From assembly GCA_018241725.1 (NCBI GenBank), contig JAFEDI010000067.1, positions 1-64,000 on the forward strand: DNA of 64,000 nt. The letters are read 5' to 3'. The notes below the pieces were generated by a model, which saw only the letters and a list, made by a program, of their open reading frames with translations, made no database searches and was not told where the DNA came from. The position numbers and the translations under genes are program-made. This document shows positions 1-64,000 of this stretch, piece after piece. Source of the DNA: Pseudomonadota bacterium. Lineage in GTDB: Bacteria; Pseudomonadota; Gammaproteobacteria; Burkholderiales; Rhodocyclaceae. The first letter of the stretch is position 1, and each line of letters opens with the position of its first letter.

Positions 1-197
1 AGACGAGAACTGATTTTTCTTGCGGCGCACAAAATAAGAACATTAAAAGTCCATATTTAAAGAAATAAATCTATTTTGCTATCGCACATTAATTTTCAAT
101 TTGAAAGTTCAATCGATCATTTGTGTAAATATATTGACAGATTGAGCGATGGATTTTTAGAATCCGCCCATACCCAACAACAAAGGAGACGGAGAAG
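1..197 (+). promoter_or_regulatory. AT-rich upstream region of the alicyclic acyl-CoA gene
   Basis: No convincing gene is seen here. The stretch is far more AT-rich than the coding DNA after it and very probably carries the promoter of the first dehydrogenase gene. A short palindrome TTGAAAGTTCAA at 101-112 is a candidate operator half-site pair, for example for the MarR protein encoded nearby, but this is only inference. A strong ribosome binding site (AAAGGAGACGGAG) ends a few bases before the ATG at 198. Confidence 0.45.
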
Positions 198-1346
198 ATG
201 GACTTCAGCCTCAGCGAAGAACAGAAGGCGCTGGTCGAGTCGGCCAGCCGGTTCGCCCGCAATCGCCTGGCGCCCGACTACCGGGCGCGGGAAAAAGCCG
301 AATGTGTCGAGCGGGAGCTCGTCGTGGAAATGGGCGAACTGGGCTTTCTCGGCCCCGAGCTACCGGAACAGTACGGCGGGCTCGGCGTGGACTGCGTGAC
401 CAGCGGCCTGCTGCTGGAGCAGATCGCCTACGGGGATTTCAATGTGTCCTACGTCAATCTGCTCACGTCCCTTTGCGGGCAGATCGTGTCCTCCCACGCC
501 AAACCGGCAGTGGCGAAGGAATGGATGGATCTGGTCGTCACCGGGAAGAAGCTCATCGCCATCGCCCTCACCGAGCCGAGCGCCGGCTCCGACGCCGCCC
601 GCCTCAAGCTGAAGGCGGTGCGCGACGGCAAGGACTTCATCCTCAGCGGCGAGAAGACCTCGATCTCGATGGCCACCCAGGCCGACGTGGCGGTGGTCTT
701 CGCCCGCACCGGCAGCGAGGCCGACAAGGCACGCGGAATCAGCGCCTTCCTGGTGCCGATGGACCTGCCCGGCGTGTCCCGCACCACTTTCGACGACATT
801 GGCACCCGCCCGGTCGGGCGCGGCTCGATCTTCTTCGACGGGGTGCGCGTGTCGGAAGACATGATGCTCGGCGACGAAGGTCAGGGCTTCATCCAGGTGA
901 TGCAGGGTTTCGACTACAGCCGCGCGCTGATCGGCCTGCAGTGCATGGGGGTGGCGCGCGCCTCGCTGGACGAGGCCTGGCGCTACAGCCAGGAGCGGGA
1001 AGCCTTCGGCAAGCCGATCGGCGAATTCCAGGGGGTCAGCTTCCCGCTAGCCGAGGCGGAAACCTATTACGAAGCCTGCCGCAACCTGTGCCTGCGCACC
1101 CTGTGGCTGAAGGACCAGCACCTGCCCCACACCGCCGAGGCGGCGATGTGCAAGTGGTGGGCGCCGAAGCTGGCCTGCGAAATCATCCATCAGTGCCTGC
1201 TGACCCACGGCCACGGCGGCTACGGGGCCGACTACCACTTCGGCCAGCGCTACCGGGACTTGCTCGGCCTGCAGATCGGCGACGGCACCGCGAACATCAT
1301 GAAGATGATCATCGCGCGCCAGAAGACGGCGCAGTACGCCGTCTGA
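198..1346 (+). CDS. aliB: Acyl-CoA dehydrogenase, probable cyclohexanecarboxyl-CoA dehydrogenase (AliB-like)
   Basis: A 382-residue FAD-dependent acyl-CoA dehydrogenase of normal family length. It probably oxidises cyclohexanecarboxyl-CoA to cyclohex-1-ene-1-carboxyl-CoA in the cytoplasm and passes electrons to ETF. The substrate is inferred from the BadH/BadI neighbours and overall likeness to AliB. Family signatures seen are the flavin-contacting segment ALTEPSAGSDAA (about residues 116-127) and the C-terminal GDGT motif. The last holds Asp where many straight-chain enzymes have Glu in YEGT, so the catalytic base may differ. The start is set by a strong Shine-Dalgarno sequence. It lies upstream of, and convergent with, the marR-type gene at 1361. 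A different alicyclic or aromatic acyl-CoA substrate is possible. Confidence 0.8.
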   Translation: MDFSLSEEQKALVESASRFARNRLAPDYRAREKAECVERELVVEMGELGFLGPELPEQYGGLGVDCVTSGLLLEQIAYGDFNVSYVNLLTSLCGQIVSSHAKPAVAKEWMDLVVTGKKLIAIALTEPSAGSDAARLKLKAVRDGKDFILSGEKTSISMATQADVAVVFARTGSEADKARGISAFLVPMDLPGVSRTTFDDIGTRPVGRGSIFFDGVRVSEDMMLGDEGQGFIQVMQGFDYSRALIGLQCMGVARASLDEAWRYSQEREAFGKPIGEFQGVSFPLAEAETYYEACRNLCLRTLWLKDQHLPHTAEAAMCKWWAPKLACEIIHQCLLTHGHGGYGADYHFGQRYRDLLGLQIGDGTANIMKMIIARQKTAQYAV

Positions 1347-1360
1347 GCGCCCCCCCGGCC

Positions 1361-1831
1361 TTAAAGCTGCGACATGTTGCGCTGCAGGAGGTTGATGTAA
1401 TGGATGAACGCCAGCCGGTCGTCGAAGGAGAAGCCCTTCAGGGCTTCGTCGTAGAAGGTATGGATGGGATCGGCGAGGGACTTCCACAGCTCGGTGCCCT
1501 TCTCGCTCAGCCGCACCTTGCGCTCGCGCCGGTCTTCGGCGCCGGTGATGCGCTCGATGAGGCCGTCGCGCTCGAGCCGGTTGAGCAGGCCAGTGAGGTT
1601 CTGACGGCTCACCAGCAGGTAGCGGGACAGCTCATTGACGCTCATCCCCTCGGCCGCCTGCGGACGGGACAGCGCACCCAGCACCGACCACTGTTGGGTG
1701 GTGACGCCGAAGTCCTCGAGGGCTTGCGTGCCCTTCGTGTGCAGCGTGTTGGCAGCCTGAAAAAGCCGGAAAAACAGGCGGTTGTTGATCTCAATGCCGG
1801 CGAGGCTCTTTTCGGTGGTGAGGTCGGTCAT
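1361..1831 (-). CDS. badR: MarR-family transcriptional regulator (BadR-like)
   Basis: A MarR-type winged-helix repressor or activator of about 156 residues. The start MTDLTTEKS at 1831 is preferred; in-frame upstream starts would add a Cys-rich leader unlike the family. The winged helix spans about residues 40-110, with the recognition part LSRYLLVSRQNLTGLLNRLE followed by a wing containing GAEDRRERKVRLSEKG. It is divergent from the badH-like gene at 1946 and convergent with the dehydrogenase at 198, an arrangement expected for a local regulator. In Rhodopseudomonas palustris, BadR is a MarR protein controlling cyclohexanecarboxylate genes; the same role here is inferred from context. The ligand is probably an acyl-CoA intermediate. 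Confidence 0.8.
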   Translation of the reverse strand: MTDLTTEKSLAGIEINNRLFFRLFQAANTLHTKGTQALEDFGVTTQQWSVLGALSRPQAAEGMSVNELSRYLLVSRQNLTGLLNRLERDGLIERITGAEDRRERKVRLSEKGTELWKSLADPIHTFYDEALKGFSFDDRLAFIHYINLLQRNMSQL

Positions 1832-1945
1832 CGATGCAGGACGTTGCGGTGGATGCCGCATTGAAGCGCAAAGCAGCACGCAAACGCAACGGGGACAACC
1901 CCGAAACCTGATACCCAGGACACACATTCAACAAAGGAGAACAGC

Positions 1946-2713
1946 ATGCGAGGCATCAAAGGGAAAGTCACCATCGTCACCGGCGGCGCGGGCGGCATCG
2001 GCGCCGCAATCTGCCGGCGCTTCGCGGAAGAAGGCGCGCTGGTGGCGGTGTTCGACATCAACAAGGAGGCCGCCGAAACAGTGGTCGCCGACATCCGCGC
2101 CAAGGGCGGCAGCGCAGCGGCCTTCGGGGTGGACCTGACCAGCCAGGAGTCGGTGGTCGCCGCTGTCAAAGCCGCCGAACAGCAGCTCGGCCCGCCCCAC
2201 ATCCTGGTGAACAACGCCGGCTGGGACCACGCCGCCCCCTTCCTGAAGACCGACAAGGCCCTGTGGGACAAGATCGTCGCCGTCAATCTGTACGGCCCGC
2301 TCTACATGCACCACGCGGTACTGCCGGGGATGTACGAGCGCGGTGCCGGCAAGGTGGTGAACGTGGCCTCCGACGCGGCCCGCGTCGGCTCCTCCGGCGA
2401 AGCGGTGTACGCCTACTGCAAGGGCGGCCTGCTGTCCTACTCCAAGACCATGGCTCGCGAACTGGCCCGCAAGCAGATCAACGTCAACGTGGTGTGCCCC
2501 GGCCCCACCGACACCGCGCTGTTCCGCGACTTCGCCGGCGAAGGCGAACAGGGCGAGAAGCTCAAGGGCGCGCTGGCCAAGGCCATCCCCTTCGGCCGCC
2601 TCGGCCAGCCGGAAGACCTGCCCGGCGCGGTGCTGTTCCTCGCCAGCGACGACGCGTCCTTCATCACCGGCCAGGTCATCAGCGTGTCCGGCGGCCTGAC
2701 CATGGCGGGTTGA
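1946..2713 (+). CDS. badH: SDR-family 2-hydroxycyclohexanecarboxyl-CoA dehydrogenase (BadH-like)
   Basis: A 255-residue classical short-chain dehydrogenase. It has the N-terminal Rossmann motif VTGGAGGIGAA (about residues 12-22), the NNAG motif near residue 90 and the catalytic YxxxK as YAYCK near 153-157, with the family's conserved C-terminal SVSGGLTMAG. It most likely oxidises 2-hydroxycyclohexanecarboxyl-CoA to 2-ketocyclohexanecarboxyl-CoA with NAD+, the step just before BadI, which is the next gene. The ribosome binding site AAAGGAGAACAGC lies directly before the ATG. It is divergent from the MarR gene, so the 115-bp gap probably holds a controlled promoter. Confidence 0.87.
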   Translation: MRGIKGKVTIVTGGAGGIGAAICRRFAEEGALVAVFDINKEAAETVVADIRAKGGSAAAFGVDLTSQESVVAAVKAAEQQLGPPHILVNNAGWDHAAPFLKTDKALWDKIVAVNLYGPLYMHHAVLPGMYERGAGKVVNVASDAARVGSSGEAVYAYCKGGLLSYSKTMARELARKQINVNVVCPGPTDTALFRDFAGEGEQGEKLKGALAKAIPFGRLGQPEDLPGAVLFLASDDASFITGQVISVSGGLTMAG

Positions 2714-2763
2714 GCGCCCTCCCACATACCCCACACCGCTACTCAAGGATCAGGAGACACAAC

Positions 2764-3546
2764 ATGGAATACCGCGACATCCTCTACACCAAGGCTGACG
2801 GCATCGCGACCATCACCATCAACCGGCCGAAGCAGTTCAACGCCTTCACCGCCAACACCTGCGAGGAGATGATCCACGCCTTCAAGGATGCCGACTACGA
2901 CCGCAGCATCGGCGTGGTGGTCCTCACCGGCGCCGGCGAGAAGGCCTTCTGCACCGGCGGCGACCAGGGCACCCAGGACGGCGGCTACGGCGGCCGCGGC
3001 ACCATCGGCCTGCCCATCGAGGAAGTGCAGAGCGCCATCCGCGACTGCAACAAGCCGGTCATCGCCCGCGTCAATGGCTACGCCATCGGCGGCGGCAACG
3101 TGCTGGTCACCATCTGCGACCTGGCCATCGCCTCCGACAACGCCCAGCTCGGCCAGGCCGGCCCGCGCGTCGGCTCCGTCGATCCCGGCTTCGGCACCGC
3201 CCTGCTCGCCCGCGTCGTCGGCGAGAAGAAGGCCCGCGAAATCTGGTACCTGTGCCGCCGCTACACCGCCCAGGAAGCCCTGCAGATGGGCCTGGTCAAC
3301 GCCGTGGTGCCCCAGGACCAGCTCGACGCGGAAGTGAAGAAGTGGTGCGACGAGATCGTCGAGAAGAGCCCGACCGCCATCGCGCTGGCCAAGAAGTCCT
3401 TCAACGTGGATACCGAAATGATCCGCGGCATGGGCGGCCTGGCCATGCACGCCCTCAAGCTGTACTACGAGACCCCGGAGTCCGCCGAAGGCGGCAACGC
3501 CTTCCGCGAGAAGCGCAAGCCCGAGTTCCGCAAGTACGTGCGCTGA
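2764..3546 (+). CDS. badI: 2-ketocyclohexanecarboxyl-CoA hydrolase (BadI-like)
   Basis: A 260-residue crotonase-superfamily protein strongly resembling BadI, the ring-opening hydrolase that converts 2-ketocyclohexanecarboxyl-CoA to pimeloyl-CoA. The N-terminus MEYRDILYTKADGIATITIN and oxyanion-hole segments AFCTGGDQGTQDGGYGG (about 62-78) and NGYAIGGGNVL (about 105-115) are typical of BadI and its close relative naphthoyl-CoA synthase (MenB-like group) rather than of enoyl-CoA hydratases. The start at 2764 follows CAGGAGACACAAC. It sits 50 bp behind badH, almost certainly in the same operon. Substrate assignment comes from family likeness plus the badH neighbour. Confidence 0.9.
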   Translation: MEYRDILYTKADGIATITINRPKQFNAFTANTCEEMIHAFKDADYDRSIGVVVLTGAGEKAFCTGGDQGTQDGGYGGRGTIGLPIEEVQSAIRDCNKPVIARVNGYAIGGGNVLVTICDLAIASDNAQLGQAGPRVGSVDPGFGTALLARVVGEKKAREIWYLCRRYTAQEALQMGLVNAVVPQDQLDAEVKKWCDEIVEKSPTAIALAKKSFNVDTEMIRGMGGLAMHALKLYYETPESAEGGNAFREKRKPEFRKYVR

Positions 3547-3616
3547 GCTTCGTGCGCGGGGGCGCCGTCCGCCCCCGCCGCGAGCGCGCCCCCCAGCTCC
3601 CAACCGGAAACGCATC

Positions 3617-4768
3617 ATGATCAGAGACCAGGAAACCCTCAATCTGCTGCTCGACACCATTTCCCGCTTCGTGCGGGAACGGTTGATCCCCCACGAGGCC
3701 ATCGTCGCCGACACCGACCGGATTCCCGATGAACTGATCCAGGAGATGCGCGAACTGGGCCTGTTCGGCCTGTCCATCCCCGAGGAACACGGTGGCATGG
3801 GCCTGACGATGGAAGAGGAAGTGCTGGCCACCTTCGAGATCGGCTACACCTCGCCGTGCTTCCGCTCCCTGTTCGCCACCAACAACGGCATCGGCGGCCA
3901 GGGCATCATCATCGACGGCAGCGACGCGCAGAAGGCCCATTACCTGCCTCGGCTCGCCACCGGCGAGATCATCGGCTCCTTCGCGCTGACCGAGCCCGAC
4001 AGCGGCTCCGACGCCGCCAGCCTGCGCACCACTGCCGTCCGCGACGGCGACTTCTACGTGCTCAACGGCACCAAGCGCTACATCACCAATGCCCCCGAAG
4101 CCGGCATCTTCACGGTGATGGCCCGCACCGATTCCGCCAAAAAGGGCGCCGACGGCATCTCCGCCTTCATCGTCGAGGCGGGCACGCCGGGCCTGTCCCT
4201 CGGTCCAATCGACAGGAAGATGGGCCAGAAAGGCGCCCACATTTGCGACGTGATCTTCGAGGACTGCCGCATCCCGGCCGCCAACCTGATCGGCGGCAAG
4301 GAAGGCGTCGGCTTCAAGACCGCCATGAAGGTGCTCGACAAGGGCCGCATCAACATCGCCGCGGTGTCGGTCGGCGTGGCCCGCCGCATGCTCGACGACG
4401 CGCTGCGCTACGCCTGCGAACGCAAGCAGTTCGGCAAGCCGATCGCCGAATTCCAGCTGGTCCAGGCCATGCTGGCCGACAGCAAGGCCGAGCTCTACGC
4501 CGCCCAGTGCATGGTGGTGGACGCCGCCCGCCGCCGCGACCAGGGCCTCGACGTGGGCACCGAAGCGGCCTGCGCCAAGATGTTCGCCTCCGAGATGTGC
4601 GGCCGCGTCGCCGACCGGGCGGTGCAGGTCTTCGGCGGTGCCGGCTACCTGGCCGAGTACGGCATCGAGCGCTTCTACCGGGACGTGCGCCTGTTCCGCA
4701 TCTTCGAGGGCACCACGCAGATCCAGCAGCTGGTGATCGCCCGCAACATGATCCGCGAGCACACCTGA
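3617..4768 (+). CDS. Acyl-CoA dehydrogenase, possibly acting on pimeloyl-CoA or a shorter dicarboxylyl-CoA
   Basis: A 383-residue acyl-CoA dehydrogenase with flavin/substrate segment [14 protein letters not shown] (about 122-135), the family segment [16 protein letters not shown] and the catalytic FEGTTQIQQ near the C-terminus, where Glu is the expected base. It lies 70 bp downstream of badI in the same orientation. After ring opening the cell must beta-oxidise pimeloyl-CoA, so this enzyme may start that cycle. This is inference from position: known pimeloyl-CoA dehydrogenases are often two-subunit PimCD enzymes, and a general medium-chain enzyme is equally possible. It shares the layout of its neighbours at 198 and 4857 but is clearly a separate subfamily. 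Confidence 0.85.
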
Positions 4769-4856
4769 AACGTGCCGGCAGCGCCCCGCCCCTTTATCCT
4801 TCACGAATAATTCGCTAAATACACAAACTCGAAACGCCGCACACAAGGAAGAGACG

Positions 4857-6032
4857 ATGATGAATTTCAAATGGGACGACCCGCTGCTCCTCGACCTCCA
4901 GCTCACCGACGAGGAGCGCATGATCCGCGACAGCGCCGAGGCCTACTGCCAGGACAAGCTGGCCCCGCGCGTCCTCGAGGCCTTCCGCAACGAACACACC
5001 GACCTGGCGATCTTCCGTGAGATGGGCGAACTGGGCCTGCTCGGCCCGACGATCCCCGAGGAATACGGCGGCGCCGGCCTCAACTACGTGAGCTACGGCC
5101 TGATCGCCCGCGAGGTGGAACGGGTGGATTCCGGCTACCGTTCGATGATGAGCGTGCAGTCTTCCCTGGTGATGGTGCCGATCAACGAATTCGGCAACGA
5201 AGCCACCAAGCGCAAGTACCTGCCCAAGCTCGCCACCGGCGAGTGGATCGGCTGCTTCGGCCTCACCGAGCCCAACCACGGCTCCGACCCCGGCTCCATG
5301 ATCACCCGCGCCCGCAAGGTGGACGGCGGCTACAGCCTCAGCGGCAGCAAGATGTGGATCACCAACAGCCCGGTGGCCGACGTGTTCGTCGTGTGGGCCA
5401 AGGACGACGAGGGCAAGATCCGCGGCTTCGTGCTCGAAAAGGGCTGGAAGGGCCTGTCCGCCCCGGCCATCCACGGCAAGGTCGGCTTGCGCGCGTCGAT
5501 CACCGGCGAGATCGTCATGGACGAGGTGTTCTGCCCCGAGGAGAACGCCTTCCCCGAGGTTCGCGGCCTCAAGGGCCCCTTCACCTGCCTCAACTCGGCC
5601 CGCTACGGCATCGCCTGGGGCGCCCTCGGCGCAGCCGAAGACTGCTGGCACCGGGCCCGCCAATATACGCTGGACCGCAAGCAGTTCGGCCGCCCGCTGG
5701 CCGCCAACCAGCTGATCCAGAAGAAGCTGGCCGACATGCAGACCGAGATCACCCTCGGCCTGCAGGGCTGCCTGCGCCTGGGCCGCATGAAGGACGAGCA
5801 CATCGACGCGGTGGAGATCACTTCCATCATGAAGCGCAACTCCTGCGGCAAGGCGCTGGACATCGCCCGCCTGGCCCGCGACATGATGGGCGGCAACGGC
5901 ATCTCCGACGAGTTCGGCGTGGCCCGCCACCTGGTGAACCTGGAGGTGGTGAACACCTACGAGGGCACCCACGACATCCACGCGCTGATCCTCGGCCGCG
6001 CCATCACCGGCATCGCCGCCTTCGCCAACTGA
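4857..6032 (+). CDS. gcdH: Glutaryl-CoA dehydrogenase (decarboxylating)
   Basis: A 391-residue FAD enzyme that oxidises and decarboxylates glutaryl-CoA to crotonyl-CoA, the shared end of pimeloyl-CoA, lysine and benzoyl-CoA breakdown. The GcdH character is clear from the N-terminal region [17 protein letters not shown], the [10 protein letters not shown] segment (about 98-107), [14 protein letters not shown] (about 136-149), [18 protein letters not shown] and the C-terminal [18 protein letters not shown], including the catalytic Glu. Two adjacent ATGs at 4857 and 4860 are possible starts after an AGGAAGAG Shine-Dalgarno sequence. About 88 bp separate it from the preceding dehydrogenase. It completes the logic of the cluster: ring opening to a C7 diacid-CoA, beta-oxidation, then decarboxylation. 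Confidence 0.93.
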
Positions 6033-6123
6033 CCGGCGCGCCGGCTCACACCGTCTCCACTTGGCCCACGTCGGCTGACGGCAGGGTGCTGCCCCGCACC
6101 CTGCCCCCTTTTTTGGAGTTGCC

Positions 6124-6810
6124 ATGTCCTTCGACACCGAAACCTGCTTCGACCGGGTGGCCGAGGCCCGCAAGTCGATCCGTGCCTTCCTGCCCACGCC
6201 CGTGGCACGGGAGACCATCGAGGCGATCCTCAAGGTTGCGGCCCGCGCGCCGTCCGGCAACAACATCCAGCCCTGGCGGCTCCACGTCGTCACCGGCGGC
6301 CTGCGCCAGCAGCTGGTGGATGAGGTTTGCGCCGCCTTCGATGCGGCCGATGCCAGCCACCAGGCCGAGTATCACTACTACCCGACGCAGTTCTCCGAAC
6401 CCCACCAGAGCCGCCGCCGCAAGCTCGGCGGCGACCTGTACCGCCTGCTGGACATCCCCCGCGGCGACAAGGCGCGCATGCACGCCCAGACACGCCGCAA
6501 CTTCACCTTTTTCGACGCGCCGGTCGGCCTGATCCTGACCATCGACCGTCGCCTCGCCCAGGGCAGCTGGATCGATTGCGGCATGCTGCTGCAGAACATC
6601 CTGCTCGCAGCTACCGCCCGTGGCCTCGCCACCTGTGCCCAGGCGGCGTGGATCGACTACCACCGCATCATCGGCCGGCTGCTGGAGTTCGATGAGAACG
6701 AACAACTCGTCTGCGGCATCGCGCTGGGCCATGCCGATCCCGCCGCCCCCGAGAACGGGCTGGAAAGCGAGCGGGCGCCGCTGGATGAGTTCGTGCGTTT
6801 CCACAGCTGA
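6124..6810 (+). CDS. Nitroreductase-family FMN oxidoreductase
   Basis: A 228-residue flavoprotein of the nitroreductase superfamily. The N-terminal RKSIRAFLPTPV (about 16-27) and ARAPSGNNIQPWRLHVV (about 40-56) are the usual FMN/substrate segments, and GMLLQNILLAATARGLATCAQAAW is the family's central helix. It probably reduces a quinone, nitro- or enoate-type compound with NAD(P)H. The start follows TTTTTTGGAGTTGCC. It is 91 bp behind gcdH and ends before a strong terminator, so it may be the last gene of the alicyclic operon, although the spacing also allows its own promoter. The physiological substrate cannot be read from the sequence. Confidence 0.85.
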   Translation: MSFDTETCFDRVAEARKSIRAFLPTPVARETIEAILKVAARAPSGNNIQPWRLHVVTGGLRQQLVDEVCAAFDAADASHQAEYHYYPTQFSEPHQSRRRKLGGDLYRLLDIPRGDKARMHAQTRRNFTFFDAPVGLILTIDRRLAQGSWIDCGMLLQNILLAATARGLATCAQAAWIDYHRIIGRLLEFDENEQLVCGIALGHADPAAPENGLESERAPLDEFVRFHS

Positions 6811-6882
6811 AGCTGCGGCAGCACATCAACTGCCCCCCGAATCTCTCCCTCCCCGTCGTCGTTGAAGGTCGACGGAACCTTT

Positions 6883-6920
6883 GCCGGTGAGCCCTCGACA
6901 GCTCACCGGCCTTCTTTTTT
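6883..6920. terminator. Rho-independent terminator between convergent operons
   Basis: A perfect 10-bp stem, GCCGGTGAGC / GCTCACCGGC, with an 8-nt loop, is followed on the plus strand by CTTCTTTTTT. It lies 70 bp beyond the nitroreductase stop and about 30 bp from the end of the opposing maiA-like gene. It should terminate the plus-strand operon efficiently; on the minus strand there is no comparable T-run, so bidirectional action is less certain. Confidence 0.88.
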
Positions 6921-6949
6921 CATGCGGTGAACTGCGCCTGCGCTCGTTC

Positions 6950-7588
6950 CTACTCCGCATCCGGCTGGGCTGCCGGCGCGGCGCGCTGGAAGGCATCCAG
7001 CGCCATGCACTGCTCCACAATGCGCATCACCCTCGGCACATGGTCCAGCCGGCAGGCGAAGCGCCGGGCATTGAAGACCTGAGGCACCAGGCAGCAGTCG
7101 GCAAGAGTCGGCGCATCGCCGTGGCAGAAGGCGCCGGTGCGTGGATCGTCGAGCAGGCTCTCCACGGTGGCCAGCCCCTTCTCGACCCAGTGGCGAAACC
7201 AGGCATTCCTGCCCTGCTCTTCCATGCCGAGTTCATCCCGGAGGTAGTTGAGGACGCCCAGGTTATTGAGCGGGTGGATCTCGCAGGCGATGGTCTGCGC
7301 GATGGCACGGATACGCGCCCGCTCAAACGCGCAGCCCGGCAACAAGGGCGGCGTCGGGTGAAGCTCGTCCAGGTACTCGATGACCGCCAGGGATTGCGTA
7401 AGCACGCGGCCATCGTCGACCAGCGTCGGCACCAGGCCCGCCGGATTCACGGCCAGGTAGGCGTCGCTGCGCTGCTCGCCCCTGACCAGATGCACCGGCA
7501 CGCTGTCGTAATCCAGCCCCTTGAGATTCAGTGCGATCCGCACCCGGTAGGACGCGGAGCTGCGGAAATAGCTGTAGAGCTGTCCCAT
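6950..7588 (-). CDS. maiA: Maleylacetoacetate isomerase (zeta-class GST)
   Basis: A 212-residue zeta-class glutathione transferase. The N-terminal thioredoxin-like domain holds the family-specific motif YFRSSASYRVRIALNLKG (about residues 6-23), where the SS pair contacts glutathione, and the ESxA-type segment LTQSLAVIEYLDE (about 63-75). The enzyme turns 4-maleylacetoacetate into 4-fumarylacetoacetate. It lies 13 bp downstream of fahA and is the last gene of the hppD-VOC-fahA-maiA operon, which agrees with the pathway. The length is normal for the family. Confidence 0.93.
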   Translation of the reverse strand: MGQLYSYFRSSASYRVRIALNLKGLDYDSVPVHLVRGEQRSDAYLAVNPAGLVPTLVDDGRVLTQSLAVIEYLDELHPTPPLLPGCAFERARIRAIAQTIACEIHPLNNLGVLNYLRDELGMEEQGRNAWFRHWVEKGLATVESLLDDPRTGAFCHGDAPTLADCCLVPQVFNARRFACRLDHVPRVMRIVEQCMALDAFQRAAPAAQPDAE

Positions 7589-7601
7589 CGCGCCCTCCTC
7601 C

Positions 7602-8918
7602 TCAACTCACAGCCGGCAGCACCCGGCCCGTGAGCTCGCCGAAACCGATCCGCGCGGCGCCCGGCCTCTCGCACCAGGCCCGCATGACGACCGTGTCGCC
7701 GTCCTCGAGAAAGGTCCGCGCTTCGCCGTTGGGAAGCACGACCGGCTGCTTGCCGCCGCCTGTCAGCTCAAGCAGCGAGCCCGCCTCCTCAAGGGTTGGA
7801 CCGGACTGCGTACCGCTGCCCAGCAGGTCGCCCGGCCGCAGGTTGCAGCCATTGACCGTATGGTGAGCGACCATCTGTGCGAGGGTCCAATAGGCGTGCC
7901 GGAAGTTGGTCCGCGACAAGGGCGCGGGCGGCGCACCCGCGTCATGCATCCGGGCCGTCTCGAGCAGCACCTGGAGCTGGATGTCGAAGGCGCCGCTTGC
8001 CCGGTTTGCCGCCGACTCCAGATAAGGCAGCGGCTGGGGATCTTCATCCGGCCGTAGCCAAGGCACGCGATACGGCGCCAGCGCGTCCAGCGTAACGATC
8101 CACGGCGAGATCGTCGTGGCGAAACTCTTCGAGAGAAACGGCCCCAGGGGTTGGTATTCCCAGGCCTGCAGGTCGCGTGCCGACCAGTCATTGAGCAGGC
8201 ACAGGCCGAAAGCGTGTTCGTCGGCCTCGTCGAGCGGGATCGGCTTGCCGATCTCATTGCCGCGGCCGATGAAGACCCCGAGTTCCAGTTCGTAGTCCAG
8301 ACGCTGGCTCGGCCCGAAGATCGGGGCGTCGGCTCCCGGCGGCAGCGTCTGACCACGAGGACGGGCGAAAGCCTGCCCGGATACACCGATGGACGAACTG
8401 CGCCCGTGGTAGCCGATGGGCACCCACTTGTAGTTGGGCAAGAGCGGATTGTCCGGACGGAACAACCGGCCGACGCGGGTGGCGTGGTGGATCGACGTGT
8501 AGAAATCGGTGTAGTCGCCGATGGTCGCCGGTAGCGTGTATTCGGCTTCGGCCTGTGGTATCAGGCAGTCCCGCAGTACCGGCTCGGCCTCCGAGGCGGC
8601 GCGCAGAAGGCGGGAAAGCGCCAGGCGCAGCGCGGACCATTTGGCCGCGCCCAAGGCCATCAAGGGGTTGAGGCTCTCGCCGGTACAGGCCCTGGCCGCT
8701 TCGGCCGCCTCGCCGGCAAAGACGCCGCGGGCTTCAGCGGCAGCCAGATCGAGGAGACGGTCGCCAATGGCGACCCCGATGCGCCACGCCTCACCCGATC
8801 CGGCCCGCCGGAACGCCGCGAAAGGCAGGTTCTGGATCGGAAAGTCGCCATGGGCGGCATTGGCGGATGTCACCCAGCTCTGCAGCGCTGGGTCATGGGT
8901 TTCGTTCAGCAGGCTCAT
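7602..8918 (-). CDS. fahA: Fumarylacetoacetase
   Basis: A 438-residue fumarylacetoacetase, the usual full length, splitting fumarylacetoacetate into fumarate and acetoacetate at the end of homogentisate breakdown. Family signatures are the N-terminal SH3-like domain, the catalytic/metal region DYTDFYTSIHHATRVG (about 133-148), GYHGRSSSI (about 170-178), the metal-binding DYELELGVFIG, and LLNDWSARDLQAWEYQPLGP. It is encoded between the VOC gene (92 bp upstream) and maiA, in the same orientation as both. Confidence 0.95.
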   Translation of the reverse strand: MSLLNETHDPALQSWVTSANAAHGDFPIQNLPFAAFRRAGSGEAWRIGVAIGDRLLDLAAAEARGVFAGEAAEAARACTGESLNPLMALGAAKWSALRLALSRLLRAASEAEPVLRDCLIPQAEAEYTLPATIGDYTDFYTSIHHATRVGRLFRPDNPLLPNYKWVPIGYHGRSSSIGVSGQAFARPRGQTLPPGADAPIFGPSQRLDYELELGVFIGRGNEIGKPIPLDEADEHAFGLCLLNDWSARDLQAWEYQPLGPFLSKSFATTISPWIVTLDALAPYRVPWLRPDEDPQPLPYLESAANRASGAFDIQLQVLLETARMHDAGAPPAPLSRTNFRHAYWTLAQMVAHHTVNGCNLRPGDLLGSGTQSGPTLEEAGSLLELTGGGKQPVVLPNGEARTFLEDGDTVVMRAWCERPGAARIGFGELTGRVLPAVS

Positions 8919-9010
8919 GGTCTGGATTCCCGGTGGCGATCAACAGCAGGCTTCCCGTCACACGCGCAGAATGACTGCCCTCTCGTGACATATCGCAGGA
9001 TGTACCGTGA

Positions 9011-9559
9011 TCAAGGTTCGGTGGCGCCGGCCCCGCTGCCGGCGTGCAGCCACGCCGCATGCTCAGGCGCCCGCTTCGTCACCGCCCACTCGTCCAGCAT
9101 GGCCTGCTTCACGTCGTCCAGCTTGTGCAGCATCTCGGGAGTCGCGGTGTTGGCCGCCAGTTCCAGGCGATGGCCGTTGGGGTCGAAGAAGTAGATGGAC
9201 TTGAAGATGGTGTGGTCGACGGGGCCCAGCACGTCGATGCCCTCGGCCTCCAGCCTGGCCTTGGTGGCCAGCAGCGTTTCCACCGAATCCACCTCCATCG
9301 CCAGATGCTGGACCCAGGCCGGGGTGTTCGGGTCCCGGCCCATCGGCGGCTGAGTCGGCAGCTCGAAGAAGGCCAGGATGCTGCCCTGGCCCGCGTCCAG
9401 GAAGACGTGCATGTAGGGGTCGGGCTGCTTGGTGGACGGCACTTCGTTCTCCGCGATGGCCAGTACGAACTTCATGCCCAGGTGCTTTCCGTACCATTCG
9501 ACGGTCTGCTTGGCATCGATGCAGCGGTAGGCCGCATGGTGAATCCGCTTGATCAGCAT
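9011..9559 (-). CDS. VOC-superfamily (glyoxalase/extradiol dioxygenase fold) protein in the tyrosine operon
   Basis: A 182-residue vicinal-oxygen-chelate protein starting 6 bp after the hppD stop, so the two are translated from one message. Candidate metal ligands of a 2-His-1-carboxylate site are visible: His in IHHAAYRCID (about 7-9), His in WVQHLAMEVDS (about 84) and Glu in GHRLELAAN (about 134). The reaction is not established. Glyoxalase I-like isomerase, a repair enzyme, or a ring-cleavage dioxygenase are all compatible with the fold. Its position between hppD and fahA/maiA, where a homogentisate dioxygenase would be expected, is worth attention. No cupin-type homogentisate dioxygenase is found in the window. 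Confidence 0.82.
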   Translation of the reverse strand: MLIKRIHHAAYRCIDAKQTVEWYGKHLGMKFVLAIAENEVPSTKQPDPYMHVFLDAGQGSILAFFELPTQPPMGRDPNTPAWVQHLAMEVDSVETLLATKARLEAEGIDVLGPVDHTIFKSIYFFDPNGHRLELAANTATPEMLHKLDDVKQAMLDEWAVTKRAPEHAAWLHAGSGAGATEP

Positions 9560-9564
9560 TTCAT

Positions 9565-10641
9565 CTACTCCGCAGTCAGTGCGCCACGCCGGAGCTGGTC
9601 GCGCTCCAGGGATTCGAACAAGGCCTTGAAGTTGCCTTCGCCAAAGCCTTCGTCGTGCTTGCGCTGGATGAACTCGAAGAACACCGGCCCGAGCAGGGTC
9701 TCGGAAAATATCTGCAGCAGCAGGCGCGTTTCGCCGCCGGACGTGGAGCCGTCGAGCAGGATGCCGCGCGCCTGCAGTTCGGGCACCGGCTCGCCATGGC
9801 CGGGCAGGCGCTCCTCCAGCATCGCGTAATAGATGTCGTTGGGCGCGCTCATCAGCGGAATGCCGGCCATCTGCAGTGCGTCGACGCTGGCGATGAGGTC
9901 GTCGGTGAGCAGCGCCACGTGCTGGATGCCCTCGCCGTTGAACTTCATCAGGAACTCCTCGATCTGGCCTGCGCCCTTGCCCGCCTCCTCGTTGAGGGGA
10001 ATGCGGATCAGGCCATCCGGCGCCGTCATGGCGCGGGACGTGAGGCCGGTGTATTCCCCCTTGATGTCGAAGTAGCGGATCTCGCGGAAGTTGAAGAGCT
10101 TCTGGTAGAAGCCGGCCCAGAACGCCATGCGGCCGCGATAGACGTTATGGGTCAGGTGATCGATGTGCGTGAAGCCGTGGCCCTTCGGGTGACGCTCGAC
10201 GCCGGGCAGGAACTCGAAGTCGATGTCGTAAATGGATTTGCCGTCCTCGAAGCGATCGATCAGGTAGAGCGGCGCGCCGCCGATGCCCTTGATGGCTGGC
10301 AGACGCAGCTCCATCGGCCCAGTGGGAATGTCGATTGGCTGCGCGCCCAACTCCAGCGCCCGCTTGTAGGCTCGATGGGAGTCACGCACACGAAAAGCCA
10401 GGCCGCAGGCCGACGGGCCGTGCTCGGCGGCGAAGTAGCTGGCGATGCTGCCGGGCTCGCGATTGACGATGAAATTGATGTCACCCTGGCGGTACAGCAC
10501 CACGTCCTTGGAGCGATGCCGCGCGACGGGGGTGAAGCCCATCCTTTCGAACAGGGGCTCCAGCACCTGGGGCGTGGGCGACGCGAACTCCACGAACTCG
10601 AAGCCCATCAGGCCCATCGGGTTGTCGAACAGATCCGGCAT
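9565..10641 (-). CDS. hppD: 4-hydroxyphenylpyruvate dioxygenase
   Basis: A 358-residue Fe(II) dioxygenase that converts 4-hydroxyphenylpyruvate to homogentisate. It has two VOC domains; the C-terminal one carries the iron ligands His in [16 protein letters not shown] (about 161), His in [13 protein letters not shown] (about 239) and Glu in [12 protein letters not shown] (about 318). The C-terminal helix with [18 protein letters not shown] is the usual gate of bacterial HPPDs. It is the first gene of the minus-strand tyrosine operon. The 178-bp gap upstream carries an MFS gene remnant rather than an obvious regulator. Confidence 0.95.
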
Positions 10642-10733
10642 GCACGCCTCCTTCCCGGTTGCGGGCAGGCCGGGAAGGATTACCCCGGCCCGCCTTTACG
10701 CTCTAGACATCGGCGTTTCGCAGAAGCTCCCGA

Positions 10734-10803
10734 CTTTCTCCATGCCCCTGACGGGCAACCGGCAAGGGCATGGAACTCAGGATCTGGGTGAGGAGCAGCC
10801 CCC
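10734..10803 (-). pseudogene. Remnant of the 3' end of an MFS transporter gene
   Basis: Read on the minus strand this stretch encodes LLLTQILSSMPLPVARQGH, which matches the extreme C-terminus of the MFS protein encoded at 15076-16311 (LLLVAQVLSFIPLLGARQGH). The DNA match includes an identical 16-mer (10742-10757 and 15079-15094). Nothing else of the transporter is present here, so it is a short relic of a paralogous or duplicated gene that once stood upstream of hppD. Confidence 0.75.
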
Positions 10804-10819
10804 GGAGGTGAGCGGCCCG

Positions 10820-13027
10820 TTAGAAGCGCAGACGGACCCCTCCAGTCACGGTCAATGGCTGGGACAGGCTGCGGTTGTAAGGCTGATTGTAGGCGTAGGC
10901 GTTCTCCGAGTAGCTCCGGTCGAAGAGATTGACGACGCTGCCGAACAAGTCGGTGGTCCGATTCAGCGCAAAGGTGGCGCTGGCATTCACCACCGTGCTG
11001 GCAGCCTGCCCGAAGCGGGTCGTGTTGTTGTTGCTGGTCGTGTCGAGCAGCATCGCGCCGATGTAGCGGAGCTCGACCGAGGTACGCAAGCGCTCGATCG
11101 GCTTCCAGGTGGCGCCGATGCTGGCCAGATCCTTCGGCACACCGACAAGCTGCACGTTGAGCGGATCGGTGACGATGGCACCGTGGCGTGTCAGGTAGGT
11201 TTCGGTCCGCGTGTACCACCCGTCCACCGTCAGGCGGTCATTGACGCGCCACGCTGCGGTGAGTTCGACCCCATGGGAGCGCCCGTCCTGGTCATTGGTG
11301 TAGTACTTGGCCGAGCCGCCACAGGCCGCCAATGCAGCCCCACCACAGATCAGCTGCACCTGGGCCGGAGCACTACCAGCCTTGGCCGTATAGGTGGCGA
11401 TCATGTCCTTGATGTCGTACATGAAGTAGGTCAGGCCGACGCTAAGGGGCCCTTTCCGGTAATCGCCCCCCAGCTCCCAGCCTGTGAGCGTTTCCGGGGC
11501 CAGATCCGGGTTGGCAATGGTGGTGCTGGTACCGGTACCGTAAGTACGGGTCAGGTTGTTGAAGCCGGGCGCGCGGAAGGCCTTGTAAGCGGCGGCACGC
11601 AGGGAACTGGCCTCGTTCAGTTCATAACGCAGCGCGAGGCTGGGATTGAAGGCACTCTTGTCCCCGGCGGGCAGGTCGCCACCACTGGTCGCCCCCGCCG
11701 CGGTGGTGCGCGTATTGGCCCGGTCGCTGATACGCCAGGTGTCGAAGCGGCCGCTCAGGGTAATTTCCAGCGGATCGATGGGAAAGAAGCGGGTCTGGCC
11801 AAAAGCGCCCAGGAAAGTCTGGCGCCCTTCACCGTAAGTGCTGCTGTTGAAATTTCCCTGGGGCGCCCCCGACGAGGTCGGCGTGGTGTAGAAGCGCTCC
11901 AGGTCCTCGGCCTTCAGGCCCCGGTAGTCGACACCCACGTCGAAACCGGTCCACCGCCCGGACAGGCGCTGGCTGTAGGTGACGGACGCGCCCTGCTCCC
12001 GATAACGCTGGTGACCGTACTGGGTGTAGAAATCGACCACATCGGAATTGACCTTGGCTGGCGTGAGCGTCGCGCTGTTGCTGTTGAGGCAACTCGTACC
12101 GCCCTGGTAGTAACAGGTACTGCCGTTGTATTTCTCGAAGCGGACATACTGGGCCCAGACATTGGCGCTGAGGCTGCGTTTGCCGTCGAAGGTCTTGGTA
12201 AGGTTGGCAGCGAGATCCGGGCTGCGCTGGACGTTGCTACCGTCTGCGTAATTGATGTTCTGGTCCTGCACGTGGTAGCCGAGCCGCAGGAAGCCGGACA
12301 GGTCGGCGGCCGGCTTGAAATAGGTGGTCAGACTCAGGTTGCGGTTTTCGGCAGCAACAGCGCCTTTGTGTGGAAAGCGCCACATGTATTCGGCCGGCGT
12401 CGTCTGGTAACCGTCGGTATGGAAGATATCCGCCGAAAGATTGAAACTGAGCGCGTCCGACACGGCAAAATTTTTTGACACTGCCACGTTCGCGGTACCG
12501 TGGCTACCCAGCGACACCTGCGCCTCGCCGGCGTCGTCCTTGACCCGCCGCGTCACCACATTGACGACTCCAGCTACCGCCATGTTGCCCCACAAGCTCG
12601 AATTGCCACCGCGGACAATTTCGACGCGCTCGATATTGGACAAGGGCAGCTTGAACCACTGAGTGGTCATGTAGAACGGGTCGTGAATCGGCACACCGTC
12701 GAGCAGCACCAGCACTTTCGAATTGCCGAGGCCGCGCATCTTGGTCTGCTGACCGGTCGGGTCGGACTGGTTGGCCGGCACACCGGTGAAATTCATCCCC
12801 GGTACGTCGCGCAGCAATTGATCCAGTGTCTGGGCTGGGGCAGCCTCGATCAGCTCACGGCTGATCACCGTGGTGTGCAGGGGCATTTCTTCAACACGCG
12901 TTTCACTGCGGGTGGCGGAAATGGTCACTGTTTCGAGCTCCCGAACCTCACCTTCGTCTGCCGCCCAGGCAACGGGTAGCTGGATCATTGCGATGGCCAA
13001 GGCCAGCGGGCGGATTTTCGTATTCAC
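10820..13027 (-). CDS. TonB-dependent outer-membrane receptor
   Basis: A 735-residue TonB-dependent transporter. A signal peptide (about 1-22, cut after PVAWA) is followed by the TonB-box/plug region: VRELETVTISATRSETRVE, then plug motifs LRDVPGMNF, LVLLDGVPIHDP, IERVEIVRGGNSSLWGNMA and GVVNVVTRR (about 30-170), then a long beta-barrel ending in the C-terminal aromatic residue of SQPLTVTGGVRLRF. The substrate is unknown. The plug resembles the BtuB/metal-receptor branch. The divergent neighbours (an exported Cys-rich protein and a TlpA-like thioredoxin) suggest a metal such as copper, which is inference only. No cobalamin riboswitch was seen upstream. Confidence 0.9.
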   Translation of the reverse strand: MNTKIRPLALAIAMIQLPVAWAADEGEVRELETVTISATRSETRVEEMPLHTTVISRELIEAAPAQTLDQLLRDVPGMNFTGVPANQSDPTGQQTKMRGLGNSKVLVLLDGVPIHDPFYMTTQWFKLPLSNIERVEIVRGGNSSLWGNMAVAGVVNVVTRRVKDDAGEAQVSLGSHGTANVAVSKNFAVSDALSFNLSADIFHTDGYQTTPAEYMWRFPHKGAVAAENRNLSLTTYFKPAADLSGFLRLGYHVQDQNINYADGSNVQRSPDLAANLTKTFDGKRSLSANVWAQYVRFEKYNGSTCYYQGGTSCLNSNSATLTPAKVNSDVVDFYTQYGHQRYREQGASVTYSQRLSGRWTGFDVGVDYRGLKAEDLERFYTTPTSSGAPQGNFNSSTYGEGRQTFLGAFGQTRFFPIDPLEITLSGRFDTWRISDRANTRTTAAGATSGGDLPAGDKSAFNPSLALRYELNEASSLRAAAYKAFRAPGFNNLTRTYGTGTSTTIANPDLAPETLTGWELGGDYRKGPLSVGLTYFMYDIKDMIATYTAKAGSAPAQVQLICGGAALAACGGSAKYYTNDQDGRSHGVELTAAWRVNDRLTVDGWYTRTETYLTRHGAIVTDPLNVQLVGVPKDLASIGATWKPIERLRTSVELRYIGAMLLDTTSNNNTTRFGQAASTVVNASATFALNRTTDLFGSVVNLFDRSYSENAYAYNQPYNRSLSQPLTVTGGVRLRF

Positions 13028-13271
13028 ATTAACCCCCAGGTTTTATTATTTGAAACACCATTCAAAAGACCTGCGGATTATCGATGCGCAAAGCTGGAAA
13101 ACCCTGCGACAAATCGCCGCACAGAGCATCCACAAAAAAATCAAATTATTGTTTTACATCAACTTTTCAACCACAACCCGGCGCACACCCAATGGACGCC
13201 AAATTGAACGGCCGTTACCATTTAATATGATTCAATTCCCGCACCATCACCAACCCTTAATTTAATTCAAA
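13028..13271. promoter_or_regulatory. AT-rich divergent promoter region
   Basis: This 244-bp gap between the TonB receptor (minus) and the exported protein (plus) is markedly AT-rich and contains no credible ORF. It must carry promoters for both directions. The TTTAATATGATTCAATT stretch around 13218-13234 and the AATTATTGTTTTAC stretch near 13143-13156 are plausible promoter material, but no clear operator palindrome, Fur box or riboswitch was recognised. Confidence 0.5.
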
Positions 13272-14504
13272 ATGGATGAAATTGATCTGCGGCAATTTTT
13301 GCGAATTAATCGGCCATTTCCTTTCGCTCGTCGGATCTTTCTCCTGGTGATGGGACTGGCTGCCGGCGCGCCTGGAGTCTTTGCGCACGAAGGTGTAGAG
13401 CACGGCGACGTTACCCACACGCCCCGTGCCGGGCTCGCCACTGCCGCTGCCTTCGGTCCCGACGGCCGTCTTTACGCCGTGGACAAGGACGGCGGGCACC
13501 TCGTCCTTCACATCAGCGACGATGACGGCGCCTCGTGGCGTTCACCTGTCAGGGTCAACGTCGAGCCCGAAAGCATCGCCGCCGACGGCGACAGCCAGCC
13601 ACGGATTGCCTTCGCGACCGACGGTGCCCTGCTCGTCAGCTGGACCAAGCCACTGACGCGCCCCTACACGGGCGAAATCCGCCTCGCGCGCCTGGACCCG
13701 GGCACCGGCACCTTCGATGCGCCGATCACCGTGCACCGGGACCGGGCAGAAATCACCCACCGCTTTCAGAATCTCGTTGTCAGCCCGGACGGCCACGTCA
13801 CCGTGATCTGGATCGACAAGCGCGACCAGGAAGCCGCCAAGGCCCGCAAACAGGCCTACCGTGGCGCAGCCATCTATACGGCAGTCTCCAGCGATGGCGG
13901 GCGCCACTTTGCCGAGGAGCGTCGGGTTGCCGACTACTCCTGCGAATGCTGCCGGATCGCCCTCGCCAGTGACCCGGACGGCACGCCGGTAGCCATGTGG
14001 CGTCACGTCTTTGCCCCCAACGAAAGGGATCACGCGCTCGCACGCCTGCGCCCCGACGGCACGCCCGAGTCGGTTATCCGCGCAACGAACGACCACTGGC
14101 GGGTGGATGCCTGCCCTCACCAGGGTCCGGGCCTGACCGTCGACGGCAGCGGCGTGCGGCACGCCGTATGGTTCAGCATGCGGAACGGGGAAGGCCATGT
14201 CTTCTACGGCCGCCCGACGCCTTCCGGCGTCGAAGGACAGATACCCGTCGGTGGCCCACGTGCGGCCCACGCCGACATTGCCAGCACCGGCCAGACCCTC
14301 GCCATCGTATGGACCGAATTCGACGGTACCCGCAACCAGCTGCGCGGACTCCGATCCAACGATGGGGGACACAATTTCACGGCACTGGACATCGCCACCA
14401 CAGCCGGTGGCGCCGATCAGCCCCGTGCCCTGGTGCGGGGTGGAAAACTGTATGCCTTCTGGCGCCAGGCCGATGCAGGCTACCGTCTGTATGCCCTGCC
14501 CTGA
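13272..14504 (+). CDS. Exported sialidase-like beta-propeller protein with CECC motif
   Basis: A 410-residue secreted or periplasmic protein. An N-terminal hydrophobic segment FLLVMGLAAGAPGVFA (about 24-39) is a signal peptide. The mature part contains repeated Asp-box/BNR-like turns such as SDDDGASWRSPV, SSDGGRHFAEE and SNDGGHNFTALD, indicating a sialidase-fold six-bladed propeller, although the catalytic Arg triad of true sialidases is not evident. The cluster CECCRIAL (near residue 219) gives three closely spaced cysteines and could bind metal. A His-rich start of the mature chain (AHEGVEHGDVTH) points the same way. It forms an operon with the thioredoxin-like gene and is divergent from the TonB receptor. 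Confidence 0.72.
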   Translation: MDEIDLRQFLRINRPFPFARRIFLLVMGLAAGAPGVFAHEGVEHGDVTHTPRAGLATAAAFGPDGRLYAVDKDGGHLVLHISDDDGASWRSPVRVNVEPESIAADGDSQPRIAFATDGALLVSWTKPLTRPYTGEIRLARLDPGTGTFDAPITVHRDRAEITHRFQNLVVSPDGHVTVIWIDKRDQEAAKARKQAYRGAAIYTAVSSDGGRHFAEERRVADYSCECCRIALASDPDGTPVAMWRHVFAPNERDHALARLRPDGTPESVIRATNDHWRVDACPHQGPGLTVDGSGVRHAVWFSMRNGEGHVFYGRPTPSGVEGQIPVGGPRAAHADIASTGQTLAIVWTEFDGTRNQLRGLRSNDGGHNFTALDIATTAGGADQPRALVRGGKLYAFWRQADAGYRLYALP

Positions 14505-14519
14505 CCAGCAGGATCCTGT

Positions 14520-15017
14520 ATGTCACCCTCCTCCTTCCGCGCCCACCCAACCCCCATGAAACGCTTCCTCGCGCTACTGTTCGCCATCGCTGCCGCAACG
14601 ACAGCCGGCGCAGCCGATTTCACCCTCCTTGACCGTACCAGCGCGCATCCACTGACCCAGCCTCGCGCCGACGCCCGACCGACGGTAGTGGCCCTGTGGG
14701 CTTCCGACTGCGTTTACTGCAAGCGGAACCTGCGGACGCTGGCCGGGCTCTCGAAGGCGAATCCACACCTGCGCGTGCTCACCATCGCCGCAGAAATGCC
14801 GGGCGATGCCACCGCACCCGAGATAGACAAGACTGGCTTGAAGAGCGAGCGCTTCGCTTTCGGCAGCGATATGCCCGAGGCCATCTCCTTCGCGCTGGAC
14901 CCGGACTGGCGCGGCGAACTACCGCGCACCTATCTGTTCGACGGCAAGGGCCACGTCCAGGCCCGGTCGGGTGTGATCTCCGCCGCGGAATTCCGCGCCA
15001 TCCTGGGACTGAAATGA
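14520..15017 (+). CDS. TlpA/ResA-like exported thioredoxin-fold protein
   Basis: A protein of up to 165 residues. The ATG at 14520 has an AGGA site 8 nt upstream, while an internal Met at 14556 begins a clean signal peptide (MKRFLALLFAIAAATTAGA), so either start is possible. The mature domain has the thioredoxin redox motif CVYC in ALWASDCVYCKRNL, which marks a TlpA-like periplasmic disulfide reductase. The cis-Pro region is less obvious (GELPRTYLFDGKG). It begins 16 bp after the CECC-containing propeller gene and probably keeps those cysteines reduced, or serves metal delivery. A 6-bp hairpin (GCGCAAATCCTTGCGC, 15031-15046) follows the stop. Confidence 0.8.
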   Translation: MSPSSFRAHPTPMKRFLALLFAIAAATTAGAADFTLLDRTSAHPLTQPRADARPTVVALWASDCVYCKRNLRTLAGLSKANPHLRVLTIAAEMPGDATAPEIDKTGLKSERFAFGSDMPEAISFALDPDWRGELPRTYLFDGKGHVQARSGVISAAEFRAILGLK

Positions 15018-15075
15018 GAGAAGGCACGGGACGCGCAAATCCTTGCGCACCCGCAAACACTTCACCGGCCCTTCC

Positions 15076-16311
15076 TCAATGCCCCTGACGGGCACCCAGC
15101 AAGGGAATGAAGCTCAACACCTGGGCGACTAGCAGCAGCCCAAAGGCCAACCTCATCGCCAGCGCCGCCTCGAGGCCGCCGGCACGCAGGCTGTCGAACA
15201 GACCGCCCAGCCCCCACTGAACCGCGAAGGCTCCGGCAAAGGCCAGCAGGTTGATGCTCGCCGTCGCCCGCCCGGACAGCTGCAGCGGGAACAGGCCGGC
15301 CACCACACCGTACATCTGCGCACTGGTCGCCGCAGTGGCGCCAAGCGTCGCCCACAAGGCCAGCGTCGGCCCGATGCGCGCGATGATCAGCGCCTCCACT
15401 ACCATCGTCAGGAACAGCCCGACCTGCATCAAGCGCAGCGGCGTCACGCCCCGGCGTGCCAGGCGGGCCATCAACGCGCCGATGGAGAGCTGCCCCGCCA
15501 GCATGCCGATGTTGAGCCAGAACAGATGGTCGGCGGCGTGGGCGCGGGTGTAGCCGTTGGCGTGCATCAGATAAGGCACCGCCCACAGGCCCTGCAGCGC
15601 CATGAAACCGCCGGTGAAAAAAGCCGACTGCCCGGCATAGCGCCAGAAAGCCGGCGTCTTCAGCACGCGGATCACCCCTTTCAGCGCCAGCTGGAGGCCA
15701 CCGCTCGAATGGGCCGGCTGCTCCGGCACACGGAAGAAGATCACCGCCGCCCCCGCCGTTGCGAGGACCGCCACCGCCCAGAAAGCGCCACGCCAGCCGA
15801 TGTAGGGCAACACGGCATGTAGCGGTACCGACACCGTCACCGCGCCAAGGGCGCCGCTGGACATGATGAAGCCGGTCATCGAGGCCAGCCGCTCCCGCGG
15901 AAACCACTGCGTGAAGGCCTTCAATCCGCCCATCAGGCAGGCCGACACGCCGAGGCCGATCAGGCCACGTCCGCTGGCCAGCGTCGGCAGATCCGTGCCG
16001 CTGGCGAACACCGCCGCCCCCAGCGCAGTGAGCAGCAGCAGGCCTGCCTCGACGCGACGCGGACCGTAGCGGTCGAGGGCGATGCCGACCGGGATCTGGG
16101 CCAGCCCGAAGGACAGGAAATAGGTGCTGGTCAGCAGACCCAGGTCCGCCGCGCTGAGGCCCAGCTCCCGCGTCAGATCCGGCGAGATCACCGCGTTGAC
16201 GGTGCGCATCATGTAGGACAGGAAGTAGCCCAGCGCGAAGGGCAGGAAGACCCGCCCGACCAGGAAGGCCCGCGACGGCGTCGGCATGGAGCATGCGGCC
16301 TCGGCCGTCAT
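15076..16311 (-). CDS. Major facilitator superfamily transporter
   Basis: A 411-residue MFS carrier with about twelve hydrophobic segments and typical inter-helix motifs such as GIALDRYGPRRVE (about 74-86, motif A region) and MARLARRG in the second half. It may import an aromatic or dicarboxylic acid used by the neighbouring IclR-controlled pathway, but the substrate cannot be read from the sequence. It lies about 70 bp downstream of the iclR gene in the same orientation. Its last 20 codons have a decayed copy at 10734-10803. Confidence 0.85.
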   Translation of the reverse strand: MTAEAACSMPTPSRAFLVGRVFLPFALGYFLSYMMRTVNAVISPDLTRELGLSAADLGLLTSTYFLSFGLAQIPVGIALDRYGPRRVEAGLLLLTALGAAVFASGTDLPTLASGRGLIGLGVSACLMGGLKAFTQWFPRERLASMTGFIMSSGALGAVTVSVPLHAVLPYIGWRGAFWAVAVLATAGAAVIFFRVPEQPAHSSGGLQLALKGVIRVLKTPAFWRYAGQSAFFTGGFMALQGLWAVPYLMHANGYTRAHAADHLFWLNIGMLAGQLSIGALMARLARRGVTPLRLMQVGLFLTMVVEALIIARIGPTLALWATLGATAATSAQMYGVVAGLFPLQLSGRATASINLLAFAGAFAVQWGLGGLFDSLRAGGLEAALAMRLAFGLLLVAQVLSFIPLLGARQGH

Positions 16312-16381
16312 CGCTCCACTCCATGCTGAACCGCATCCAGGCTCTCACCGGAAGGCTGCGCGAGCAGCACGGCCGCCATGC

Positions 16382-17182
16382 TCAGGCCCGCCCCAGGTCG
16401 GCTTTCACCTTGTTGGCCAGGGCCACCAGACGCGGGCCGATGTCTGCTTCCAGTTGCTCCCGTGGCAGCAGGAAGGCCGGGCCGCCGCAGTTGAAGGCCA
16501 TCGCCCGCTCCCCTTCCACGCCGAGCAGCGGCACGCCCACCGCATGCACGTCCTTCTGCCACTCGCCCGCGGACACGCAGAAGCCCCGCTCTTCATACGA
16601 GCGGAAGGCTTCCTCGATGCCGGCCTTGATGCGCGGCCAGTTCTCCTCGTCCTTCTGGCGGATGTGGTCCATCAGGTAATCCCGCTCGGCCTGCGGCAGG
16701 CCGCACAGCAGCGCGCGCCCCATCGCGGTGGTGGCCAGCGGAATGCGCGAGCCGACGTCGAGGCGCAGCGTCACGTTGGCGGTACTGCGGCAGGTCTCGA
16801 TGTACACCATGCTGAGGCGGTCCCGCGCGCCGATGGACACCGAGGCCTGGGAATACTCGGCCAGTTCCTCCATCGCCGGGCGGGCGATCTGGCGCACGTC
16901 CAGGTTGGACAGCAGCGCATAGCCCAGGGACAGCACGCCGGAGGCCAGCTGGTAGGTGCCGCGGCGCTCCGAATAGGCCAGGTAGCCGAGCTTGGTCAGC
17001 GTATGCGTCAGGCGCGACACGGTGGCCTTCGGAATCCCCGCCCGGCGCGCCAGCTCCGCGTTGGTGAGGTAAGGCTCGCCGGGCCGGAAGCAGCGCAGCA
17101 GCTCCAGCCCCCGCGCCAGTGCATTCACGAACTGGCGGTCCTTGCTCTCTTCGTCGTCGTCGAACTTCTGGGTGTCGTCCAT
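16382..17182 (-). CDS. IclR-family transcriptional regulator
   Basis: An IclR regulator of about 266 residues. The start MDDTQKFDDD at 17182 is preferred; the longer frame to 17275 would overlap candidate operators. The N-terminal winged helix includes NAELARRAGIPKATVSRLTHTL (quoted in part; about 43-63) and the C-terminal effector domain includes IPLATTAMGRALLCGLP and ERGFCVSAGEWQKDVHAVGVPL. It resembles the PcaR/PobR branch that senses aromatic-pathway intermediates. It is divergent from the hydratase-dehydrogenase-thiolase operon, and three related palindromes lie in the gap, so it almost certainly controls that operon and itself. Confidence 0.88.
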   Translation of the reverse strand: MDDTQKFDDDEESKDRQFVNALARGLELLRCFRPGEPYLTNAELARRAGIPKATVSRLTHTLTKLGYLAYSERRGTYQLASGVLSLGYALLSNLDVRQIARPAMEELAEYSQASVSIGARDRLSMVYIETCRSTANVTLRLDVGSRIPLATTAMGRALLCGLPQAERDYLMDHIRQKDEENWPRIKAGIEEAFRSYEERGFCVSAGEWQKDVHAVGVPLLGVEGERAMAFNCGGPAFLLPREQLEADIGPRLVALANKVKADLGRA

Positions 17183-17214
17183 CGCCTTCTGCCGGCTCAC
17201 AAGAATGAAGCCGA

Positions 17215-17355
17215 GGTTCGCACAGCGGAACACTGACGTCAATTTTTTGGAACATGAGTCCGCACAGCAGAACAAATCCCGTTTACAGCCCCTTCGAAAC
17301 TCGCTAAGGTTTGCTCATGTTCCATTTTTAAATACATAGTTCCGCATAGCGGAAC
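17215..17355. promoter_or_regulatory. Three IclR-type operator palindromes between divergent genes
   Basis: The best copy is a perfect 7-3-7 inverted repeat GTTCCGCATAGCGGAAC at 17339-17355, just before the hydratase start. Two imperfect copies are GGTTCGCACAGCGGAAC (17215-17231) and AGTCCGCACAGCAGAAC (17257-17273), beside the regulator gene. The spacing of the first two copies is 42 bp, four helical turns. This is a typical layout for IclR autoregulation and control of the divergent catabolic operon. The binding is inferred, not shown. Confidence 0.75.
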
Positions 17356-17376
17356 ATATATAAATCGGGGATTCGC

Positions 17377-18147
17377 ATGAACGAAGTTGTCGTCGAACGC
17401 CCGGCGCCCCATGTGGCCGTGATCCGCATGAACCGCCCGGAAGCCCGCAACGCCCTCAACCAGGCCGTCCGCAGCGGCCTGGCCGCGCACTTCGCGGCCC
17501 TCGGCGCCGATCCGGACGTCCGCGCCATCGTCCTCACCGGCGGCGATACCGTCTTTGCCGCCGGCGCCGACCTGCGCGACCTGGCCGACCGGGGCGCCAT
17601 CGAGATCCTGCTGCGCAACAACCACCTGCTGTGGCAGGCGATTGCCGACTGCCCAAAGCCGGTAATCGCCGCGGTCAATGGCCTCGCCTGGGGCGGCGGC
17701 TGCGAGCTGGCGATGCACGCCGACCTGATCGTCGCCGGAGAGAGCGCCACCTTCTGCCAACCCGAAGTGAAGGTCGGCGTGATGCCCGGCGCGGGCGGCA
17801 CCCAGCGCCTGACCCGCGCGGTCGGCAAGTTCAAGGCCATGAAGATGGTGCTCACCGGCCTTCCGGTTTCCGCCCGCGAGGCCGACGCGATGGGCCTGGT
17901 CAGCGAGGTGGTGGCGGATGCCGACGTGCAGGCCCGCGCGCTGGAACTGGCGGTGCTGATCGCCCGCCGCCCGCCACTGGCCGTCACGCAGATCAAGGAA
18001 GTGCTGATCGCCGGCGCCGACGCCGCCCTCGACACCGGCCTGATGCTCGAACGCAAGGCCTTCCAGCTGCTCTTCGCCAGCCGCGACCAGAAGGAAGGCA
18101 TGCACGCCTTCCTCGACAAGCGCGAACCGCAATTCACGGGGGAATGA
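17377..18147 (+). CDS. Enoyl-CoA hydratase (PaaF/DcaE-like)
   Basis: A 256-residue crotonase-family hydratase. The oxyanion segments FAAGADLRDLADRG (about 59-72) and NGLAWGGGCELAMHADL (about 104-120) and the catalytic Glu of FCQPEVKVGVMPGAGGTQRL (about 127-146) are all present, so an active syn-hydratase is expected. With the next two genes it forms a full beta-oxidation cycle. Such trios in betaproteobacteria act on 2,3-dehydroadipyl-CoA (phenylacetate or adipate breakdown), but the upstream phenylacetate genes are not in this window, so the substrate is open. Confidence 0.9.
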   Translation: MNEVVVERPAPHVAVIRMNRPEARNALNQAVRSGLAAHFAALGADPDVRAIVLTGGDTVFAAGADLRDLADRGAIEILLRNNHLLWQAIADCPKPVIAAVNGLAWGGGCELAMHADLIVAGESATFCQPEVKVGVMPGAGGTQRLTRAVGKFKAMKMVLTGLPVSAREADAMGLVSEVVADADVQARALELAVLIARRPPLAVTQIKEVLIAGADAALDTGLMLERKAFQLLFASRDQKEGMHAFLDKREPQFTGE

Positions 18148-18151
18148 GCCC

Positions 18152-19666
18152 ATGAACACCACCACCGAACCCCTCGTGATCGGCATCGTCGGCACTGGCC
18201 TGATGGGCCGCGGCATCGCGCAGATCGCCGCCCAGGCCGGCATCGCCGTGCGCCTCTTCGACAACCGCGCCGGTGCCGCCACGGAAGCCCGCGACGCCAT
18301 CGCGGCCACGCTCACCAAACTGGCCGACAAAGGCAAACTCGACGCCGCTGCGCTGGACGCCGCCGTCAGCCGCCTGCACGTGGCCGATGCCCTCGCCGGG
18401 CTGGCCGACTGCCGGGTGGTTGTCGAAGCCATCGTCGAGAACCTCGACGCCAAGCGCGCGCTGTTCCGCGAGCTGGAGGATGTCGTCGGCGACGACTGCC
18501 TGCTCGCCACCAACACCTCGTCCCTGTCGGTAACGGCCATCGCCAGCGCCTGCCGATTGCCCGGCCGGGTCGGCGGCTTCCATTTCTTCAGCCCGGTACC
18601 GCTGATGAAAGTGGTCGAGGTGATCGATTCCGAACTCGGCGAAGCCTGGGTCGGCGAGACCCTCACCGCCCTCGCCCGGCGCGTCGGCCACCGGCCGATC
18701 CGCACCCGCGACACGCCGGGCTTCGTGGTCAACCACGCCGGCCGCGCCTACGGCACCGAAGCCCTGCGCATCCTCGGCGAAGGCATCGCCGAGCCGGCCA
18801 CCATCGACCGCATCCTGCGCGCCGCCGGCTTCCGCATGGGGCCCTTCGAACTGTTCGACATGATCGGGCTGGACGTCTCCCAGCCGGTGATGGAGTCCAT
18901 CTACGACCAGTATTACCAGGAACCTCGCTACCGTCCGTCGCCGATCACCCGCCAGCGCCTCGCCGCCGGCCTGCTCGGACGTAAGAGCGGCCGGGGCTTC
19001 TACGCCTACGAGGACGGCAAGGCCGTTGTGCCGTCCCTCCCCGCGGCACCGACTGCCGACGCCACGCCGATCTGGGTCAGCACCCGCGATCCGCAGCTGC
19101 GCGAACAGGTCGTCGCGCTGCTGCGCGCAGGCGGCGGCATCGTGGATGCCGGTGAGCGGCCCGCCGCCGGCTCGGCCTGCATCGTGATGCCGGTGGGCAG
19201 CGATGCCACCACAGCGGTGCTCGACGAACAACTCGATCCCCGCCGCAGCGTCGCCGTCGATCCGATCCTGATCGACCGCCAGCTCACGCTGATGACCACG
19301 CCGATCACCGCGCCGGCCAGCCGTGACGCGGTATGGGGCGCCCTCGGCGGAGCCGGTCTGCCGCTGACGGTGATCCACGACAGCGCCGGCTTCGTCGCCC
19401 AGCGGGTGCTCGCGATGATCGTCAACATCGGCTGCGACATTGCCCAGCAGCGCATCGCCACGCCCGCCGACATCGATGACGCGGTGACCCTCGGTCTCGG
19501 CTATCCGAAAGGCCCGCTGGCCCTCGGCGACAGCCTCGGCGCCGACACCGTGCTGCGCATCCTCGACGGCCTGCATGACATCTACCGAGACCCCCGCTAC
19601 CGCCCCAGCCCGTGGCTGCTCCGCCGGGCCCGCCTCGGCGTGTCCCTGCTGACCCCCGAAGCCTGA
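18152..19666 (+). CDS. 3-hydroxyacyl-CoA dehydrogenase (PaaH-like, two-module)
   Basis: A 504-residue NAD-dependent dehydrogenase. Its length matches PaaH-type 3-hydroxyadipyl-CoA dehydrogenases rather than the 280-residue FadB2 type. The Rossmann motif GIVGTGLMGRGIAQIAAQAG lies at about 11-30, and the catalytic region GGFHFFSPVPLMKVVEVID at about 139-157. Two copies of the C-terminal 3HCDH domain are visible, the first around GFVVNHAGRAYGTEALRIL and the second around GFVAQRVLAMIVNIGCDIA. It starts 4 bp after the hydratase stop and is followed 32 bp later by the thiolase, so one operon is certain. Confidence 0.9.
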   Translation: MNTTTEPLVIGIVGTGLMGRGIAQIAAQAGIAVRLFDNRAGAATEARDAIAATLTKLADKGKLDAAALDAAVSRLHVADALAGLADCRVVVEAIVENLDAKRALFRELEDVVGDDCLLATNTSSLSVTAIASACRLPGRVGGFHFFSPVPLMKVVEVIDSELGEAWVGETLTALARRVGHRPIRTRDTPGFVVNHAGRAYGTEALRILGEGIAEPATIDRILRAAGFRMGPFELFDMIGLDVSQPVMESIYDQYYQEPRYRPSPITRQRLAAGLLGRKSGRGFYAYEDGKAVVPSLPAAPTADATPIWVSTRDPQLREQVVALLRAGGGIVDAGERPAAGSACIVMPVGSDATTAVLDEQLDPRRSVAVDPILIDRQLTLMTTPITAPASRDAVWGALGGAGLPLTVIHDSAGFVAQRVLAMIVNIGCDIAQQRIATPADIDDAVTLGLGYPKGPLALGDSLGADTVLRILDGLHDIYRDPRYRPSPWLLRRARLGVSLLTPEA

Positions 19667-19698
19667 AAACACCCTATTTCTTATTGAGGACGACTCCC

Positions 19699-20901
19699 AT
19701 GCTCGACGCCTATATCTACGCCGGTCTGCGCTCCCCGATCACCCGCCATGCCGGCAAGCTCGCCAACGTGCGCCCCGACGACCTCGCCGCAACCGTGATC
19801 CGCGAGCTCCTCGCCCGCAGCAGCTTCAAGCCCGAGGATATCGAGGACGTGGTCCTCGGCTGCACCTGCCAGTCCGGCGAGGACGGCCGCAACGTCGGCC
19901 GCCACGCGGCCCTGCTCGCTGGTCTGCCCGCCAGCGTGCCCGGCCAGGCAGTCAATCGCCTGTGCGGCAGCGGCCTCGCCGCGGTGCTCGACACCGCCCG
20001 TGCGGTTAGCTGCGGCGAAGGCCAGCTCTACGTGGCGGGTGGAGTGGAGAGCATGACCCGCGCCCCCTTCGTGGTTGCCAAGTCGGAATCCGCCTTCGGC
20101 CGCGACTTCAAGGTCTTCGACACCACCATCGGCGCCCGCTTCCCCAACCCGAAGCTGATCGAGGCCTACGGCAACGACTCGATGCCCGAAACGGCGGACA
20201 ATCTGGCTGCGGAGTTCGGCATCAGCCGCGAGGAGTCCGACCGCTTCGCCGCCGCTTCCCAGGCCAGATACGCCGCCGCCAAAGCCGACCGCTTCTACGA
20301 AGGCGAGATCCTGCCGATCGCCGTGCCGACCGGCCGCAAATCGCCGCCGGCGATGGTCTTCGAGGACGAGCACCCGCGCCCGGAGAGCAATTACGACAGC
20401 CTGTCCGGCCTCAAGCCGCTGTTCGCCGGCGGTGTGGTGACGGCCGGTAACGCTTCCGGCATCAATGACGGTGCCGCGGCGCTGCTGATCGGCAACGCGG
20501 CCATCGGCGACAAGGCCGGCGTGCCCCCGCTGGCGCGCATCCTGGCCGGTGCAGTCAGCGGCGTGGAGCCGCGCATCATGGGCATCGGCCCGACCCAGGC
20601 GATTCCCAAGGCGCTGGAGCGCGCCGGGCTGAGCCTCGCCGACGTCGATCTCATCGAGATCAACGAGGCCTTCGCCACCCAGGTGCTGGCCTGCCTCAAG
20701 CTGCTCGGCCTGTCCGCCGACGACCCGCGAGTCAATCCCAACGGCGGCGCCATCGCCATCGGCCACCCCCTCGGCGCCTCCGGCGCGCGCCTGGCCTACA
20801 GCGCCGCGCGGGAACTGCACCGACGTGGCGGGCGCTACGCGGTGGTCAGTCTGTGCATCGGCGTCGGGCAAGGCATCGCGGTGGTGCTGGAGCGGGTCTG
20901 A
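19699..20901 (+). CDS. Acetyl-CoA acyltransferase / 3-oxoadipyl-CoA thiolase-like
   Basis: A 400-residue thiolase. The acylated Cys is in VNRLCGSGLAAV (about 86-97), the His in NPNGGAIAIGHPLGASGAR (about 352-370) and the second Cys in VVSLCIGVGQGIA (about 383-395), all intact. The N-terminus AYIYAGLRSPITRHAGKLA and overall form match PcaF/PaaJ 3-oxoadipyl-CoA thiolases. It should release acetyl-CoA (and succinyl-CoA if the substrate is 3-oxoadipyl-CoA). The start at 19699 is chosen over the longer frame, which overlaps the dehydrogenase gene. It ends the IclR-controlled operon. Confidence 0.9.
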   Translation: MLDAYIYAGLRSPITRHAGKLANVRPDDLAATVIRELLARSSFKPEDIEDVVLGCTCQSGEDGRNVGRHAALLAGLPASVPGQAVNRLCGSGLAAVLDTARAVSCGEGQLYVAGGVESMTRAPFVVAKSESAFGRDFKVFDTTIGARFPNPKLIEAYGNDSMPETADNLAAEFGISREESDRFAAASQARYAAAKADRFYEGEILPIAVPTGRKSPPAMVFEDEHPRPESNYDSLSGLKPLFAGGVVTAGNASGINDGAAALLIGNAAIGDKAGVPPLARILAGAVSGVEPRIMGIGPTQAIPKALERAGLSLADVDLIEINEAFATQVLACLKLLGLSADDPRVNPNGGAIAIGHPLGASGARLAYSAARELHRRGGRYAVVSLCIGVGQGIAVVLERV

Positions 20902-21047
20902 GCAGAGCACCGGCGCAATATACCCAAGGCTGCCGTCGCCACGGCCACGGTGCTGTTTTGTCGGCCCGACGCGACTGGCGGGCTTGCAGCCCGCAGTGGC
21001 ACCGCGCCAACTAACGCCCCCCGACGCGGGTACTGCAAGGGCCTCGC

Positions 21048-22379
21048 TCAGGGATTGTCGCCCGGCGGCGTTTCAGCAGGAGAGTCCTGGGCGCGGAGGC
21101 TCCGCGCCTTCCGGTAGGCCGGCAACTCGCCAAGCTTCATCCCGGTCGGTGGCGGCCGGTGCTTGCCCTGCCCCACGCGCTGGGATCGGTAGATGCCCGT
21201 GTGCCCCGAGAACAGATAGCTCACCACGCAGGCGATCGCCGCGAACACGCCGATCTCCGAACCGAAAATCTCCATGGCCATCAGCGTGGAGGCAATCGGC
21301 GTATTGGCAGCGCCCGCAAAGACCGCTACGAAGCCGATGCCGGCCAGCAGCGCGAAGGGCATGTCAAGCAGGGGCGCCAGCGCATTGCCGAGCGTTGCGC
21401 CGATGTAGAACAGCGGCGTCACCTCACCGCCTTTGAAGCCGCTACCCAGCGAGGCGACCGTGAAGCCCAGCTTGGCGATGAAATCGAGCGGTGACAGGGG
21501 ATGCTGGAAGGCCTCGACGATCACCGGGATGCCCAGACCGAGGTAGCGATCCGCACTCAGCGACCAGGCGACGGCGGCAATGAGCGCACCGCCGATCAGT
21601 GGGCGCAGCGGCGCATAGGCAATGCGCGCCTTCATCCAGCCGCCCAGCACGTGGGTCGAGTCGGCGAACAGTTTGCCGGCCAGGCCGAAGACCGCGCCGG
21701 CCAGGATCATCGCCACCAAGCCCCAGGCCGAGAAGGCCGGAATATGGGGAATGGTGTAGTGGGTGTGCTGGATCCCCCACAGCAGGCCCACCTGCTCGGC
21801 GACGATGGCCGACACCGTGCAGGCCAGGATCGCGTCGTAATGCAGGCGGCCAATGGCCAGCACCTCCAGCCCGAAGATGGCGCCGGCGAGCGGCGTGCCG
21901 AACACCGACGAAAAGCCGGCGCTGATGCCGGCCATCAGGATGATGCGCCGGTCCTCGTGCCGCAGCCGGAACAGCTGCGTGAGCTGATCGGCGAGCGCGC
22001 CGCCCATCTGCACCGCAGTCCCTTCCCGCCCCACCGAGGCGCCGAACAGGTGGGACACCACGGTCCCGCCCAGCACCAGCGGCGCCATGCGGAACGGGAT
22101 GACCTTTTTTGGATCGTGGATCTCGTCGATCAACAGGTTGTTGCCGGCCTCGACACGCTGCCCGAAGCGCAGGTAGAGCCAGCCCACCGCGAAGCCGGCC
22201 AGGGGCAGGAAGCCGATCAGCCACGGGTAGCGGATGCGCGTGGCGGTGGCCCATTCCAGCGCGTACAGGAAGAAGGCCGAAGCCGTGCCGGCCAGGGCGG
22301 CGACGGCGCTGGCCAGCAGGATCCATTTCCCGAGATAGGGGATCAGATCGATCTGTTCGAGTTGCTTGAGTCGTTTCAT
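21048..22379 (-). CDS. eriC: CLC-type fluoride/proton antiporter
   Basis: A 443-residue CLC membrane protein (start MKRLKQLEQ at 22379; a longer frame runs into the leader). About ten to twelve hydrophobic helices are visible. Key segments are GASVGREGTAVQMGG (about 112-126), the GSGFKGGEVTPLFYIGATLG segment near 340 and GAANTPIASTLMAMEIFG. The GREGT and FKGGEVTPLF forms fit the fluoride-exporting CLC-F branch better than chloride ClcA. A fluoride riboswitch in the leader makes fluoride export the most likely role. The C-terminal tail is hydrophilic. Confidence 0.9.
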   Translation of the reverse strand: MKRLKQLEQIDLIPYLGKWILLASAVAALAGTASAFFLYALEWATATRIRYPWLIGFLPLAGFAVGWLYLRFGQRVEAGNNLLIDEIHDPKKVIPFRMAPLVLGGTVVSHLFGASVGREGTAVQMGGALADQLTQLFRLRHEDRRIILMAGISAGFSSVFGTPLAGAIFGLEVLAIGRLHYDAILACTVSAIVAEQVGLLWGIQHTHYTIPHIPAFSAWGLVAMILAGAVFGLAGKLFADSTHVLGGWMKARIAYAPLRPLIGGALIAAVAWSLSADRYLGLGIPVIVEAFQHPLSPLDFIAKLGFTVASLGSGFKGGEVTPLFYIGATLGNALAPLLDMPFALLAGIGFVAVFAGAANTPIASTLMAMEIFGSEIGVFAAIACVVSYLFSGHTGIYRSQRVGQGKHRPPPTGMKLGELPAYRKARSLRAQDSPAETPPGDNP

Positions 22380-22463
22380 GCTTGTCCAGACAGTGGTTGG
22401 GGAGCTGGACAAGCGAACGGGCGTAAAAAATGCCCGCACCGCCCGGCTTGACCAGGAATCGAT

Positions 22464-22511
22464 GCAGGCATCATCAGCCCCGAGGGCGGTTAAGGGAGGA
22501 ATGCCATCTCC
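22464..22511 (-). promoter_or_regulatory. Fluoride (crcB-motif) riboswitch
   Basis: Read on the minus strand, the leader contains GGAGATGGCATTCCTCCC, then AACCGCC, then GGCTGATGATGCC. These are the conserved blocks of the crcB/fluoride riboswitch in the right order and spacing. A short hairpin (GCGGGC and GCCCG around a T-rich loop, about 22415-22440) follows before the CLC start and may be the expression platform. Fluoride binding should switch the antiporter gene on. Confidence 0.92.
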
Positions 22512-22566
22512 ACTGGCCGGATTCTAACCGAGGCGCGAGCCGATCCGGAAGAGAGCTGGCGGATAA

Positions 22567-22601
22567 GGCGCCTTCCGCTGCAGGCCGGGCCGGAAGGCGC
22601 C
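22567..22601 (-). terminator. Hairpin terminator after the PEBP-family gene
   Basis: A perfect 10-bp stem (GGCGCCTTCC / GGAAGGCGCC) with a 15-nt loop starts 6 bp beyond the stop of the minus-strand gene ending at 22608. The following bases are TTATCC rather than a long T-run, so termination may be partial. It also separates that gene from the riboswitch leader. Confidence 0.65.
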
Positions 22602-22607
22602 CGCAAC

Positions 22608-23162
22608 TCAACGCCCGTAGCGGACCGTGAGCGTCGCCTTGCCGATTGCATTTGCGTGGATCATGAAGCCCGCCAACGCGGCCGTCGCGTTGGCGGGCAG
22701 GTCGATGTGCGGGGTCTTGAGGGCATAGGCAGTGAAGACATAGCGGTGGGGCTTGTCGCCCGGCGGCGGGCATGCTCCGCCGTATCCTGGTGTGCCGAAG
22801 TCGGACCGCAATGCAAGGGCATGGCCGGGCAGCCGCGGTGTCGCGGCATCCCCTGCCCCTTCGGCCAGACCGGCGGCCTCGGCGGGGATGTTGATGACGA
22901 CCCAATGCCACCAGCCGGAGCCCGTCGGCGCATCGGGGTCATAGAGCGTCACCGCGATGCTCTTCGTTCCCGGCGGCAGACCATGCCAGGCCAGGGCTGG
23001 CGATACGTTCCCGCCGGCGCAGCCGAAGCCGTTGAAGACCTGCCCGGCAGGCAGCCAGCCGTCGGCTTCGAGCACCGGGCTGGTCAGCCGGAATTCCTCC
23101 GCACTCGCCAGGGCCGGCAGCACCACAAGCATTGCGGATGCAAGGATGGATTTCATGGACAT
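22608..23162 (-). CDS. YbhB/YbcL (PEBP) family exported protein
   Basis: A protein of about 184 residues. The start ATG at 23162 has a GAGGAG ribosome binding site, and a signal peptide follows (MKSILASAMLVVLPALASA). The mature chain has PEBP-family features: GGNVSPALAWHGLPPGTKS, the pocket motif DPDAPTGSGWWHWVVINIP and YGGACPPPGDKPHRYVFTAY. Bacterial members are often annotated as Raf-kinase-inhibitor-like, but their true ligand and role are unknown. It is monocistronic, with a hairpin after the stop. Confidence 0.88.
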   Translation of the reverse strand: MSMKSILASAMLVVLPALASAEEFRLTSPVLEADGWLPAGQVFNGFGCAGGNVSPALAWHGLPPGTKSIAVTLYDPDAPTGSGWWHWVVINIPAEAAGLAEGAGDAATPRLPGHALALRSDFGTPGYGGACPPPGDKPHRYVFTAYALKTPHIDLPANATAALAGFMIHANAIGKATLTVRYGR

Positions 23163-23254
23163 TTCGTGACTCCTCGTTTGATCGACGAGGGGATTCTCGA
23201 TGTCCAACGGCTCCAACCGTTAGCCCGATCCCTCCAAGGCTTGTGCGCCGCCTG

Positions 23255-24040
23255 TCACACCGAGCGGAGATAGGACGGCAGGAAGCCGTAACGGGACTTG
23301 AAGGCCGCCGAGAAGCGGCTGTGGGAGTCGTAGCCGCAGCGCTGGGCCACCTCGCCGACCGGGAGCTGCGTGGTCTGGAGCAACAGCATCCCCGTCTCCA
23401 GCCGGATCTCTCGGATCACACTGCCGATCGTCAGGTCATGCTCGGCCAGGCGCCGGTGCAGCGTGCTGGCGCTGGTGTGGCATGCTTGAGCCGTCGTCTC
23501 CGCAGTCCAGTCCGCATGTGGCCGGTTGGCGATGAGGCGTCGCACCCGGTCGGGCCAGCTCAAGGCCTCACGAGGCTCCAGCACGCAGCCCTGCTCCGCC
23601 AGCATCAGCAACACCTCCGCAACCCGATGCTGGCGCAGGCGCTCCGACACGTCCTGCGCTTCGATGGAGCGGGTCGCCCGCGCGATGGCGTCGGCCAGCG
23701 GCCCGTCGGGCGTGGCCACGAAGCAGCCATCCGTCCGCCGTCCGTCGAAGTCGCCCCCGTGGGCACGCTGGAAATCCCTGATCGCCGTGTCGCCGAACTG
23801 CAGGACCAACGCCTCGTAGCGGCCATCCGGCGCGGGGTCATTCACTACGTCCCACTGGGACCCGCGCACCAGCACCACCGCCGTGCCCGCCTTGAGGGTG
23901 ATGGGCAAGCCACCACCGTTGAGCGTCTTGACGCCGCTGCGTACAAGGATGAGCACGTCCTCGCGAATCGCGACCGTCGCGACACGGTGCCGCACGCGGC
24001 TGGAGATGAAACAACTCACGGGAAAACTACGTTCTTCCAT
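23255..24040 (-). CDS. AraC-family transcriptional regulator
   Basis: A 261-residue regulator with an N-terminal cupin-like sensing domain (about 1-130) and a C-terminal double helix-turn-helix. The conserved second HTH reads LPVGEVAQRCGYDSHSRFSA, followed by FKSRYGFLPSYLR, as in classical AraC proteins. It starts 4 bp after the stop of the VOC gene, so the VOC gene and regulator are co-transcribed. It probably controls that VOC gene or another local target; the effector is unknown. Confidence 0.9.
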   Translation of the reverse strand: MEERSFPVSCFISSRVRHRVATVAIREDVLILVRSGVKTLNGGGLPITLKAGTAVVLVRGSQWDVVNDPAPDGRYEALVLQFGDTAIRDFQRAHGGDFDGRRTDGCFVATPDGPLADAIARATRSIEAQDVSERLRQHRVAEVLLMLAEQGCVLEPREALSWPDRVRRLIANRPHADWTAETTAQACHTSASTLHRRLAEHDLTIGSVIREIRLETGMLLLQTTQLPVGEVAQRCGYDSHSRFSAAFKSRYGFLPSYLRSV

Positions 24041-24043
24041 GGA

Positions 24044-24469
24044 TCAACGAGTGACCGTACAACCATCCTCCGGGGCCACAGCCGGCTCATGGCAGACCAC
24101 GCAGAGCTTGTTCCCGTCCGGGTCGCGGAAATAGGCCCCGTAGTAGTTGGCGTGGTACTCGGGCCGCAAGCCTGGCGCGCCCTCGTCGGCCCCGCCGTGT
24201 TCAAGCGCCAGCGCGTGGGCCTGGTCGACCACCGCCCTGCTCGTCGCCAGCAGCGCCACCATCTGGCCGTTCCCGGCGCTGGCGAGGGCCTGGTCGTACG
24301 GCCGACCTATCACGAACAGCGGCCGGACGCCCGGCGCCGGCTCCCAGCCCGCCCACGGCCGCTGCGGATCGCAGAAGCGCTCGTGGAGCCCGAGCGCATG
24401 CATGAGCGGCCGGTAGAAGGCCAGCGCCTGCTCGAAGTGATTGGTACCCAGAAAGACATGTGACAACAC
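24044..24469 (-). CDS. VOC-family (glyoxalase-like) protein
   Basis: A 141-residue single VOC-domain protein. The GTG start at 24469 has GGAGG seven bases upstream. The N-terminal LSHVFLGTNHFEQALAFYRP and C-terminal YYGAYFRDPDGNKLCVVCHE are typical of the glyoxalase-like group annotated as resistance or lyase proteins. A candidate metal-binding residue is His4, but the final acidic ligand of glyoxalase I appears replaced in NKLCVVCHE, so catalysis is uncertain. It shares an operon with the AraC regulator. Confidence 0.8.
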   Translation of the reverse strand: MLSHVFLGTNHFEQALAFYRPLMHALGLHERFCDPQRPWAGWEPAPGVRPLFVIGRPYDQALASAGNGQMVALLATSRAVVDQAHALALEHGGADEGAPGLRPEYHANYYGAYFRDPDGNKLCVVCHEPAVAPEDGCTVTR

Positions 24470-24663
24470 GGGAGCGCCTCCATCAGTCGGAAAGCGGCGC
24501 GCCGGCGAACCAAGGACAGGGTCAGCGCCGCGCCGAGGCATCCATATTGAATGAGTACGGACGCGCGGTGTTGCTCAGGGCCTGTCAAAGCTTGCACATT
24601 TTCTTTCAGGCGCCGACGCAGAACCGTCCTGTTCTCCCCGACGCCCTTGCAGCACAGCCCTCC

Positions 24664-26412
24664 TCAACGAACCAGCTGTGTCAGTCCCACCTTGCCCACC
24701 GGCGCCTCGGCCAGCCAAGGAATCAGCGCACAGCGGCTTGCCAGCTCGTCTGCAACCCGCCTTACGAAAGGCACTTCGTAGCGGCCGCGCTGGCACAGCA
24801 GCGGGTCGGTGGTTCCGCTGGCCAACAAAGACTGGTTGATGACCCAAGCGTAGGGCGTGATGCCCGCCCGGGCCAGGTCGCCCTGCAGGCGTTCGGCTTC
24901 GTGCACAGGCGTGGCTTCGGGCAGCGTCACGATCAGGACGTGGGTGTAGGCCGTGTCGCGCAGCCGCGGCAACAGCTGGCGGACGGATTCCGGCATGTCG
25001 CCCTGGGTGCGCATGACCTCCCGGTGATAGGCCTCGGCAGCGTCGAGCAGCAGGATGGTATGACCGGTCGGTGCGGTATCCAGCACCACGAAGCCGTCCT
25101 TGCCCTCATCCACGGTGCGAGCAAAGGCGCGGAAGACCGCGATCTCCTCGGTGCACGGCGAACGCAGGTCTTCCTCCAGCATCGCCAGGCCACCGGCGTC
25201 GAGACTCTTGCCGGCCTTGGCGAGGACTTCCGCTGTGTAGTCGGCGACTTCCCGGCGTGGGTCGATGCGCGTGACGGACAGACCGGGGATGGCGCCGTCC
25301 AGCGTGGCCGCCACGTGGGCCGCCGGGTCGGTGGTGGACAGCACGACCTTGCCGCCCCGCTGCGCGAGCGCCACCGCAATCGCCGCCGCGACGGAGGTCT
25401 TGCCGACACCGCCCTTGCCCATCGTCATCACCACGCCGTGGCCGGAACAGGCCATCTCGTCCACCAGGCCGGCAAGGCCCGGCGGCAGCGCGGTGGCCGG
25501 CATGTCGTTCGAGGTGGCGTGCGTTGCCGTTTCGGGATGCGCCATCACGCGCAGCGCGTCGAGGCCGACCGTGCCCTTGGGCAGGAACGGGATCGTGCAG
25601 CCGGGCAATGCCGCCAATGTTGCAGGCATGCCGGCGAGCGCATCGGCGGCACGTCGCGACATGGCCGTCGCGATGGCGTCGTCCGACCGGTCGACCGCGA
25701 AGAGCCCGTTGATGGCCAGCATCTGGTTGCGGATGCCCAGCTCCGCCAGTTCGCCCCGCGTGCGCTCGGCTTCCCGCAGCGAGGCGGCTTCCGCGCGGCT
25801 GACCAGGATCACCGTGGTTTCCGCCGCATTCGACAGGCGCGCCACCGTTGCCGCATACAAGGCTTTCTGCTTTTCGAGTCCGGCCAGCGGGCCGAGGCAG
25901 GATGCGCCACCGGTGGACGACGAGATGAACTCATCCCAGGCTGACGGCAGGGTCAGCAGGCGCAGCGTGTGGCCGGTCGGCGCGGTGTCGAAGATGACGT
26001 GCTCGAAGTCGGCCGTCGCCGCCGGATCGCCAAGGAGCTTGGAGAACTCGTCGAAGGCGGCGATCTCCACCGTGCACGCGCCGGAGAACTGCTCCTCCAT
26101 GCTCTGGATGGCCGCCGCCGGCAGGATGCCGCGGTAAGGCGCGACCATCCGCTCCCGGTAGGCATGGGCGGCTGCTTCCGGGTCGATGTTGAGGGCACAC
26201 AGCCCCGGCGCACCGGGAATGCCCGTCGGCACCTGGCCCAGCTGCGCACCGAGGACCTCGTCCAGATTGGACGCCGGGTCGGTGCTAACGATCAGCACCC
26301 GCTTGCCGGCCTCGGCCAGGGCCAGGCCGGTGGCACAGGACAGGGACGTCTTGCCGACGCCCCCCTTGCCGGTAAAAAACAGGTAACGCGTTTCTGTGCG
26401 TGGGAGGGCCAT
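24664..26412 (-). CDS. arsA: Arsenite-efflux ATPase ArsA
   Basis: A 582-residue two-module ATPase. The first P-loop is FTGKGGVGKTSLSCATG (about 12-28) and the second is GKGGVGKTSVAAAIAV (about 332-347), each followed by a DTAPTGHT switch motif. The start MALPRTETR has a GAGGAG Shine-Dalgarno sequence; the longer frame overlaps arsD. ArsA couples ATP hydrolysis to arsenite export. Here the membrane partner in the operon is an Acr3-type permease, which is a known alternative to ArsB. It is the last gene of the operon, 16 bp after arsD. Confidence 0.94.
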   Translation of the reverse strand: MALPRTETRYLFFTGKGGVGKTSLSCATGLALAEAGKRVLIVSTDPASNLDEVLGAQLGQVPTGIPGAPGLCALNIDPEAAAHAYRERMVAPYRGILPAAAIQSMEEQFSGACTVEIAAFDEFSKLLGDPAATADFEHVIFDTAPTGHTLRLLTLPSAWDEFISSSTGGASCLGPLAGLEKQKALYAATVARLSNAAETTVILVSRAEAASLREAERTRGELAELGIRNQMLAINGLFAVDRSDDAIATAMSRRAADALAGMPATLAALPGCTIPFLPKGTVGLDALRVMAHPETATHATSNDMPATALPPGLAGLVDEMACSGHGVVMTMGKGGVGKTSVAAAIAVALAQRGGKVVLSTTDPAAHVAATLDGAIPGLSVTRIDPRREVADYTAEVLAKAGKSLDAGGLAMLEEDLRSPCTEEIAVFRAFARTVDEGKDGFVVLDTAPTGHTILLLDAAEAYHREVMRTQGDMPESVRQLLPRLRDTAYTHVLIVTLPEATPVHEAERLQGDLARAGITPYAWVINQSLLASGTTDPLLCQRGRYEVPFVRRVADELASRCALIPWLAEAPVGKVGLTQLVR

Positions 26413-26428
26413 GGCTCGACTCCTCGGG

Positions 26429-26806
26429 TTAACAGCAGCCGGACTTGGGATCGCAACAGCCGCCGGCCGCACTGATCTTGATGCGCGGCTTCTCTTCCGT
26501 TGTCAGCACGATGCCGAGCTTCTGCACCAGTTGCTGGCGGGACGGATACATGCCGGTGGACACGATGTGGCCATCCACCGTGACGACGGGCAGGCGCTCC
26601 ATCCCTGCTTCCATCTCCTTGAGCACCGCGGGGTTGGCGGCGAAGGCCTGGGGTTCCTGGCCAAGATTGTGGCGGGCGACCGTCACACCGTGTTCCTCCA
26701 CCCACTTCAGGTCCGCGGCGAACTGGGCCAGCACCGGGTCCACATCCACACCGCACACGCCGGTCGAACAGCACATGGCCGGATCGAACACTTCAAGCTT
26801 TTTCAT
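26429..26806 (-). CDS. arsD: Arsenite metallochaperone ArsD
   Basis: A 125-residue ArsD. The conserved cysteines are present: the pair and single in DPAMCCSTGVCGVD (Cys12, Cys13, Cys18 by count) and the C-terminal vicinal pairs in CCDPKSGCC. The first set transfers As(III) to ArsA, which is encoded immediately downstream. The start MKKLEVFDP follows GAGGAGACCATC; an upstream in-frame Met would overlap acr3. Confidence 0.94.
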   Translation of the reverse strand: MKKLEVFDPAMCCSTGVCGVDVDPVLAQFAADLKWVEEHGVTVARHNLGQEPQAFAANPAVLKEMEAGMERLPVVTVDGHIVSTGMYPSRQQLVQKLGIVLTTEEKPRIKISAAGGCCDPKSGCC

Positions 26807-26825
26807 GATGGTCTCCTCGGAAAAA

Positions 26826-27893
26826 TCAGCGGGCCTCGTACCAGCCCTTCGATGCATTGACGACCTTCACCACCAGCAGCATCACCGGCACTTCGATCAG
26901 CACTCCGACCACGGTAGCCAACGCCGCGCCCGACTCGAAGCCGAACAGGCTGATGGCCGCCGCGACGGCCAGTTCGAAAAAGTTGGACGCGCCGATCAGC
27001 GCCGACGGACAGGCCACATTATGCGTCTCGCCGACGGCGCGGTTGAGCCAGTAGGCCAGCGCCGAGTTGAAGAACACCTGGATCAGGATGGGCACCGCCA
27101 GCAATGCGATGACCAGCGGCTGCTCCAGGATGGCCTTGCCCTGGAAGGCGAACAGCAACACCAGCGTGGCGAGCAGCGCCGAGATGGACCACGGCCCGAT
27201 CTTCGCCATCGCCGCTTCGAAGGAGGCCTGCCCCTTCGCCAGCAAGGCCTTGCGCCACAGCTGGGCCAGCGCCACCGGAATCACGATGTAGAGCACCACT
27301 GAGGTGAGCAGGGTCGCCCACGGCACGGTGATCGCCGAGATGCCGAGCAGCAGGCCGACCAGCGGCGCGAAGGCAAACACCATGATCGTGTCGTTCAGCG
27401 CAACCTGCGACAGGGTGAACAGCGGATCTCCGTCCGACAGCTTGCTCCACACGAAGACCATCGCGGTACACGGTGCCGCGGCCAGCAGGATGAGGCCAGC
27501 CACGTAGCTGTCGAGCTGGTCCGCCGGCAGCATCGGAGCAAACAGGTTGCGGATGAACAGCCAGCCCAGCAAGGCCATCGAAAAGGGCTTGACCAGCCAG
27601 TTCACGAACAGGGTCACGCCAATGCCGCGCACGTGCTGCTTCACTTCGTGCAGCGCACCGAAATCCACCTTTACGAGCATCGGGATGATCATCACCCAGA
27701 TCAGCAGGCCCACCGGCAGATTCACCTGGGCGACCTCCAGACGGCCGATGGTCTGGAAGACGCCCGGTGCGAACTGGCCGAGCGCGATGCCAGCGACGAT
27801 GCACAGGAAGACCCACACCGTCAGGTAGCGCTCGAAGAAACCCATCGGCGCGCCGGCGGCGACCTTGGCGGTCATTTCACATTGGGCCGACAT
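26826..27893 (-). CDS. acr3: Arsenite permease of the ACR3 family
   Basis: A 355-residue membrane protein with about ten transmembrane segments. ACR3 signatures include NWLVKPFSMALLGWLF, the conserved Cys segment AAPCTAMVFVWSKLSDGDP (about 149-167) and VALNDTIMVFAFAPLVGLLLG. It exports arsenite by proton exchange and may be energised by ArsA. It starts 2 bp after the arsC stop region and is followed 19 bp later by arsD. Confidence 0.95.
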   Translation of the reverse strand: MSAQCEMTAKVAAGAPMGFFERYLTVWVFLCIVAGIALGQFAPGVFQTIGRLEVAQVNLPVGLLIWVMIIPMLVKVDFGALHEVKQHVRGIGVTLFVNWLVKPFSMALLGWLFIRNLFAPMLPADQLDSYVAGLILLAAAPCTAMVFVWSKLSDGDPLFTLSQVALNDTIMVFAFAPLVGLLLGISAITVPWATLLTSVVLYIVIPVALAQLWRKALLAKGQASFEAAMAKIGPWSISALLATLVLLFAFQGKAILEQPLVIALLAVPILIQVFFNSALAYWLNRAVGETHNVACPSALIGASNFFELAVAAAISLFGFESGAALATVVGVLIEVPVMLLVVKVVNASKGWYEAR

Positions 27894-27895
27894 GC

Positions 27896-28309
27896 TTACA
27901 GCTCCAGCGCGGTGCGAACGACCGGTACCAGGGTCTCGCGAATCTCATCACGGACCCGGATGAAGCTCTCCAGCGGCTCCCCGTGCGGGTCGTGGAACGG
28001 CATGTGCATGCGCGGTACCGGGCGCGGGAAGATCGGGCAGCTCTCCTTGGCGTTGTCGCAGACGGTCACCACCAGGTCGATGGGCTCATCCATCACCGCG
28101 TCGATGGTCTTCGGATGAAGGCCTTCGGTGGGCAGACCGGCGGCCTTCAACGCGGCAATGGCGCCATCGGCCACCTTGGGCTGCGGCAGCGTGCCGGCCG
28201 ACAGCGCGCGGACCTGGCCGGCCAGTTCGTGATTGAGGATGGCCTCGGCCATCTGGGAGCGACAGGAGTTGCCTGTGCATAGCACCAGCACGGTCTTCAG
28301 TTGGGACAT
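27896..28309 (-). CDS. arsC: Arsenate reductase, thioredoxin-coupled (LMW-phosphatase type)
   Basis: A 137-residue ArsC with the low-molecular-weight phosphatase P-loop LCTGNSCRSQMAEA (about 10-23), whose first Cys attacks arsenate, and the Cys of TVCDNAKESCPIFP (about 82-95), where the remaining redox cysteines lie. It reduces As(V) to As(III) for export. The length agrees with the Staphylococcus pI258-type family. Confidence 0.93.
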   Translation of the reverse strand: MSQLKTVLVLCTGNSCRSQMAEAILNHELAGQVRALSAGTLPQPKVADGAIAALKAAGLPTEGLHPKTIDAVMDEPIDLVVTVCDNAKESCPIFPRPVPRMHMPFHDPHGEPLESFIRVRDEIRETLVPVVRTALEL

Positions 28310-28333
28310 GGTCGTATCTCGGAATGGTCGGGC

Positions 28334-28465
28334 TTATTCGCCGGTCTTGCGAAGGTCGCCAATGGTGTTCAATTCGTTCTGCAGGGACAGCGCATCGAGC
28401 TTGCCGATGGGCAGGCTGGCATAAGGCGGCCGTTGCCGGTGCAGAGAAACAATACGTTCGGTCAC
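28334..28465 (-). CDS. Conserved-position 43-residue small protein in the ars operon
   Basis: A short ORF beginning with GTG at 28465 and reading VTERIVSLHRQRPPYASLPI at the start, ending with LNTIGDLRKTGE. The GTG overlaps the arsR stop in a GTGA arrangement, and GGAAAGGA lies about 7 nt upstream inside arsR, so translational coupling is likely. It fills the only gap between arsR and arsC. It has no Cys, no signal peptide and no membrane segment. The function is unknown. The coupling, codon-like composition and position argue that it is a true gene. Confidence 0.6.
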   Translation of the reverse strand: MTERIVSLHRQRPPYASLPIGKLDALSLQNELNTIGDLRKTGE

Positions 28466-28839
28466 GATGGTTCCTTTCCGCAGGAAGAGGGGCTGTCGCC
28501 GAGCTTCCTGCGCTTTGCGATGGTGTCGCAGGCGGAGGTTTTGGGCAGGCAGGCCTCGCCCTGACAGCAGTTGCTGGTCAGGAAGGCAATGAGCTCGTCC
28601 ATCGTCGCGTACTCGGCCGCGTAGCGGATGAAGCGGCTCTCCTTCTGTCCCCGGATAAGCCCCACCCGGGTGAGATGGGACAGGTGAAAGGACAGGGTCG
28701 GAGCGGGCAGGCCCAATTTCTCTCCAATCGCACTCGCAAACAGCCCCTCTGTGCCGGCCTCCACCAACAGGCGGAAGATGCTCAGACGGGACTCGTGGCC
28801 CAAGGCAGCGAGAAGCTCGGCGGCATTAAGTGTTTCCAT
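28462..28839 (-). CDS. arsR: ArsR-family arsenite-responsive repressor
   Basis: A 125-residue winged-helix repressor, first gene of the ars operon. The HTH is SAIGEKLGLPAPTLSFHLSH followed by LTRVGLIRGQKESRFIRYA. Instead of the helix-3 ELCVCDL site it has C-terminal cysteines NCCQGEAC, the arrangement seen in Acidithiobacillus-type ArsR proteins, plus two further Cys. It should release the operon promoter when As(III) binds. The promoter would lie in 28840-28960. Confidence 0.92.
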   Translation of the reverse strand: METLNAAELLAALGHESRLSIFRLLVEAGTEGLFASAIGEKLGLPAPTLSFHLSHLTRVGLIRGQKESRFIRYAAEYATMDELIAFLTSNCCQGEACLPKTSACDTIAKRRKLGDSPSSCGKEPS

Positions 28840-29019
28840 AGTTCAAGTATTATAGAAATATCAAAGCGAGTGTGTGAAGGTTTCGTTGCAGGACTCATGA
28901 TCTCGATCAACCCATATGCGCTTTAACCGGGCGACCTGTCACGATTTGGTCATCGTCCAGTTCCAAATGTGAAATGTGCACTCCGTACTGTGCGTGTTTT
29001 TTCAAGAAATACGACAAAA

Positions 29020-29310
29020 ATGCCGGAGACACTCATCTCGACCAAGCCATCCCCGTCGACACGGGACCTGACCACACCTGACGACGCGCCCCGCTCCCCG
29101 AGCCGCCAGCTACAGGAAGATATCCAGCCGCACCAGCTTCAACTCCGGGCACTACTTGCAGTCACACTGGACGAACAAGGCTGCATGTTCCGAATCCAGT
29201 CGAAAGAAATGCGCGACAGCTTCCTGCTGGCCTGCTCAGTGATGGGCGATGAGGTCCGCCAACTCGCGCAGGTACTGCATACGCGCCTGCAGGCCAGTCA
29301 TACGGCCTGA
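29020..29310 (+). CDS. Hypothetical small protein
   Basis: A possible 96-residue protein (start MPETLISTKPSPS; a longer frame begins at 28969). The first half is Ser/Pro/Thr-rich and disordered-looking. The second half, with QLQLRALLAVTLDEQG and EMRDSFLLACSVMGDEVRQL, could form helices. There is no clear Shine-Dalgarno sequence and no recognised family. Its last codons run into one arm of a perfect inverted repeat. It marks the point where the ordinary chromosome gives way to accessory DNA. Coding status is uncertain. Confidence 0.4.
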   Translation: MPETLISTKPSPSTRDLTTPDDAPRSPSRQLQEDIQPHQLQLRALLAVTLDEQGCMFRIQSKEMRDSFLLACSVMGDEVRQLAQVLHTRLQASHTA

Positions 29311-29331
29311 CCTGCCTGCAGGCGCGTATGC
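29277..29331. repeat. Perfect 17-bp inverted repeat with 21-nt loop
   Basis: The arms are GCATACGCGCCTGCAGG at 29277-29293 and its exact reverse complement at 29315-29331. There is no T-run on either strand, so a simple intrinsic terminator is not the obvious explanation. It overlaps the stop codon of the small ORF at 29020 and sits at the start of the accessory region. It could be a protein-binding or recombination site. Confidence 0.7.
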
Positions 29332-29493
29332 ACGAGCGCCGCCAGCGCGAGCGGAACGAATGACAACCCAAGCACTGTGCTCCATCCGTACGCTGTCACG
29401 AATGCGCTGGACCAACGCCCGCCAGTGGGGATGAATGAGGCCGGACTCCCTTACAGAGAGCCCGGCAATGGGCGATCAGGCGACCTGGTAGAT

Positions 29494-29640
29494 ACGCACG
29501 TCGGACGCCTCGTCCGGCTTTTCCCCAGGATTGATTACAGCTCGGAACTCGCCTACTACGTGATCTATCGCCCGGAATGCGCGAACCTGCCAAGGCTCGC
29601 AGCCTTTCGTGAGTGGATCATCGGCGAGGCGGGCGCCACA
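29494..29640 (+). pseudogene. Remnant of a LysR-type (GcvA-like) regulator C-terminus
   Basis: The frame reads RLVRLFPRIDYSSELAYYV followed by IYRPECANLPRLAAFREWII and GEA. This matches the extreme C-terminus of LysR-type regulators of the GcvA group (typical pattern AYYLVYP...FRDWLLAEA). The DNA-binding domain and most of the effector domain are absent upstream, so it is a relic. No gene was recognised in the roughly 330 bp after it (29641-29971), which is mixed in composition and contains only short, unsupported frames. Confidence 0.7.
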
Positions 29641-29971
29641 TTAGGCAGCTCCCGCCAACAGACCAGCCACAGCGCATGGGCTTGCGCCGGGAGATAACCA
29701 TTATTAAAAAGTGGTTTTTTCATTCCCCCCCAATGAGAGCGCGAAACAGAACTGATCGGGGGCGCAGGAATAATATGAACAAGCAGAAATATGCGAGGAA
29801 GAAGTGAAGGCACATAGTCCTTTCGGTACTCGACGCGATCGGCACGGCACATTCGACGCAGACGCAAAAATCTGCCAATCCCTCCATAGAAGCACTGATC
29901 CTGCTTTGCTATAACAAGACTCGGGTAGTCGAAGATCTCTCTCAATCAATGTATCTATCGGGCTGAGGATC

Positions 29972-30658
29972 ATGCCTTCATACATGCTCGTCGCAGACGC
30001 GGAAAATCCGAAACCATGGGCGCCACTGATTCAATTGGAAGAGTTCTCGCCAGGGGCGCAGTTGGTCGACGTAGCAGATCCACCTGCTTGGGATTTTCCA
30101 CTGAAAAATGAGATTCCGGGGGGGAGATATTTGGTCTTCAATTGCGAACTTTTCATACCGTGTCCACCGGGGGCTGTCGACTTAGATCCAGCACTAACCA
30201 CGCCACAAACATCGTACGAGTTATTCGTGCAAAGCCTGCAGGTGCAATACAAGACCACCATTCGCGCGGTAACCTTGATACGGCCCCCAAGTCAGCGCAG
30301 CACATTAATCACTTCAACAATATCTACTGCGGGAGAGCGCTTTTGGAGAGTCTCGGCGTACGCCAATGATCGTCGAATCACGACAGATCGACAAATTGTC
30401 GCAGGGACTTACGTTACAACGGACTCGGACATCGATTTCATCGCAAGCGGCCTTGCAGCAGTAGGCAGATATGCTCTACCCAATCCATTTCCTTCGATAC
30501 ATGCCTTTTCTGTAATGCCGCAGCCAGGTACGCATATTGAGCTTGGTACCGTTCGGCCTCTTTACGGTCAAGCTGGAGGCGGCGTGGAAGGCATCTTTAG
30601 GACCAGTACTGGGCCATGGACGGTTTCAAACCATGTGCGAGTTCTGCCAGCCTGGTGA
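29972..30658 (+). CDS. Hypothetical protein
   Basis: A 228-residue protein of no recognised family. The ATG follows GAGGATC closely. No signal peptide or membrane segment is evident. The chain is rich in beta-forming stretches (RYLVFNCELFIP, YKTTIRAVTLIRPP, RQIVAGTYVTTDSD) with many Pro and Gly, suggesting an all-beta domain. The DNA is less GC-rich than the chromosomal part and codon use differs from it, consistent with acquired DNA. It is followed by the convergent tape measure gene. Confidence 0.6.
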   Translation: MPSYMLVADAENPKPWAPLIQLEEFSPGAQLVDVADPPAWDFPLKNEIPGGRYLVFNCELFIPCPPGAVDLDPALTTPQTSYELFVQSLQVQYKTTIRAVTLIRPPSQRSTLITSTISTAGERFWRVSAYANDRRITTDRQIVAGTYVTTDSDIDFIASGLAAVGRYALPNPFPSIHAFSVMPQPGTHIELGTVRPLYGQAGGGVEGIFRTSTGPWTVSNHVRVLPAW

Positions 30659-30753
30659 GCAGACGCTTCGTTAGGCTACCGAATCGCATAATACGGATGG
30701 AAAAGGTAAGGCGGTAACGGCTTTGTTGCACACCTTTTGGCACCTTCACCGTT

Positions 30754-33567
30754 CTATCGAGTCGCGAGTTGTGCCGTTTCCAGCGCACTCATCAACGCAC
30801 TAACGCTGGCCTGGTCCGCCAGATTGATAGAACTCGGCCGACCATTGATGTTGAGTTCCAATCGATACACGCCCAGCACCTGGCTGGAGCTTCCACTCCC
30901 TGGGGTTGCGGCCGAGACAGTACTACTCTTCTGATTCTCGGCAGCCACGAGGCGGCGGGCCTCGGCCACGGCCTTTTGCTCATACTCACGTGTAACGGCA
31001 GCGTAGTCGGACGTGTTGAACAGCAGGCCCTGAGAGCCGCCCGCCCGGCCAGCCGCATCCACGTTGGCCTGCTGCACGTAGTAGCCGTAGATCTCCCGCA
31101 ATTTGGCCGCCTCGTCGCGACTGAGTCCATTCTGGGCGGCGATCCAGTCGGTGTTGACGGTGGAACTGGTGACCGTCCGATTCGTGAAGCCACTGGGCAG
31201 CTTGTCGTTGCCGTTGATGTAGTCCTCGATCTCGCGGCTGGAGTAGCCCATCGACTGCATTTGCTGGGGCGTGACGCCAGCTTTGCGCAGATCGTCGTAT
31301 GTGCCGTTGCCGGTAGACTGGTTGCCGAAGGTGTCGCCCAGGCCAGCCCCTTTGAGGGACTGCAGACGCTGCTGCAGCGCTTCAGCCTCGGTACGTGTTG
31401 AACGAATGGCACCGGCCGCATCATTCATGTTTTTGCGGATACGGTTTCCGGCATCATCTGAAGCGCCGCCAATCTTGACGATCGATTTCCCCGTCTCGTC
31501 GGCCTCTATGCGCACACCGCGCAATGCGGCTTCGCTCTTGATGGACTCCGATGCCACCCCACCGTTGGCTGCAATGGCCTTTTCCGCATAGATCTTGAAC
31601 GCTTGGGTCAGCGTGTCTGCCGTTGCCGTGCCGTCCGACTTGATCGCTTCGTAATGGCGCTTGAACTCCTGCGCCTTGCTCTCCAGATCGGCCTTGCTGG
31701 CCAGCCCCATCTGCTGGTAAGCCGCCTTGATGTCGTCGGCGGTGAACTTGGCTTCCGAGCGCAACTCGCCCATGGCCTTCTTGATTTCCAGCAGCTTCTC
31801 GGCCGCGGCCTGGGTATTGCCGGCATCGACAAGGCCGTCGTACGCCTTCTTGAGTGCCTCGACCGACTGCCTGGCTTGCTCGGCGGCGATCTTTTGCTGG
31901 TCGGCAGATTGCTGCGCCTTGCTGCCCAGGGTTTCAACCTGTGTGGCAGCCGCGCCCAGTTCCTTGGCTGCTGCGCTGGCGCTAGCGCCGACACCATCAA
32001 TCGCTTGTTTGGCGGCGGTGGTCGGTGCAGTCAGCGCAGCCCACCCTTCACGGGCATTTTCCGCGCCGGTCACCGCACCTTCGAACGCCGCTTTGGCCTT
32101 CTGGCCATAGGCCTCGGCAACGCTGGCTGCGGCGCCAGCCTCAACGCGCAGATCGGCGGCGGCCCGCTTGAACCCCTCCGAAATGCTGCCGAAGGTAATC
32201 TTCGCCATGCCTTCGGAGATCGCCGCGAGGTCCTGCAGGATGCCAAAGACGATGGCGCTGAACACTTCGCCCAGCTTGTAGACGCTAGCCATCAGCACGC
32301 CCGTGCCGGCCGACATCACACCCCATGCAGTCTTGACGATGTCGCCGGCGTTGGTGGCTTTCTGACCTAAGTCGTCGAAGAACGCGCCGATCTTGGTCGC
32401 TGCGTCCTGCAGCTTGGCGGTCAGCGCAGCGGGATCAACTTCGGCAGCGAACTTGCGTACCCACTCGATACCGGACGAAAACGCGGAGCGCAGGGCATCG
32501 CCGAACTTACCGATGGTGCCGTTGGCGACGCCTTCACGCAGGCCCGCAGTCAGATCCTTCACCGCCTGGGTGATCACCGGCAGAACGGGCTCGCCGAGCT
32601 TGATCTTGAGCGAATCCCACGCACTCGATAGCCCATTCATGGCGCCATTGAGGTTGCCATTCATCGTGGCCGCGGTCTCGGCGGCAGAGCCCGCCGCACT
32701 GTCGAGCTGTGCCTTAAGGCCTTCCAGCGCCGGCATGCCCTGGTTGATCAGGCCACGCAGCGCCGGGCCCGCCTCGGTACCGACGGCCAGGATCGCCTTG
32801 CTGCCCTTATCACCTGAGGCGGCCAGCTGATGCAGCGCCTTGTCAAAGTCCGTCGTTGTGATCCCGAGGCTCACCAGCTCGGAGCGAAACTTGCTGGCCG
32901 GATCGAGGAACTGGCTCAGGATCGCATTGAGCGCCGTACCGGCGCGGCTCGCGTCGATGCCGCCATCCGCGAACTTGCCCAGGACGGCGACGGTTTGCTC
33001 CAAGGAGAGCTTCGCGGACCGCGCCGTCGGTGCCGTGTAGGACAGCGCCTCGGCGAGGCCCTTGACCGACGTGTTCGATGCGTTGGCGCCCTTGGCCAGC
33101 ACATCGGCGATGCGGCCAGTATCCTCCACAGCCACGCCCATCCCGGCGATGGTGCGGGTGACGATCTCGGCCGCATGCGCCAGATCAATGTCGCCGGCGG
33201 CGGCCAGCGCCAGCACGCCGGGCAGTGCGGCCATCGACTGGTTGGCATTGAGGCCTGCTTTCGCCAGGTTCTCCAACGCGCCGGCGGCCTGGACGGACGT
33301 ATAGACGGTGTTGGTGCCCGCATCCTCCGCAGCCTTCTTGAGCTGCGCCAGCTCTTCGCCAGCCGATCCCGTTGCCGCCTGGACGCGGCTCATCGCCGCC
33401 TCGAAGTTCGCCGCGCTCTTCACCGATCCGCTCAGGAAGTCGATGGTGAAGTAGCTGGCGATGGCAGCGGCCACCGCCGCCGCCTTCGCCTGCATGGAGC
33501 TGAGGACGCCCGATGCCTCGTCCTTGGCCGAAATGAGCAGCCGGAGCACCAGGTTCTTTTCAGCCAT
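30754..33567 (-). CDS. Phage tail tape measure protein
   Basis: A 937-residue protein with a TP901-type tape measure core at the N-terminus: FEAAMSRVQAATGSAGEELA, ALENLAKAGLNANQSMAALP, DIDLAHAAEIVTRTIAGMG and GGIDASRAGTALNAILSQF (about 50-210). Hydrophobic and Ala-rich helical segments follow, and then a long coiled-coil-like stretch (about 540-800). It would set tail length and form the tail lumen. Apart from a small gene and a Mor-like gene upstream it has no tail, head or lysis neighbours, so it is an orphan of a degraded or rearranged prophage. The reading frame itself is intact. Confidence 0.92.
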   Translation of the reverse strand: MAEKNLVLRLLISAKDEASGVLSSMQAKAAAVAAAIASYFTIDFLSGSVKSAANFEAAMSRVQAATGSAGEELAQLKKAAEDAGTNTVYTSVQAAGALENLAKAGLNANQSMAALPGVLALAAAGDIDLAHAAEIVTRTIAGMGVAVEDTGRIADVLAKGANASNTSVKGLAEALSYTAPTARSAKLSLEQTVAVLGKFADGGIDASRAGTALNAILSQFLDPASKFRSELVSLGITTTDFDKALHQLAASGDKGSKAILAVGTEAGPALRGLINQGMPALEGLKAQLDSAAGSAAETAATMNGNLNGAMNGLSSAWDSLKIKLGEPVLPVITQAVKDLTAGLREGVANGTIGKFGDALRSAFSSGIEWVRKFAAEVDPAALTAKLQDAATKIGAFFDDLGQKATNAGDIVKTAWGVMSAGTGVLMASVYKLGEVFSAIVFGILQDLAAISEGMAKITFGSISEGFKRAAADLRVEAGAAASVAEAYGQKAKAAFEGAVTGAENAREGWAALTAPTTAAKQAIDGVGASASAAAKELGAAATQVETLGSKAQQSADQQKIAAEQARQSVEALKKAYDGLVDAGNTQAAAEKLLEIKKAMGELRSEAKFTADDIKAAYQQMGLASKADLESKAQEFKRHYEAIKSDGTATADTLTQAFKIYAEKAIAANGGVASESIKSEAALRGVRIEADETGKSIVKIGGASDDAGNRIRKNMNDAAGAIRSTRTEAEALQQRLQSLKGAGLGDTFGNQSTGNGTYDDLRKAGVTPQQMQSMGYSSREIEDYINGNDKLPSGFTNRTVTSSTVNTDWIAAQNGLSRDEAAKLREIYGYYVQQANVDAAGRAGGSQGLLFNTSDYAAVTREYEQKAVAEARRLVAAENQKSSTVSAATPGSGSSSQVLGVYRLELNINGRPSSINLADQASVSALMSALETAQLATR

Positions 33568-33582
33568 GTCCGCGCCCTCCCG

Positions 33583-33831
33583 TTAATCTGCGGCGGTAGA
33601 GCGGTGACTCTCGCCGGCTACGTCGTCAACCTCGTGATGAACGTCGGCGACGGCCCTATCGAGCTCAGCCAGGGCTTCATCGATCAACGCCAACTCTCGT
33701 TCATGACCAGGCTGAAAATCGACCGTGGCTTCATTGAGCGACCAGGCGACGCTTTTGGCACACTGGACCTTGCCGAGCGCGAGGCGGCTCGCTTCAAGGG
33801 CGGTTCGGATTTTCTGCAGGTTCGCGCTCAT
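33583..33831 (-). CDS. Small phage-associated protein
   Basis: An 82-residue acidic protein (start MSANLQKIRTALEASRLALG, with AAAAGG upstream; a GTG at 33852 that overlaps the previous gene's stop is an alternative). It is mostly alpha-helical, with an acidic helix ALIDEALAELDRAVADVHHE. No family was recognised. It lies directly between the Mor-like gene and the tape measure gene with almost no spacing, as a tail chaperone or assembly protein might, but that role is only inferred. Confidence 0.6.
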   Translation of the reverse strand: MSANLQKIRTALEASRLALGKVQCAKSVAWSLNEATVDFQPGHERELALIDEALAELDRAVADVHHEVDDVAGESHRSTAAD

Positions 33832-33848
33832 GGGGAAACCGGTCCTTT

Positions 33849-34247
33849 TCACTTGGGCAGGGTGTTCACGATTCGCTCGATGCTTCGGTCCGACAGGCTG
33901 TATTCGCGGCTGAGGACGAACACGGCCTTTCGGGAAGACTGCCCGTCTTTCGACGTCAGCTCATCGAAGCGGGTGCGGATCTCGCGGTTTCGGGCTTCGC
34001 GAGCCGCAGCCACCTCGCTATTGAGATAGGCGGCCTCCCCGCCGAACTCGGCGACGACTTTCCGGGCCGCCTCCACGCCGATGGCGTCGGCGATCGGGAT
34101 GAAGGCCTGCGCCGCCTCGGTGCGCGGAATCCGCATACGGACGCCGCCAAAGGCAGAAACGAATTTATCGGCGAGGGCCGCTCCAATGAGGGCCGCCAGC
34201 CCGTCTCGTGTAAAGGAGACGCAGGCCTTTCTGATTTGCGCTTGCAT
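33849..34247 (-). CDS. Mor-family transcription activator-like protein
   Basis: A 132-residue protein (start MQAQIRKACVSF) with the Mor/C family pattern: a dimerisation region with AFGGVRMRIPRTEAA and VVAEFGGEAAYLN, a basic linker REARNREIRTRFD and a C-terminal HTH ending in SLSDRSIERIVNTLPK. In phage Mu, Mor switches on middle transcription. Here it precedes the small gene and tape measure gene on the minus strand. A second, distinct Mor-like gene lies at 57661. Confidence 0.8.
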   Translation of the reverse strand: MQAQIRKACVSFTRDGLAALIGAALADKFVSAFGGVRMRIPRTEAAQAFIPIADAIGVEAARKVVAEFGGEAAYLNSEVAAAREARNREIRTRFDELTSKDGQSSRKAVFVLSREYSLSDRSIERIVNTLPK

Positions 34248-34428
34248 CTGACCAACCCTAAAAATGCTGTGGGTGTGAGGTTGACGTCTTTCCGCACCCA
34301 GCGCCAAACCGACAGGCTTCGGCAGTCAGACCCAGCGGACGCTTTTGCCTCGCTCGGGGACGGTCCAATCTGGCGTGGCGCCGTCAGCATGAAACGCGGT
34401 TCATCGGTTCCGGGATAGGGGCGTTGTC

Positions 34429-35406
34429 GTGGAAAATACGGCCTCGCCCTACTCCTGCCGATGCGGCCCACCCATGACGCCCGAAGATCTCGTCCAGCAA
34501 CTCGAAGCCACCGGTGATTACAAGGTGCTGCGCCGCTTCGAGCCGCTCGATTGCTACGCCCCGCTCGATGATGTCGATCCCCAGCAGCTGCGGATCGCGA
34601 TGGTCATCGATACCGAGACCACCGGCTTCGAGAAGGACCGGGACAAGATCATCGACCTCGGCTACGTGCTGGCCGAGTTCAATCCGAAGACGGGCCTGAT
34701 TCACCGCATCGTCGAGCGGTACAGCGGCTTCGAGGATCCCGGTTTTCCGATCCCGCCGGAGATCACCGATATCACGGGCATCCAGGATGCCGACGTGGCG
34801 GGTCAGGCGCTGGACGATGCCCGGGTGGAAGCCGCGATTGGCCGGGCGGCCATCGTCATTGCTCACAACGCCTCCTTCGACCGGGGCTTCCTGGAGAGGC
34901 GTTTCCCGTCGTTCGCCAACAAGTGGTGGGCCTGCTCGTTGCGGGAGGCCCCGTGGTCAGAGATGAACACCGGGTCGTCCAAGCTTGAATGGCTGGCCTA
35001 CAAGCTGGGGGGCGTGTTTTACGGTGCACACCGGGCCTTGATCGACGCGGAGGTGCTGCTGTTTCTCCTCACCCAGGCGGGACCGAACGGCCGCACGATC
35101 CTCTCCCACATTCTCGAAAGCAGTGGCCGGCGAACCTACTGCGTGTGGGCCGAGGGCGCGCCCTTCGAGATGAAGGACATCCTCAAGAAGGACAAGGGCT
35201 ATGCCTGGAGCGACGGCGCCAGTCCCGAGAAGCCCATCAAGGCCTGGTACAAGGCCGGGGTCATCGATCTGGAGGCGGAGCTCCGGATGCTGGGCACGGA
35301 GATCTACGGTCGCTCGGCGCGGGTGACGGTGGATACGCTCACTGGCCGCGAGCGCTACACCGACCGTTACCAGGCTCGTCAGAAGATGGAGGTTGTAACG
35401 TCTTGA
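34429..35406 (+). CDS. DEDDh 3'-5' exonuclease (DnaQ-like)
   Basis: A protein of about 325 residues (GTG at 34429; ATG at 34474 is an alternative). The exonuclease motifs are all present: Exo I VIDTETTGFEKDRDKIIDLG (about 60-79), Exo II HNASFDRGFLE (about 146-156) and Exo III HRALIDAEVL with the catalytic His (about 202-211). The C-terminal third (about 240-325) has no recognised domain. The nuclease is free-standing, not a polymerase subunit. Its place in an accessory region suggests a role in phage or plasmid interference or DNA repair, which is not proven. Confidence 0.88.
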   Translation: MENTASPYSCRCGPPMTPEDLVQQLEATGDYKVLRRFEPLDCYAPLDDVDPQQLRIAMVIDTETTGFEKDRDKIIDLGYVLAEFNPKTGLIHRIVERYSGFEDPGFPIPPEITDITGIQDADVAGQALDDARVEAAIGRAAIVIAHNASFDRGFLERRFPSFANKWWACSLREAPWSEMNTGSSKLEWLAYKLGGVFYGAHRALIDAEVLLFLLTQAGPNGRTILSHILESSGRRTYCVWAEGAPFEMKDILKKDKGYAWSDGASPEKPIKAWYKAGVIDLEAELRMLGTEIYGRSARVTVDTLTGRERYTDRYQARQKMEVVTS

Positions 35407-35670
35407 GCGTTCGAGCCGGACGGTATGGACTGAACCCTCGTAACTGCCAATGGGAGTGTGTCCATGCCGATACGGCTGCGCGCCCTACCCCGGACATCTG
35501 AAGTAAATAATTCGGCGTGATTGCCTTCCTGAATGGCATTCGCTAGGATTGCCCTCGGAGTTTGGCATTCAAGCCCTCTGTTGTGCCAGTCGGCCTTTCA
35601 GCTGCTGGTTCCGCCCGGTGTCTTTTCAGGCTACGGCGGTCTTTCCCTTATTCATATGGAGAGGCCCGCT
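35407..35670. other. Intergenic stretch without a recognisable gene
   Basis: No ORF with a ribosome binding site was found. The last 20 bases before the next gene contain its GGAGAG site. Two partly similar stretches, TGGCATTCGCTAGGATTGCC and GTTTGGCATTCAAG, lie near 35532-35575 and may be promoter or relic sequence. Confidence 0.4.
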
Positions 35671-36042
35671 ATGGCCAAAAGTATCGCCCTCGCCCGTTCT
35701 TCTGCCTTTCGTGAGCAAGCTGGTCGCTGCATCTATTGCGGAGCGCCGATGTGGTCGCATTCGCCTCAAGAGTACGCCAAGGCACGTGGGATCAGCCTGG
35801 CGGATGCCCGTCGATTCCAAGCCACCGCCGAGCACCTTAAAGCTCGCAGCGAAGGTGGGAGCAACAGTCGGCGCAATATCGTGGCGGCCTGCTTTTTCTG
35901 CAACCAGAAACGGCACCGGCGCAAAGCGGCGCCGGCTCCCGACGCGTATCAAGCGTTGGTTCAGGGGCGCATTGCGCATGGGAAATGGCACCCTGCTCAC
36001 CTTCACGGCAAGGTGCTGAGCCAAGCACACCTGAAAACCTAA
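35671..36042 (+). CDS. HNH endonuclease
   Basis: A 123-residue HNH nuclease. The start MAKSIALARSSAFREQ follows GGAGAG. A zinc-knuckle pair is formed by CIYCGAP (about 19-25) and CFFCNQKRH (about 76-84). The HNH core is in ATAEHLKARSEGGSNSRRN, with His, Asn and the distal Cys/His. The gene is intact, unlike the two decayed copies of it that follow at 36841 and 37238. Its target is unknown; small solitary HNH proteins of this type occur in phages and mobile islands. Confidence 0.82.
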   Translation: MAKSIALARSSAFREQAGRCIYCGAPMWSHSPQEYAKARGISLADARRFQATAEHLKARSEGGSNSRRNIVAACFFCNQKRHRRKAAPAPDAYQALVQGRIAHGKWHPAHLHGKVLSQAHLKT

Positions 36043-36164
36043 AGTGTGCCGCAAAACAAGGCCAAGCCTTGGTTGAAATCGGCCACGCGGTCCAGCGTGA
36101 CCGAAGATCTGCTTCCTGCCCTAAGATACGATCACTTCGCCCCAACCCTACCTTTGGTCTTCCC

Positions 36165-36818
36165 TTAGTCGACAAAGCCAAGTTTGGCGGGGGTTAGCTT
36201 CACTGGGCCAACGTCAAAATGTACGTCGTTGTCCGTAGTAGTCGATTTACCTTTGAGGGCACGTGCTGAAACGGTGATGGGCTTCTTCGGCTGTTGAAAG
36301 TACAGCATCTGTTCTTCCCGATTGAAGGTCACCTTACCGTCTAGAACCGCATCTAATGCAGCAGTAGCGCCATCCTTAACACCCGTGGAATATGAACGTC
36401 GAGCAACCTCTTCCAGCAAGTCTTGCAGCACCTCTACAGTAAGATCGAACGCAGCTCCTGGCCTAGAGGGCATTGGCACATTCAAGTTAAAGGTCTCTTG
36501 AAGCTGCGCGGCACGCTTGCGCAGCGTCTGAGAAGAGCCTCGCATCATAGCTTTCTCGATCAGGTCGACCTTCCCACGATTCATTGAGCACTCCTTGTTG
36601 GATTCGATAAATGCCGCAGCGTCCCGTATCCCTTGAGATAGGTCCCCATTGCCAAAGCGCCTTAGAATTACGATCGATTTGGCATCAAGCGTGACGTTCT
36701 TTCGATGCATCGGCTCAGCAGTATCTGGCTTTCGGCCCGCTCCCTGCCTCGCCCCCCCATGACTCGTTTTTGTTTTCACAAAACGCCTGTTAATGACTTT
36801 TTTTGATTGTATGCGCAT
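36165..36818 (-). CDS. Hypothetical protein with ribbon-helix-helix-like N-terminal region
   Basis: A 217-residue protein. Near the N-terminus is a basic GGARQGAGRKPD motif often seen at the start of phage and plasmid DNA-binding proteins, followed by KNVTLDAKSIVILRRFGNGD and LSQGIRDAAAFI (about 42-75), which fit a ribbon-helix-helix or short helical DNA-binding pattern. The rest, including RPGAAFDLTVEVLQDLLEEV, is unassigned. It is convergent with the HNH gene. A fragment of its C-terminal part recurs at 37346-37443 next to an HNH fragment. Confidence 0.65.
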   Translation of the reverse strand: MRIQSKKVINRRFVKTKTSHGGARQGAGRKPDTAEPMHRKNVTLDAKSIVILRRFGNGDLSQGIRDAAAFIESNKECSMNRGKVDLIEKAMMRGSSQTLRKRAAQLQETFNLNVPMPSRPGAAFDLTVEVLQDLLEEVARRSYSTGVKDGATAALDAVLDGKVTFNREEQMLYFQQPKKPITVSARALKGKSTTTDNDVHFDVGPVKLTPAKLGFVD

Positions 36819-36840
36819 TCATTCAAAAATCCAAGGCAAC

Positions 36841-37080
36841 ACTTGTTACGAAGCGCCGATGCGGTCAAATTAGCCCGAAGAGTATGCGCAAGCACATAGG
36901 ACCGGCCTGCCAGATGCCCTCCGGTTCCAAGTCACCGCAGAGCACCTCAAGGCACTCAGTGAGGGTGGAGAGACAGTCGGCACAATATCCTGGCCGCCTG
37001 CCTTTTCTGTAACCAGGCGCGGCATCAGCGTAAAGCAGCACCGTCCCCTGACGCGTATCAAGCATTGGTTCACGGACGCA
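36841..37080 (+). pseudogene. Decayed copy 1 of the HNH endonuclease gene
   Basis: The DNA aligns along its length with 35730-35970 of the intact HNH gene. Shared blocks include GCGCCGATG, GAGCACCT, CAGTCGGC, GGCCTGC and GACGCGTATCAAGC. Small indels break the reading frame, for example inside the segment equal to SRRNIVAACFF. It is a clear pseudogene left by duplication. Confidence 0.85.
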
Positions 37081-37237
37081 CTACATGTGGCTTTTGGGCA
37101 GAATCAGGGTGGTACGTGTGTGGTCGCGTAGCGATCAGTCCGAGAGGATAGCGGCGCTGTTACGGGGCACGGCCAGCGATCCGGGACGCTCTGCGGCGGA
37201 TAATCGGCTGTTTGTCGAAGCGGTGCTGTGGATTGTC

Positions 37238-37345
37238 CGGACAGGTAGCACCTCAAAGCCCGCAGCGAAGGGGGGGAGCAACAGTCGGCGCAATATCGTG
37301 GCGGCCTGCCTTTTCTGTAACCAGAAGAGGCACCAGCGTAAAGCC
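37238..37345 (+). pseudogene. Decayed copy 2 of the HNH endonuclease gene (core only)
   Basis: About 105 bp nearly identical to the HNH core of the intact gene, from the segment encoding HLKARSEGGSNSRRN to CNQKRHRRKA (35828-35930). The N-terminal part is missing and replaced by unrelated sequence. It is fused at its right edge to a fragment of the 36165 gene, so the original HNH/RHH-like order is roughly kept. Confidence 0.85.
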
Positions 37346-37443
37346 ACCTGTAACCCCCCTGGAATACGAGCGTCGAGCAACTTCCTCCAGTAGCTCTTGC
37401 CGCACCTCTACAGTAAGGTCGAACGCGGCGCCGGGTTGCCTTG
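37346..37443 (-). pseudogene. Fragment of the 36165-type gene
   Basis: The minus strand encodes GAAFDLTVEVRQELLEEVAR, matching GAAFDLTVEVLQDLLEEVAR of the intact protein at 36165-36818. Only about 100 bp survive. Together with the HNH fragment on its left it shows that a block holding both genes was duplicated and then decayed. Confidence 0.85.
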
Positions 37444-37579
37444 TGCCCTTCTTGGCTGTGTAGCCACTATGCAAAATATCGTCAATTTGGTGGATGCCCT
37501 CGGTATATCTTACTAATATCGAATAGCCGGGCTGTCGATGACTTCGGAGGTAATTACCACGTCTACAAGGGAGGTCTCC

Positions 37580-38719
37580 ATGTTCATGAACAAAGCAGTG
37601 GGTAGATTGTCTGTTCTCGGCGCCGTTGCAGTGACCATGCTCAACGGTTGCGCCAACAATATCCCCAAGGGCTCGCTGTCTTATTTCCTGCCCAAGGCAG
37701 AGACAACGCTCACGGTGACTCAAACGCTGACCTGCAATGCTACGGGGGACGCGTTGTTACAGGTGGTCACCTTCAATCCGTCGACGGTCTATTCCAGCGA
37801 CATCCACCGCTACAAGACGATCACCCCTAGTAGCATTTCGAGTTCGGTGAGCGATGCAGACGTCTCGTTCACCTTCACGGACGATGGCCGCTTGAGCGGC
37901 GTCAACACGTCAACGACCGGCCAGGGGGGCACCATCGTCAAGAACGCGCTTGCGGTGGCCAAAGTGGCGGGCCTTGCCCCGGCGCACGTGCCGCCAGCCA
38001 TGAATGCAAAGGCAGCCTGCACGACGATCGGCGTGCTCGCCCCAAAGACCAAGGCCGACGGGCCGCCGCCTTCGGTCACGATCACCTACGTGCGCAGTTT
38101 TGAGTTTGACATGTCGACTGGGGCGATCCAACTCAAAGATGGTGACACGGTCGGTCAGGCATTCGAGTCGGAGTTTGGCACAACCTTTACGAGCAATACC
38201 TACTTCCGTGCCTTGAAGTCCAACATTCCAAAGCTGGGATTCGACGTGGCGTTCGTCAAAAGCACCAAGAGAGACGCGCCCAACTGGGCAGGCGGAGACT
38301 CCACCGATCTGGTCCTCCCGCTAAACGCCCTAGCTGCCGTTCACTTGGAGATCCGCGGTCTGAAGGACGACTTGACCGGGGGTAACCGCGAACCCATCTG
38401 GAGCGGCGAGGTACTCGTGCCGCTGACCAACGACGCCGATTTAATCAAAGTTCCCATCCCCAAGCCGACTTTCTTCGGGCAGCGCAAGTTCTCGCTCGCG
38501 CTGGCCCCCAACGGCTCGATCACCAAGATCGGCTACGTGTCCACAGGCGCATCGGACTCGGCCGATGCGTTAGGTATCATCGGTAGCGCCGTCCTAGCGT
38601 CCCCCAAAGAACTGACCACCGCTCAGCAGGCCGCCGCGCTACAGGCGCAGGCAGACCTGATCTTTCAGCAGCAACGACTGGCTAACTGCCAGGCCAAGCC
38701 AGAAAGCTGCACCAAGTAA
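37580..38719 (+). CDS. Putative lipoprotein of unknown function
   Basis: A 379-residue protein. The start MFMNKAVGRLSV follows AAGGGAGG. The signal peptide ends in the lipobox VTMLNGCAN, so Cys 25 or so should be lipidated. The mature chain is Thr/Ser-rich with many beta stretches and no recognised domain; the tail TAQQAAALQAQADLIFQQQR could be a short helix. It is followed 40 bp later by a trypsin-like protease gene with its own strong ribosome binding site, so the two are likely co-expressed. It may be a partner or substrate of that protease, which is inference. Confidence 0.75.
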   Translation: MFMNKAVGRLSVLGAVAVTMLNGCANNIPKGSLSYFLPKAETTLTVTQTLTCNATGDALLQVVTFNPSTVYSSDIHRYKTITPSSISSSVSDADVSFTFTDDGRLSGVNTSTTGQGGTIVKNALAVAKVAGLAPAHVPPAMNAKAACTTIGVLAPKTKADGPPPSVTITYVRSFEFDMSTGAIQLKDGDTVGQAFESEFGTTFTSNTYFRALKSNIPKLGFDVAFVKSTKRDAPNWAGGDSTDLVLPLNALAAVHLEIRGLKDDLTGGNREPIWSGEVLVPLTNDADLIKVPIPKPTFFGQRKFSLALAPNGSITKIGYVSTGASDSADALGIIGSAVLASPKELTTAQQAAALQAQADLIFQQQRLANCQAKPESCTK

Positions 38720-38759
38720 CTAATGGGTTGGCAATTATGTAGAGACCGGAGGAGGGTAC

Positions 38760-40244
38760 ATGCTCAACCGTCTTATTGCATTTTCTCTGCTGTCTGTCTG
38801 CGCAGGTCTGGCCCCTGCGCAGACAGACAGCACGCCAACTCCAGGCATGCTGCGCGCGCGCAAGCTCACGTCTGAGGAAGCCAAGAACGCCGTACTGCAG
38901 ACAAGGAGCGACACGGTGGCTCAGCTCCGACGCATGGGCGGCAGGTTCATCCAAGAGGCCAAGAAGCTGGGAACTCTGGCACCCAGTGTGTTCTTGGAGC
39001 GTATGGCCATTGCACCTCCGGTGGGGCCATCTACCATTGCACCGGTGAAGTTGGGCACACCTCCGCCAACCCCGTCCATCAACACATACAAAGGCAATGG
39101 GGCGACCACAGCGCATCCTGCAGTAGCGTTGCTGCTCGCGCGCGAGGACGGCAGCGATCTCTACCGAGCGGCTTGTTCGGGCACTTTGATCCGTCAGAAC
39201 GTTGTGCTGACGGCAGCCCACTGCATGTGCTATAGCGCCTACCCGCAGGACAACCCAGACAACGGCGCTCAGTGCGTAAACGGTGCGCCAGGCAAGCCGA
39301 AGTCCCCCATGGTCAAGCCCGACCGCTGGAAGGTGTTCTTCCAGCATGCGGGCCTGAGGGACGTCAAGCAGGTCATCATCAATGAGCGGTACACTTTCAG
39401 CGGTGCAGCCATACGCGACGACTTGGCCTTACTGGTGCTCGACAAGCCGGTCACCGAGATCGACCCGCCAACCTTTCCGGGGGCGGTGGAGGCAGTAACC
39501 TCCTTCGGCCCCGGCGAAATTGTCGGCTACGGCTACAGTGCAATGCAGGGCGACAACGGTCTTGCACTGCCGCAGCTCTTGCAGCCCGGCATCAAAGGGG
39601 TCGGGCGGGTGACGTCGGGCATCTGCACTAACCTGACCTACCTAGAGCCGGCAGCGAGCCTGTGCTCAACCTATGCCCCCATGCAGAACGGATCGGCAGC
39701 AACGGTCTGCGAGGGCGACTCCGGTGGGCCTTTATGGCAACCCACTGGAGCAGGTACCGAGATCGGCGTGACATCGGGCATCAGCACAACCGACTGCACG
39801 ATCGTCCCCACCATCGGCTTCCAGATGGCCACAACCTTTCGTCGCCACAACACTTGGATCAGTGAGCAGCTCAATTCCGTCCCTGGCTCCGATGTGAAAG
39901 GCATCCTACCCGCCTTTGGCGATAACCTAATTCCTGTAGCCGACCGACGCAACATCGGCACCTTCAACGAAGCCGGCAACTACAAGTCAGGGCCTATCAC
40001 CAGCGAGGCGGAGAGCAATATCTTGGCCACTATGAATTCCTCGGGCAACATCCTTAGCTTTTCCGTTGTCGAAGTAGGCGGCAAGGTGCTCTGTAAGGGC
40101 ATCGCAGGCCTGAGTGCCAACGTTCCCAATGTCAATCTCTGCTGGGCCACGGTGAAGGTGGGCACCAAGTACCAGATCGTCGCGAAGGGAGAAAGCAGCC
40201 AATTCCTTCAATACGTGGTCTCTAGGCGCCCCATGACAAAGTGA
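38760..40244 (+). CDS. Secreted trypsin-like serine protease
   Basis: A 494-residue S1-family protease. The start follows GGAGGAGGG. The signal peptide is MLNRLIAFSLLSVCAGLAPAQ. The catalytic triad is visible: His in VVLTAAHCMC (about 152-161), Asp in RDDLALLVLDKP (about 220-231) and Ser in CEGDSGGPLWQPTG (about 318-331). A pro-region of about 110 residues precedes the protease domain, and about 130 residues of unknown fold follow it. It should act outside the cytoplasm. It belongs to an exported-protein cluster with the lipoprotein upstream and an endonuclease I gene downstream. Confidence 0.88.
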   Translation: MLNRLIAFSLLSVCAGLAPAQTDSTPTPGMLRARKLTSEEAKNAVLQTRSDTVAQLRRMGGRFIQEAKKLGTLAPSVFLERMAIAPPVGPSTIAPVKLGTPPPTPSINTYKGNGATTAHPAVALLLAREDGSDLYRAACSGTLIRQNVVLTAAHCMCYSAYPQDNPDNGAQCVNGAPGKPKSPMVKPDRWKVFFQHAGLRDVKQVIINERYTFSGAAIRDDLALLVLDKPVTEIDPPTFPGAVEAVTSFGPGEIVGYGYSAMQGDNGLALPQLLQPGIKGVGRVTSGICTNLTYLEPAASLCSTYAPMQNGSAATVCEGDSGGPLWQPTGAGTEIGVTSGISTTDCTIVPTIGFQMATTFRRHNTWISEQLNSVPGSDVKGILPAFGDNLIPVADRRNIGTFNEAGNYKSGPITSEAESNILATMNSSGNILSFSVVEVGGKVLCKGIAGLSANVPNVNLCWATVKVGTKYQIVAKGESSQFLQYVVSRRPMTK

Positions 40245-40340
40245 GCACGATACGCCAGCACCTTCACACTTTCATTCGTACGCGTGTAAAGCCCCGGGCT
40301 CGCGTCCGTCACTATCCGGGGCGCCACCAGGAGAAACACC

Positions 40341-40424
40341 ATGCACGCACAACTTGAAAACGCCCCCAGCAAGTCCGGCAATCCGTCCGGCCCTGGCCGT
40401 GGCAACAATCCACCGCGCAAGTAA
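40341..40424 (+). CDS. Candidate 27-residue basic peptide
   Basis: A short ORF MHAQLENAPSKSGNPSGPGR followed by GNNPPRK and stop, with an excellent CAGGAGAAACACC ribosome binding site. It is rich in Gly, Pro, Asn and basic residues, so likely unstructured. It lies 96 bp behind the protease gene. Too short for a family call; its composition and good start signal make it more likely real than chance. No other clear gene exists in 40245-40560. Confidence 0.45.
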   Translation: MHAQLENAPSKSGNPSGPGRGNNPPRK

Positions 40425-40560
40425 TTCAAGCCGGCAGGAAGGCGATGCGTCCTCGCCCGCCTTCCCCTATGCGCTTGTCCCCCCCTCCCCCGAGGGCGTC
40501 GCCAAGACTCCGTTACTGCCGCAGCTCGCGGCCAAACACGGTAACGACAAGTAGCGAGGC

Positions 40561-41358
40561 CTACGAGCAAATCGCCTTCAGCTTGACCGGATCGGTCACG
40601 AACGGATTGCCGCTCCCCTGCCAGCGCACGATCCGGGCGTTTCGCTCGCGCTCCCAGGCGTCCACCGGGTAGGTCTTGGCCCAGGCGCACATCAGCTTCT
40701 TATCCGCTGCGCTCATTTTGAGGCCATAGGCCTGGTACATGTAGAGCGTGATCCGGGCGGCCCGGCCCCGCACTTCCTCGCGGGGCTGAACACGCTTGCC
40801 CTTGAAGTCGACGATGGTCTGGCACGCGCCGTACATCATGGAGCGCTCCCGCGTCCAGGCGCTGTACGCGAAGTTGTTGCGATCGCCATTCACCTCGCCC
40901 ACGGCGGGCACGAGGTTGTTCAGATCGCCCTCGGCTTTCTGGAAGACCGGGTCGGTGTCCGTGCAGTTCTTTCGCCCGCCGTCCTGCCAGCACTGTCGCT
41001 GGTGCCCCAGCACCCATGCCGGGACGACGTGCTCCCATTCGATCCGACCAGCACGCAGCGCATTCTTGCGGGGCGTATAGCCGCAGCTGTCGAAGCGCAC
41101 CACGGTGCTGACATAGCGGCAGCCGCAGTAGAAGTCCTCCTCAAGCCCCTCGAAAACCTGCGGGAGGATCTTCTTGGCGTTGGCAAAATCCCGATAACCG
41201 ACGGTGCGTGTGTTGTTGACCAGGGTGGACGCCTGAGGCGCAGGGGACCCCTGGGCAGTGACCGGTGCCGAGTTGGACGTAACGGACGGGGAGTGAGAAG
41301 TATTGGCTGCGTGGCAGCCTGCCAGCACGCTGGCAATCATGAAGACTATGTGACGCAT
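40561..41358 (-). CDS. Exported endonuclease I family nuclease (lipoprotein)
   Basis: A 265-residue nuclease of the EndA/endonuclease I family. The start MRHIVFMIASVLAGCHA gives a signal peptide with lipobox LAGC. The catalytic beta-beta-alpha metal region is RIEWEHVVPAWVLGHQRQCW (about 108-127) with the following DLNNLVPAVGEVNGDRNNF, typical of EndA. It would cut DNA at the cell surface or in the periplasm. The first 75 codons and a short tail of an upstream regulator gene recur as a truncated copy at 42150-42407. Confidence 0.88.
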   Translation of the reverse strand: MRHIVFMIASVLAGCHAANTSHSPSVTSNSAPVTAQGSPAPQASTLVNNTRTVGYRDFANAKKILPQVFEGLEEDFYCGCRYVSTVVRFDSCGYTPRKNALRAGRIEWEHVVPAWVLGHQRQCWQDGGRKNCTDTDPVFQKAEGDLNNLVPAVGEVNGDRNNFAYSAWTRERSMMYGACQTIVDFKGKRVQPREEVRGRAARITLYMYQAYGLKMSAADKKLMCAWAKTYPVDAWERERNARIVRWQGSGNPFVTDPVKLKAICS

Positions 41359-41811
41359 CCCAGAGAGTTTAACCGCAGCTTGCCCAGGATCCTCCCGGTT
41401 GGCAGTAACTTCCATGATCAATACAAAGTATTAAGAGGAGTCAAGGGGGATGTGCGTCCTTTTTAATAACAACCGCTACCTGATCCGGCCTGCTCCCCAC
41501 TGGCTACGCTGTTCAATAAGACAGACCATGGTCACTGTCCGTAGAGGGTATTCAGCTCGCGGGCTGCTTGTGGGATCGAGCTGACCATGTTCTTGGCAGT
41601 GGAGTACTAACGGTGTAACTTGCAAGCTGAAGGTCATCAACCACTGCGTTGAACCAAAGTGAGCCTGTAACGATGCTGTGCGCTGAATGACGGCACATTG
41701 TCAGCTATAGCTTGATTTCAGACTTGGTGCTGCGAGACTCGCATCAAGCACAATGCGCAGCAGCAGACTCAATTTCAGCTCTTTGTCTATTTACACTTTA
41801 AGGGTTCAAAA

Positions 41812-42090
41812 ATGTCACCCAAAAAATCAAATTCAGTTCTTGATAATGCACGCAAAGACGCACAAAGAGCTGCCGATTTTTATCAATCAATTGTTGATCA
41901 GCAAATTGATTACTCTAGGGCGCTTCTCGTGTGCGAACACTTCGGAAAGGACGGCACTGGGTATAAGAAATGGCTTGATCGCTCGATTCAACACCTAGAA
42001 AACTCGCGAAACAAATTAGATGAATTAATGGATAAATATTTGGCCCTTGGTGGACTAGTCCCAATCTTCGTTCACTCCCGGCACTTTTGA
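41812..42090 (+). CDS. Hypothetical small protein in an AT-rich islet
   Basis: A 92-residue protein starting MSPKKSNSVLDNARKDAQRA. It is highly charged and helical, with EHFGKDGTGYKKWLDRSIQH and LENSRNKLDELMDKYLALGG suggesting a coiled coil. No family was recognised and no clear Shine-Dalgarno sequence is seen (AAGGGTTCAAA is weak). Base composition differs strongly from the flanks. It is the only gene-like feature between the two endonuclease-gene repeats. Confidence 0.5.
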   Translation: MSPKKSNSVLDNARKDAQRAADFYQSIVDQQIDYSRALLVCEHFGKDGTGYKKWLDRSIQHLENSRNKLDELMDKYLALGGLVPIFVHSRHF

Positions 42091-42149
42091 ATTTCGCGTA
42101 GTGTTTTAACTCTTCTAAGAGACGCAATAATTTTCTGCTTGCAAGGAAA

Positions 42150-42370
42150 TAGAAGTGTTCCTCGAAAACCTGCGGGAGAACCTTCTTGGCGTTGGCAAAA
42201 TCCCGATGACCGACGGTGCGTGTGTTGTTGACTAGGGCGGACGCCGGAGGCACAGGGGCTTCCTGAGCAGTAACCGGCGCCGAGCTGGACGTAACGGACG
42301 GGGAGTGAGAAGTATTGGCTGCGTGGCAGCCGGCCAGCACGCTGGCAATCAACAAGACGAAGTGACGCAT
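42150..42370 (-). pseudogene. Truncated copy of the endonuclease I gene
   Basis: The minus strand begins MRHFVLLIASVLAGCHAANT and continues through VNNTRTVGHRDFANAKKVLP and QVFEE, paralleling the first 75 or so residues of the intact nuclease at 40561. The nuclease domain is missing; the frame then runs into unrelated AT-rich sequence. The start overlaps the 3' end of the cupin/HTH regulator gene by about 21 bp, which probably shows the original gene order. Confidence 0.85.
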
Positions 42371-43341
42371 GCCCGAGAGTTTAACCGCAGCTTGCTTAAG
42401 ACTTCCCTGGCTTCCTCGTCTCGGCCATAAACGAGGCGGAGCAGTAAAGAGAGCCAAGGGGACATGTTGCGTCCCTGCTCATAGCGGCTGCCCCCCGATT
42501 GCGTCATGAACACATTGCCCCAGAACGTCCGCTGGTTAATCCCCAAGCGCTCCCTGAACGCTCTCAGCAACACGCCGTCGGAAGGTCCAAACGGTGGAAG
42601 GGCCTCCTGTCCATGCCGGTCTGGGACGGTACGCAAATCAGTCAGGAATTCGTCGACCTCGACGTCCGACCCGTAGGCCAGGTGCAGCAGGATCCGGACG
42701 ACATCGGGGATGGTACGGCCCGATTCATAACGACTGCCAACGGCCTGCGACACGGAAACGACACCCCAGAACTTTGGCTGCTGTAGCTTCAGACGTTGTC
42801 GGAGTGCTTTGGCCTGTGCGCCGTTTTCAATCAACAGCGGTGGCAACGGCCGGCCGATATCCTCCTCCTCCTCGATCTCCTCCCCCACGAACTCGGCCAG
42901 TTCATTGAGGGAAACCACGTCGTCCGCCGCGTCCGCCTCAAGCAACTCGACATCCTCCGCGCAGTAGGCCGGCACGCAGCAGCAGAGCAACTGGAGCGAC
43001 TGGAGACCATGAGCCTCGATGTAATGCACCGTGCCCGCCGGCACCCCGACCGTGTCGCCTCGCTGAATCTGGATCCGATTCTCACCGACCGTCATCCAGC
43101 CCCGTCCCTCGGTAACGTGATAGACCTTCTCGGCCTGCTGGTGACGATGCCGAAGGGTACGTTTTCCCGAGGGGATGAGGATACCGACCAGGCTCTGGGA
43201 CTGGATGCCGTGCGCGACCGGGTGCATCAGTTCGCGGACCAGCGCGCCGTCCTTGGCCCGGTAACCCGTGCTTCCTTCGTAGTCTTGCGTCAGCGGAAGC
43301 GTTTTGGTCGCCCTGCTCCTGCCCCTGCCACGCCGCGTCAT
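42349..43341 (-). CDS. Cupin-domain regulator with two HTH-like repeats
   Basis: A protein of about 330 residues (start MTRRGRGRSRATK; a longer frame goes upstream). A cupin is visible at about 50-120: GKRTLRHRHQQAEKVYHVTE and GDTVGVPAGTVHYIEAH. After an acidic linker (EFVGEEIEEEEDIG) two similar helix-turn-helix-like units follow: RQRLKLQQPKFWGVVSVSQA with SRYESGRTIP, and RERLGINQRTFWGNVFMTQS with SRYEQGRNMS. The SRYExGR phrase resembles the end of XRE helices. It is probably a transcription factor that senses a small ligand through the cupin. Its stop overlaps the truncated endonuclease copy. Confidence 0.75.
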   Translation of the reverse strand: MTRRGRGRSRATKTLPLTQDYEGSTGYRAKDGALVRELMHPVAHGIQSQSLVGILIPSGKRTLRHRHQQAEKVYHVTEGRGWMTVGENRIQIQRGDTVGVPAGTVHYIEAHGLQSLQLLCCCVPAYCAEDVELLEADAADDVVSLNELAEFVGEEIEEEEDIGRPLPPLLIENGAQAKALRQRLKLQQPKFWGVVSVSQAVGSRYESGRTIPDVVRILLHLAYGSDVEVDEFLTDLRTVPDRHGQEALPPFGPSDGVLLRAFRERLGINQRTFWGNVFMTQSGGSRYEQGRNMSPWLSLLLRLVYGRDEEAREVLSKLRLNSRACVTSSC

Positions 43342-43451
43342 ACCCTGTGCGCCCCCATCGATGCCTCTACTCGCCAATGCAGATCGGCACACAGGGTATT
43401 CCGTTATCGTAATTAGCTCAATGCGAGTGACCGCACCACATACTTCATCTG

Positions 43452-43610
43452 GTTCAGCGAAGTCGCTCTCTTTGAAACGAGTGTCACTCCGACGACATCC
43501 CAAATCGTGACGCGCTCGGCCTCGCTTAAATGACGTCGCACCCTACCGGCAGCAACTGCCGCGCAGAACTTCATACTTCAACTAGGTCGCTCTTAGGGAG
43601 CGAGTGTCAC
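43452..43610 (-). repeat. Two decayed CRISPR repeats outside the main array
   Basis: Positions 43452-43487 match the array repeat at 28 of 36 bases (GTTCAGCGAAGTCGCTC ... ACGAGTGTCAC). Positions 43576-43610 form a second copy with one base missing (CTTCAACTAGGTCGCTC ... GCGAGTGTCAC). They are separated from the first decayed repeats of the main array by the ParA-like and RelA/SpoT-like genes. The spacing between the two is not one normal unit, so material has been lost. The rest of 43342-43858 holds no gene and must include the ParA promoter. Confidence 0.82.
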
Positions 43611-43858
43611 TGTGTTTTCCCATAAGCCCTCCACGGACTCCGGTCAAAACCAACTGCGAGCCGGCGACCAAAACAGGAATAGACATTATGCCTAATAGCC
43701 CATAAGCGGTAGTTCGGAACTGATTGACTGTGTTCTTGATGAGCGCGTACGCGCTTGCGTGAAATACTGCGCAAGGCTCAAACGGAAGACCCGATAATGG
43801 AACACTGGCATCCCGATGGCGGGATGTATGCTAATGCCCTGAACCATAGGAGCGCGAC

Positions 43859-44956
43859 GTGAAAACCATCTCAGTGTTCAATAACAAGGGAGGCGTAGGC
43901 AAAACTACCTTGACCTTCCACCTTGCGCATGCACTCGCGGAGCAAGACTACCGCACGCTTCTGATTGACCTCGACCCCCAGTGCAACCTGACCATCTATG
44001 GCATGGATCAGGACGTGCTGCACGACATCTGGAAGGCAGAGGACGACTTCGTAGCCGACTTCAAGGCGTCCCAGCAAAAGTTAACCTCGAATGCCTTTAG
44101 CGCGCTGATCAGCCAGACGCGCTCCATCCATTTCTTGCTTAAACCTGTCGAGGACGGCGTCGACGACCTTCCGAGCCTACCGCCGCCTCGCAAGTTGGCG
44201 AACAACCTGGACCTAATTCCAGGAAGATTAACCATGCACCTCTACGAGGACGCTGTTGCCCGTCGCTGGAGCGAGGTCTACCAAGGCGACCCCCTGGCGG
44301 TCAGAACGGCAACCCGGCCACGTGAGCTGGCTATTGCCTACGCGAAGCATTTCGGCTACGACTTCGTGATCATGGACACATCGCCCAGCCTAGGCACTTT
44401 GAACCGGCTGATCATATCGACCACCGACGGCTTTCTGATCCCCTGCATGCCGGACATGTTCTCCCTGTACGGTATCCGCAATATCGGAAACGCGCTGGCT
44501 GTCTGGAAGAAGCAGTTCGACACCATCTACCACCTACTGTCCAACGAGAAGCGCACGTTGTTCCCCAAGAACTTCGTGCGCCTGCTCGGCTTCACCATAT
44601 ACAACGCGAAGCGGTACTCGGGCGCCTCCAGGTGGGACTTGGCCCAGGCGCACTTCAATTACGCGATGCAGATTCCTCAAGCAATCGCAGATTTCATCCC
44701 CGAGGCGGTGCGAGACCACCTCGACCGGTCAGTCTGGTCTCATCCCATCGGTGACACCGCCATCATGCACACGCACAACACCATGCCCACCATGGCGCAG
44801 AAGTACCACTGCCCGATGTGGCAGGTTCCCAACGCACAATTGGAGCCGGAGGATAATTCCACGGTCAGCGGCAACCGAGGTCTCTACCAAGCAACACAAG
44901 GTCGGTACCACGACTTCGCCGAAGACCTCTTAAGCCGCCTAACCTCCTTGACGTGA
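43859..44956 (+). CDS. ParA-like P-loop ATPase
   Basis: A 365-residue ATPase of the ParA/MinD group. GTG start with AGGAG seven bases upstream. The deviant Walker A is FNNKGGVGKTTLTFHLAHAL (about 7-26) with the signature Lys, switch I is DLDPQCNLT (about 38-46) and Walker B-like VIMDTSPSLGTLNRLII is at about 171-187. It is longer than plain ParA (about 260), with extra sequence around 60-110 and in the C-terminal third. No ParB gene or partition site is seen. The downstream gene, 10 bp away, encodes a RelA/SpoT-domain protein, so the pair probably forms one system, perhaps an abortive defence or toxin module. That role is inferred. Confidence 0.88.
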   Translation: MKTISVFNNKGGVGKTTLTFHLAHALAEQDYRTLLIDLDPQCNLTIYGMDQDVLHDIWKAEDDFVADFKASQQKLTSNAFSALISQTRSIHFLLKPVEDGVDDLPSLPPPRKLANNLDLIPGRLTMHLYEDAVARRWSEVYQGDPLAVRTATRPRELAIAYAKHFGYDFVIMDTSPSLGTLNRLIISTTDGFLIPCMPDMFSLYGIRNIGNALAVWKKQFDTIYHLLSNEKRTLFPKNFVRLLGFTIYNAKRYSGASRWDLAQAHFNYAMQIPQAIADFIPEAVRDHLDRSVWSHPIGDTAIMHTHNTMPTMAQKYHCPMWQVPNAQLEPEDNSTVSGNRGLYQATQGRYHDFAEDLLSRLTSLT

Positions 44957-44966
44957 AGGTAAGGCC

Positions 44967-45647
44967 ATGTCTGAGCAACACGACGCCGACCTAGCTCTCG
45001 CCGCGTTCGAGGAACGCCGTCATGAGCTCTCGATCTTCATGAAGGGGATCGAGGGGTGGTTCTCGAGCCACCCGAAGCTAACGGGCGGTTCCACCCCCAC
45101 CGTGCATTCAGTCAAGTCTCGGATCAAGGACTCAGGTCACCTGAGGGAAAAGATCGTCCGGAAGCAGGTGGGCGGCGACCCCATCACCGCCGAGAACCTA
45201 TTCACTCGCGTCACCGATCTCGCTGGCGTCCGTGTGCTGCACCTGTACCAGGAGCAGGCACGGGTCATCCACAACGCGATCATCGACAAAGTGGAGAAGC
45301 AGCGCGACTGGGTGTTCAACGAGGCACCGAAGGCCTACACCTGGGACCCTGAGGCACAGGGTTTTTTTACGGACATGGGGCTAGAGGTGCACGTGAAGGA
45401 CAGCTTTTACACCAGCGTTCATTACCTAGTGCGGCCACGCACCGACTCGCCGCACTGCTGCGAAATCCAAGTGCGAACGCTCTTCGAGGAGATCTGGGGA
45501 GAGGTTGACCACACACTGAACTACCCGAACCCTACCGACAATGTTGCATGCCGTGAGCAACTCCGTGTGCTGACAAAGGTTGTTGGCGCTGGCAGCCGCC
45601 TCGTCGACGCGATCTTCCGCACGGCAGCAAGCACTAGTGCTAGGTAG
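44967..45647 (+). CDS. RelA/SpoT-domain (small alarmone synthetase-like) protein
   Basis: A 226-residue single-domain nucleotidyltransferase-like protein. RelA/SpoT family features include the basic VHSVKSRIKDSGHLREKIVR (about 49-68), the acidic/strand motif VTDLAGVRVLHLYQEQ (about 87-102), YTSVHYLVRP (about 149-158) and EIQVRTLFEEIWGEVDHTLN (about 168-187). There is no HD hydrolase or TGS domain. It could make (p)ppGpp/(p)ppApp or pyrophosphorylate another target, as toxSAS and CapRel proteins do. It is co-transcribed with the ParA-like ATPase. No separate antitoxin gene is visible. Confidence 0.85.
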   Translation: MSEQHDADLALAAFEERRHELSIFMKGIEGWFSSHPKLTGGSTPTVHSVKSRIKDSGHLREKIVRKQVGGDPITAENLFTRVTDLAGVRVLHLYQEQARVIHNAIIDKVEKQRDWVFNEAPKAYTWDPEAQGFFTDMGLEVHVKDSFYTSVHYLVRPRTDSPHCCEIQVRTLFEEIWGEVDHTLNYPNPTDNVACREQLRVLTKVVGAGSRLVDAIFRTAASTSAR

Positions 45648-45858
45648 CGGCTGGACTCCAAAGGTATTCAAGCCGCCTTCGGATTACCCGGCTCAATGCG
45701 GCTGAGTAGTCTGATTCAGCGACGGACCACTTCGTTGTCTTCCGATTGTCTGCAATGGGTCGAAAAGTGATGACCAGTGCCCACGTGGGAAGGCAAACAA
45801 CAGAAATCCGCAACGTATGTCACACGACTACACGCCGGGCAATGACGATCTGCAGCAG

Positions 45859-46701
45859 CGTCAACGAGATCGCTCCCTACGGAGCGAATGCTGCTGATGG
45901 ACGACTCCGGTGGCAGCGGCGATATGTGACTTCAACGAAGTCGCTCCAACGGAGCGAGCGTCACGTCGAGCTCGGCAGATTGGAGCGAGCGCCCAGCGAT
46001 GCTCCAACAAACGCACTCCCTACGGAGCAGGCACCACAGAGAGGAACCATACCATGTAACGAAAAGCGCAACGGCATGATTCGCTACTGGTAGCTTCAAC
46101 GAGCACTCCCTCAGGAGCGAGTGTCACACACCCATGGCTGCTCTTATGCGGGCGCGTTAATGCTTCAACGAGGTCGCTCCCTAAAGAGCGCAGTACCGCC
46201 AGATCAGCGAGAGCGCAATCCAGCGCCTCGGCCAATTTCAACGAAGTCGCTCCCCGTGGAGCGTAATGTCACCGCATAGGAGTAGTGCCAGCGTCCTTGG
46301 CTACTGCTCGTCAGCGGAATCGTCCGTGTGGCGCGAGTACCCCCTGCTACCTGTTCCTTCTGCAACTGATCGACCTACTTCAATGAAGTCGCCCCCTTCT
46401 GAGCGAATGCCACTTCAGGATGGCGTCCATCGTGGCCGGGCGGAGGCCCCTTCAACGCAGTCGCTCCTTGCAGAGCGGAGTGCCACGGCCGGATCGGGGA
46501 GCCATCTGATCGAGCACGGTACTTCAACGAAGTCGCGCCCCCCGGAGCGAATGCCACTCAAGAGCAATCAAGGGCGGAACTGGCATCCGGGTGCTTCAAC
46601 GAAGTCACTCCCTCTGGAGCGAGTGTCACGGGCGCCGGCCGCACTGGGCCCCGACCGAACCGCTGCTTCAACGAAGGCGCTCCCTCTAGAGCGAGTGCCA
46701 C
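45859..46701 (-). CRISPR. Degenerate distal part of the CRISPR array
   Basis: About twelve decayed repeats continue the array to the left with roughly 71-73 bp periodicity. They start near 45859, 45930, 46002, 46094, 46163, 46236, 46306 (barely recognisable), 46378, 46450, 46522, 46594 and 46666. Substitutions are mostly in the loop and at the GAGTGCCAC end (for example GAGTGTCAC), and become more frequent leftwards. The interval 46002-46094 carries about 20 extra bases. Decay at one end marks the trailer, far from the leader. No gene is recognised in 45648-45858. Confidence 0.85.
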
Positions 46702-46737
46702 GACGCCCGATTGCGCCTGTTGCACGAACCACGCTTC

Positions 46738-47640
46738 CCTTCAACGAAGTCGCTCCCTCCGGAGCGAGTGCCACTCAGGCCAATTTCGACGTTGGCGTGT
46801 TTCGCCATCCTTCAACGAAGTCGCTCCCTCCGGAGCGAGTGCCACCACGGCACCTGCTGCTGATGACACGGGATGGGGACCTTCAACGAAGTCGCTCCCT
46901 CCGGAGCGAGTGCCACGGGTGAATGACCAATACATCGGCACCGCCAAGCCCTTCTCCCTTCAACGAAGTCGCTCCCTCTGGAGCGAGTGCCACGGCCCAG
47001 ATGGCGTCTAAGGGTACGGTATCAATGCCTTCAACGAAGTCGCTCCCTCCGGAGCGAGTGCCACTTGATAAACCGATCCAACCGCCTCGCGGCCGTCCGC
47101 CTTCAACGAAGTCGCTCCCTCCGGAGCGAGTGCCACTGTGCGTCTCGCCGCAGTCGTGACAGGCCGCGTACCTTCAACGAAGTCGCTCCCTCCGGAGCGA
47201 GTGCCACCCGCAAATCGCGCCCACGACGCCAGATGGCACCTTCCTTCAACGAAGTCGCTCCCTCCGGAGCGAGTGCCACTACCGCGAGTTTGAGCACGAG
47301 GCCCGCGCGATGATCCTTCAACGAAGTCGCTCCCTCCGGAGCGAGTGCCACGTCGCTGGTTGATGTACGTCAGCGGTCCAGGCGTCCTTCAACGAAGTCG
47401 CTCCCTCCGGAGCGAGTGCCACCTTCCGTCAGACCCCGTTGGAACCTTATACCAAGTACCTTCAACGAAGTCGCTCCCTCCGGAGCGAGTGCCACTCAAG
47501 ATAGCAAGAGTTTTGGGCGTGTCATTATCACCTTCAACGAAGTCGCTCCCTCCGGAGCGAGTGCCACCTCATCCAGCGTGACCGGCTCTTCAGCACCGAC
47601 CAGCCTTCAACGAAGTCGCTCCCTCCGGAGCGAGTGCCAC
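46738..47640 (-). CRISPR. CRISPR array, 13 well-conserved repeats (type I-G)
   Basis: Thirteen 37-nt repeats, in plus-strand form beginning CCTTCAACGAAGTCGC and ending GGAGCGAGTGCCAC, start at 46738, 46809, 46880, 46957, 47028, 47100, 47171, 47243, 47315, 47386, 47459, 47531 and 47604. All but the copy at 46957 (one base) are identical. Twelve spacers of 34-36 nt, with one of 40 nt (46917-46956). Each repeat can form a 6-bp hairpin CGCTCC/GGAGCG with a 4-nt loop. The intact end faces the cas genes, and on the minus strand the repeat ends in GTTGAAGG, like the usual crRNA 5' handle, so transcription leftward from a leader at about 47.65-47.9 kb is likely. Confidence 0.97.
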
Positions 47641-48139
47641 TCTTCAGCCGGTCCCGATTGATTCGCATGCCGGACTCCCCGGCACTGCGCGAACCCCTCG
47701 CATACGTCCATCGCCTTCACGATCCGGCTCCAGCCACCCCCATAGAATCAATGCCCTGACCCCGCGCGAACCTCCCGGCCTCGCGCCGTCCACTTGAGGT
47801 TCGCGCAGATCCCCGACGGGCCGGCTTTCCATCACACCCGATTGTCAGCCCTTTCAGCGCCCTCTGGAATCCCCTTCACCCCGGAAACTGCTGTTCCACC
47901 CTTCCGCCGCGATCTTCACCACCGCCCCGATCCCAGGCAGCCTCACAGACCCCGTTACTACCCCGTTACTTTCCACGATCGGGGGGAAGGATGCCCACAG
48001 GGTGCCCCCGCCTCGCAAAATCGCGCCACGGCCCTGTATTCGCATTTTTAACATTCTGGGTGCCCGCGGGCGGTCCACATCGTTCCGGGCCGTGGCTATA
48101 CTCGCTCCGGATATACGATTCGACTATTCGGGGCCCCGG
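47641..48139. promoter_or_regulatory. Probable CRISPR leader and divergent cas promoter region
   Basis: This gap lies between the conserved array end and the Cas3 start. It should hold the leader with the array promoter (minus strand) and the cas operon promoter (plus strand). It is unusually GC-rich for a leader. The short direct repeat CGTTACTACCCCGTTACTTT at 47953-47972 and the following palindrome-like ATCGGGGGGAAGG are the only distinctive elements seen. A GTG at 48002 could extend the Cas3 frame by 46 residues. Confidence 0.6.
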
Positions 48140-51100
48140 ATGCTGGACGCACTGTTTCGCGAGCTGTTTGACGCCGCACCCAACGCCTGGCAACGGGCTG
48201 CCCACGCATCCTTCGTGGCCGGTACCCTGCCTCCGTTCATCAAGGTGCCGACCGCCGGTGGCAAGACCGCCGTGCTGGCGATCTTCCTGGCGGCGTTGGC
48301 CACCCAGGCCCAGAGCGGCGCCCTCACCCTGCCTCGTCGCCTGGTCCTGGTCGTCAACCGGCGCGCACTCGTCGATCAGGCCAGCGGGCTCGCCGAACGC
48401 CTGGCCGAGATCGTTTCTTCAGGGGCCGTTCCCGGCCTCCGCGAGGTCTTGGCGAGTCTCTCGTCCCGCGGCACTCCGCTGGCCGTGTCCACGCTGCGCG
48501 GCGCCCTTGCCGATAACGGCGACTGGAGCCTCGACCCGGCCACGCCGGCCTTGATCCTCGGCACCCCGGACATGATCGGTAGCCGCCTGCTGTTCCGCGG
48601 GTATGGCCTCGGCCTCTCGCGTGCAGCCACACAGGCCGGCCTGCTCGGCATCGATACGTTAATTGTTCACGACGAAGCCCACCTGGCACCGGCCTTCTCC
48701 GGCGTGCTGCGGGAAATCGAGCGACTCGCCCGGCCCAGCGCCGCCGCCGTTGGCCGTCCGCCGCTGCAGGTCATCGAGATGACCGCGACCTTGCCGCCGC
48801 AGGCGGACCACGCCTGCGCCCTTGTCGGCTCCGTCGCGGACGACCCGGTGCTGGCGAAACGCATGGGGGCGCCGAAGTGGCTGACGCTTCAGACCGTGAC
48901 TTCGGGCGCTCCAAAGGGCAAGCCCGCCTCCCTGGTAGTCCAGGTCCTGGTAGAACACGCCCTCACCTATGCCAACGCGGCGCGGGCGGTGGCCCTCTTC
49001 GTCAGCCGGCCGGACGATGCGGCGCGGATCGCCGAGCGCCTGGTGAAGGGTGGCGTGCCCGTGGAACGCATCGCGCTGCTGACCGGAACCCTCCGCGCCT
49101 GGGAGCGGGAACAGCTGACCCGCTCCGAAGCCTTCCAGCGCTTCTCGCCAACACGGACCGATGAAACGGGCCCCACGGCCTATTTCATCTGTACCTCGGC
49201 CGGCGAGATCGGTCTCGACATCGATGCCGATGTAGGGCTGATGGACCTGGTCACCCTGGATCGTTTCATCCAGCGAGCTGGCCGTGTGAATCGCCGCGGT
49301 CTGCACGTCGGCGAGGTCGTGCTCTTTCATGCGGGCGGCACCGAATGGAGCGAACCGCTGCAGGCCTTGTGCGCCCGGACGCTGTCCCTGCTGGAGGAAC
49401 TGGACCTCCAGGCCGTCGGCCGCGATGTGAGCCCGCTCGCGCTGTCCCGTCTCACCGACGATCCGCGCTATGGGGAAGCCGTACCACCCGCTCCACCGCG
49501 CCGCTCCCTGGAGCCGGCCATTCTCACCCAATGGGCCATGACGTCCCTGCGGCTCGACGCGCTGCGGGTGCCGGCACCGGATCTCTTCCTGCACGGTCTC
49601 GACGACGAGGACCGGGACGTGGAGCTCGTGTGGCGAGACTTTCCCAATGACGCCGCACGGCTCGCCGACTGGTTCGAGGCCTGGCCGGTGCTCCGCCAGG
49701 AACGGGCTCGGCTCCCGATCTACCAAGCGCGGGACCTGGTCGAAGTGCTGTGGCAGCGTGCCCAGGGCGACAAGGACACACGGCCGGCCTTCGTGGTGCT
49801 GGATGGCCAGGGCCGCTTGATCGACGACGGCGTCTTCAGCACCCAGGACGCGCTGCACGCCCTCGAGCGACGCGTCCAGCCGGGGCGCACCCTGGTCATT
49901 CGCCCGGATCTGGGCGGGCTCTCCGTCACGGGGCTGCCCGATGCGGCCCAGTCGGCCGTGGTAACGGAGGTGTCCGCCGAAGGACGCGGGCAGGTGCTCA
50001 CCGTTCAGGTCAGTGCGGACGTGGTCGCGGGAGAGGCGACCTGGTCGTACGGTGAGGCGACCGCAACGGAGCTTGCCAGTCTGATGGCGCGCTGCGTGCC
50101 CGGGCACAAGGTGGTCTTCGTCGAGGAGGTGGCGCTGCCCGCCGCGGACCTGGTGGACGAGGATGCCATCGTGAACCGCACGGTCCGGGTCTGGCTGCAG
50201 GCCCGCGCGATCGACGGGCCGGACGCCGGCGATCGCGCTTCGCTGGGCCGCTGCGATCGGCTGCTCTCCGTGCACTTGGATCTGGCCCGCTGGGCCGCCC
50301 AGCGGCTCACCGGGGCCTTGGGCCTCGACGCACCCCTCGCGCATGGCGTCGAAGCGTCGGCGGGTGTCCATGACGTGGGTAAAGACGAGATGCGCTGGCA
50401 GACGGCGCTGGGCAATCCGGATCCGGCCGTGCCCCTCGCCAAGAGCCGACGCACGGCTTTTGACACACGGCTCAATGATGGATATCGCCATGAGCTGGGA
50501 TCGGTGATCCGGCTCGGCGATCAGTTGAGCCCGCTCGCCCGCCACCTCGTCGCCGCCCACCATGGTTGGGCCCGGCCCGGGTTCTCGGACAAGGCCCGGG
50601 AGAAGCCCGGTGCGGCACCGGAGGCCGACCGGATCGCGACGGCCTTCACCCAGTTGAATGCGCAGTACGGCCTGTGGGGGCTCGCCTACCTGGAGGCCCT
50701 GGTCAAGAGCGCAGATGTACTGGCGGAACTGGATGCGGAAGCCCTAATTCCGGCACCCGGCGCCGAGCCCCCATTGGTCGCGGCGCCGGCCGTCATCGTG
50801 TCGCCGCCTGAAGGCGTGATCGACATTCCGGCCGATCCGCGCAACTTTGGGGCGTACCTGGCGGGCTTCGGGCTCTTGAGCCTGCTTGAGGCGGCCCATC
50901 CGGCGTTGAGGGCGCAGTGGACGCCCACTGGCCTGCGCCTCATCGGTGTCGACGACGCGGCGGTGCTGGGCGCCATCGATGCCTTCCTGGGCTTCGAGGT
51001 ACGCCTCGACGACACCGCGCTGCGCCCGGCCCTGGCCGAGGAGAAGTTTCCGCCGCTGCGGCTGCACTTCGCTGACGAGCGCCCGCCCATCCGGATCAAC

Positions 51101-51622
51101 AACTGGTTGCGGCCCGACTTCGAGGAGAAGTCCCACTGGAAGCTGAGCGCCGGGCAGACCGAGGCGGCCGGCATCCTGCGTGGCCTGCAGGCAGCCGCTC
51201 GGCGGTTGCGTCCGTCGCTGACAAGCGCCGCGGATCTGCTGCAGGTCGGCACCACGATGAAGGAGCGCTTCCGCTTCGACGCCGGCACCAGTTGGTCGGC
51301 CCTCGATGCGGGCTTCACCCTCAACGAGGACGAGCGCTTCAGCAGCGTGCGGGTGTTTCTCGAACTGCTGTCGATTCTCGGCGTGCAGTTCGCCTTCGCA
51401 CCACCGGCCGACCAGGAGCCCTTCCGTTACGCAACCTGGACACAGCCCCTCCCCATCGGTCTGTGCCTGCTGGCCGCGAAGGGCCTGCTTCCCACGGCCG
51501 CCGACCATCAGCACCTGATCCCCCGCCGGGTCCCGTCCGGCCAAATGAAAGACGTCTTCACTTCCGAACTCACGCTCGCTCACGAGGTACGCCCATGTCT
51601 GCCGAAGTATTTGATCGTCTGA
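48140..51622 (+). CDS. cas3: Cas3 helicase-nuclease with C-terminal Csb3/Cas8-like domain (type I-G)
   Basis: About 1160 residues (ATG at 48140; GTG at 48002 is an alternative). The helicase comes first: Walker A KVPTAGGKTAV (about 35-45), LIVHDEAHLAPAF (about 174-186), CTSAGEIGLDID (about 350) and motif VI QRAGRVNRRG (about 378-387). A C-terminal HD nuclease follows: GVHDVGKDEMRW (about 740), HELGSVIRLGD and AAHHGWARPGF (to about 815). The last 265 residues, starting IDIPADPRNFGAYLAGFGLL (about 893), are not part of Cas3 and look like the Csb3/Cas8u2 large-subunit family. A native fusion would tie target recognition to cleavage. The frame overlaps csb1 by 28 bp. Confidence 0.9.
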   Translation: MLDALFRELFDAAPNAWQRAAHASFVAGTLPPFIKVPTAGGKTAVLAIFLAALATQAQSGALTLPRRLVLVVNRRALVDQASGLAERLAEIVSSGAVPGLREVLASLSSRGTPLAVSTLRGALADNGDWSLDPATPALILGTPDMIGSRLLFRGYGLGLSRAATQAGLLGIDTLIVHDEAHLAPAFSGVLREIERLARPSAAAVGRPPLQVIEMTATLPPQADHACALVGSVADDPVLAKRMGAPKWLTLQTVTSGAPKGKPASLVVQVLVEHALTYANAARAVALFVSRPDDAARIAERLVKGGVPVERIALLTGTLRAWEREQLTRSEAFQRFSPTRTDETGPTAYFICTSAGEIGLDIDADVGLMDLVTLDRFIQRAGRVNRRGLHVGEVVLFHAGGTEWSEPLQALCARTLSLLEELDLQAVGRDVSPLALSRLTDDPRYGEAVPPAPPRRSLEPAILTQWAMTSLRLDALRVPAPDLFLHGLDDEDRDVELVWRDFPNDAARLADWFEAWPVLRQERARLPIYQARDLVEVLWQRAQGDKDTRPAFVVLDGQGRLIDDGVFSTQDALHALERRVQPGRTLVIRPDLGGLSVTGLPDAAQSAVVTEVSAEGRGQVLTVQVSADVVAGEATWSYGEATATELASLMARCVPGHKVVFVEEVALPAADLVDEDAIVNRTVRVWLQARAIDGPDAGDRASLGRCDRLLSVHLDLARWAAQRLTGALGLDAPLAHGVEASAGVHDVGKDEMRWQTALGNPDPAVPLAKSRRTAFDTRLNDGYRHELGSVIRLGDQLSPLARHLVAAHHGWARPGFSDKAREKPGAAPEADRIATAFTQLNAQYGLWGLAYLEALVKSADVLAELDAEALIPAPGAEPPLVAAPAVIVSPPEGVIDIPADPRNFGAYLAGFGLLSLLEAAHPALRAQWTPTGLRLIGVDDAAVLGAIDAFLGFEVRLDDTALRPALAEEKFPPLRLHFADERPPIRINNWLRPDFEEKSHWKLSAGQTEAAGILRGLQAAARRLRPSLTSAADLLQVGTTMKERFRFDAGTSWSALDAGFTLNEDERFSSVRVFLELLSILGVQFAFAPPADQEPFRYATWTQPLPIGLCLLAAKGLLPTAADHQHLIPRRVPSGQMKDVFTSELTLAHEVRPCLPKYLIV

Positions 51623-52665
51623 ACGCCCTCCTCCTCGACCCCCAGGCGGTGGCCATCGTCTGCAAGCAGGCGCTCGAATCCGTGGAGGGACCGGCGGGCG
51701 TGATCTTCCCGCCCAGCTACCCCGGCAAGACCAGCGATGACGGGCCCACCTACAACATCAGCACCTTCGCGGACGGGCGGAACATCTGCACGATCGATTC
51801 GGTGCAGTCCCAAGCCAACCGGATCGAGGCCGCGTTTCTGCAGGCCCCTTACCGGGCCTTGGTGCGCGCGGTGTCGGTGAAGGCGCAGCTGGCCGATGGC
51901 GAAGTGAAGAACATCGACGTACTGCAGGCACCGCACCGGCTCGCCGATGCCACGCTGCGTTTCTCCGATCTGCGCGAGGCGGCGGAAGAAGCCTTCAAGG
52001 CCTTCCGGTCGGCGCCGGCCGGCATCGCCAAGCTGTCCCCGATGTCGCTGCTGCTCGGCGCCTGGGACTCCCGAGGCACGCAGAGCAAGATCCCGCGCGC
52101 CTTCACGTCCCGGATCGACGCCTACAACGTGCATCGGCTGCAGCGCCATGCGCTGTATTCGGCTGCACTCACCAGCAAGGAGATCGGAAACGAAGAGAAC
52201 AGCGGCACGCTGTCGAAGGTGGGCCTGGATAGCGCACCGTCCGGACCGTCCCCGGCCGGCGTGGTCGCTGACGGGGGCGTCCGGCGGGATTCGGTGTTGA
52301 ACCTCATTGCGCTGCGCCAGAACTGCCAGTCCGACCTGGCGGGCGCCGCGCCCGATGCCCTGTCGACTTACATATTCGGGCTCGGGCTGGTGGCGCTGAC
52401 ACTGCAGCCGGAGGCCTTTCTGCGCCAGGGCTGCCTGTTGGTCGCGGCGGGCCCTGTCGAGGCGGTGGTCCGCACGCGGGACGGCAGCCAGGCGGTGTTT
52501 GCGCTGACGGCCGACGAGGCACTGGCCTATGCCCAGGCGGCGGCCGAGCGCTTTGGCGTTGCCGACCTCGAACCGATCACCGCGCAGTTCCAGCCGGAGC
52601 TGATCGTCGAGAAGGAGAAGAAGGGCAAAGGCAAGAAGGGCGCCAAGGAGAGCGCGGGTGCCTGA
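51595..52665 (+). CDS. csb1: Csb1 / Cas7 backbone protein (GSU0053 family, type I-G)
   Basis: A 356-residue Cas7-type backbone subunit. The start MSAEVFDRLNALLLDPQAVA follows ACGAGG and lies inside the cas3 end. Csb1 features include IDSVQSQANRIEAAF (about 63-77), the LADATLRFSDLREA region (about 115-128), LSPMSLLLGAWDSRGTQSKI (about 145-164) and PRAFTSRIDAYNVHRLQRHA (about 165-184). The C-terminus is Lys-rich (EKEKKGKGKKGAK). It should coat the crRNA in the interference complex. Confidence 0.93.
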   Translation: MSAEVFDRLNALLLDPQAVAIVCKQALESVEGPAGVIFPPSYPGKTSDDGPTYNISTFADGRNICTIDSVQSQANRIEAAFLQAPYRALVRAVSVKAQLADGEVKNIDVLQAPHRLADATLRFSDLREAAEEAFKAFRSAPAGIAKLSPMSLLLGAWDSRGTQSKIPRAFTSRIDAYNVHRLQRHALYSAALTSKEIGNEENSGTLSKVGLDSAPSGPSPAGVVADGGVRRDSVLNLIALRQNCQSDLAGAAPDALSTYIFGLGLVALTLQPEAFLRQGCLLVAAGPVEAVVRTRDGSQAVFALTADEALAYAQAAAERFGVADLEPITAQFQPELIVEKEKKGKGKKGAKESAGA

Positions 52666-54055
52666 TCGCTGGCTGGTTCTCGAAGCCCGGTTTCATGCGG
52701 GCCTGTACCGGGGGTCGGAGTGGCCGCCCTCGCCGTTCCGCCTCCTCCAAGCCATCGTCGCCGGTAACCGCTCGATTAAGGCGCCGGGGCTGGCCTGGTT
52801 CGAGCAGCAGGCGGCGCCGGACATCTTCGCGCCGGCGGAAGTGCCGGAGAGCCGTTACACGATCTATGTCCCGAACAACACGGATCGACGTAAGCGCGAT
52901 GGGCAGTCCACGGCCCGGGACGTCATCGAGCGGCGGGTGTCGGGCCCGGTCCGCTATGTGTATGCGCTGCGTTCCGACACCGATCTCGCCGAGGCCGCGC
53001 AGTTGATCGGCACGGCGAGCCAACTCCACACGCTGGGCTCGGGGCAGGATCAGGCGAGCCTGGCCGGGCGCATCGAAGGGGCCCGGCCGGCGAGTGTCGA
53101 GACGGAGTGCCATTACGCACCGTCCCACGCGAGCCGATTGATGCCGCTGCGCAGTGATGTCGACGTGCAGCTGCGGGTCCCGGTCGCGGGGTCTCTCGTC
53201 GCTCTGGAGGAGCGGTTCCAGGCGAGCCAGACCCGGCTCAGCAAGGACAAGGGCTGGTTCTCGCCGGTGCTCGCACCAGCCGTGCACGAGGTGATGGCGT
53301 ACTCGCCGGCCGGACAGGCGGCGCGGGTAGCCATGTTGCCGCTGCATCTCAGAAAGCCCGAGCAGGCGCAGGCGTTTCGTCCTTTCGACGCCCGTAACGC
53401 CGTGGTCGTGGCGGCGCTGCTGCGCGGGGCCATCATGCGGCGGACCGAGACATCGCGCCTCGCGGACTTTGCGGCGGGGTACGGGCCCGAGACCGAGCCG
53501 GACCACCGGCTGTCGTGGGTGCCCCTGCCCTCCCTGGGCCACGCCCACACCGATGGGTTGATCCGGCGGGCGCTGCTGATGGCACCGATCGAATGTCTTC
53601 CCGAGGTGGCCGAGTTGGCGGGCGTCCTGGGCCAGGACGCCCTGCAGATGACCGACGAGGACAGCGGCGAGTGTGTCGCCCAGGCGGTGCTCGCCGATCC
53701 GGACGACGGGGTCTTCAACGCCTATCGGCGCGAGAGCACCGAGTGGACCAGCATCACGCCGGTGATCCTGCCCGGCGATCACGCCGACTCGCCGCGCCTG
53801 GTGCGCAACCTGATCTTGAAGGCCCTCCGCCATGCCGGCATCGACACCGGGCTCTTGGCCGACTTCTCGACGAGCTGCGTGCCGTTCCTGCCCCAGTCGC
53901 ATCACGTCGGCGACTACCGGCTCAAGGCCTGGAAGGCGACGCGGCTGATTCCGCTCCACGTGCGGCTGCGGTTTCACCGGCCGTTACGGGGGCCGTTACT
54001 GCTCGGGCGGGGGCGGCACTTCGGGTTGGGGGTGTTTTGTGGGACGCTTCAATAA
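52658..54055 (+). CDS. csb2: Csb2 / Cas5-Cas6 fusion protein (GSU0054 family, type I-G)
   Basis: A 465-residue protein (GTG start at 52658 with AAGGAG upstream, overlapping csb1 by 8 bp). The N-terminal half is Cas5-like: WLVLEARFHAGLYRGSEWPP and SPFRLLQAIVAGN (about 4-38). The C-terminal half is Cas6-like, with PFLPQSHHVGDYRLKAW (a candidate catalytic His, about 413) and the glycine-rich RGRHFGLGVF near the end. It should cut the pre-crRNA in the repeat hairpin and hold the 5' handle. It ends the cas operon; no cas1, cas2 or cas4 follows. Confidence 0.93.
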   Translation: MPDRWLVLEARFHAGLYRGSEWPPSPFRLLQAIVAGNRSIKAPGLAWFEQQAAPDIFAPAEVPESRYTIYVPNNTDRRKRDGQSTARDVIERRVSGPVRYVYALRSDTDLAEAAQLIGTASQLHTLGSGQDQASLAGRIEGARPASVETECHYAPSHASRLMPLRSDVDVQLRVPVAGSLVALEERFQASQTRLSKDKGWFSPVLAPAVHEVMAYSPAGQAARVAMLPLHLRKPEQAQAFRPFDARNAVVVAALLRGAIMRRTETSRLADFAAGYGPETEPDHRLSWVPLPSLGHAHTDGLIRRALLMAPIECLPEVAELAGVLGQDALQMTDEDSGECVAQAVLADPDDGVFNAYRRESTEWTSITPVILPGDHADSPRLVRNLILKALRHAGIDTGLLADFSTSCVPFLPQSHHVGDYRLKAWKATRLIPLHVRLRFHRPLRGPLLLGRGRHFGLGVFCGTLQ

Positions 54056-54273
54056 AACACACGTGGCCGAGAAAAGACGTGAGCACTCTTTCGATCTCTG
54101 CTAACCACGGCTCAGCGTCTCGAAAAATCGAAAGCATGTATGAGACAGAGACCACAGGACATCAACTGGTTCCAAAATAAAAAACGCTTAGCGAAGAAGG
54201 ATCCAGTGCGTCAAATGACTGAATCTATAGAAATAAAGCCACAAATTACCTCCTACAGCACGACGCTAGATTT
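54056..54273. other. Gap between cas operon and Septu-like operon
   Basis: No gene is recognised. Composition changes sharply from GC-rich cas sequence to AT-rich sequence around 54060, suggesting a junction between separately acquired blocks. The AT-rich part probably carries the promoter of the next operon. Confidence 0.45.
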
Positions 54274-56013
54274 ATGCGAATAATATACACTGGCCGAGAC
54301 ATCAAGAAGCAAAAAGCTATTCTTGCCGAGCACCAAGACGTGATCATCCTGCTGTACGACAATTGGGATGACTACAGCTACAAGACATCCTTCCCAACCG
54401 AGTGTCTGCTAAACGGCAACAACGTCGACATCGGCACCATCAAAATCCTGGTCGAAGACAAGAAAACAACCTTTGCCTACTTAGACTCTCTGGTTGCCGG
54501 CGGATGGGATGGGATGTTCCCGATCCCGAACACGCAATATGTCTCCGTTCCTGCAGCGCTTACGTTCTACGAGCAGCTCGAGGGCCATCTTGGGTTGGAC
54601 GCGGCGATTGCCGCAGCCCAGTTACTGCGCGATGCAAGTTACCTAACGAAGCTCTTAGACGACAACAACGCTCTGCGCCTGCTCAACACTGATGGGTTCC
54701 GCCATTCACTCCAACGCGAGCGCGGCGCGATCAAGGCCTACCTGGACGGCTGGAAGCTCTTCGGACAACGTAGCATCACAATTGGAAACCAGACCTTCAC
54801 TTTCCGCACGCCGTCAGGCGAATCCACATCAATTGATCTGCGTTTCAACTCCCCAACCCCTTTGCCTCATGATATCAATGTCTTAATTGGCCCCAATGGC
54901 GTAGGAAAATCTCAGTTATTGCTGCAAATTGTCAATAATTGGTTGCAGCTACCCCCCTCTGGTCAGGATCAATTCGGCTTCACAGAGCGCCCTAACCTGA
55001 ATCAGTTGGTGGTTGTGTCCTATAGCCCGTTTGAATTGTTTCCAGTTGACACCAGTGAGGACCTGGACCGAAAGGACCATGATGTCTACCGCTATTTCGG
55101 TTTCCGTGGGCGGATGAAGGCCTTAACCGATAGCAAGCGAGGTTCCGAACGCGTGACACTGTCGCGTGACTTCCCCAAAACTAATGCTGCACGTTCACTG
55201 CTAGCCTGCTTGGAAGACGATAAGAAGTACGGAGCAATTAAGGAATGGTCTAGCAAGCTGAGGACGATGGAGGGTGTGCTTAAGCTCGCATTCTCTTTCG
55301 ATCGAGCTGCCGTGGCGGTAGACAGTAACGCCAACGTTGATTGCTTCTTCACCACGCAGGAATTACTCACGGAGTCATATCTGGAAGGTGAGTTCAGCGA
55401 CGAAGATTTCCACTCACAAAGCCAGCTATACGTGCCCATCGCCTCTGACCGCGTGCAGGAACTCAAAGTTGACGAATTGAGGAAACACGTGCAAGACCAG
55501 CTCGGAGTCATGTTCCTGAAGGACGGTAAACCCATCCACCTCAGTTCTGGTCAGCGGCTCTTCTCGTACATTGTCATCAACATATTGGGGGCTATACGAC
55601 GCAACAGCCTCATCCTGGTCGACGAACCAGAATTGTTCCTGCATCCCACGCTAGAGATTACGTTCATTCGCATGCTAAAGGAGATTCTTGCCAACTACAG
55701 CTCCAAGGCACTCCTAGCTACGCATTCCCTAGTCACGGTACGCGAGATACCGCGCGAGTGCGTGCACGTTTTTGAAGAATCCAACGAGGGGCTCAAGATC
55801 AAGCCCCCCCCATTCGAGACCTTCGGTGGTGATGTACAACGTATTTCCTCGTACGTTTTCGGCGACAAATCGTTGTCCAAGCCTTACGAAGACTGGCTTA
55901 AAAAGCAATTAGCGCAATATGGATCAGCCGAGCAGCTAATTTCTGCCCTGGGCAAGAACATCAACGAAGAGCTAATTGTCCAAATCCACGCAATGGAGGC
56001 CGGCCAATGGTAG
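54274..56013 (+). CDS. ptuA: Septu-like defence ATPase (PtuA-like)
   Basis: A 579-residue AAA/ABC-type ATPase. Walker A is GPNGVGKSQLL (about 207-217), the ABC signature-like motif is HLSSGQRLFSYIV (about 421-433), Walker B is LILVDEPELFLHPT (about 447-460) and the H-loop is LLATHSLVTVRE (about 480-491). This is the OLD/RecF-type arrangement of PtuA. About 190 residues precede the ATPase and may sense a trigger. It overlaps the HNH gene in ATGGTAG, so the two are translationally coupled. PtuA and PtuB together act against phage in Septu systems; identity is by architecture. Confidence 0.85.
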   Translation: MRIIYTGRDIKKQKAILAEHQDVIILLYDNWDDYSYKTSFPTECLLNGNNVDIGTIKILVEDKKTTFAYLDSLVAGGWDGMFPIPNTQYVSVPAALTFYEQLEGHLGLDAAIAAAQLLRDASYLTKLLDDNNALRLLNTDGFRHSLQRERGAIKAYLDGWKLFGQRSITIGNQTFTFRTPSGESTSIDLRFNSPTPLPHDINVLIGPNGVGKSQLLLQIVNNWLQLPPSGQDQFGFTERPNLNQLVVVSYSPFELFPVDTSEDLDRKDHDVYRYFGFRGRMKALTDSKRGSERVTLSRDFPKTNAARSLLACLEDDKKYGAIKEWSSKLRTMEGVLKLAFSFDRAAVAVDSNANVDCFFTTQELLTESYLEGEFSDEDFHSQSQLYVPIASDRVQELKVDELRKHVQDQLGVMFLKDGKPIHLSSGQRLFSYIVINILGAIRRNSLILVDEPELFLHPTLEITFIRMLKEILANYSSKALLATHSLVTVREIPRECVHVFEESNEGLKIKPPPFETFGGDVQRISSYVFGDKSLSKPYEDWLKKQLAQYGSAEQLISALGKNINEELIVQIHAMEAGQW

Positions 56014-56849
56014 TTCGCTTGATTTGCCCCGACGCAGACCAGAATAAGTTCATCGACGAGGTAGTCGAACAGCGTCAGAACGGTCGAAACGCCAAGTTCT
56101 TCACCAAGATAAAAGACGACTGGAAAGCTCGGGTCAAAGCCTACCTTCGCGAAAACGGTGACCCAGCAATTATCAAGCCTTGGCAAGAAGCGCTATCGCA
56201 CGCGACAACATTTAAGAACCTATATCTGAGTCCAGACGAAAACTCGGTTCAGCATCCCGTACTCACGAACCTACGCTCACGCGAGTTGCAACTCTGTCCG
56301 GCATGCGGTGAAGACGGCACGCCAAACACACTTGATCACTATCTGCCCAAGCAGACGTATCCTGAGTTCTCGATCACAGCCCACAACCTTTTCCCGATGT
56401 GCGACATCTGCCAAGGTGAAAAGCTCACGGAAACGGTCAACTCAGCAAACGAGCGTCTGTTCGTGCATCCCTACTTCGACCAGTTCATTGAAGTTCAGGT
56501 TCTGCATCTTCAGATCAGACCACCCTATGAAGCACCAGAAAACATACAGCTAACGCCAGACTCTGGACTGGATCCCGCACAATCCGCTTTAGTAGCACGC
56601 CACCTGGTTCACCTCGCGATCCCAAAGCGCTACTACCACTTCTTCAAGGATGAGTACCTGAGATTGCTGCGACTGGTTCGTACAATGCGCCAGCAAGACC
56701 TAAACATAACCACTATCTTAGAAGTTTTTAGAGAAAAAGCACGAGACAAGTCCATCAACTCATGGGGGCACATCTTTTATACCGGAGTGCTTTCCAATCC
56801 TGGCCTGATGGACTATCTGAAGCAGGGTCAATTGCCAGAGAAGCTGTAG
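56007..56849 (+). CDS. ptuB: Septu-like HNH endonuclease (PtuB-like)
   Basis: A 280-residue HNH nuclease. Zinc and catalytic positions are in LCPACGEDGTPNTLDHYLPK (about 95-114; CxxC then DHYLPK with the catalytic His) and the second CxxC LFPMCDICQGEK (about 128-139). This is the PtuB pattern. The rest is helical (VARHLVHLAIPKRYYHFFKD). Coupled start within the ptuA stop. In Septu the ATPase restrains the nuclease until phage infection; the same is expected here. Confidence 0.85.
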   Translation: MVVRLICPDADQNKFIDEVVEQRQNGRNAKFFTKIKDDWKARVKAYLRENGDPAIIKPWQEALSHATTFKNLYLSPDENSVQHPVLTNLRSRELQLCPACGEDGTPNTLDHYLPKQTYPEFSITAHNLFPMCDICQGEKLTETVNSANERLFVHPYFDQFIEVQVLHLQIRPPYEAPENIQLTPDSGLDPAQSALVARHLVHLAIPKRYYHFFKDEYLRLLRLVRTMRQQDLNITTILEVFREKARDKSINSWGHIFYTGVLSNPGLMDYLKQGQLPEKL

Positions 56850-56896
56850 TCTGGTGTCTGCCCATAACTCAAACACATACAAAACGACTCCAGCCC

Positions 56897-57370
56897 ATGC
56901 CAACAAAAGATCTTCTAGTCCCACTGGCAAGCGTACTCCTCGGCAGTGTCATGACTCTCGCGGGCACATACATGCAAGCGGAAATGACCGCAAAAAAGGA
57001 GGCGACAGCACAACGCCAAGTCAAACTGGAACAACTCTTAGAGTCTGTGCAGATGATGGACTACTGTCGCCTTGAGTACACCAGAAATGCTGAAATGCAT
57101 CCTGAGTGCCGTAAAACGCGCCCCAACGACAAAGCACTTGCCCTCTCTGTTCTTTACTTTCCTGAACTGACCAAGAGCTTCGGCATCCTCAATGAGGCGG
57201 TGTCAAGGAATAGAGAGTCAGTATCACGCTGCCGCTCAATGGGGAGTCCCGAATCTGACGAGTTTCGGCGCTGTGTCGAGCCGTTTGTCGGTGACAAAAT
57301 TGTCGCACATGCAATCGGGGACTTCACTGCAGCGGCATTCATAACCATGCAGAGGATTACTTCTCGATAG
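56897..57370 (+). CDS. Hypothetical membrane-anchored small protein
   Basis: A 157-residue protein. An N-terminal hydrophobic segment LLVPLASVLLGSVMTLAGTY (about 6-25) should be a single membrane anchor, followed by a basic and helical part AEMTAKKEATAQRQVKLEQL. It carries several Cys (DYCRLEYT, HPECRKTR, SRCRSMG, RRCVEPF) that may form disulfides if exported. No family was recognised. It lies 47 bp downstream of ptuB in the same orientation and may be an accessory of that operon. Confidence 0.6.
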   Translation: MPTKDLLVPLASVLLGSVMTLAGTYMQAEMTAKKEATAQRQVKLEQLLESVQMMDYCRLEYTRNAEMHPECRKTRPNDKALALSVLYFPELTKSFGILNEAVSRNRESVSRCRSMGSPESDEFRRCVEPFVGDKIVAHAIGDFTAAAFITMQRITSR

Positions 57371-57660
57371 CTTAAACCTCAAATAGCTCTGCCAAAGAAG
57401 GGCGCGGAAGCGCCCCCGCGCAACTTGATTTTGATAACTCCTCTGTTACTTCGAGGGTAGCAGTAGCTCCGCCCTTTCGGTATAACGCCCTCAACGCGGC
57501 AGGCAAAGACTCATTCTGTAGAGCGAGTGGCTGGCTATATTTAGCACCGATGCCACTTAGCGCTCCCAATTTGGCCTTGGGGCGGAACCACTTCCGCCGT
57601 GACATGATCCGGCCACCTGAGCAACCCTAGTTGCTCAGCCCTTTCCCGGATCTCTTCACC
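57371..57660. other. Gap with a GC hairpin and a repeated 37-bp element
   Basis: A hairpin GGGCGC-GGAA-GCGCCC at 57400-57415 may end the preceding operon. A 37-bp stretch at about 57587-57623 (CGGAACCACTTCCGCCGTGA ... GATCCGGCCACCTG) recurs with about six differences at 60262-60298. A 77-codon minus-strand frame at 57372-57605 has no supporting signal. Confidence 0.5.
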
Positions 57661-58053
57661 ATGAATCACCATGAGACTGCGCCGACCTCCACGTCTGTGC
57701 ATACCCTCGACCCCCGCTACCTGCCGGCCGTGTTCCAGCCCTTCATCCGCAAGGTCGGCCCGGCACCCACGATCACGCTGATTGAACACTACGGCGGAAC
57801 CCGCGTGCTGATCCCCTATCACGCCGATCCATCCCACTCGCTGGCCCAGCTTCTGGGCTTTGAAGCCTTCGAGCGACTCGTCCAGGAGTTCGGGGGAGAC
57901 ACCATTGACGTTCCCCTCGGCACCATCGCCAAGCGGGCCACCCGTAACGCACGGATCAAGGCCGGTCGAGCGGCAGGGGAAACCACGGCTTCATTGGCTC
58001 GGCGCTTCCATCTCACCGAACGCGCGATCCGGCTGATCGTGAATACCAAGTAA
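57661..58053 (+). CDS. Mor-family transcription activator-like protein
   Basis: A 130-residue protein of the Mu Mor/C family. The dimer region shows EHYGGTRVLIPYHADPSH and RLVQEFGGDTIDVPLGTIA, then a basic linker RATRNARIKAGRAA and a C-terminal HTH TTASLARRFHLTERAIRLIV (about 107-126). It is only distantly like the copy at 33849. It is on the plus strand, opposite to the Mu-like early operon at 60.4-64 kb, whereas in Mu the mor gene follows that operon in the same direction, so this part is rearranged or foreign. Confidence 0.82.
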   Translation: MNHHETAPTSTSVHTLDPRYLPAVFQPFIRKVGPAPTITLIEHYGGTRVLIPYHADPSHSLAQLLGFEAFERLVQEFGGDTIDVPLGTIAKRATRNARIKAGRAAGETTASLARRFHLTERAIRLIVNTK

Positions 58054-58320
58054 ACGAGACGTCCAGCCCCGGGTTCGACCGTCCCGGTAGCGCTCATCAT
58101 GGCCAAAGCCACGGCGTCGGCAGCTTATTCAGCGTAGTCAGTTAGCCTAGGAGCCGCACATGGAGTAACACACACGTCGGTGCCACGCAGGTTCACATAG
58201 TCATTCGCGAGCCTCGGCCGAAAGGACCGCTCCCTGACTAGTCAGGGCATCCCAGCGCGCGGCCGCCCAGTCACAGTAAGCAGACTTGTATCCTGCCCTC
58301 AATCGATCCATGCCCCTTGT

Positions 58321-58380
58321 CGGTTGACGAAAGTACGTATTTGCACAATCATGCGGTTGACGAAACCTAGGATTTGCACA
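58321..58380. promoter_or_regulatory. Two 27-bp direct repeats before a coupled gene pair
   Basis: Copies start at 58321 and 58354, both reading CGGTTGACGAAA then five variable bases then ATTTGCACA (22 of 27 identical). The 33-bp period is three helical turns, so a regulator could bind both on one face. The second copy ends one base before the codon that starts the next gene. Likely an operator for the HTH protein encoded downstream. The remainder of 58054-58381 holds no recognised gene. Confidence 0.65.
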
Positions 58381-58381
58381 G

Positions 58382-58981
58382 ATGCCCCTACCGCTACCTT
58401 CTTTTTTCTTCCCTCAACTCACTAGCGTGCGTTTAGAGACCATCTCTGAGTGGCTTTTAGACGAGTTCTACGCCACGGAAGAAGATCTGGATCGACCAAC
58501 AGACAACGGATATACCCGTGGTTGCGCAACCTTCGGGCGCCAGCGGAACCGTATTATTTCTGAAGTCCGGTCCGGACGTCATAGCTGGCTCGGCCTGCTG
58601 AACAGCTCAAACGATCTCGTCTTCACTGTCGGTGATGTCCCTTGCCGATTCAGCAATGATGATCCCGCCAATCCCTCCAAAGATGCAGTCCTGATCGCTA
58701 ATCGGCACCAGACGAGCTTTCTGGAGTTCGCGATCGAGGGGGAGCCTGGTCGCTTCTGCTTCATCATTGACCGCGGTCACGACGGCGCCGCAGAACCGCG
58801 TGTCGTTCTATTGGGATTCAGCCCTGACGGCGCTGTTGCATGCCGCTGGGAATCCGGTACTGTTCGCGTCCTTCGACTGGCGGACCAGCAAGCACTTGCA
58901 CCGTCTGTGGAGGTCTCGAAGCCTCAAGTTGCGCCCAAGCGCCGCGACGAAGGGGATGCCGCCGCCGAAGCTGGACGATGA
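58382..58981 (+). CDS. Unknown protein coupled to an HTH/ImmA-type peptidase
   Basis: A 199-residue protein of no recognised family. The first three quarters look globular (TISEWLLDEFYATEEDLDRP, FTVGDVPCRFSNDDP, RFCFIIDRGHDGAAEPRVVL), whereas the last 30 residues are charged and flexible. Its stop overlaps the next start (ATGA), so both proteins are made together. In paired arrangements with HTH/ImmA proteins the partner is often a toxin or a stress-linked effector. That is only inference here. Confidence 0.68.
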   Translation: MPLPLPSFFFPQLTSVRLETISEWLLDEFYATEEDLDRPTDNGYTRGCATFGRQRNRIISEVRSGRHSWLGLLNSSNDLVFTVGDVPCRFSNDDPANPSKDAVLIANRHQTSFLEFAIEGEPGRFCFIIDRGHDGAAEPRVVLLGFSPDGAVACRWESGTVRVLRLADQQALAPSVEVSKPQVAPKRRDEGDAAAEAGR

Positions 58982-60096
58982 GCAGGTTTATTGGCTCCAA
59001 CCTTCGACTCATCCGCCTCTTTCAAGATTTGTCACTCACGGACCTTGGAGAGAAAGCGGGTGTATCGAAACAGTTTCTGAGCCGTGTGGAGAATGGTGCG
59101 GAATCGGTGTCGGCCTCTTTGGAAGAGGCCCTTGCCGAAACGTTGGGAGTGCTGCCCGAGTTTTTCTACACAGCAGACCCCCATCCAATTGAAGACGAGC
59201 AGTGCCATTTTCGGCGTCAGCTGACAACAAAGGTGGCACTGCGCCAGGTTGCCCGTGCTCGTGGTGAGATGCTTAAACGACTTGTTTCTGTTCTTGATGA
59301 ACATGTCGAGTTACCTCCATACCGAGTCGGCGAGGCTGACCCGGCTTCTCCTGAATCGATCGAACGTGCTGCCGAAGCATTCCGTTCCATTTTTTCCCTT
59401 GGCCTGGGACCGCTAAGTAACGTCACCCGTATTGCTGAAAACGCGGGATCCGTTGTGATGCGGATCCCCGGCTTGGCCCCAGAAATCGACGCGGTCTCGT
59501 TTGCCACCAAGCGTCCATTGATCGCGTTAAATGGCGACGGTCGCTCTGCGTGCCGAGAGCGGTTTGGTATCGCGCACGAACTAGGGCACTTTTCACTACA
59601 CATTGGCGTTTTGACGGGGGACCGCCTGACCGAAACACAAGCGAACAGGTTTGCTAGCGCACTGCTGCTGCCAAGGAGCACCTTCGCCAATGAATGCCGA
59701 CTAGCGACCAGAGGAACCCGTCTTAGCTGGTCAGGGTTGGCAGAACTCAAGCTGCGCTGGGGCGTATCGAAAGCGGCAATCCTCTTCCGCGGGCGACAGT
59801 TGGGCGTTATCTCCGAAGATCAAGCGCGGTCTGGCTACATCGGACTGAACCGCCATGGAGAGGCCCTCCGTGAAGCTGAGGACGATCAAATCCAGCGTGA
59901 AGAGCCAGAGGTCATTAGTGAGAGTCTTAAGGTGATGAAGGAACATTTTGGCGTTCCTCCATCGGCCGTGGCACGAGCAATGCGTGTCCAGCCAACGCTC
60001 ATGCAAAAGTTGCTTTCATTGCAGCCAACGGACCACGGCGACTTATCTGTTCGGACTAGCGCACCGAAAAGTCCGCAGTTAAGAATCGTCTCGTAG
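58978..60096 (+). CDS. XRE-type HTH protein with ImmA/IrrE-type metallopeptidase domain
   Basis: A 372-residue protein. The N-terminal XRE HTH reads LIRLFQDLSLTDLGEKAGVS and KQFLSRVENGAESVSASLEE (about 11-50). The central domain contains the zinc peptidase motif HELGHFSLHIG (about 200-210) and the downstream ANRFASALLLPRSTF typical of ImmA/IrrE (COG2856) proteins. The last 80 residues are of unknown role. Such proteins control mobile elements or toxin-antitoxin pairs by cutting or binding a repressor. The operator-like direct repeats lie just upstream of this two-gene unit. Confidence 0.88.
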   Translation: MSRFIGSNLRLIRLFQDLSLTDLGEKAGVSKQFLSRVENGAESVSASLEEALAETLGVLPEFFYTADPHPIEDEQCHFRRQLTTKVALRQVARARGEMLKRLVSVLDEHVELPPYRVGEADPASPESIERAAEAFRSIFSLGLGPLSNVTRIAENAGSVVMRIPGLAPEIDAVSFATKRPLIALNGDGRSACRERFGIAHELGHFSLHIGVLTGDRLTETQANRFASALLLPRSTFANECRLATRGTRLSWSGLAELKLRWGVSKAAILFRGRQLGVISEDQARSGYIGLNRHGEALREAEDDQIQREEPEVISESLKVMKEHFGVPPSAVARAMRVQPTLMQKLLSLQPTDHGDLSVRTSAPKSPQLRIVS

Positions 60097-60103
60097 CGGT
60101 AGT

Positions 60104-60135
60104 GAATAACGGCCCCACGCATGGGGCCGTTATTC
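60104..60135. terminator. Strong 13-bp perfect hairpin after the ImmA-type gene
   Basis: Arms GAATAACGGCCCC (60104-60116) and its exact complement (60123-60135) with loop ACGCAT. It begins 7 bp after the stop. There is no long T-run, but the stem ends in TTATTC. It probably terminates or protects the plus-strand transcript. Confidence 0.7.
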
Positions 60136-60419
60136 ATGGTCGCCCCAGACGACGTGAAGCACCGTCAGATCACATCACAGCTGGCGGATGTACTTCACAG
60201 CGTTGGCCCGTTCCTTTACTTCCCGCACAAGAACATCTGCCAACAACCTTCAGGCCGAACCACTTCCTCCGTGATTTGATCCGGCCCCCTGGACGGCAAG
60301 AGGCCGTAATGGAAAGGTGCCTTTCTTTAAAGCGCCCTACTTCTGTTGGCATCCATTCAAAGGAAAGGGCGCCGAAGCGCCCCATTCCCTCCTGCCCCAC
60401 CATCCTCACCCCACGGCTA
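60136..60419. other. Gap between convergent units, with a repeated element
   Basis: No gene is recognised. Positions 60262-60298 (CCGAACCACTTCCTCCGTGA ... GATCCGGCCCCCTG) repeat the element at about 57587. A second GGGCGC-CGAA-GCGCCC hairpin at about 60367-60382 is like that at 57400. These pairs bracket the Mor/unknown/ImmA block. Confidence 0.5.
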
Positions 60420-60704
60420 GTACAGCCCGGTCCGGACATCGTCCGTCACGTCGAGCACCTCGCTGCCCAGCACCTCGACCAGGCAACCGAGGGAGCTGAG
60501 GATCGACTCGCCTTCCGCGAGTTCATTCAGCCGCTCTTGGTCGGCCACCTTCAGCAGCGTGGCCAGAGCCGAGAGGCCGACCCCGACCTGCTCGCCGCGC
60601 TGGGTCACGTTCTGATAGGCCGTCCTCCGGCGCTGTGCCGTTACTGCATCCGGCTCCCCATGCGGGGCAGTAACGGCCCCCGCCTCCATCTGCTGTGCGT
60701 TCAT
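60420..60704 (-). CDS. Small protein of the Mu-like early operon
   Basis: A 94-residue protein beginning MNAQQMEAGAVTAPHGEPDA. It has a predicted helical core (VGLSALATLLKVADQERLNE) and an acidic C-terminus. No family was recognised. It follows the 60716 gene after 11 bp and ends the operon. Confidence 0.65.
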
Positions 60705-60715
60705 CCCGACCTCCC

Positions 60716-61162
60716 TCAGTCCCGCACCATCGACACGACCGAACTCTTCTCGCTGGCCGAGGCTGCAAACGCGACATCGATGGCCCGGCCGAGCCGGGCA
60801 TTGACCACGCGCAGGAGCGCCGCCAGGTCGCTGCCCTTAAGGCCCGGGAGGCCCTCCTCCTGGCCGGCGCAGTCCGCCAGACCCGCCACGGCACGGAAGG
60901 CCGCGTGCGCTTCCTGGGCTTCGTCGAGCACGCTGACAAAGCCGGCGCGCTCCTGCTTCTTGCCGTTGATCTGCTGCGCCGTGGCCAGAAGGCCCGACAG
61001 CTCGCCGAGCTTCGAGTAGTAAGCAGCATCCATGTCGTCTTGCTTGCGGGTCATGCGCGTAGTCCTTCCGTTGCGGCGCCCTGCGGCCCCCTTGATCTGA
61101 TGAGGTAAAGCGTACCAATTCCGAATATTTTCCAAAGCGATTTCTTTGGAGGGAGTCCTCAT
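60716..61162 (-). CDS. Small protein of the Mu-like early operon
   Basis: A 148-residue protein if the ATG at 61162 is used. This ATG overlaps the gemA stop (ATGA), the usual coupling in this operon. An internal ATG at 61054 (MTRKQDDMDAAYYSKL) is the alternative. The N-terminal MRTPSKEIALENIRNWYALP is basic and may bind nucleic acid. The C-terminal part is Ala-rich and helical. No function is assigned. Confidence 0.65.
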   Translation of the reverse strand: MRTPSKEIALENIRNWYALPHQIKGAAGRRNGRTTRMTRKQDDMDAAYYSKLGELSGLLATAQQINGKKQERAGFVSVLDEAQEAHAAFRAVAGLADCAGQEEGLPGLKGSDLAALLRVVNARLGRAIDVAFAASASEKSSVVSMVRD

Positions 61163-61635
61163 GGCGTGCCCCTTTGATCCCGGTCCGTCGTCGGTGCCGC
61201 GTCGGCCTGGGCCTTGCGGGTCCGATCCTGGTGCCATTTCTCAAGCCCGATGAGCACACTTGCCATCGACGCTTTGGTCAGGAAGCGCGGGCTGTCCACC
61301 TTCACGATCCGTTTGACGAAGGTGGCGAAGGCTTCGCCGTCGAGCCCGTCATCCAGGCCGATCTTGCGGGCGAGCGCCCGCGCCGCCTTCCACTGGGCAT
61401 CGGTCGGGCGCTGGCTGCCGCGGCCGGCGATCACCTTGGCCTTGGCCGGGGCGTCCTCGAGGAGGCCTTCGGCACGCAGCCCGGCGACCAGCCGGGCCAG
61501 GTCCTTGTCGTTGAGGTCACTGCTGCTGCGCTTGCCCGTGCGTTTCTGCAGCCACGCCCGGTAGGTCTCGTCGTCCATGCCCAGGCGGGCCTTGGCGATG
61601 TGCACCATCGCGATGAGTGCGCGTCGTGTCGTCAT
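61159..61635 (-). CDS. gemA: GemA-like Mu-phage regulatory protein (DUF1018)
   Basis: A 158-residue protein of the Mu gp16/GemA family. The N-terminal part RALIAMVHIAKARLGMDDET with YRAWLQKRTGKRSSSDLNDK is characteristic (about 5-45), and the C-terminal helical part carries RPTDAQWKAARALARKIGLD. In Mu, GemA affects host gene expression and supercoiling. The start at 61635 is right after GGGGCC and near the stop of the 61647 gene. Confidence 0.88.
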   Translation of the reverse strand: MTTRRALIAMVHIAKARLGMDDETYRAWLQKRTGKRSSSDLNDKDLARLVAGLRAEGLLEDAPAKAKVIAGRGSQRPTDAQWKAARALARKIGLDDGLDGEAFATFVKRIVKVDSPRFLTKASMASVLIGLEKWHQDRTRKAQADAAPTTDRDQRGTP

Positions 61636-61646
61636 GGCGGCCCCTT

Positions 61647-62093
61647 TTAGTGCGCGCGGCACGGATCGTCGGCACGCTGGGCATCGACGCCGGGGAACAG
61701 GGAGGCTTCCCACAGGCGCAGCATGCGCAGCCAGGTCGCAAGCAGGCCCGACTCCACGGCGCGCTGTAGCCCCTTGCGTTCGCAGTAGCAGGCAAAGCCG
61801 AAGAGCAGCCGGCTCAGTTCATCGCTGTCCAGGTCCAGAATCCCCTGGGTGGTCATCAGGGCCATCTGGACCACTTTGTCGTCCCGGGCCGGGGCGACAC
61901 GCACGTCGGCGAAAGCGTCGTAGACGTGCAGGGTCCGAACCACCGCGAACAGCTCCTCGTCGGAGCAGGCGGCGAGGCTGTCCCGATCGGCCACGTACTC
62001 CACGACGGTTTCGAGGGTCATCGTCCGGCCAGCGTGGTGGATGCGTTTCATCGCCAGCGGGATGAGTTGCAGCAAGGTCGTGCGGGGTTCCAT
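61647..62093 (-). CDS. Small protein between MuB-like ATPase and GemA
   Basis: A 148-residue protein starting MEPRTTLLQLIPLAMKRIHH. The ATG shares a base with the stop of the MuB-like gene (TAATG). It is helical with several Cys (AACSDEELF, GFACYCERKGL). No family was recognised. Position fits the early accessory genes of Mu-like phages. Confidence 0.7.
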   Translation of the reverse strand: MEPRTTLLQLIPLAMKRIHHAGRTMTLETVVEYVADRDSLAACSDEELFAVVRTLHVYDAFADVRVAPARDDKVVQMALMTTQGILDLDSDELSRLLFGFACYCERKGLQRAVESGLLATWLRMLRLWEASLFPGVDAQRADDPCRAH

Positions 62094-63094
62094 TAACCCA
62101 TCCTCCCGAACAGCTTGGCGGTCTCCAGGAAGTTCTCCGCCGTGACTTCCAGCCCCCGGGCGCGCAGCTCGGACAGGACCGTCTCCGCGCCCCGCAGCCC
62201 GCCATCCCGGCCGGGCTGGCCGACGACCAGCAGCACCACCTTCTTCAGGTTGCGGCCGGTAATGCCTTTGAAGTCCATCCAGGCGTCCACATCCGTATCG
62301 CTGTTGCCGTCGAGGGAGATGTGCTTGGTGCGGCTGGCCAGCGCGTCGTAGTCGCTGCGCTTGCCCCACACCGCCGCATGGAAGGACGGGTTGCCGATCA
62401 TCGCCACCGGAATGCCAGCCTGCTCGTGGATGTAGGACATGAAGCGCAGGCCCGTTCCCTTCTCGGTCGGGATGCCGCACTCGTCGGCGATCAGGAAATC
62501 GCCCGGCTTCAGAATGGTCAGGATGCGATCCAGCTTGCTGGCCACGTTGCCGCTGCTGATGCTGTAGGGCTCCAAGGCGCCCAGGATGGCATCGAGCACG
62601 CCGGTGTCGCCCTTGGTGCCCGGACCGAACTCGAACCACACGGCGCCGGGCTCGTTGGAGCGGCGCGGGTTGTCCCGGGCGTAGCGCCGGGCCGCGAAGG
62701 TCTTGCCGATCCCGTAAGTCGCCGTGATGGCCACCAGCGAGCGGGCCTTGTGGGCGGCGAACAGGGTTCCATAAACCCGCTCGAAGGTTTCGGTCTTGGC
62801 GTACTCGTCGAGGTTCAGCTGGCCGGTGGCATCCTCCTCGTCCGCCCACTTCTCCAGCGCCAGCAGATGGGGCTCGGCCCGCCCGGCGAACCAGTCGCCG
62901 AACTGGGGCGTGCCGGGGATGCGCATCTCCGAGAGCAGCTTCTCCAGTTGGGCCGTGTTGATGCCGCTCTCGCACTCGGCGCAGATCCGGGTGACCCGGA
63001 CACCCGCGGCGACGAAGGAGCCGATCCGATCGACGATGTTCTCGGCGCGGATTCGGTCGAGGGGGGCTTGCGTATCCGTTACTTTTTCCGTCAT
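62093..63094 (-). CDS. MuB-like transposition ATPase (AAA+)
   Basis: A 333-residue ATPase, start MTEKVTDTQAPLDR. The N-terminal region has an HTH-like stretch TRICAECESGINTAQLEKLL, then Walker A ITATYGIGKTFAARRYA (about 120-136) and Walker B DFLIADECGIPTEKG (about 190-204). It resembles MuB and related AAA ATPases that choose target DNA and activate the transposase. The next upstream gene encodes the transposase, as in Mu. Confidence 0.88.
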   Translation of the reverse strand: MTEKVTDTQAPLDRIRAENIVDRIGSFVAAGVRVTRICAECESGINTAQLEKLLSEMRIPGTPQFGDWFAGRAEPHLLALEKWADEEDATGQLNLDEYAKTETFERVYGTLFAAHKARSLVAITATYGIGKTFAARRYARDNPRRSNEPGAVWFEFGPGTKGDTGVLDAILGALEPYSISSGNVASKLDRILTILKPGDFLIADECGIPTEKGTGLRFMSYIHEQAGIPVAMIGNPSFHAAVWGKRSDYDALASRTKHISLDGNSDTDVDAWMDFKGITGRNLKKVVLLVVGQPGRDGGLRGAETVLSELRARGLEVTAENFLETAKLFGRMG

Positions 63095-63162
63095 GCTTTC
63101 TCTTCCTGATGTAGTTCGTGCCATTGGCGTGGCACGGTTGGAATCCGTTGAACAGGGGGCTG

Positions 63163-64000
63163 CTACCCCCCGTTCAACCTTCTCTTGCGTTCGGCGGCTT
63201 CCCGAACCTTCCGGCTTTCTTCCAGCGCGTCATCCGGCACAGCACTCATCCTCCGTACGGGTTGGGTCGTTTCCACCGGCTTTGCATCCAGAATCAGGTT
63301 CTTCTTGGCCTTTGCTGCGCGCTCGGCCTCCCGCTCCTTGAGGATCTCCTCGCGCGTCGGCGGCTTGTGGATCACGCCCTTGCCGTCCATCAGATCCCCG
63401 GCCCCGAGGCGCTCCACCGGGTTCGGATTGGGCTCGCTGAGCTGGCCCTGCAGCGCTTTCATCTCTTCGTTCATCCCGATCTGGCGCACCTTCGGAACAG
63501 CGTGTCCGCCCTCGGCCTGGCGCTCGTCGGCAAGCTGCTGGTGCACCCGGTTGTAGCGCTGCATTTCTTCAAGCATGTCCAGCTTCCCGACGCGCTTCTT
63601 CAGTGCCCGGAAGTGCCGGTTCTGCACACCCTCACGGCGTGCCGACTCGACAGCGCCGGCCGGGTCGAACATGCCGAACACGGGCCGCTCGTGAATCACG
63701 GCGTATTGCCCCACGCCAGGCAGCGCCCGGTCCCGGACCAGGATCACGGCGTTCGGCGCCCACTTGGCAAAGCGCACCGTGACCTTGCGGGTTGCGTAGG
63801 GAATCAGGGCATCGTCGTAGTACCAACGGCCGTCAAGCTGGATGCCGCCGCTGTGGACCTTCGGCTTCCGTTCCTCGGCGAAGGCCACACGGAAGACGAT
63901 CTCCGGTGCGAAGGTGACGGTGTAGCCATCCGGGACGATCTGCGCCTTCTGATTGGGCGTGAGGCCACCCAGAAAGCCCCGTTGCGGGGTGTTGTGGTAG
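63163..64000 (-). CDS. Mu-like transposase A, C-terminal part (cut by window edge)
   Basis: The last 278 or so codons of a transposase whose start is beyond 64000. The visible N-terminal edge YHNTPQRGFLGGLTPNQK is the end of a DDE integrase core. It is followed by the Mu transposase C-terminal beta-barrel region (GIQLDGRWYYDDALIPYATR, KVTVRFAKWAPNAVILVRD), and then a charged helical tail that in MuA interacts with MuB (REEILKEREAERAAKAKKNL). The frame is open to the window edge with no frameshift seen. Confidence 0.87.
   Translation of the reverse strand, partial: YHNTPQRGFLGGLTPNQKAQIVPDGYTVTFAPEIVFRVAFAEERKPKVHSGGIQLDGRWYYDDALIPYATRKVTVRFAKWAPNAVILVRDRALPGVGQYAVIHERPVFGMFDPAGAVESARREGVQNRHFRALKKRVGKLDMLEEMQRYNRVHQQLADERQAEGGHAVPKVRQIGMNEEMKALQGQLSEPNPNPVERLGAGDLMDGKGVIHKPPTREEILKEREAERAAKAKKNLILDAKPVETTQPVRRMSAVPDDALEESRKVREAAERKRRLNGG

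What the first reader, a model, noticed from the sequence alone, without database searches (positions are those of the whole stretch)
30754..64000. Mu-like element, or its relic, with a defence-island cargo including CRISPR
A Mu transposition module (A, B, GemA) lies on the right, Mor-like genes at both 33.8 and 57.7 kb and a tape measure gene on the left. The space where structural genes should be holds a DEDDh exonuclease, HNH genes, endonuclease I, ParA/RelA-like pair, CRISPR I-G without adaptation, Septu and an HTH/ImmA unit. This could be a Mu-like transposon turned into a defence carrier. CRISPR-guided transposition is possible in principle, but the intact Cas3 nuclease and lack of TniQ speak for defence, not guidance.
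Basis: inference. Interest (0 to 1): 0.75.

Follow-up and report, generated by a model that had tools for sequence, protein, structure and literature searches.

The report
Mu-like element carrying bacterial defence genes
A decayed Mu-type jumping virus, parked next to a DNA-building-block gene, has kept its probable ends and jumping enzymes but swapped most of its virus genes for antiviral defence genes, among them a CRISPR system that looks still able to cut.

Summary
I located two probable ends. The left end (LE) is at 67,465, beyond the window, just upstream of nrdJ (class II ribonucleotide reductase); its DNA is shared with three other Zoogloea genomes. The right end (RE) is at 29,734; its motif occurs in 3 of 23 genus genomes, each time near tape-measure and Mor genes. 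Between them, 37.7 kb hold an intact-looking transposase A, B, GemA and regulators on the LE side, tape measure and Mor on the RE side, and in the middle a type I-G CRISPR effector with array, a Septu-like pair (PDC-M01), RosmerTA and other genes. The order LE–A–B–GemA–variable slot–cas recurs at nrdJ in two more Zoogloea. Related elements without type I-G genes also sit at nrdJ, in two other genera too, so this CRISPR system does not explain the site. Cas3 motifs are intact and no spacer tested matches the target: defence is likelier than guided transposition. Not shown: an exact target duplication, present mobility, or movement of cargo with the element. Closest known: CasMu-I and CasMu-V, whose effectors lost their nuclease. 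New variant of a known kind.

The parts
29734..29800 (+). probable right end (RE) of the element, TGAGAGCGCGAAAC... with further motif GCAGAAATA
   Evidence: 14-mer in 3 of 23 genus genomes (ours, G004, G011), about 65 bp alignable; backwards control 2 hits, both in G006
29972..30658 (+). ORF of 228 aa, no Pfam hit
30754..33567 (-). tail tape measure gene (RE-proximal phage remnant)
   Evidence: a tape-measure gene is also the first gene inside RE in G004 and G011
33583..33852 (-). small gene of 89 aa between tape measure and Mor1, no family hit; first 66 aa 77% in G016:C271
33849..34307 (-). Mor1, late activator family
   Evidence: relatives in G004, G011, and its end in G016
34429..35406 (+). 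DEDDh exonuclease
35533..36042 (+). HNH nuclease
   Evidence: partial copies at 36962-37080 and 37270-37388
37538..38719 (+). 393-aa ORF, no Pfam or PADLOC hit
38760..40244 (+). trypsin-like protease domain protein
40561..41421 (-). endonuclease I family; next to the array in G010, beside cupin/HTH and I-G cas in G016
42349..43503 (-). cupin + HTH regulator
43859..44956 (+). ParA-like ATPase
44967..45647 (+). RelA/SpoT-domain protein
45859..47640 (+). CRISPR array, 36-bp repeat, spacers mostly 35-37 bp; degenerate at the left, perfect next to cas3
48002..51622 (+). cas3g with C-terminal cas8g-like part
   Evidence: motifs
51292..52665 (+). cas7g (csb1)
   Evidence: the true start probably lies further in, since the open frame overlaps cas3
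52658..54055 (+). cas5-6g (csb2)
54274..56013 (+). PDC-M01A, Septu-like ATPase (PtuA-like)
56007..56849 (+). PDC-M01B partner
57631..58053 (+). Mor2
58382..58981 (+). RmrT (RosmerTA toxin)
58840..60096 (+). RmrA (RosmerTA antitoxin, HTH + ImmA/IrrE)
61159..61713 (-). GemA
62093..63124 (-). B, transposition ATPase
63163..64000 (-). A, Mu-type transposase; continues to contig position 65,523, 786 aa. Beyond the window: HTH 65,484-65,975(-), repressor-like HTH 66,226-66,873(+), LE terminus at 67,465, nrdJ 67,655-70,579(+)

Best explanation
Positions 29,734-67,465 (37.7 kb) are one Mu-type transposable element in a Zoogloea-group genome: a degraded ('grounded') Mu-like prophage that keeps both ends, transposase A, B, GemA and early regulators at the left end and a tape-measure/Mor block at the right end. 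The middle, where capsid and most tail genes should lie, holds exchangeable cargo, much of it defence (type I-G CRISPR effector with array, PDC-M01, RosmerTA, nucleases). In four Zoogloea the left end lies within 73-127 bp of a palindrome upstream of nrdJ. The CRISPR system serves defence, not targeting. SHOWN: gene content, LE conservation, RE motif, nrdJ location, LE-A-B-GemA-cas order in three Zoogloea, cargo turnover, A and Cas3 frames open with their motifs. INFERRED: that the two ends belong to one insertion, that A/B can still move the unit, that the cargo moves with it, and that a protein-based preference selects the site.
For: LE: about 260 bp conserved up to ...CCCCCA| in ours, L101, G010 and G004, with species-specific host DNA directly after it. 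Distance from LE to the nrdJ palindrome is 83, 127, 73 and 97 bp, so the end was joined to different bases, by separate insertions or adjacent deletions. Site without the element: G022 has about 129 bp where G004 has 13.9 kb; in G020 the DNA between 29,357 and 67,466 is replaced at this place by 4.75 kb of other DNA. RE: 14-mer in 3 of 23 genomes; so long a shared word arose in 17 of 2000 control pairs; G011 shows the same RE followed by tape measure, small gene and Mor. Same order LE-A-B-GemA-slot-csb2-cas7-cas3 in L101 and G010 at nrdJ; slot contents differ: PDC-M01 + RosmerTA here, a ShosT-like gene in L101. A dN/dS 0.20-0.30 in 6 of 6 pairs; B 0.08-0.24 in 5 of 6, the sixth saturated. nrdJ neighbour in 5 of 72 A loci, in three genera.
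Against: No exact 5-bp duplication: left CCCAA, right CCAAC; in G004 CGTGC and TCGTC. RE identity rests on three sequences; as a gapped alignment the G004 RE scores 17.0 here but 17.5 at 28,667 in the ars region, against 15.0 at best in a control stretch. LE and RE do not resemble each other. The tape-measure protein is 24% like G004's, and its best family relative (51%) lies in a prophage (G081:C382) with no hit to Mu or JBD30 proteins. In G016 the I-G block with the ends of Mor1 and the small gene lies on another contig, and that genome has no A match, so cargo can live apart from A. In G011 no A was found, and the RE lies about 1 kb from an ada-like ORF (named by eye). On the A tree the nrdJ label needs 3 changes and is one clade in 0% of bootstrap trees. 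In 8 of 10 further A-positive genomes nrdJ was not found on an A contig, or (G061) 588 kb away, or only weak reductase hits were found (G331); most are fragmented assemblies. Low dN/dS may date from an earlier free phage life.
Confidence: 0.7

Rival explanations
1. Accretion at a hotspot. A Mu-like prophage died upstream of nrdJ; defence genes then landed in and around the corpse by unrelated routes. The ends are fossils and the unit never moves as a whole.
For: nrdJ-upstream DNA is different in the eight relatives whose stretches were compared. LE remnants without the element: 57 bp in G021, and about 25 bp next to an endonuclease I tail in G016. No exact duplication. I-G block without MuA in G016.
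Against: A and B frames stay open and constrained in four species. The cas-to-GemA order is kept in three species. GemA of L101 and G010 shows dS 0.027 against 0.215 for nrdJ, and B of ours and L101 0.208 against 0.323, which suggests that core parts still spread between lineages; other pairs are more diverged than nrdJ.
Confidence: 0.22
2. Transposable phage satellite. The element has given up virion genes but keeps ends and transposition, and is moved and packaged by a helper Mu-like phage.
For: 37.7 kb is close to Mu (36.7 kb) and JBD30 (36.9 kb). Three shorter kin keep a head-maturation protease beside A/B/GemA/Mor: G004, UBA2346 and Desulfobacillus. The host carries another Mu-like prophage with terminase, portal, head and B genes on C126.
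Against: No packaging-hijack gene recognised; this copy shows no protease hit; kin are about 8 to 14 kb, not phage sized.
Confidence: 0.1
3. RNA-guided transposition (a type I-G CasMu).
For: MuA/B and CRISPR effector in one element; known CasMu-I and CasMu-V (PMC10910872, section 11 read).
Against: Cas3 HD, DEAH and Walker A motifs present. No sign of a homing spacer: longest island-target word 11 nt against a control mean of 13.7 over 100 stretches; none of 18 spacers matches there; in G010 the longest word is 12 nt and lies in cas3 (no control run). The genomes of the G004, UBA2346 and Desulfobacillus elements, also at nrdJ, gave no csb2 match. Only one Mu-transpos_C match on the contig, so no CasMuC-like second A by that model.
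Confidence: 0.03
4. Two unrelated prophage remnants: a non-Mu tail fragment at 30.7-34.3 kb and a separate Mu module at 57.6-67.5 kb, with a defence island between.
For: The best family relative of the tape measure lies in a prophage with no Mu or JBD30 hit.
Against: RE, tape measure and Mor go together in ours, G004 and G011; in G004 one 13.9-kb insert carries A, B, GemA, gp36, gp37, Mor and tape measure.
Confidence: 0.07

Closest known systems
CasMu-I (type I-A) and CasMu-V, Mu-transposon CRISPR elements (PMC10910872, section 11 read; PMC11656645 and PMC12669027, passages seen)
   Same: Mu-type A and B in one element with a CRISPR effector; no TniQ hit among the genes scanned
   Different: here type I-G with cas3 kept and motifs present, no second A found, no homing spacer found, phage remnant genes, other defence systems as cargo, nrdJ locale shared with kin lacking I-G
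Mu-like (transposable) prophages such as Mu and JBD30 (NC_000929, JX434032)
   Same: repressor / HTH / A / B / GemA / Mor set, size about 37 kb, TG...CA ends
   Different: capsid and most tail genes gone, cargo in their place; repeated location upstream of nrdJ instead of the random insertion stated for Mu-like prophages in PMC6379469 (passage seen)
Grounded or cryptic prophages as hotspots of gene gain (PMC6379469, abstract and passages seen)
   Same: defective prophage as a landing pad for new genes
   Different: probable ends and the transposition module remain; much of the cargo is defence
Tn7-like CASTs and cargo-carrying Tn7 elements (passages in PMC11656645, otherwise recalled)
   Same: site-preferring transposon with defence cargo
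   Different: no Tns/TniQ set found; MuA/MuB type; effector nuclease kept

Membership tests
Mu-like transposable element/prophage | MuA-family DDE transposase with open frame | tested here: met
   786 aa, PF09299, phrog_310; candidate DDE motifs, assigned by eye, starting at residues 300, 373 and 452
Mu-like transposable element/prophage | B ATPase, GemA, Mor, divergent repressor | tested here: met
Mu-like transposable element/prophage | conserved left and right ends, TG...CA | tested here: met
   LE ends ...CA at 67,465, shared by four genomes; RE starts TG at 29,734, shared by three
Mu-like transposable element/prophage | 5-bp target duplication | tested here: not met
   CCCAA against CCAAC; in G004 CGTGC against TCGTC; may be eroded, or the ends may stem from different events. 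I therefore claim a relic or derivative, not an intact member
Mu-like transposable element/prophage | capsid, portal, terminase genes | tested here: not met
   no tblastn hit (E 1e-4) of the Mu and JBD30 portal, terminase or head proteins in contig 20-72 kb
CasMu / CAST | interference-defective effector | tested here: not met
   Cas3 helicase and HD motifs present
CasMu / CAST | homing spacer near the insertion (seen in one CasMu-V) | tested here: not met
CasMu / CAST | RNA-guided insertion | not testable with these tools
   needs an assay
type I-G CRISPR-Cas | cas3g, csb1 (cas7g), csb2, cas8g part, array | tested here: met
type I-G CRISPR-Cas | adaptation genes in the locus | tested here: not met
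   none among the ORFs scanned; the one Cas1 match of the genome is on C42
RosmerTA | adjacent RmrT and RmrA | tested here: met
phage satellite | packaging by a helper | not testable with these tools
   needs induction and sequencing of particles

The most novel reading that the evidence does not exclude
A lineage of Mu-type elements, no longer autonomous phages, that finds the promoter region of class II ribonucleotide reductase by a protein-based mechanism in several genera and ships interchangeable defence cassettes, including a nuclease-competent type I-G CRISPR: the state before CasMu-type capture, or a transposable satellite of Mu-like phages.
Probability: 0.25. Interest if true: 0.8.

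Novelty: new variant of a known kind. Interest (0 to 1): 0.62.

Why it matters
Mu-type elements are usually held to insert nearly at random, and the CRISPR systems reported in Mu-type elements (in the papers I saw) are thought to guide transposition and have lost their nuclease. This one suggests a Mu-type lineage with a preferred site, a core kept apart from rotating defence cargo, and a CRISPR effector that looks able to cut. If A/B still work, site choice (protein or chromatin) and the step from defence cargo to guided transposition become directly testable.

Tried and rejected
Exact duplication CCAAC+TG: 3 places inside the island (38,280; 43,650; 65,103); about 2.3 are expected for a 7-mer in 38 kb at even base use (my arithmetic). 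The intergenic one at 43,650 was dropped because cupin/HTH and endonuclease I, left of it, lie with the array or cas genes in G010 and G016.

LE-like 22-mer at 29,710-29,732 beside RE: suggestive of an older insertion, but hits this loose (8 mismatches) occur 81 times in the contig. Not used. A search for an LE-like sequence at the far end found nothing above a control.

DNA search of the phage collection with 58-64 kb gave, in the 20 of 89 records shown, one 54-bp piece; with the tape-measure region nothing. Protein A in that collection: no match.

Ends of the Desulfobacillus and UBA2346 elements by inverted repeats: 21/22 for the first (maximum of 60 shuffles 16), 21/27 for the second, barely above the shuffled maximum of 20; no convincing duplication for either, and the LE 22-mer scan showed none there. 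The first is taken as likely, the second as weak.

dN/dS of GemA: 3 of 6 pairs computed (0.10-0.31); the G004 piece I cut did not read through and was dropped. The A tree used 30 rows, ours and 29 of the 72 loci (30 chosen, L133 dropped for lack of one open A). Library searches on Mu with CRISPR, defence, nrdJ, Zoogloea (lists capped) showed no listed title or abstract on a type I-G Mu element or an nrdJ site for one; in the rows shown nrdJ itself did not occur. Only listings were seen apart from the papers cited.


Full report
WHAT IS THERE. The window is C115:1-64,000 of a 5.93-Mb genome in 151 contigs. I read the contig on to 126 kb. Transposase A continues to 65,523 and is followed by an HTH gene (65,484-65,975, -), a divergent repressor-like HTH gene (66,226-66,873, +) and nrdJ at 67,655. 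This is the early region of a Mu-like phage read right to left: repressor, HTH, A, B, GemA. Mor1 and the tape measure lie on the same strand as A at the other end; Mor2 lies on the opposite strand beside RosmerTA.

WHERE IT ENDS. G020 (96% over the nrdJ query) shares the nrdJ side up to 67,466 and the ars side up to 29,357; between these points it has 4.75 kb of other DNA, with a long ORF that reads like a nitrate reductase-type protein (from its sequence, not scanned). Upstream of nrdJ, about 260 bp ending ...CCCCCA is conserved in ours, L101, G010 and G004 (roughly 69-76% identity), then breaks off into nrdJ-flank DNA. The LE end stands 83, 127, 73 and 97 bp from a palindrome before nrdJ. 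In 23 genus genomes LE DNA matches in G000, G010 and G004, plus a 57-bp remnant at nrdJ in G021 (L101 is not held there). For the far end, G004 gave the key: its 13.9-kb insert has both host flanks defined by G022, where about 129 bp lie in its place. Between flank and tape measure G004 has TGAGAGCGCGAAAC followed by GCAGAAATA motifs; the same 14-mer starts at 29,734 here. In 23 genomes the 14-mer occurs three times: here, in G004, and in G011, where tape measure (90% to G004), small gene and Mor follow in that order. The backwards control hit twice, both in G006. A shared word of 14 or more arose in 17 of 2000 control pairs. Against this, a gapped alignment of the G004 RE scores slightly higher (17.5) at 28,667 than at 29,734 (17.0), with 15.0 as the best control. 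RE 29,734 and LE 67,465 bound 37,732 bp. An exact duplication is missing (CCCAA, CCAAC).

THE SAME ELEMENT ELSEWHERE. With an alignment of four A proteins, a pattern-limited scan of one genome for each of 84,980 species gave 72 loci. nrdJ stands beside A in 5 of the 72: Zoogloea SB3 (L101), UWPOB (L102 = G010), STD2_9 (L103 = G004), and, with the element flipped, UBA2346 (L106) and Ca. Desulfobacillus denitrificans (L124). L160 has a 43% reductase hit near a distant A and is not counted; many of the 72 loci are short or distant. In 395 family genomes 13, own included, carry this A. Besides ours, G004 and G010, nrdJ was looked for in the other ten: it is next to A in G138 and G032 (the UBA2346 and Desulfobacillus genomes) and not on an A contig, 588 kb off (G061) or only weakly matched (G331) in the other eight; many are fragmented. 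On the A tree the nrdJ label is clustered (5 of 500 shuffles as low) but not one clade. So the association is more than chance in this neighbourhood of the tree, but its origin is unresolved.

CARGO. L101 and G010 carry the I-G genes (79-90% protein identity) on the GemA side of the element as here (cas3 of L101 is cut by the end of the locus). The slot between GemA and csb2 differs: here PDC-M01 and RosmerTA, in L101 a ShosT-like gene, in G010 three of its seven ORFs were tested and had no PADLOC hit. G010 has endonuclease I beyond the array. G016 has I-G (csb2 92%), cupin/HTH, endonuclease I, and the ends of Mor1 and of the small gene in line on C271, without A, and at nrdJ only an endonuclease I tail and about 25 bp like the LE. 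This suggests that the parts were linked before and break apart.

IS IT ALIVE. A keeps candidate DDE motifs, and dN/dS is 0.20-0.30 in 6 of 6 species pairs; B 0.08-0.24 in the 5 of 6 that could be computed; nrdJ 0.04-0.10 in 6 of 6. Some core genes are closer between species than nrdJ is (GemA L101-G010 dS 0.027 against 0.215; B ours-L101 0.208 against 0.323), others much more distant (B ours-G010 1.8 against 0.36), which points to exchange. These data cannot separate selection now from selection in an ancestral phage. Portal, terminase and head genes gave no hit; three short kin keep a head-maturation protease, which is why a satellite role is kept as a rival.

DOES CRISPR GUIDE IT. Probably not. 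Cas3 keeps Walker A, DEAH and HD motifs; none of 18 spacers matches the nrdJ flank; the longest word shared by island and target is 11 nt, below the mean of 100 control stretches, 13.7; and the genomes whose elements sit at nrdJ in G004, UBA2346 and Desulfobacillus have no csb2 match. Other CRISPR types there were not excluded (G004 has a weak Cas1 match). Lack of adaptation genes in the locus and decayed distal repeats suggest an array that ages, though the genome has a Cas1 on another contig.

KNOWN KINDS. CasMu-I and CasMu-V join Mu transposases to nuclease-defective I-A and type V effectors, one with a homing spacer (PMC10910872, section 11 read). A 2024 review names I-A and V-F, and the 2025 classification I-A, for Mu-like transposons; the passages I saw do not mention I-G in a Mu element. 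The present element therefore works like a cargo-bearing Mu-type transposon or grounded prophage, and fails two CasMu features tested. I call it a new variant of a known kind.

LIMITS. Draft genomes; RE known from three copies; no TSD; no closed sister strain; spacers not matched to phages beyond the loci held; no experiment.

Noticed in passing
G000:C126:1-40000 (L098, L197): A further Mu-like prophage in the same genome with B, GemA, Mor, Mu-type terminase, portal and head proteins and a tape-measure protein whose C-terminal part is 48% like the window's: a possible helper or donor.
   Followed up: partly
G016:C271 (L180, L202, L203): A longer array with the same kind of repeat next to the 92%-identical I-G genes: the script counted 97 repeat-half matches on one strand; the 60 positions printed lie between cas3 and the cupin/HTH gene.
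   Followed up: no
41148-41383 and 42160-42395: 236-bp direct repeat (91%) covering the start region of endonuclease I: a truncated second copy.
   Followed up: no
35853-37435: Three partial copies of an HNH gene stretch and two of a 98-bp piece of the neighbouring 217-aa gene: local duplication and decay.
   Followed up: no
24664-28309: Arsenic-type cluster (ArsA-like ATPase, SBF transporter, LMW phosphatase) just left of the element; shared with G020, absent from the G021 stretch read.
   Followed up: partly
43859-45647: ParA-like ATPase with RelA/SpoT-domain protein as a two-gene unit next to the array; possible undescribed defence or toxin pair.
   Followed up: no
L082, L080, L179: Three short nrdJ-located elements keep a head-maturation protease; two of them show no other capsid gene hit, the third (G004) also keeps gp36, gp37 and a tape measure.
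   Followed up: partly
L038-L045: DNA upstream of nrdJ differs among the eight relatives compared: a general place of gene turnover.
   Followed up: partly
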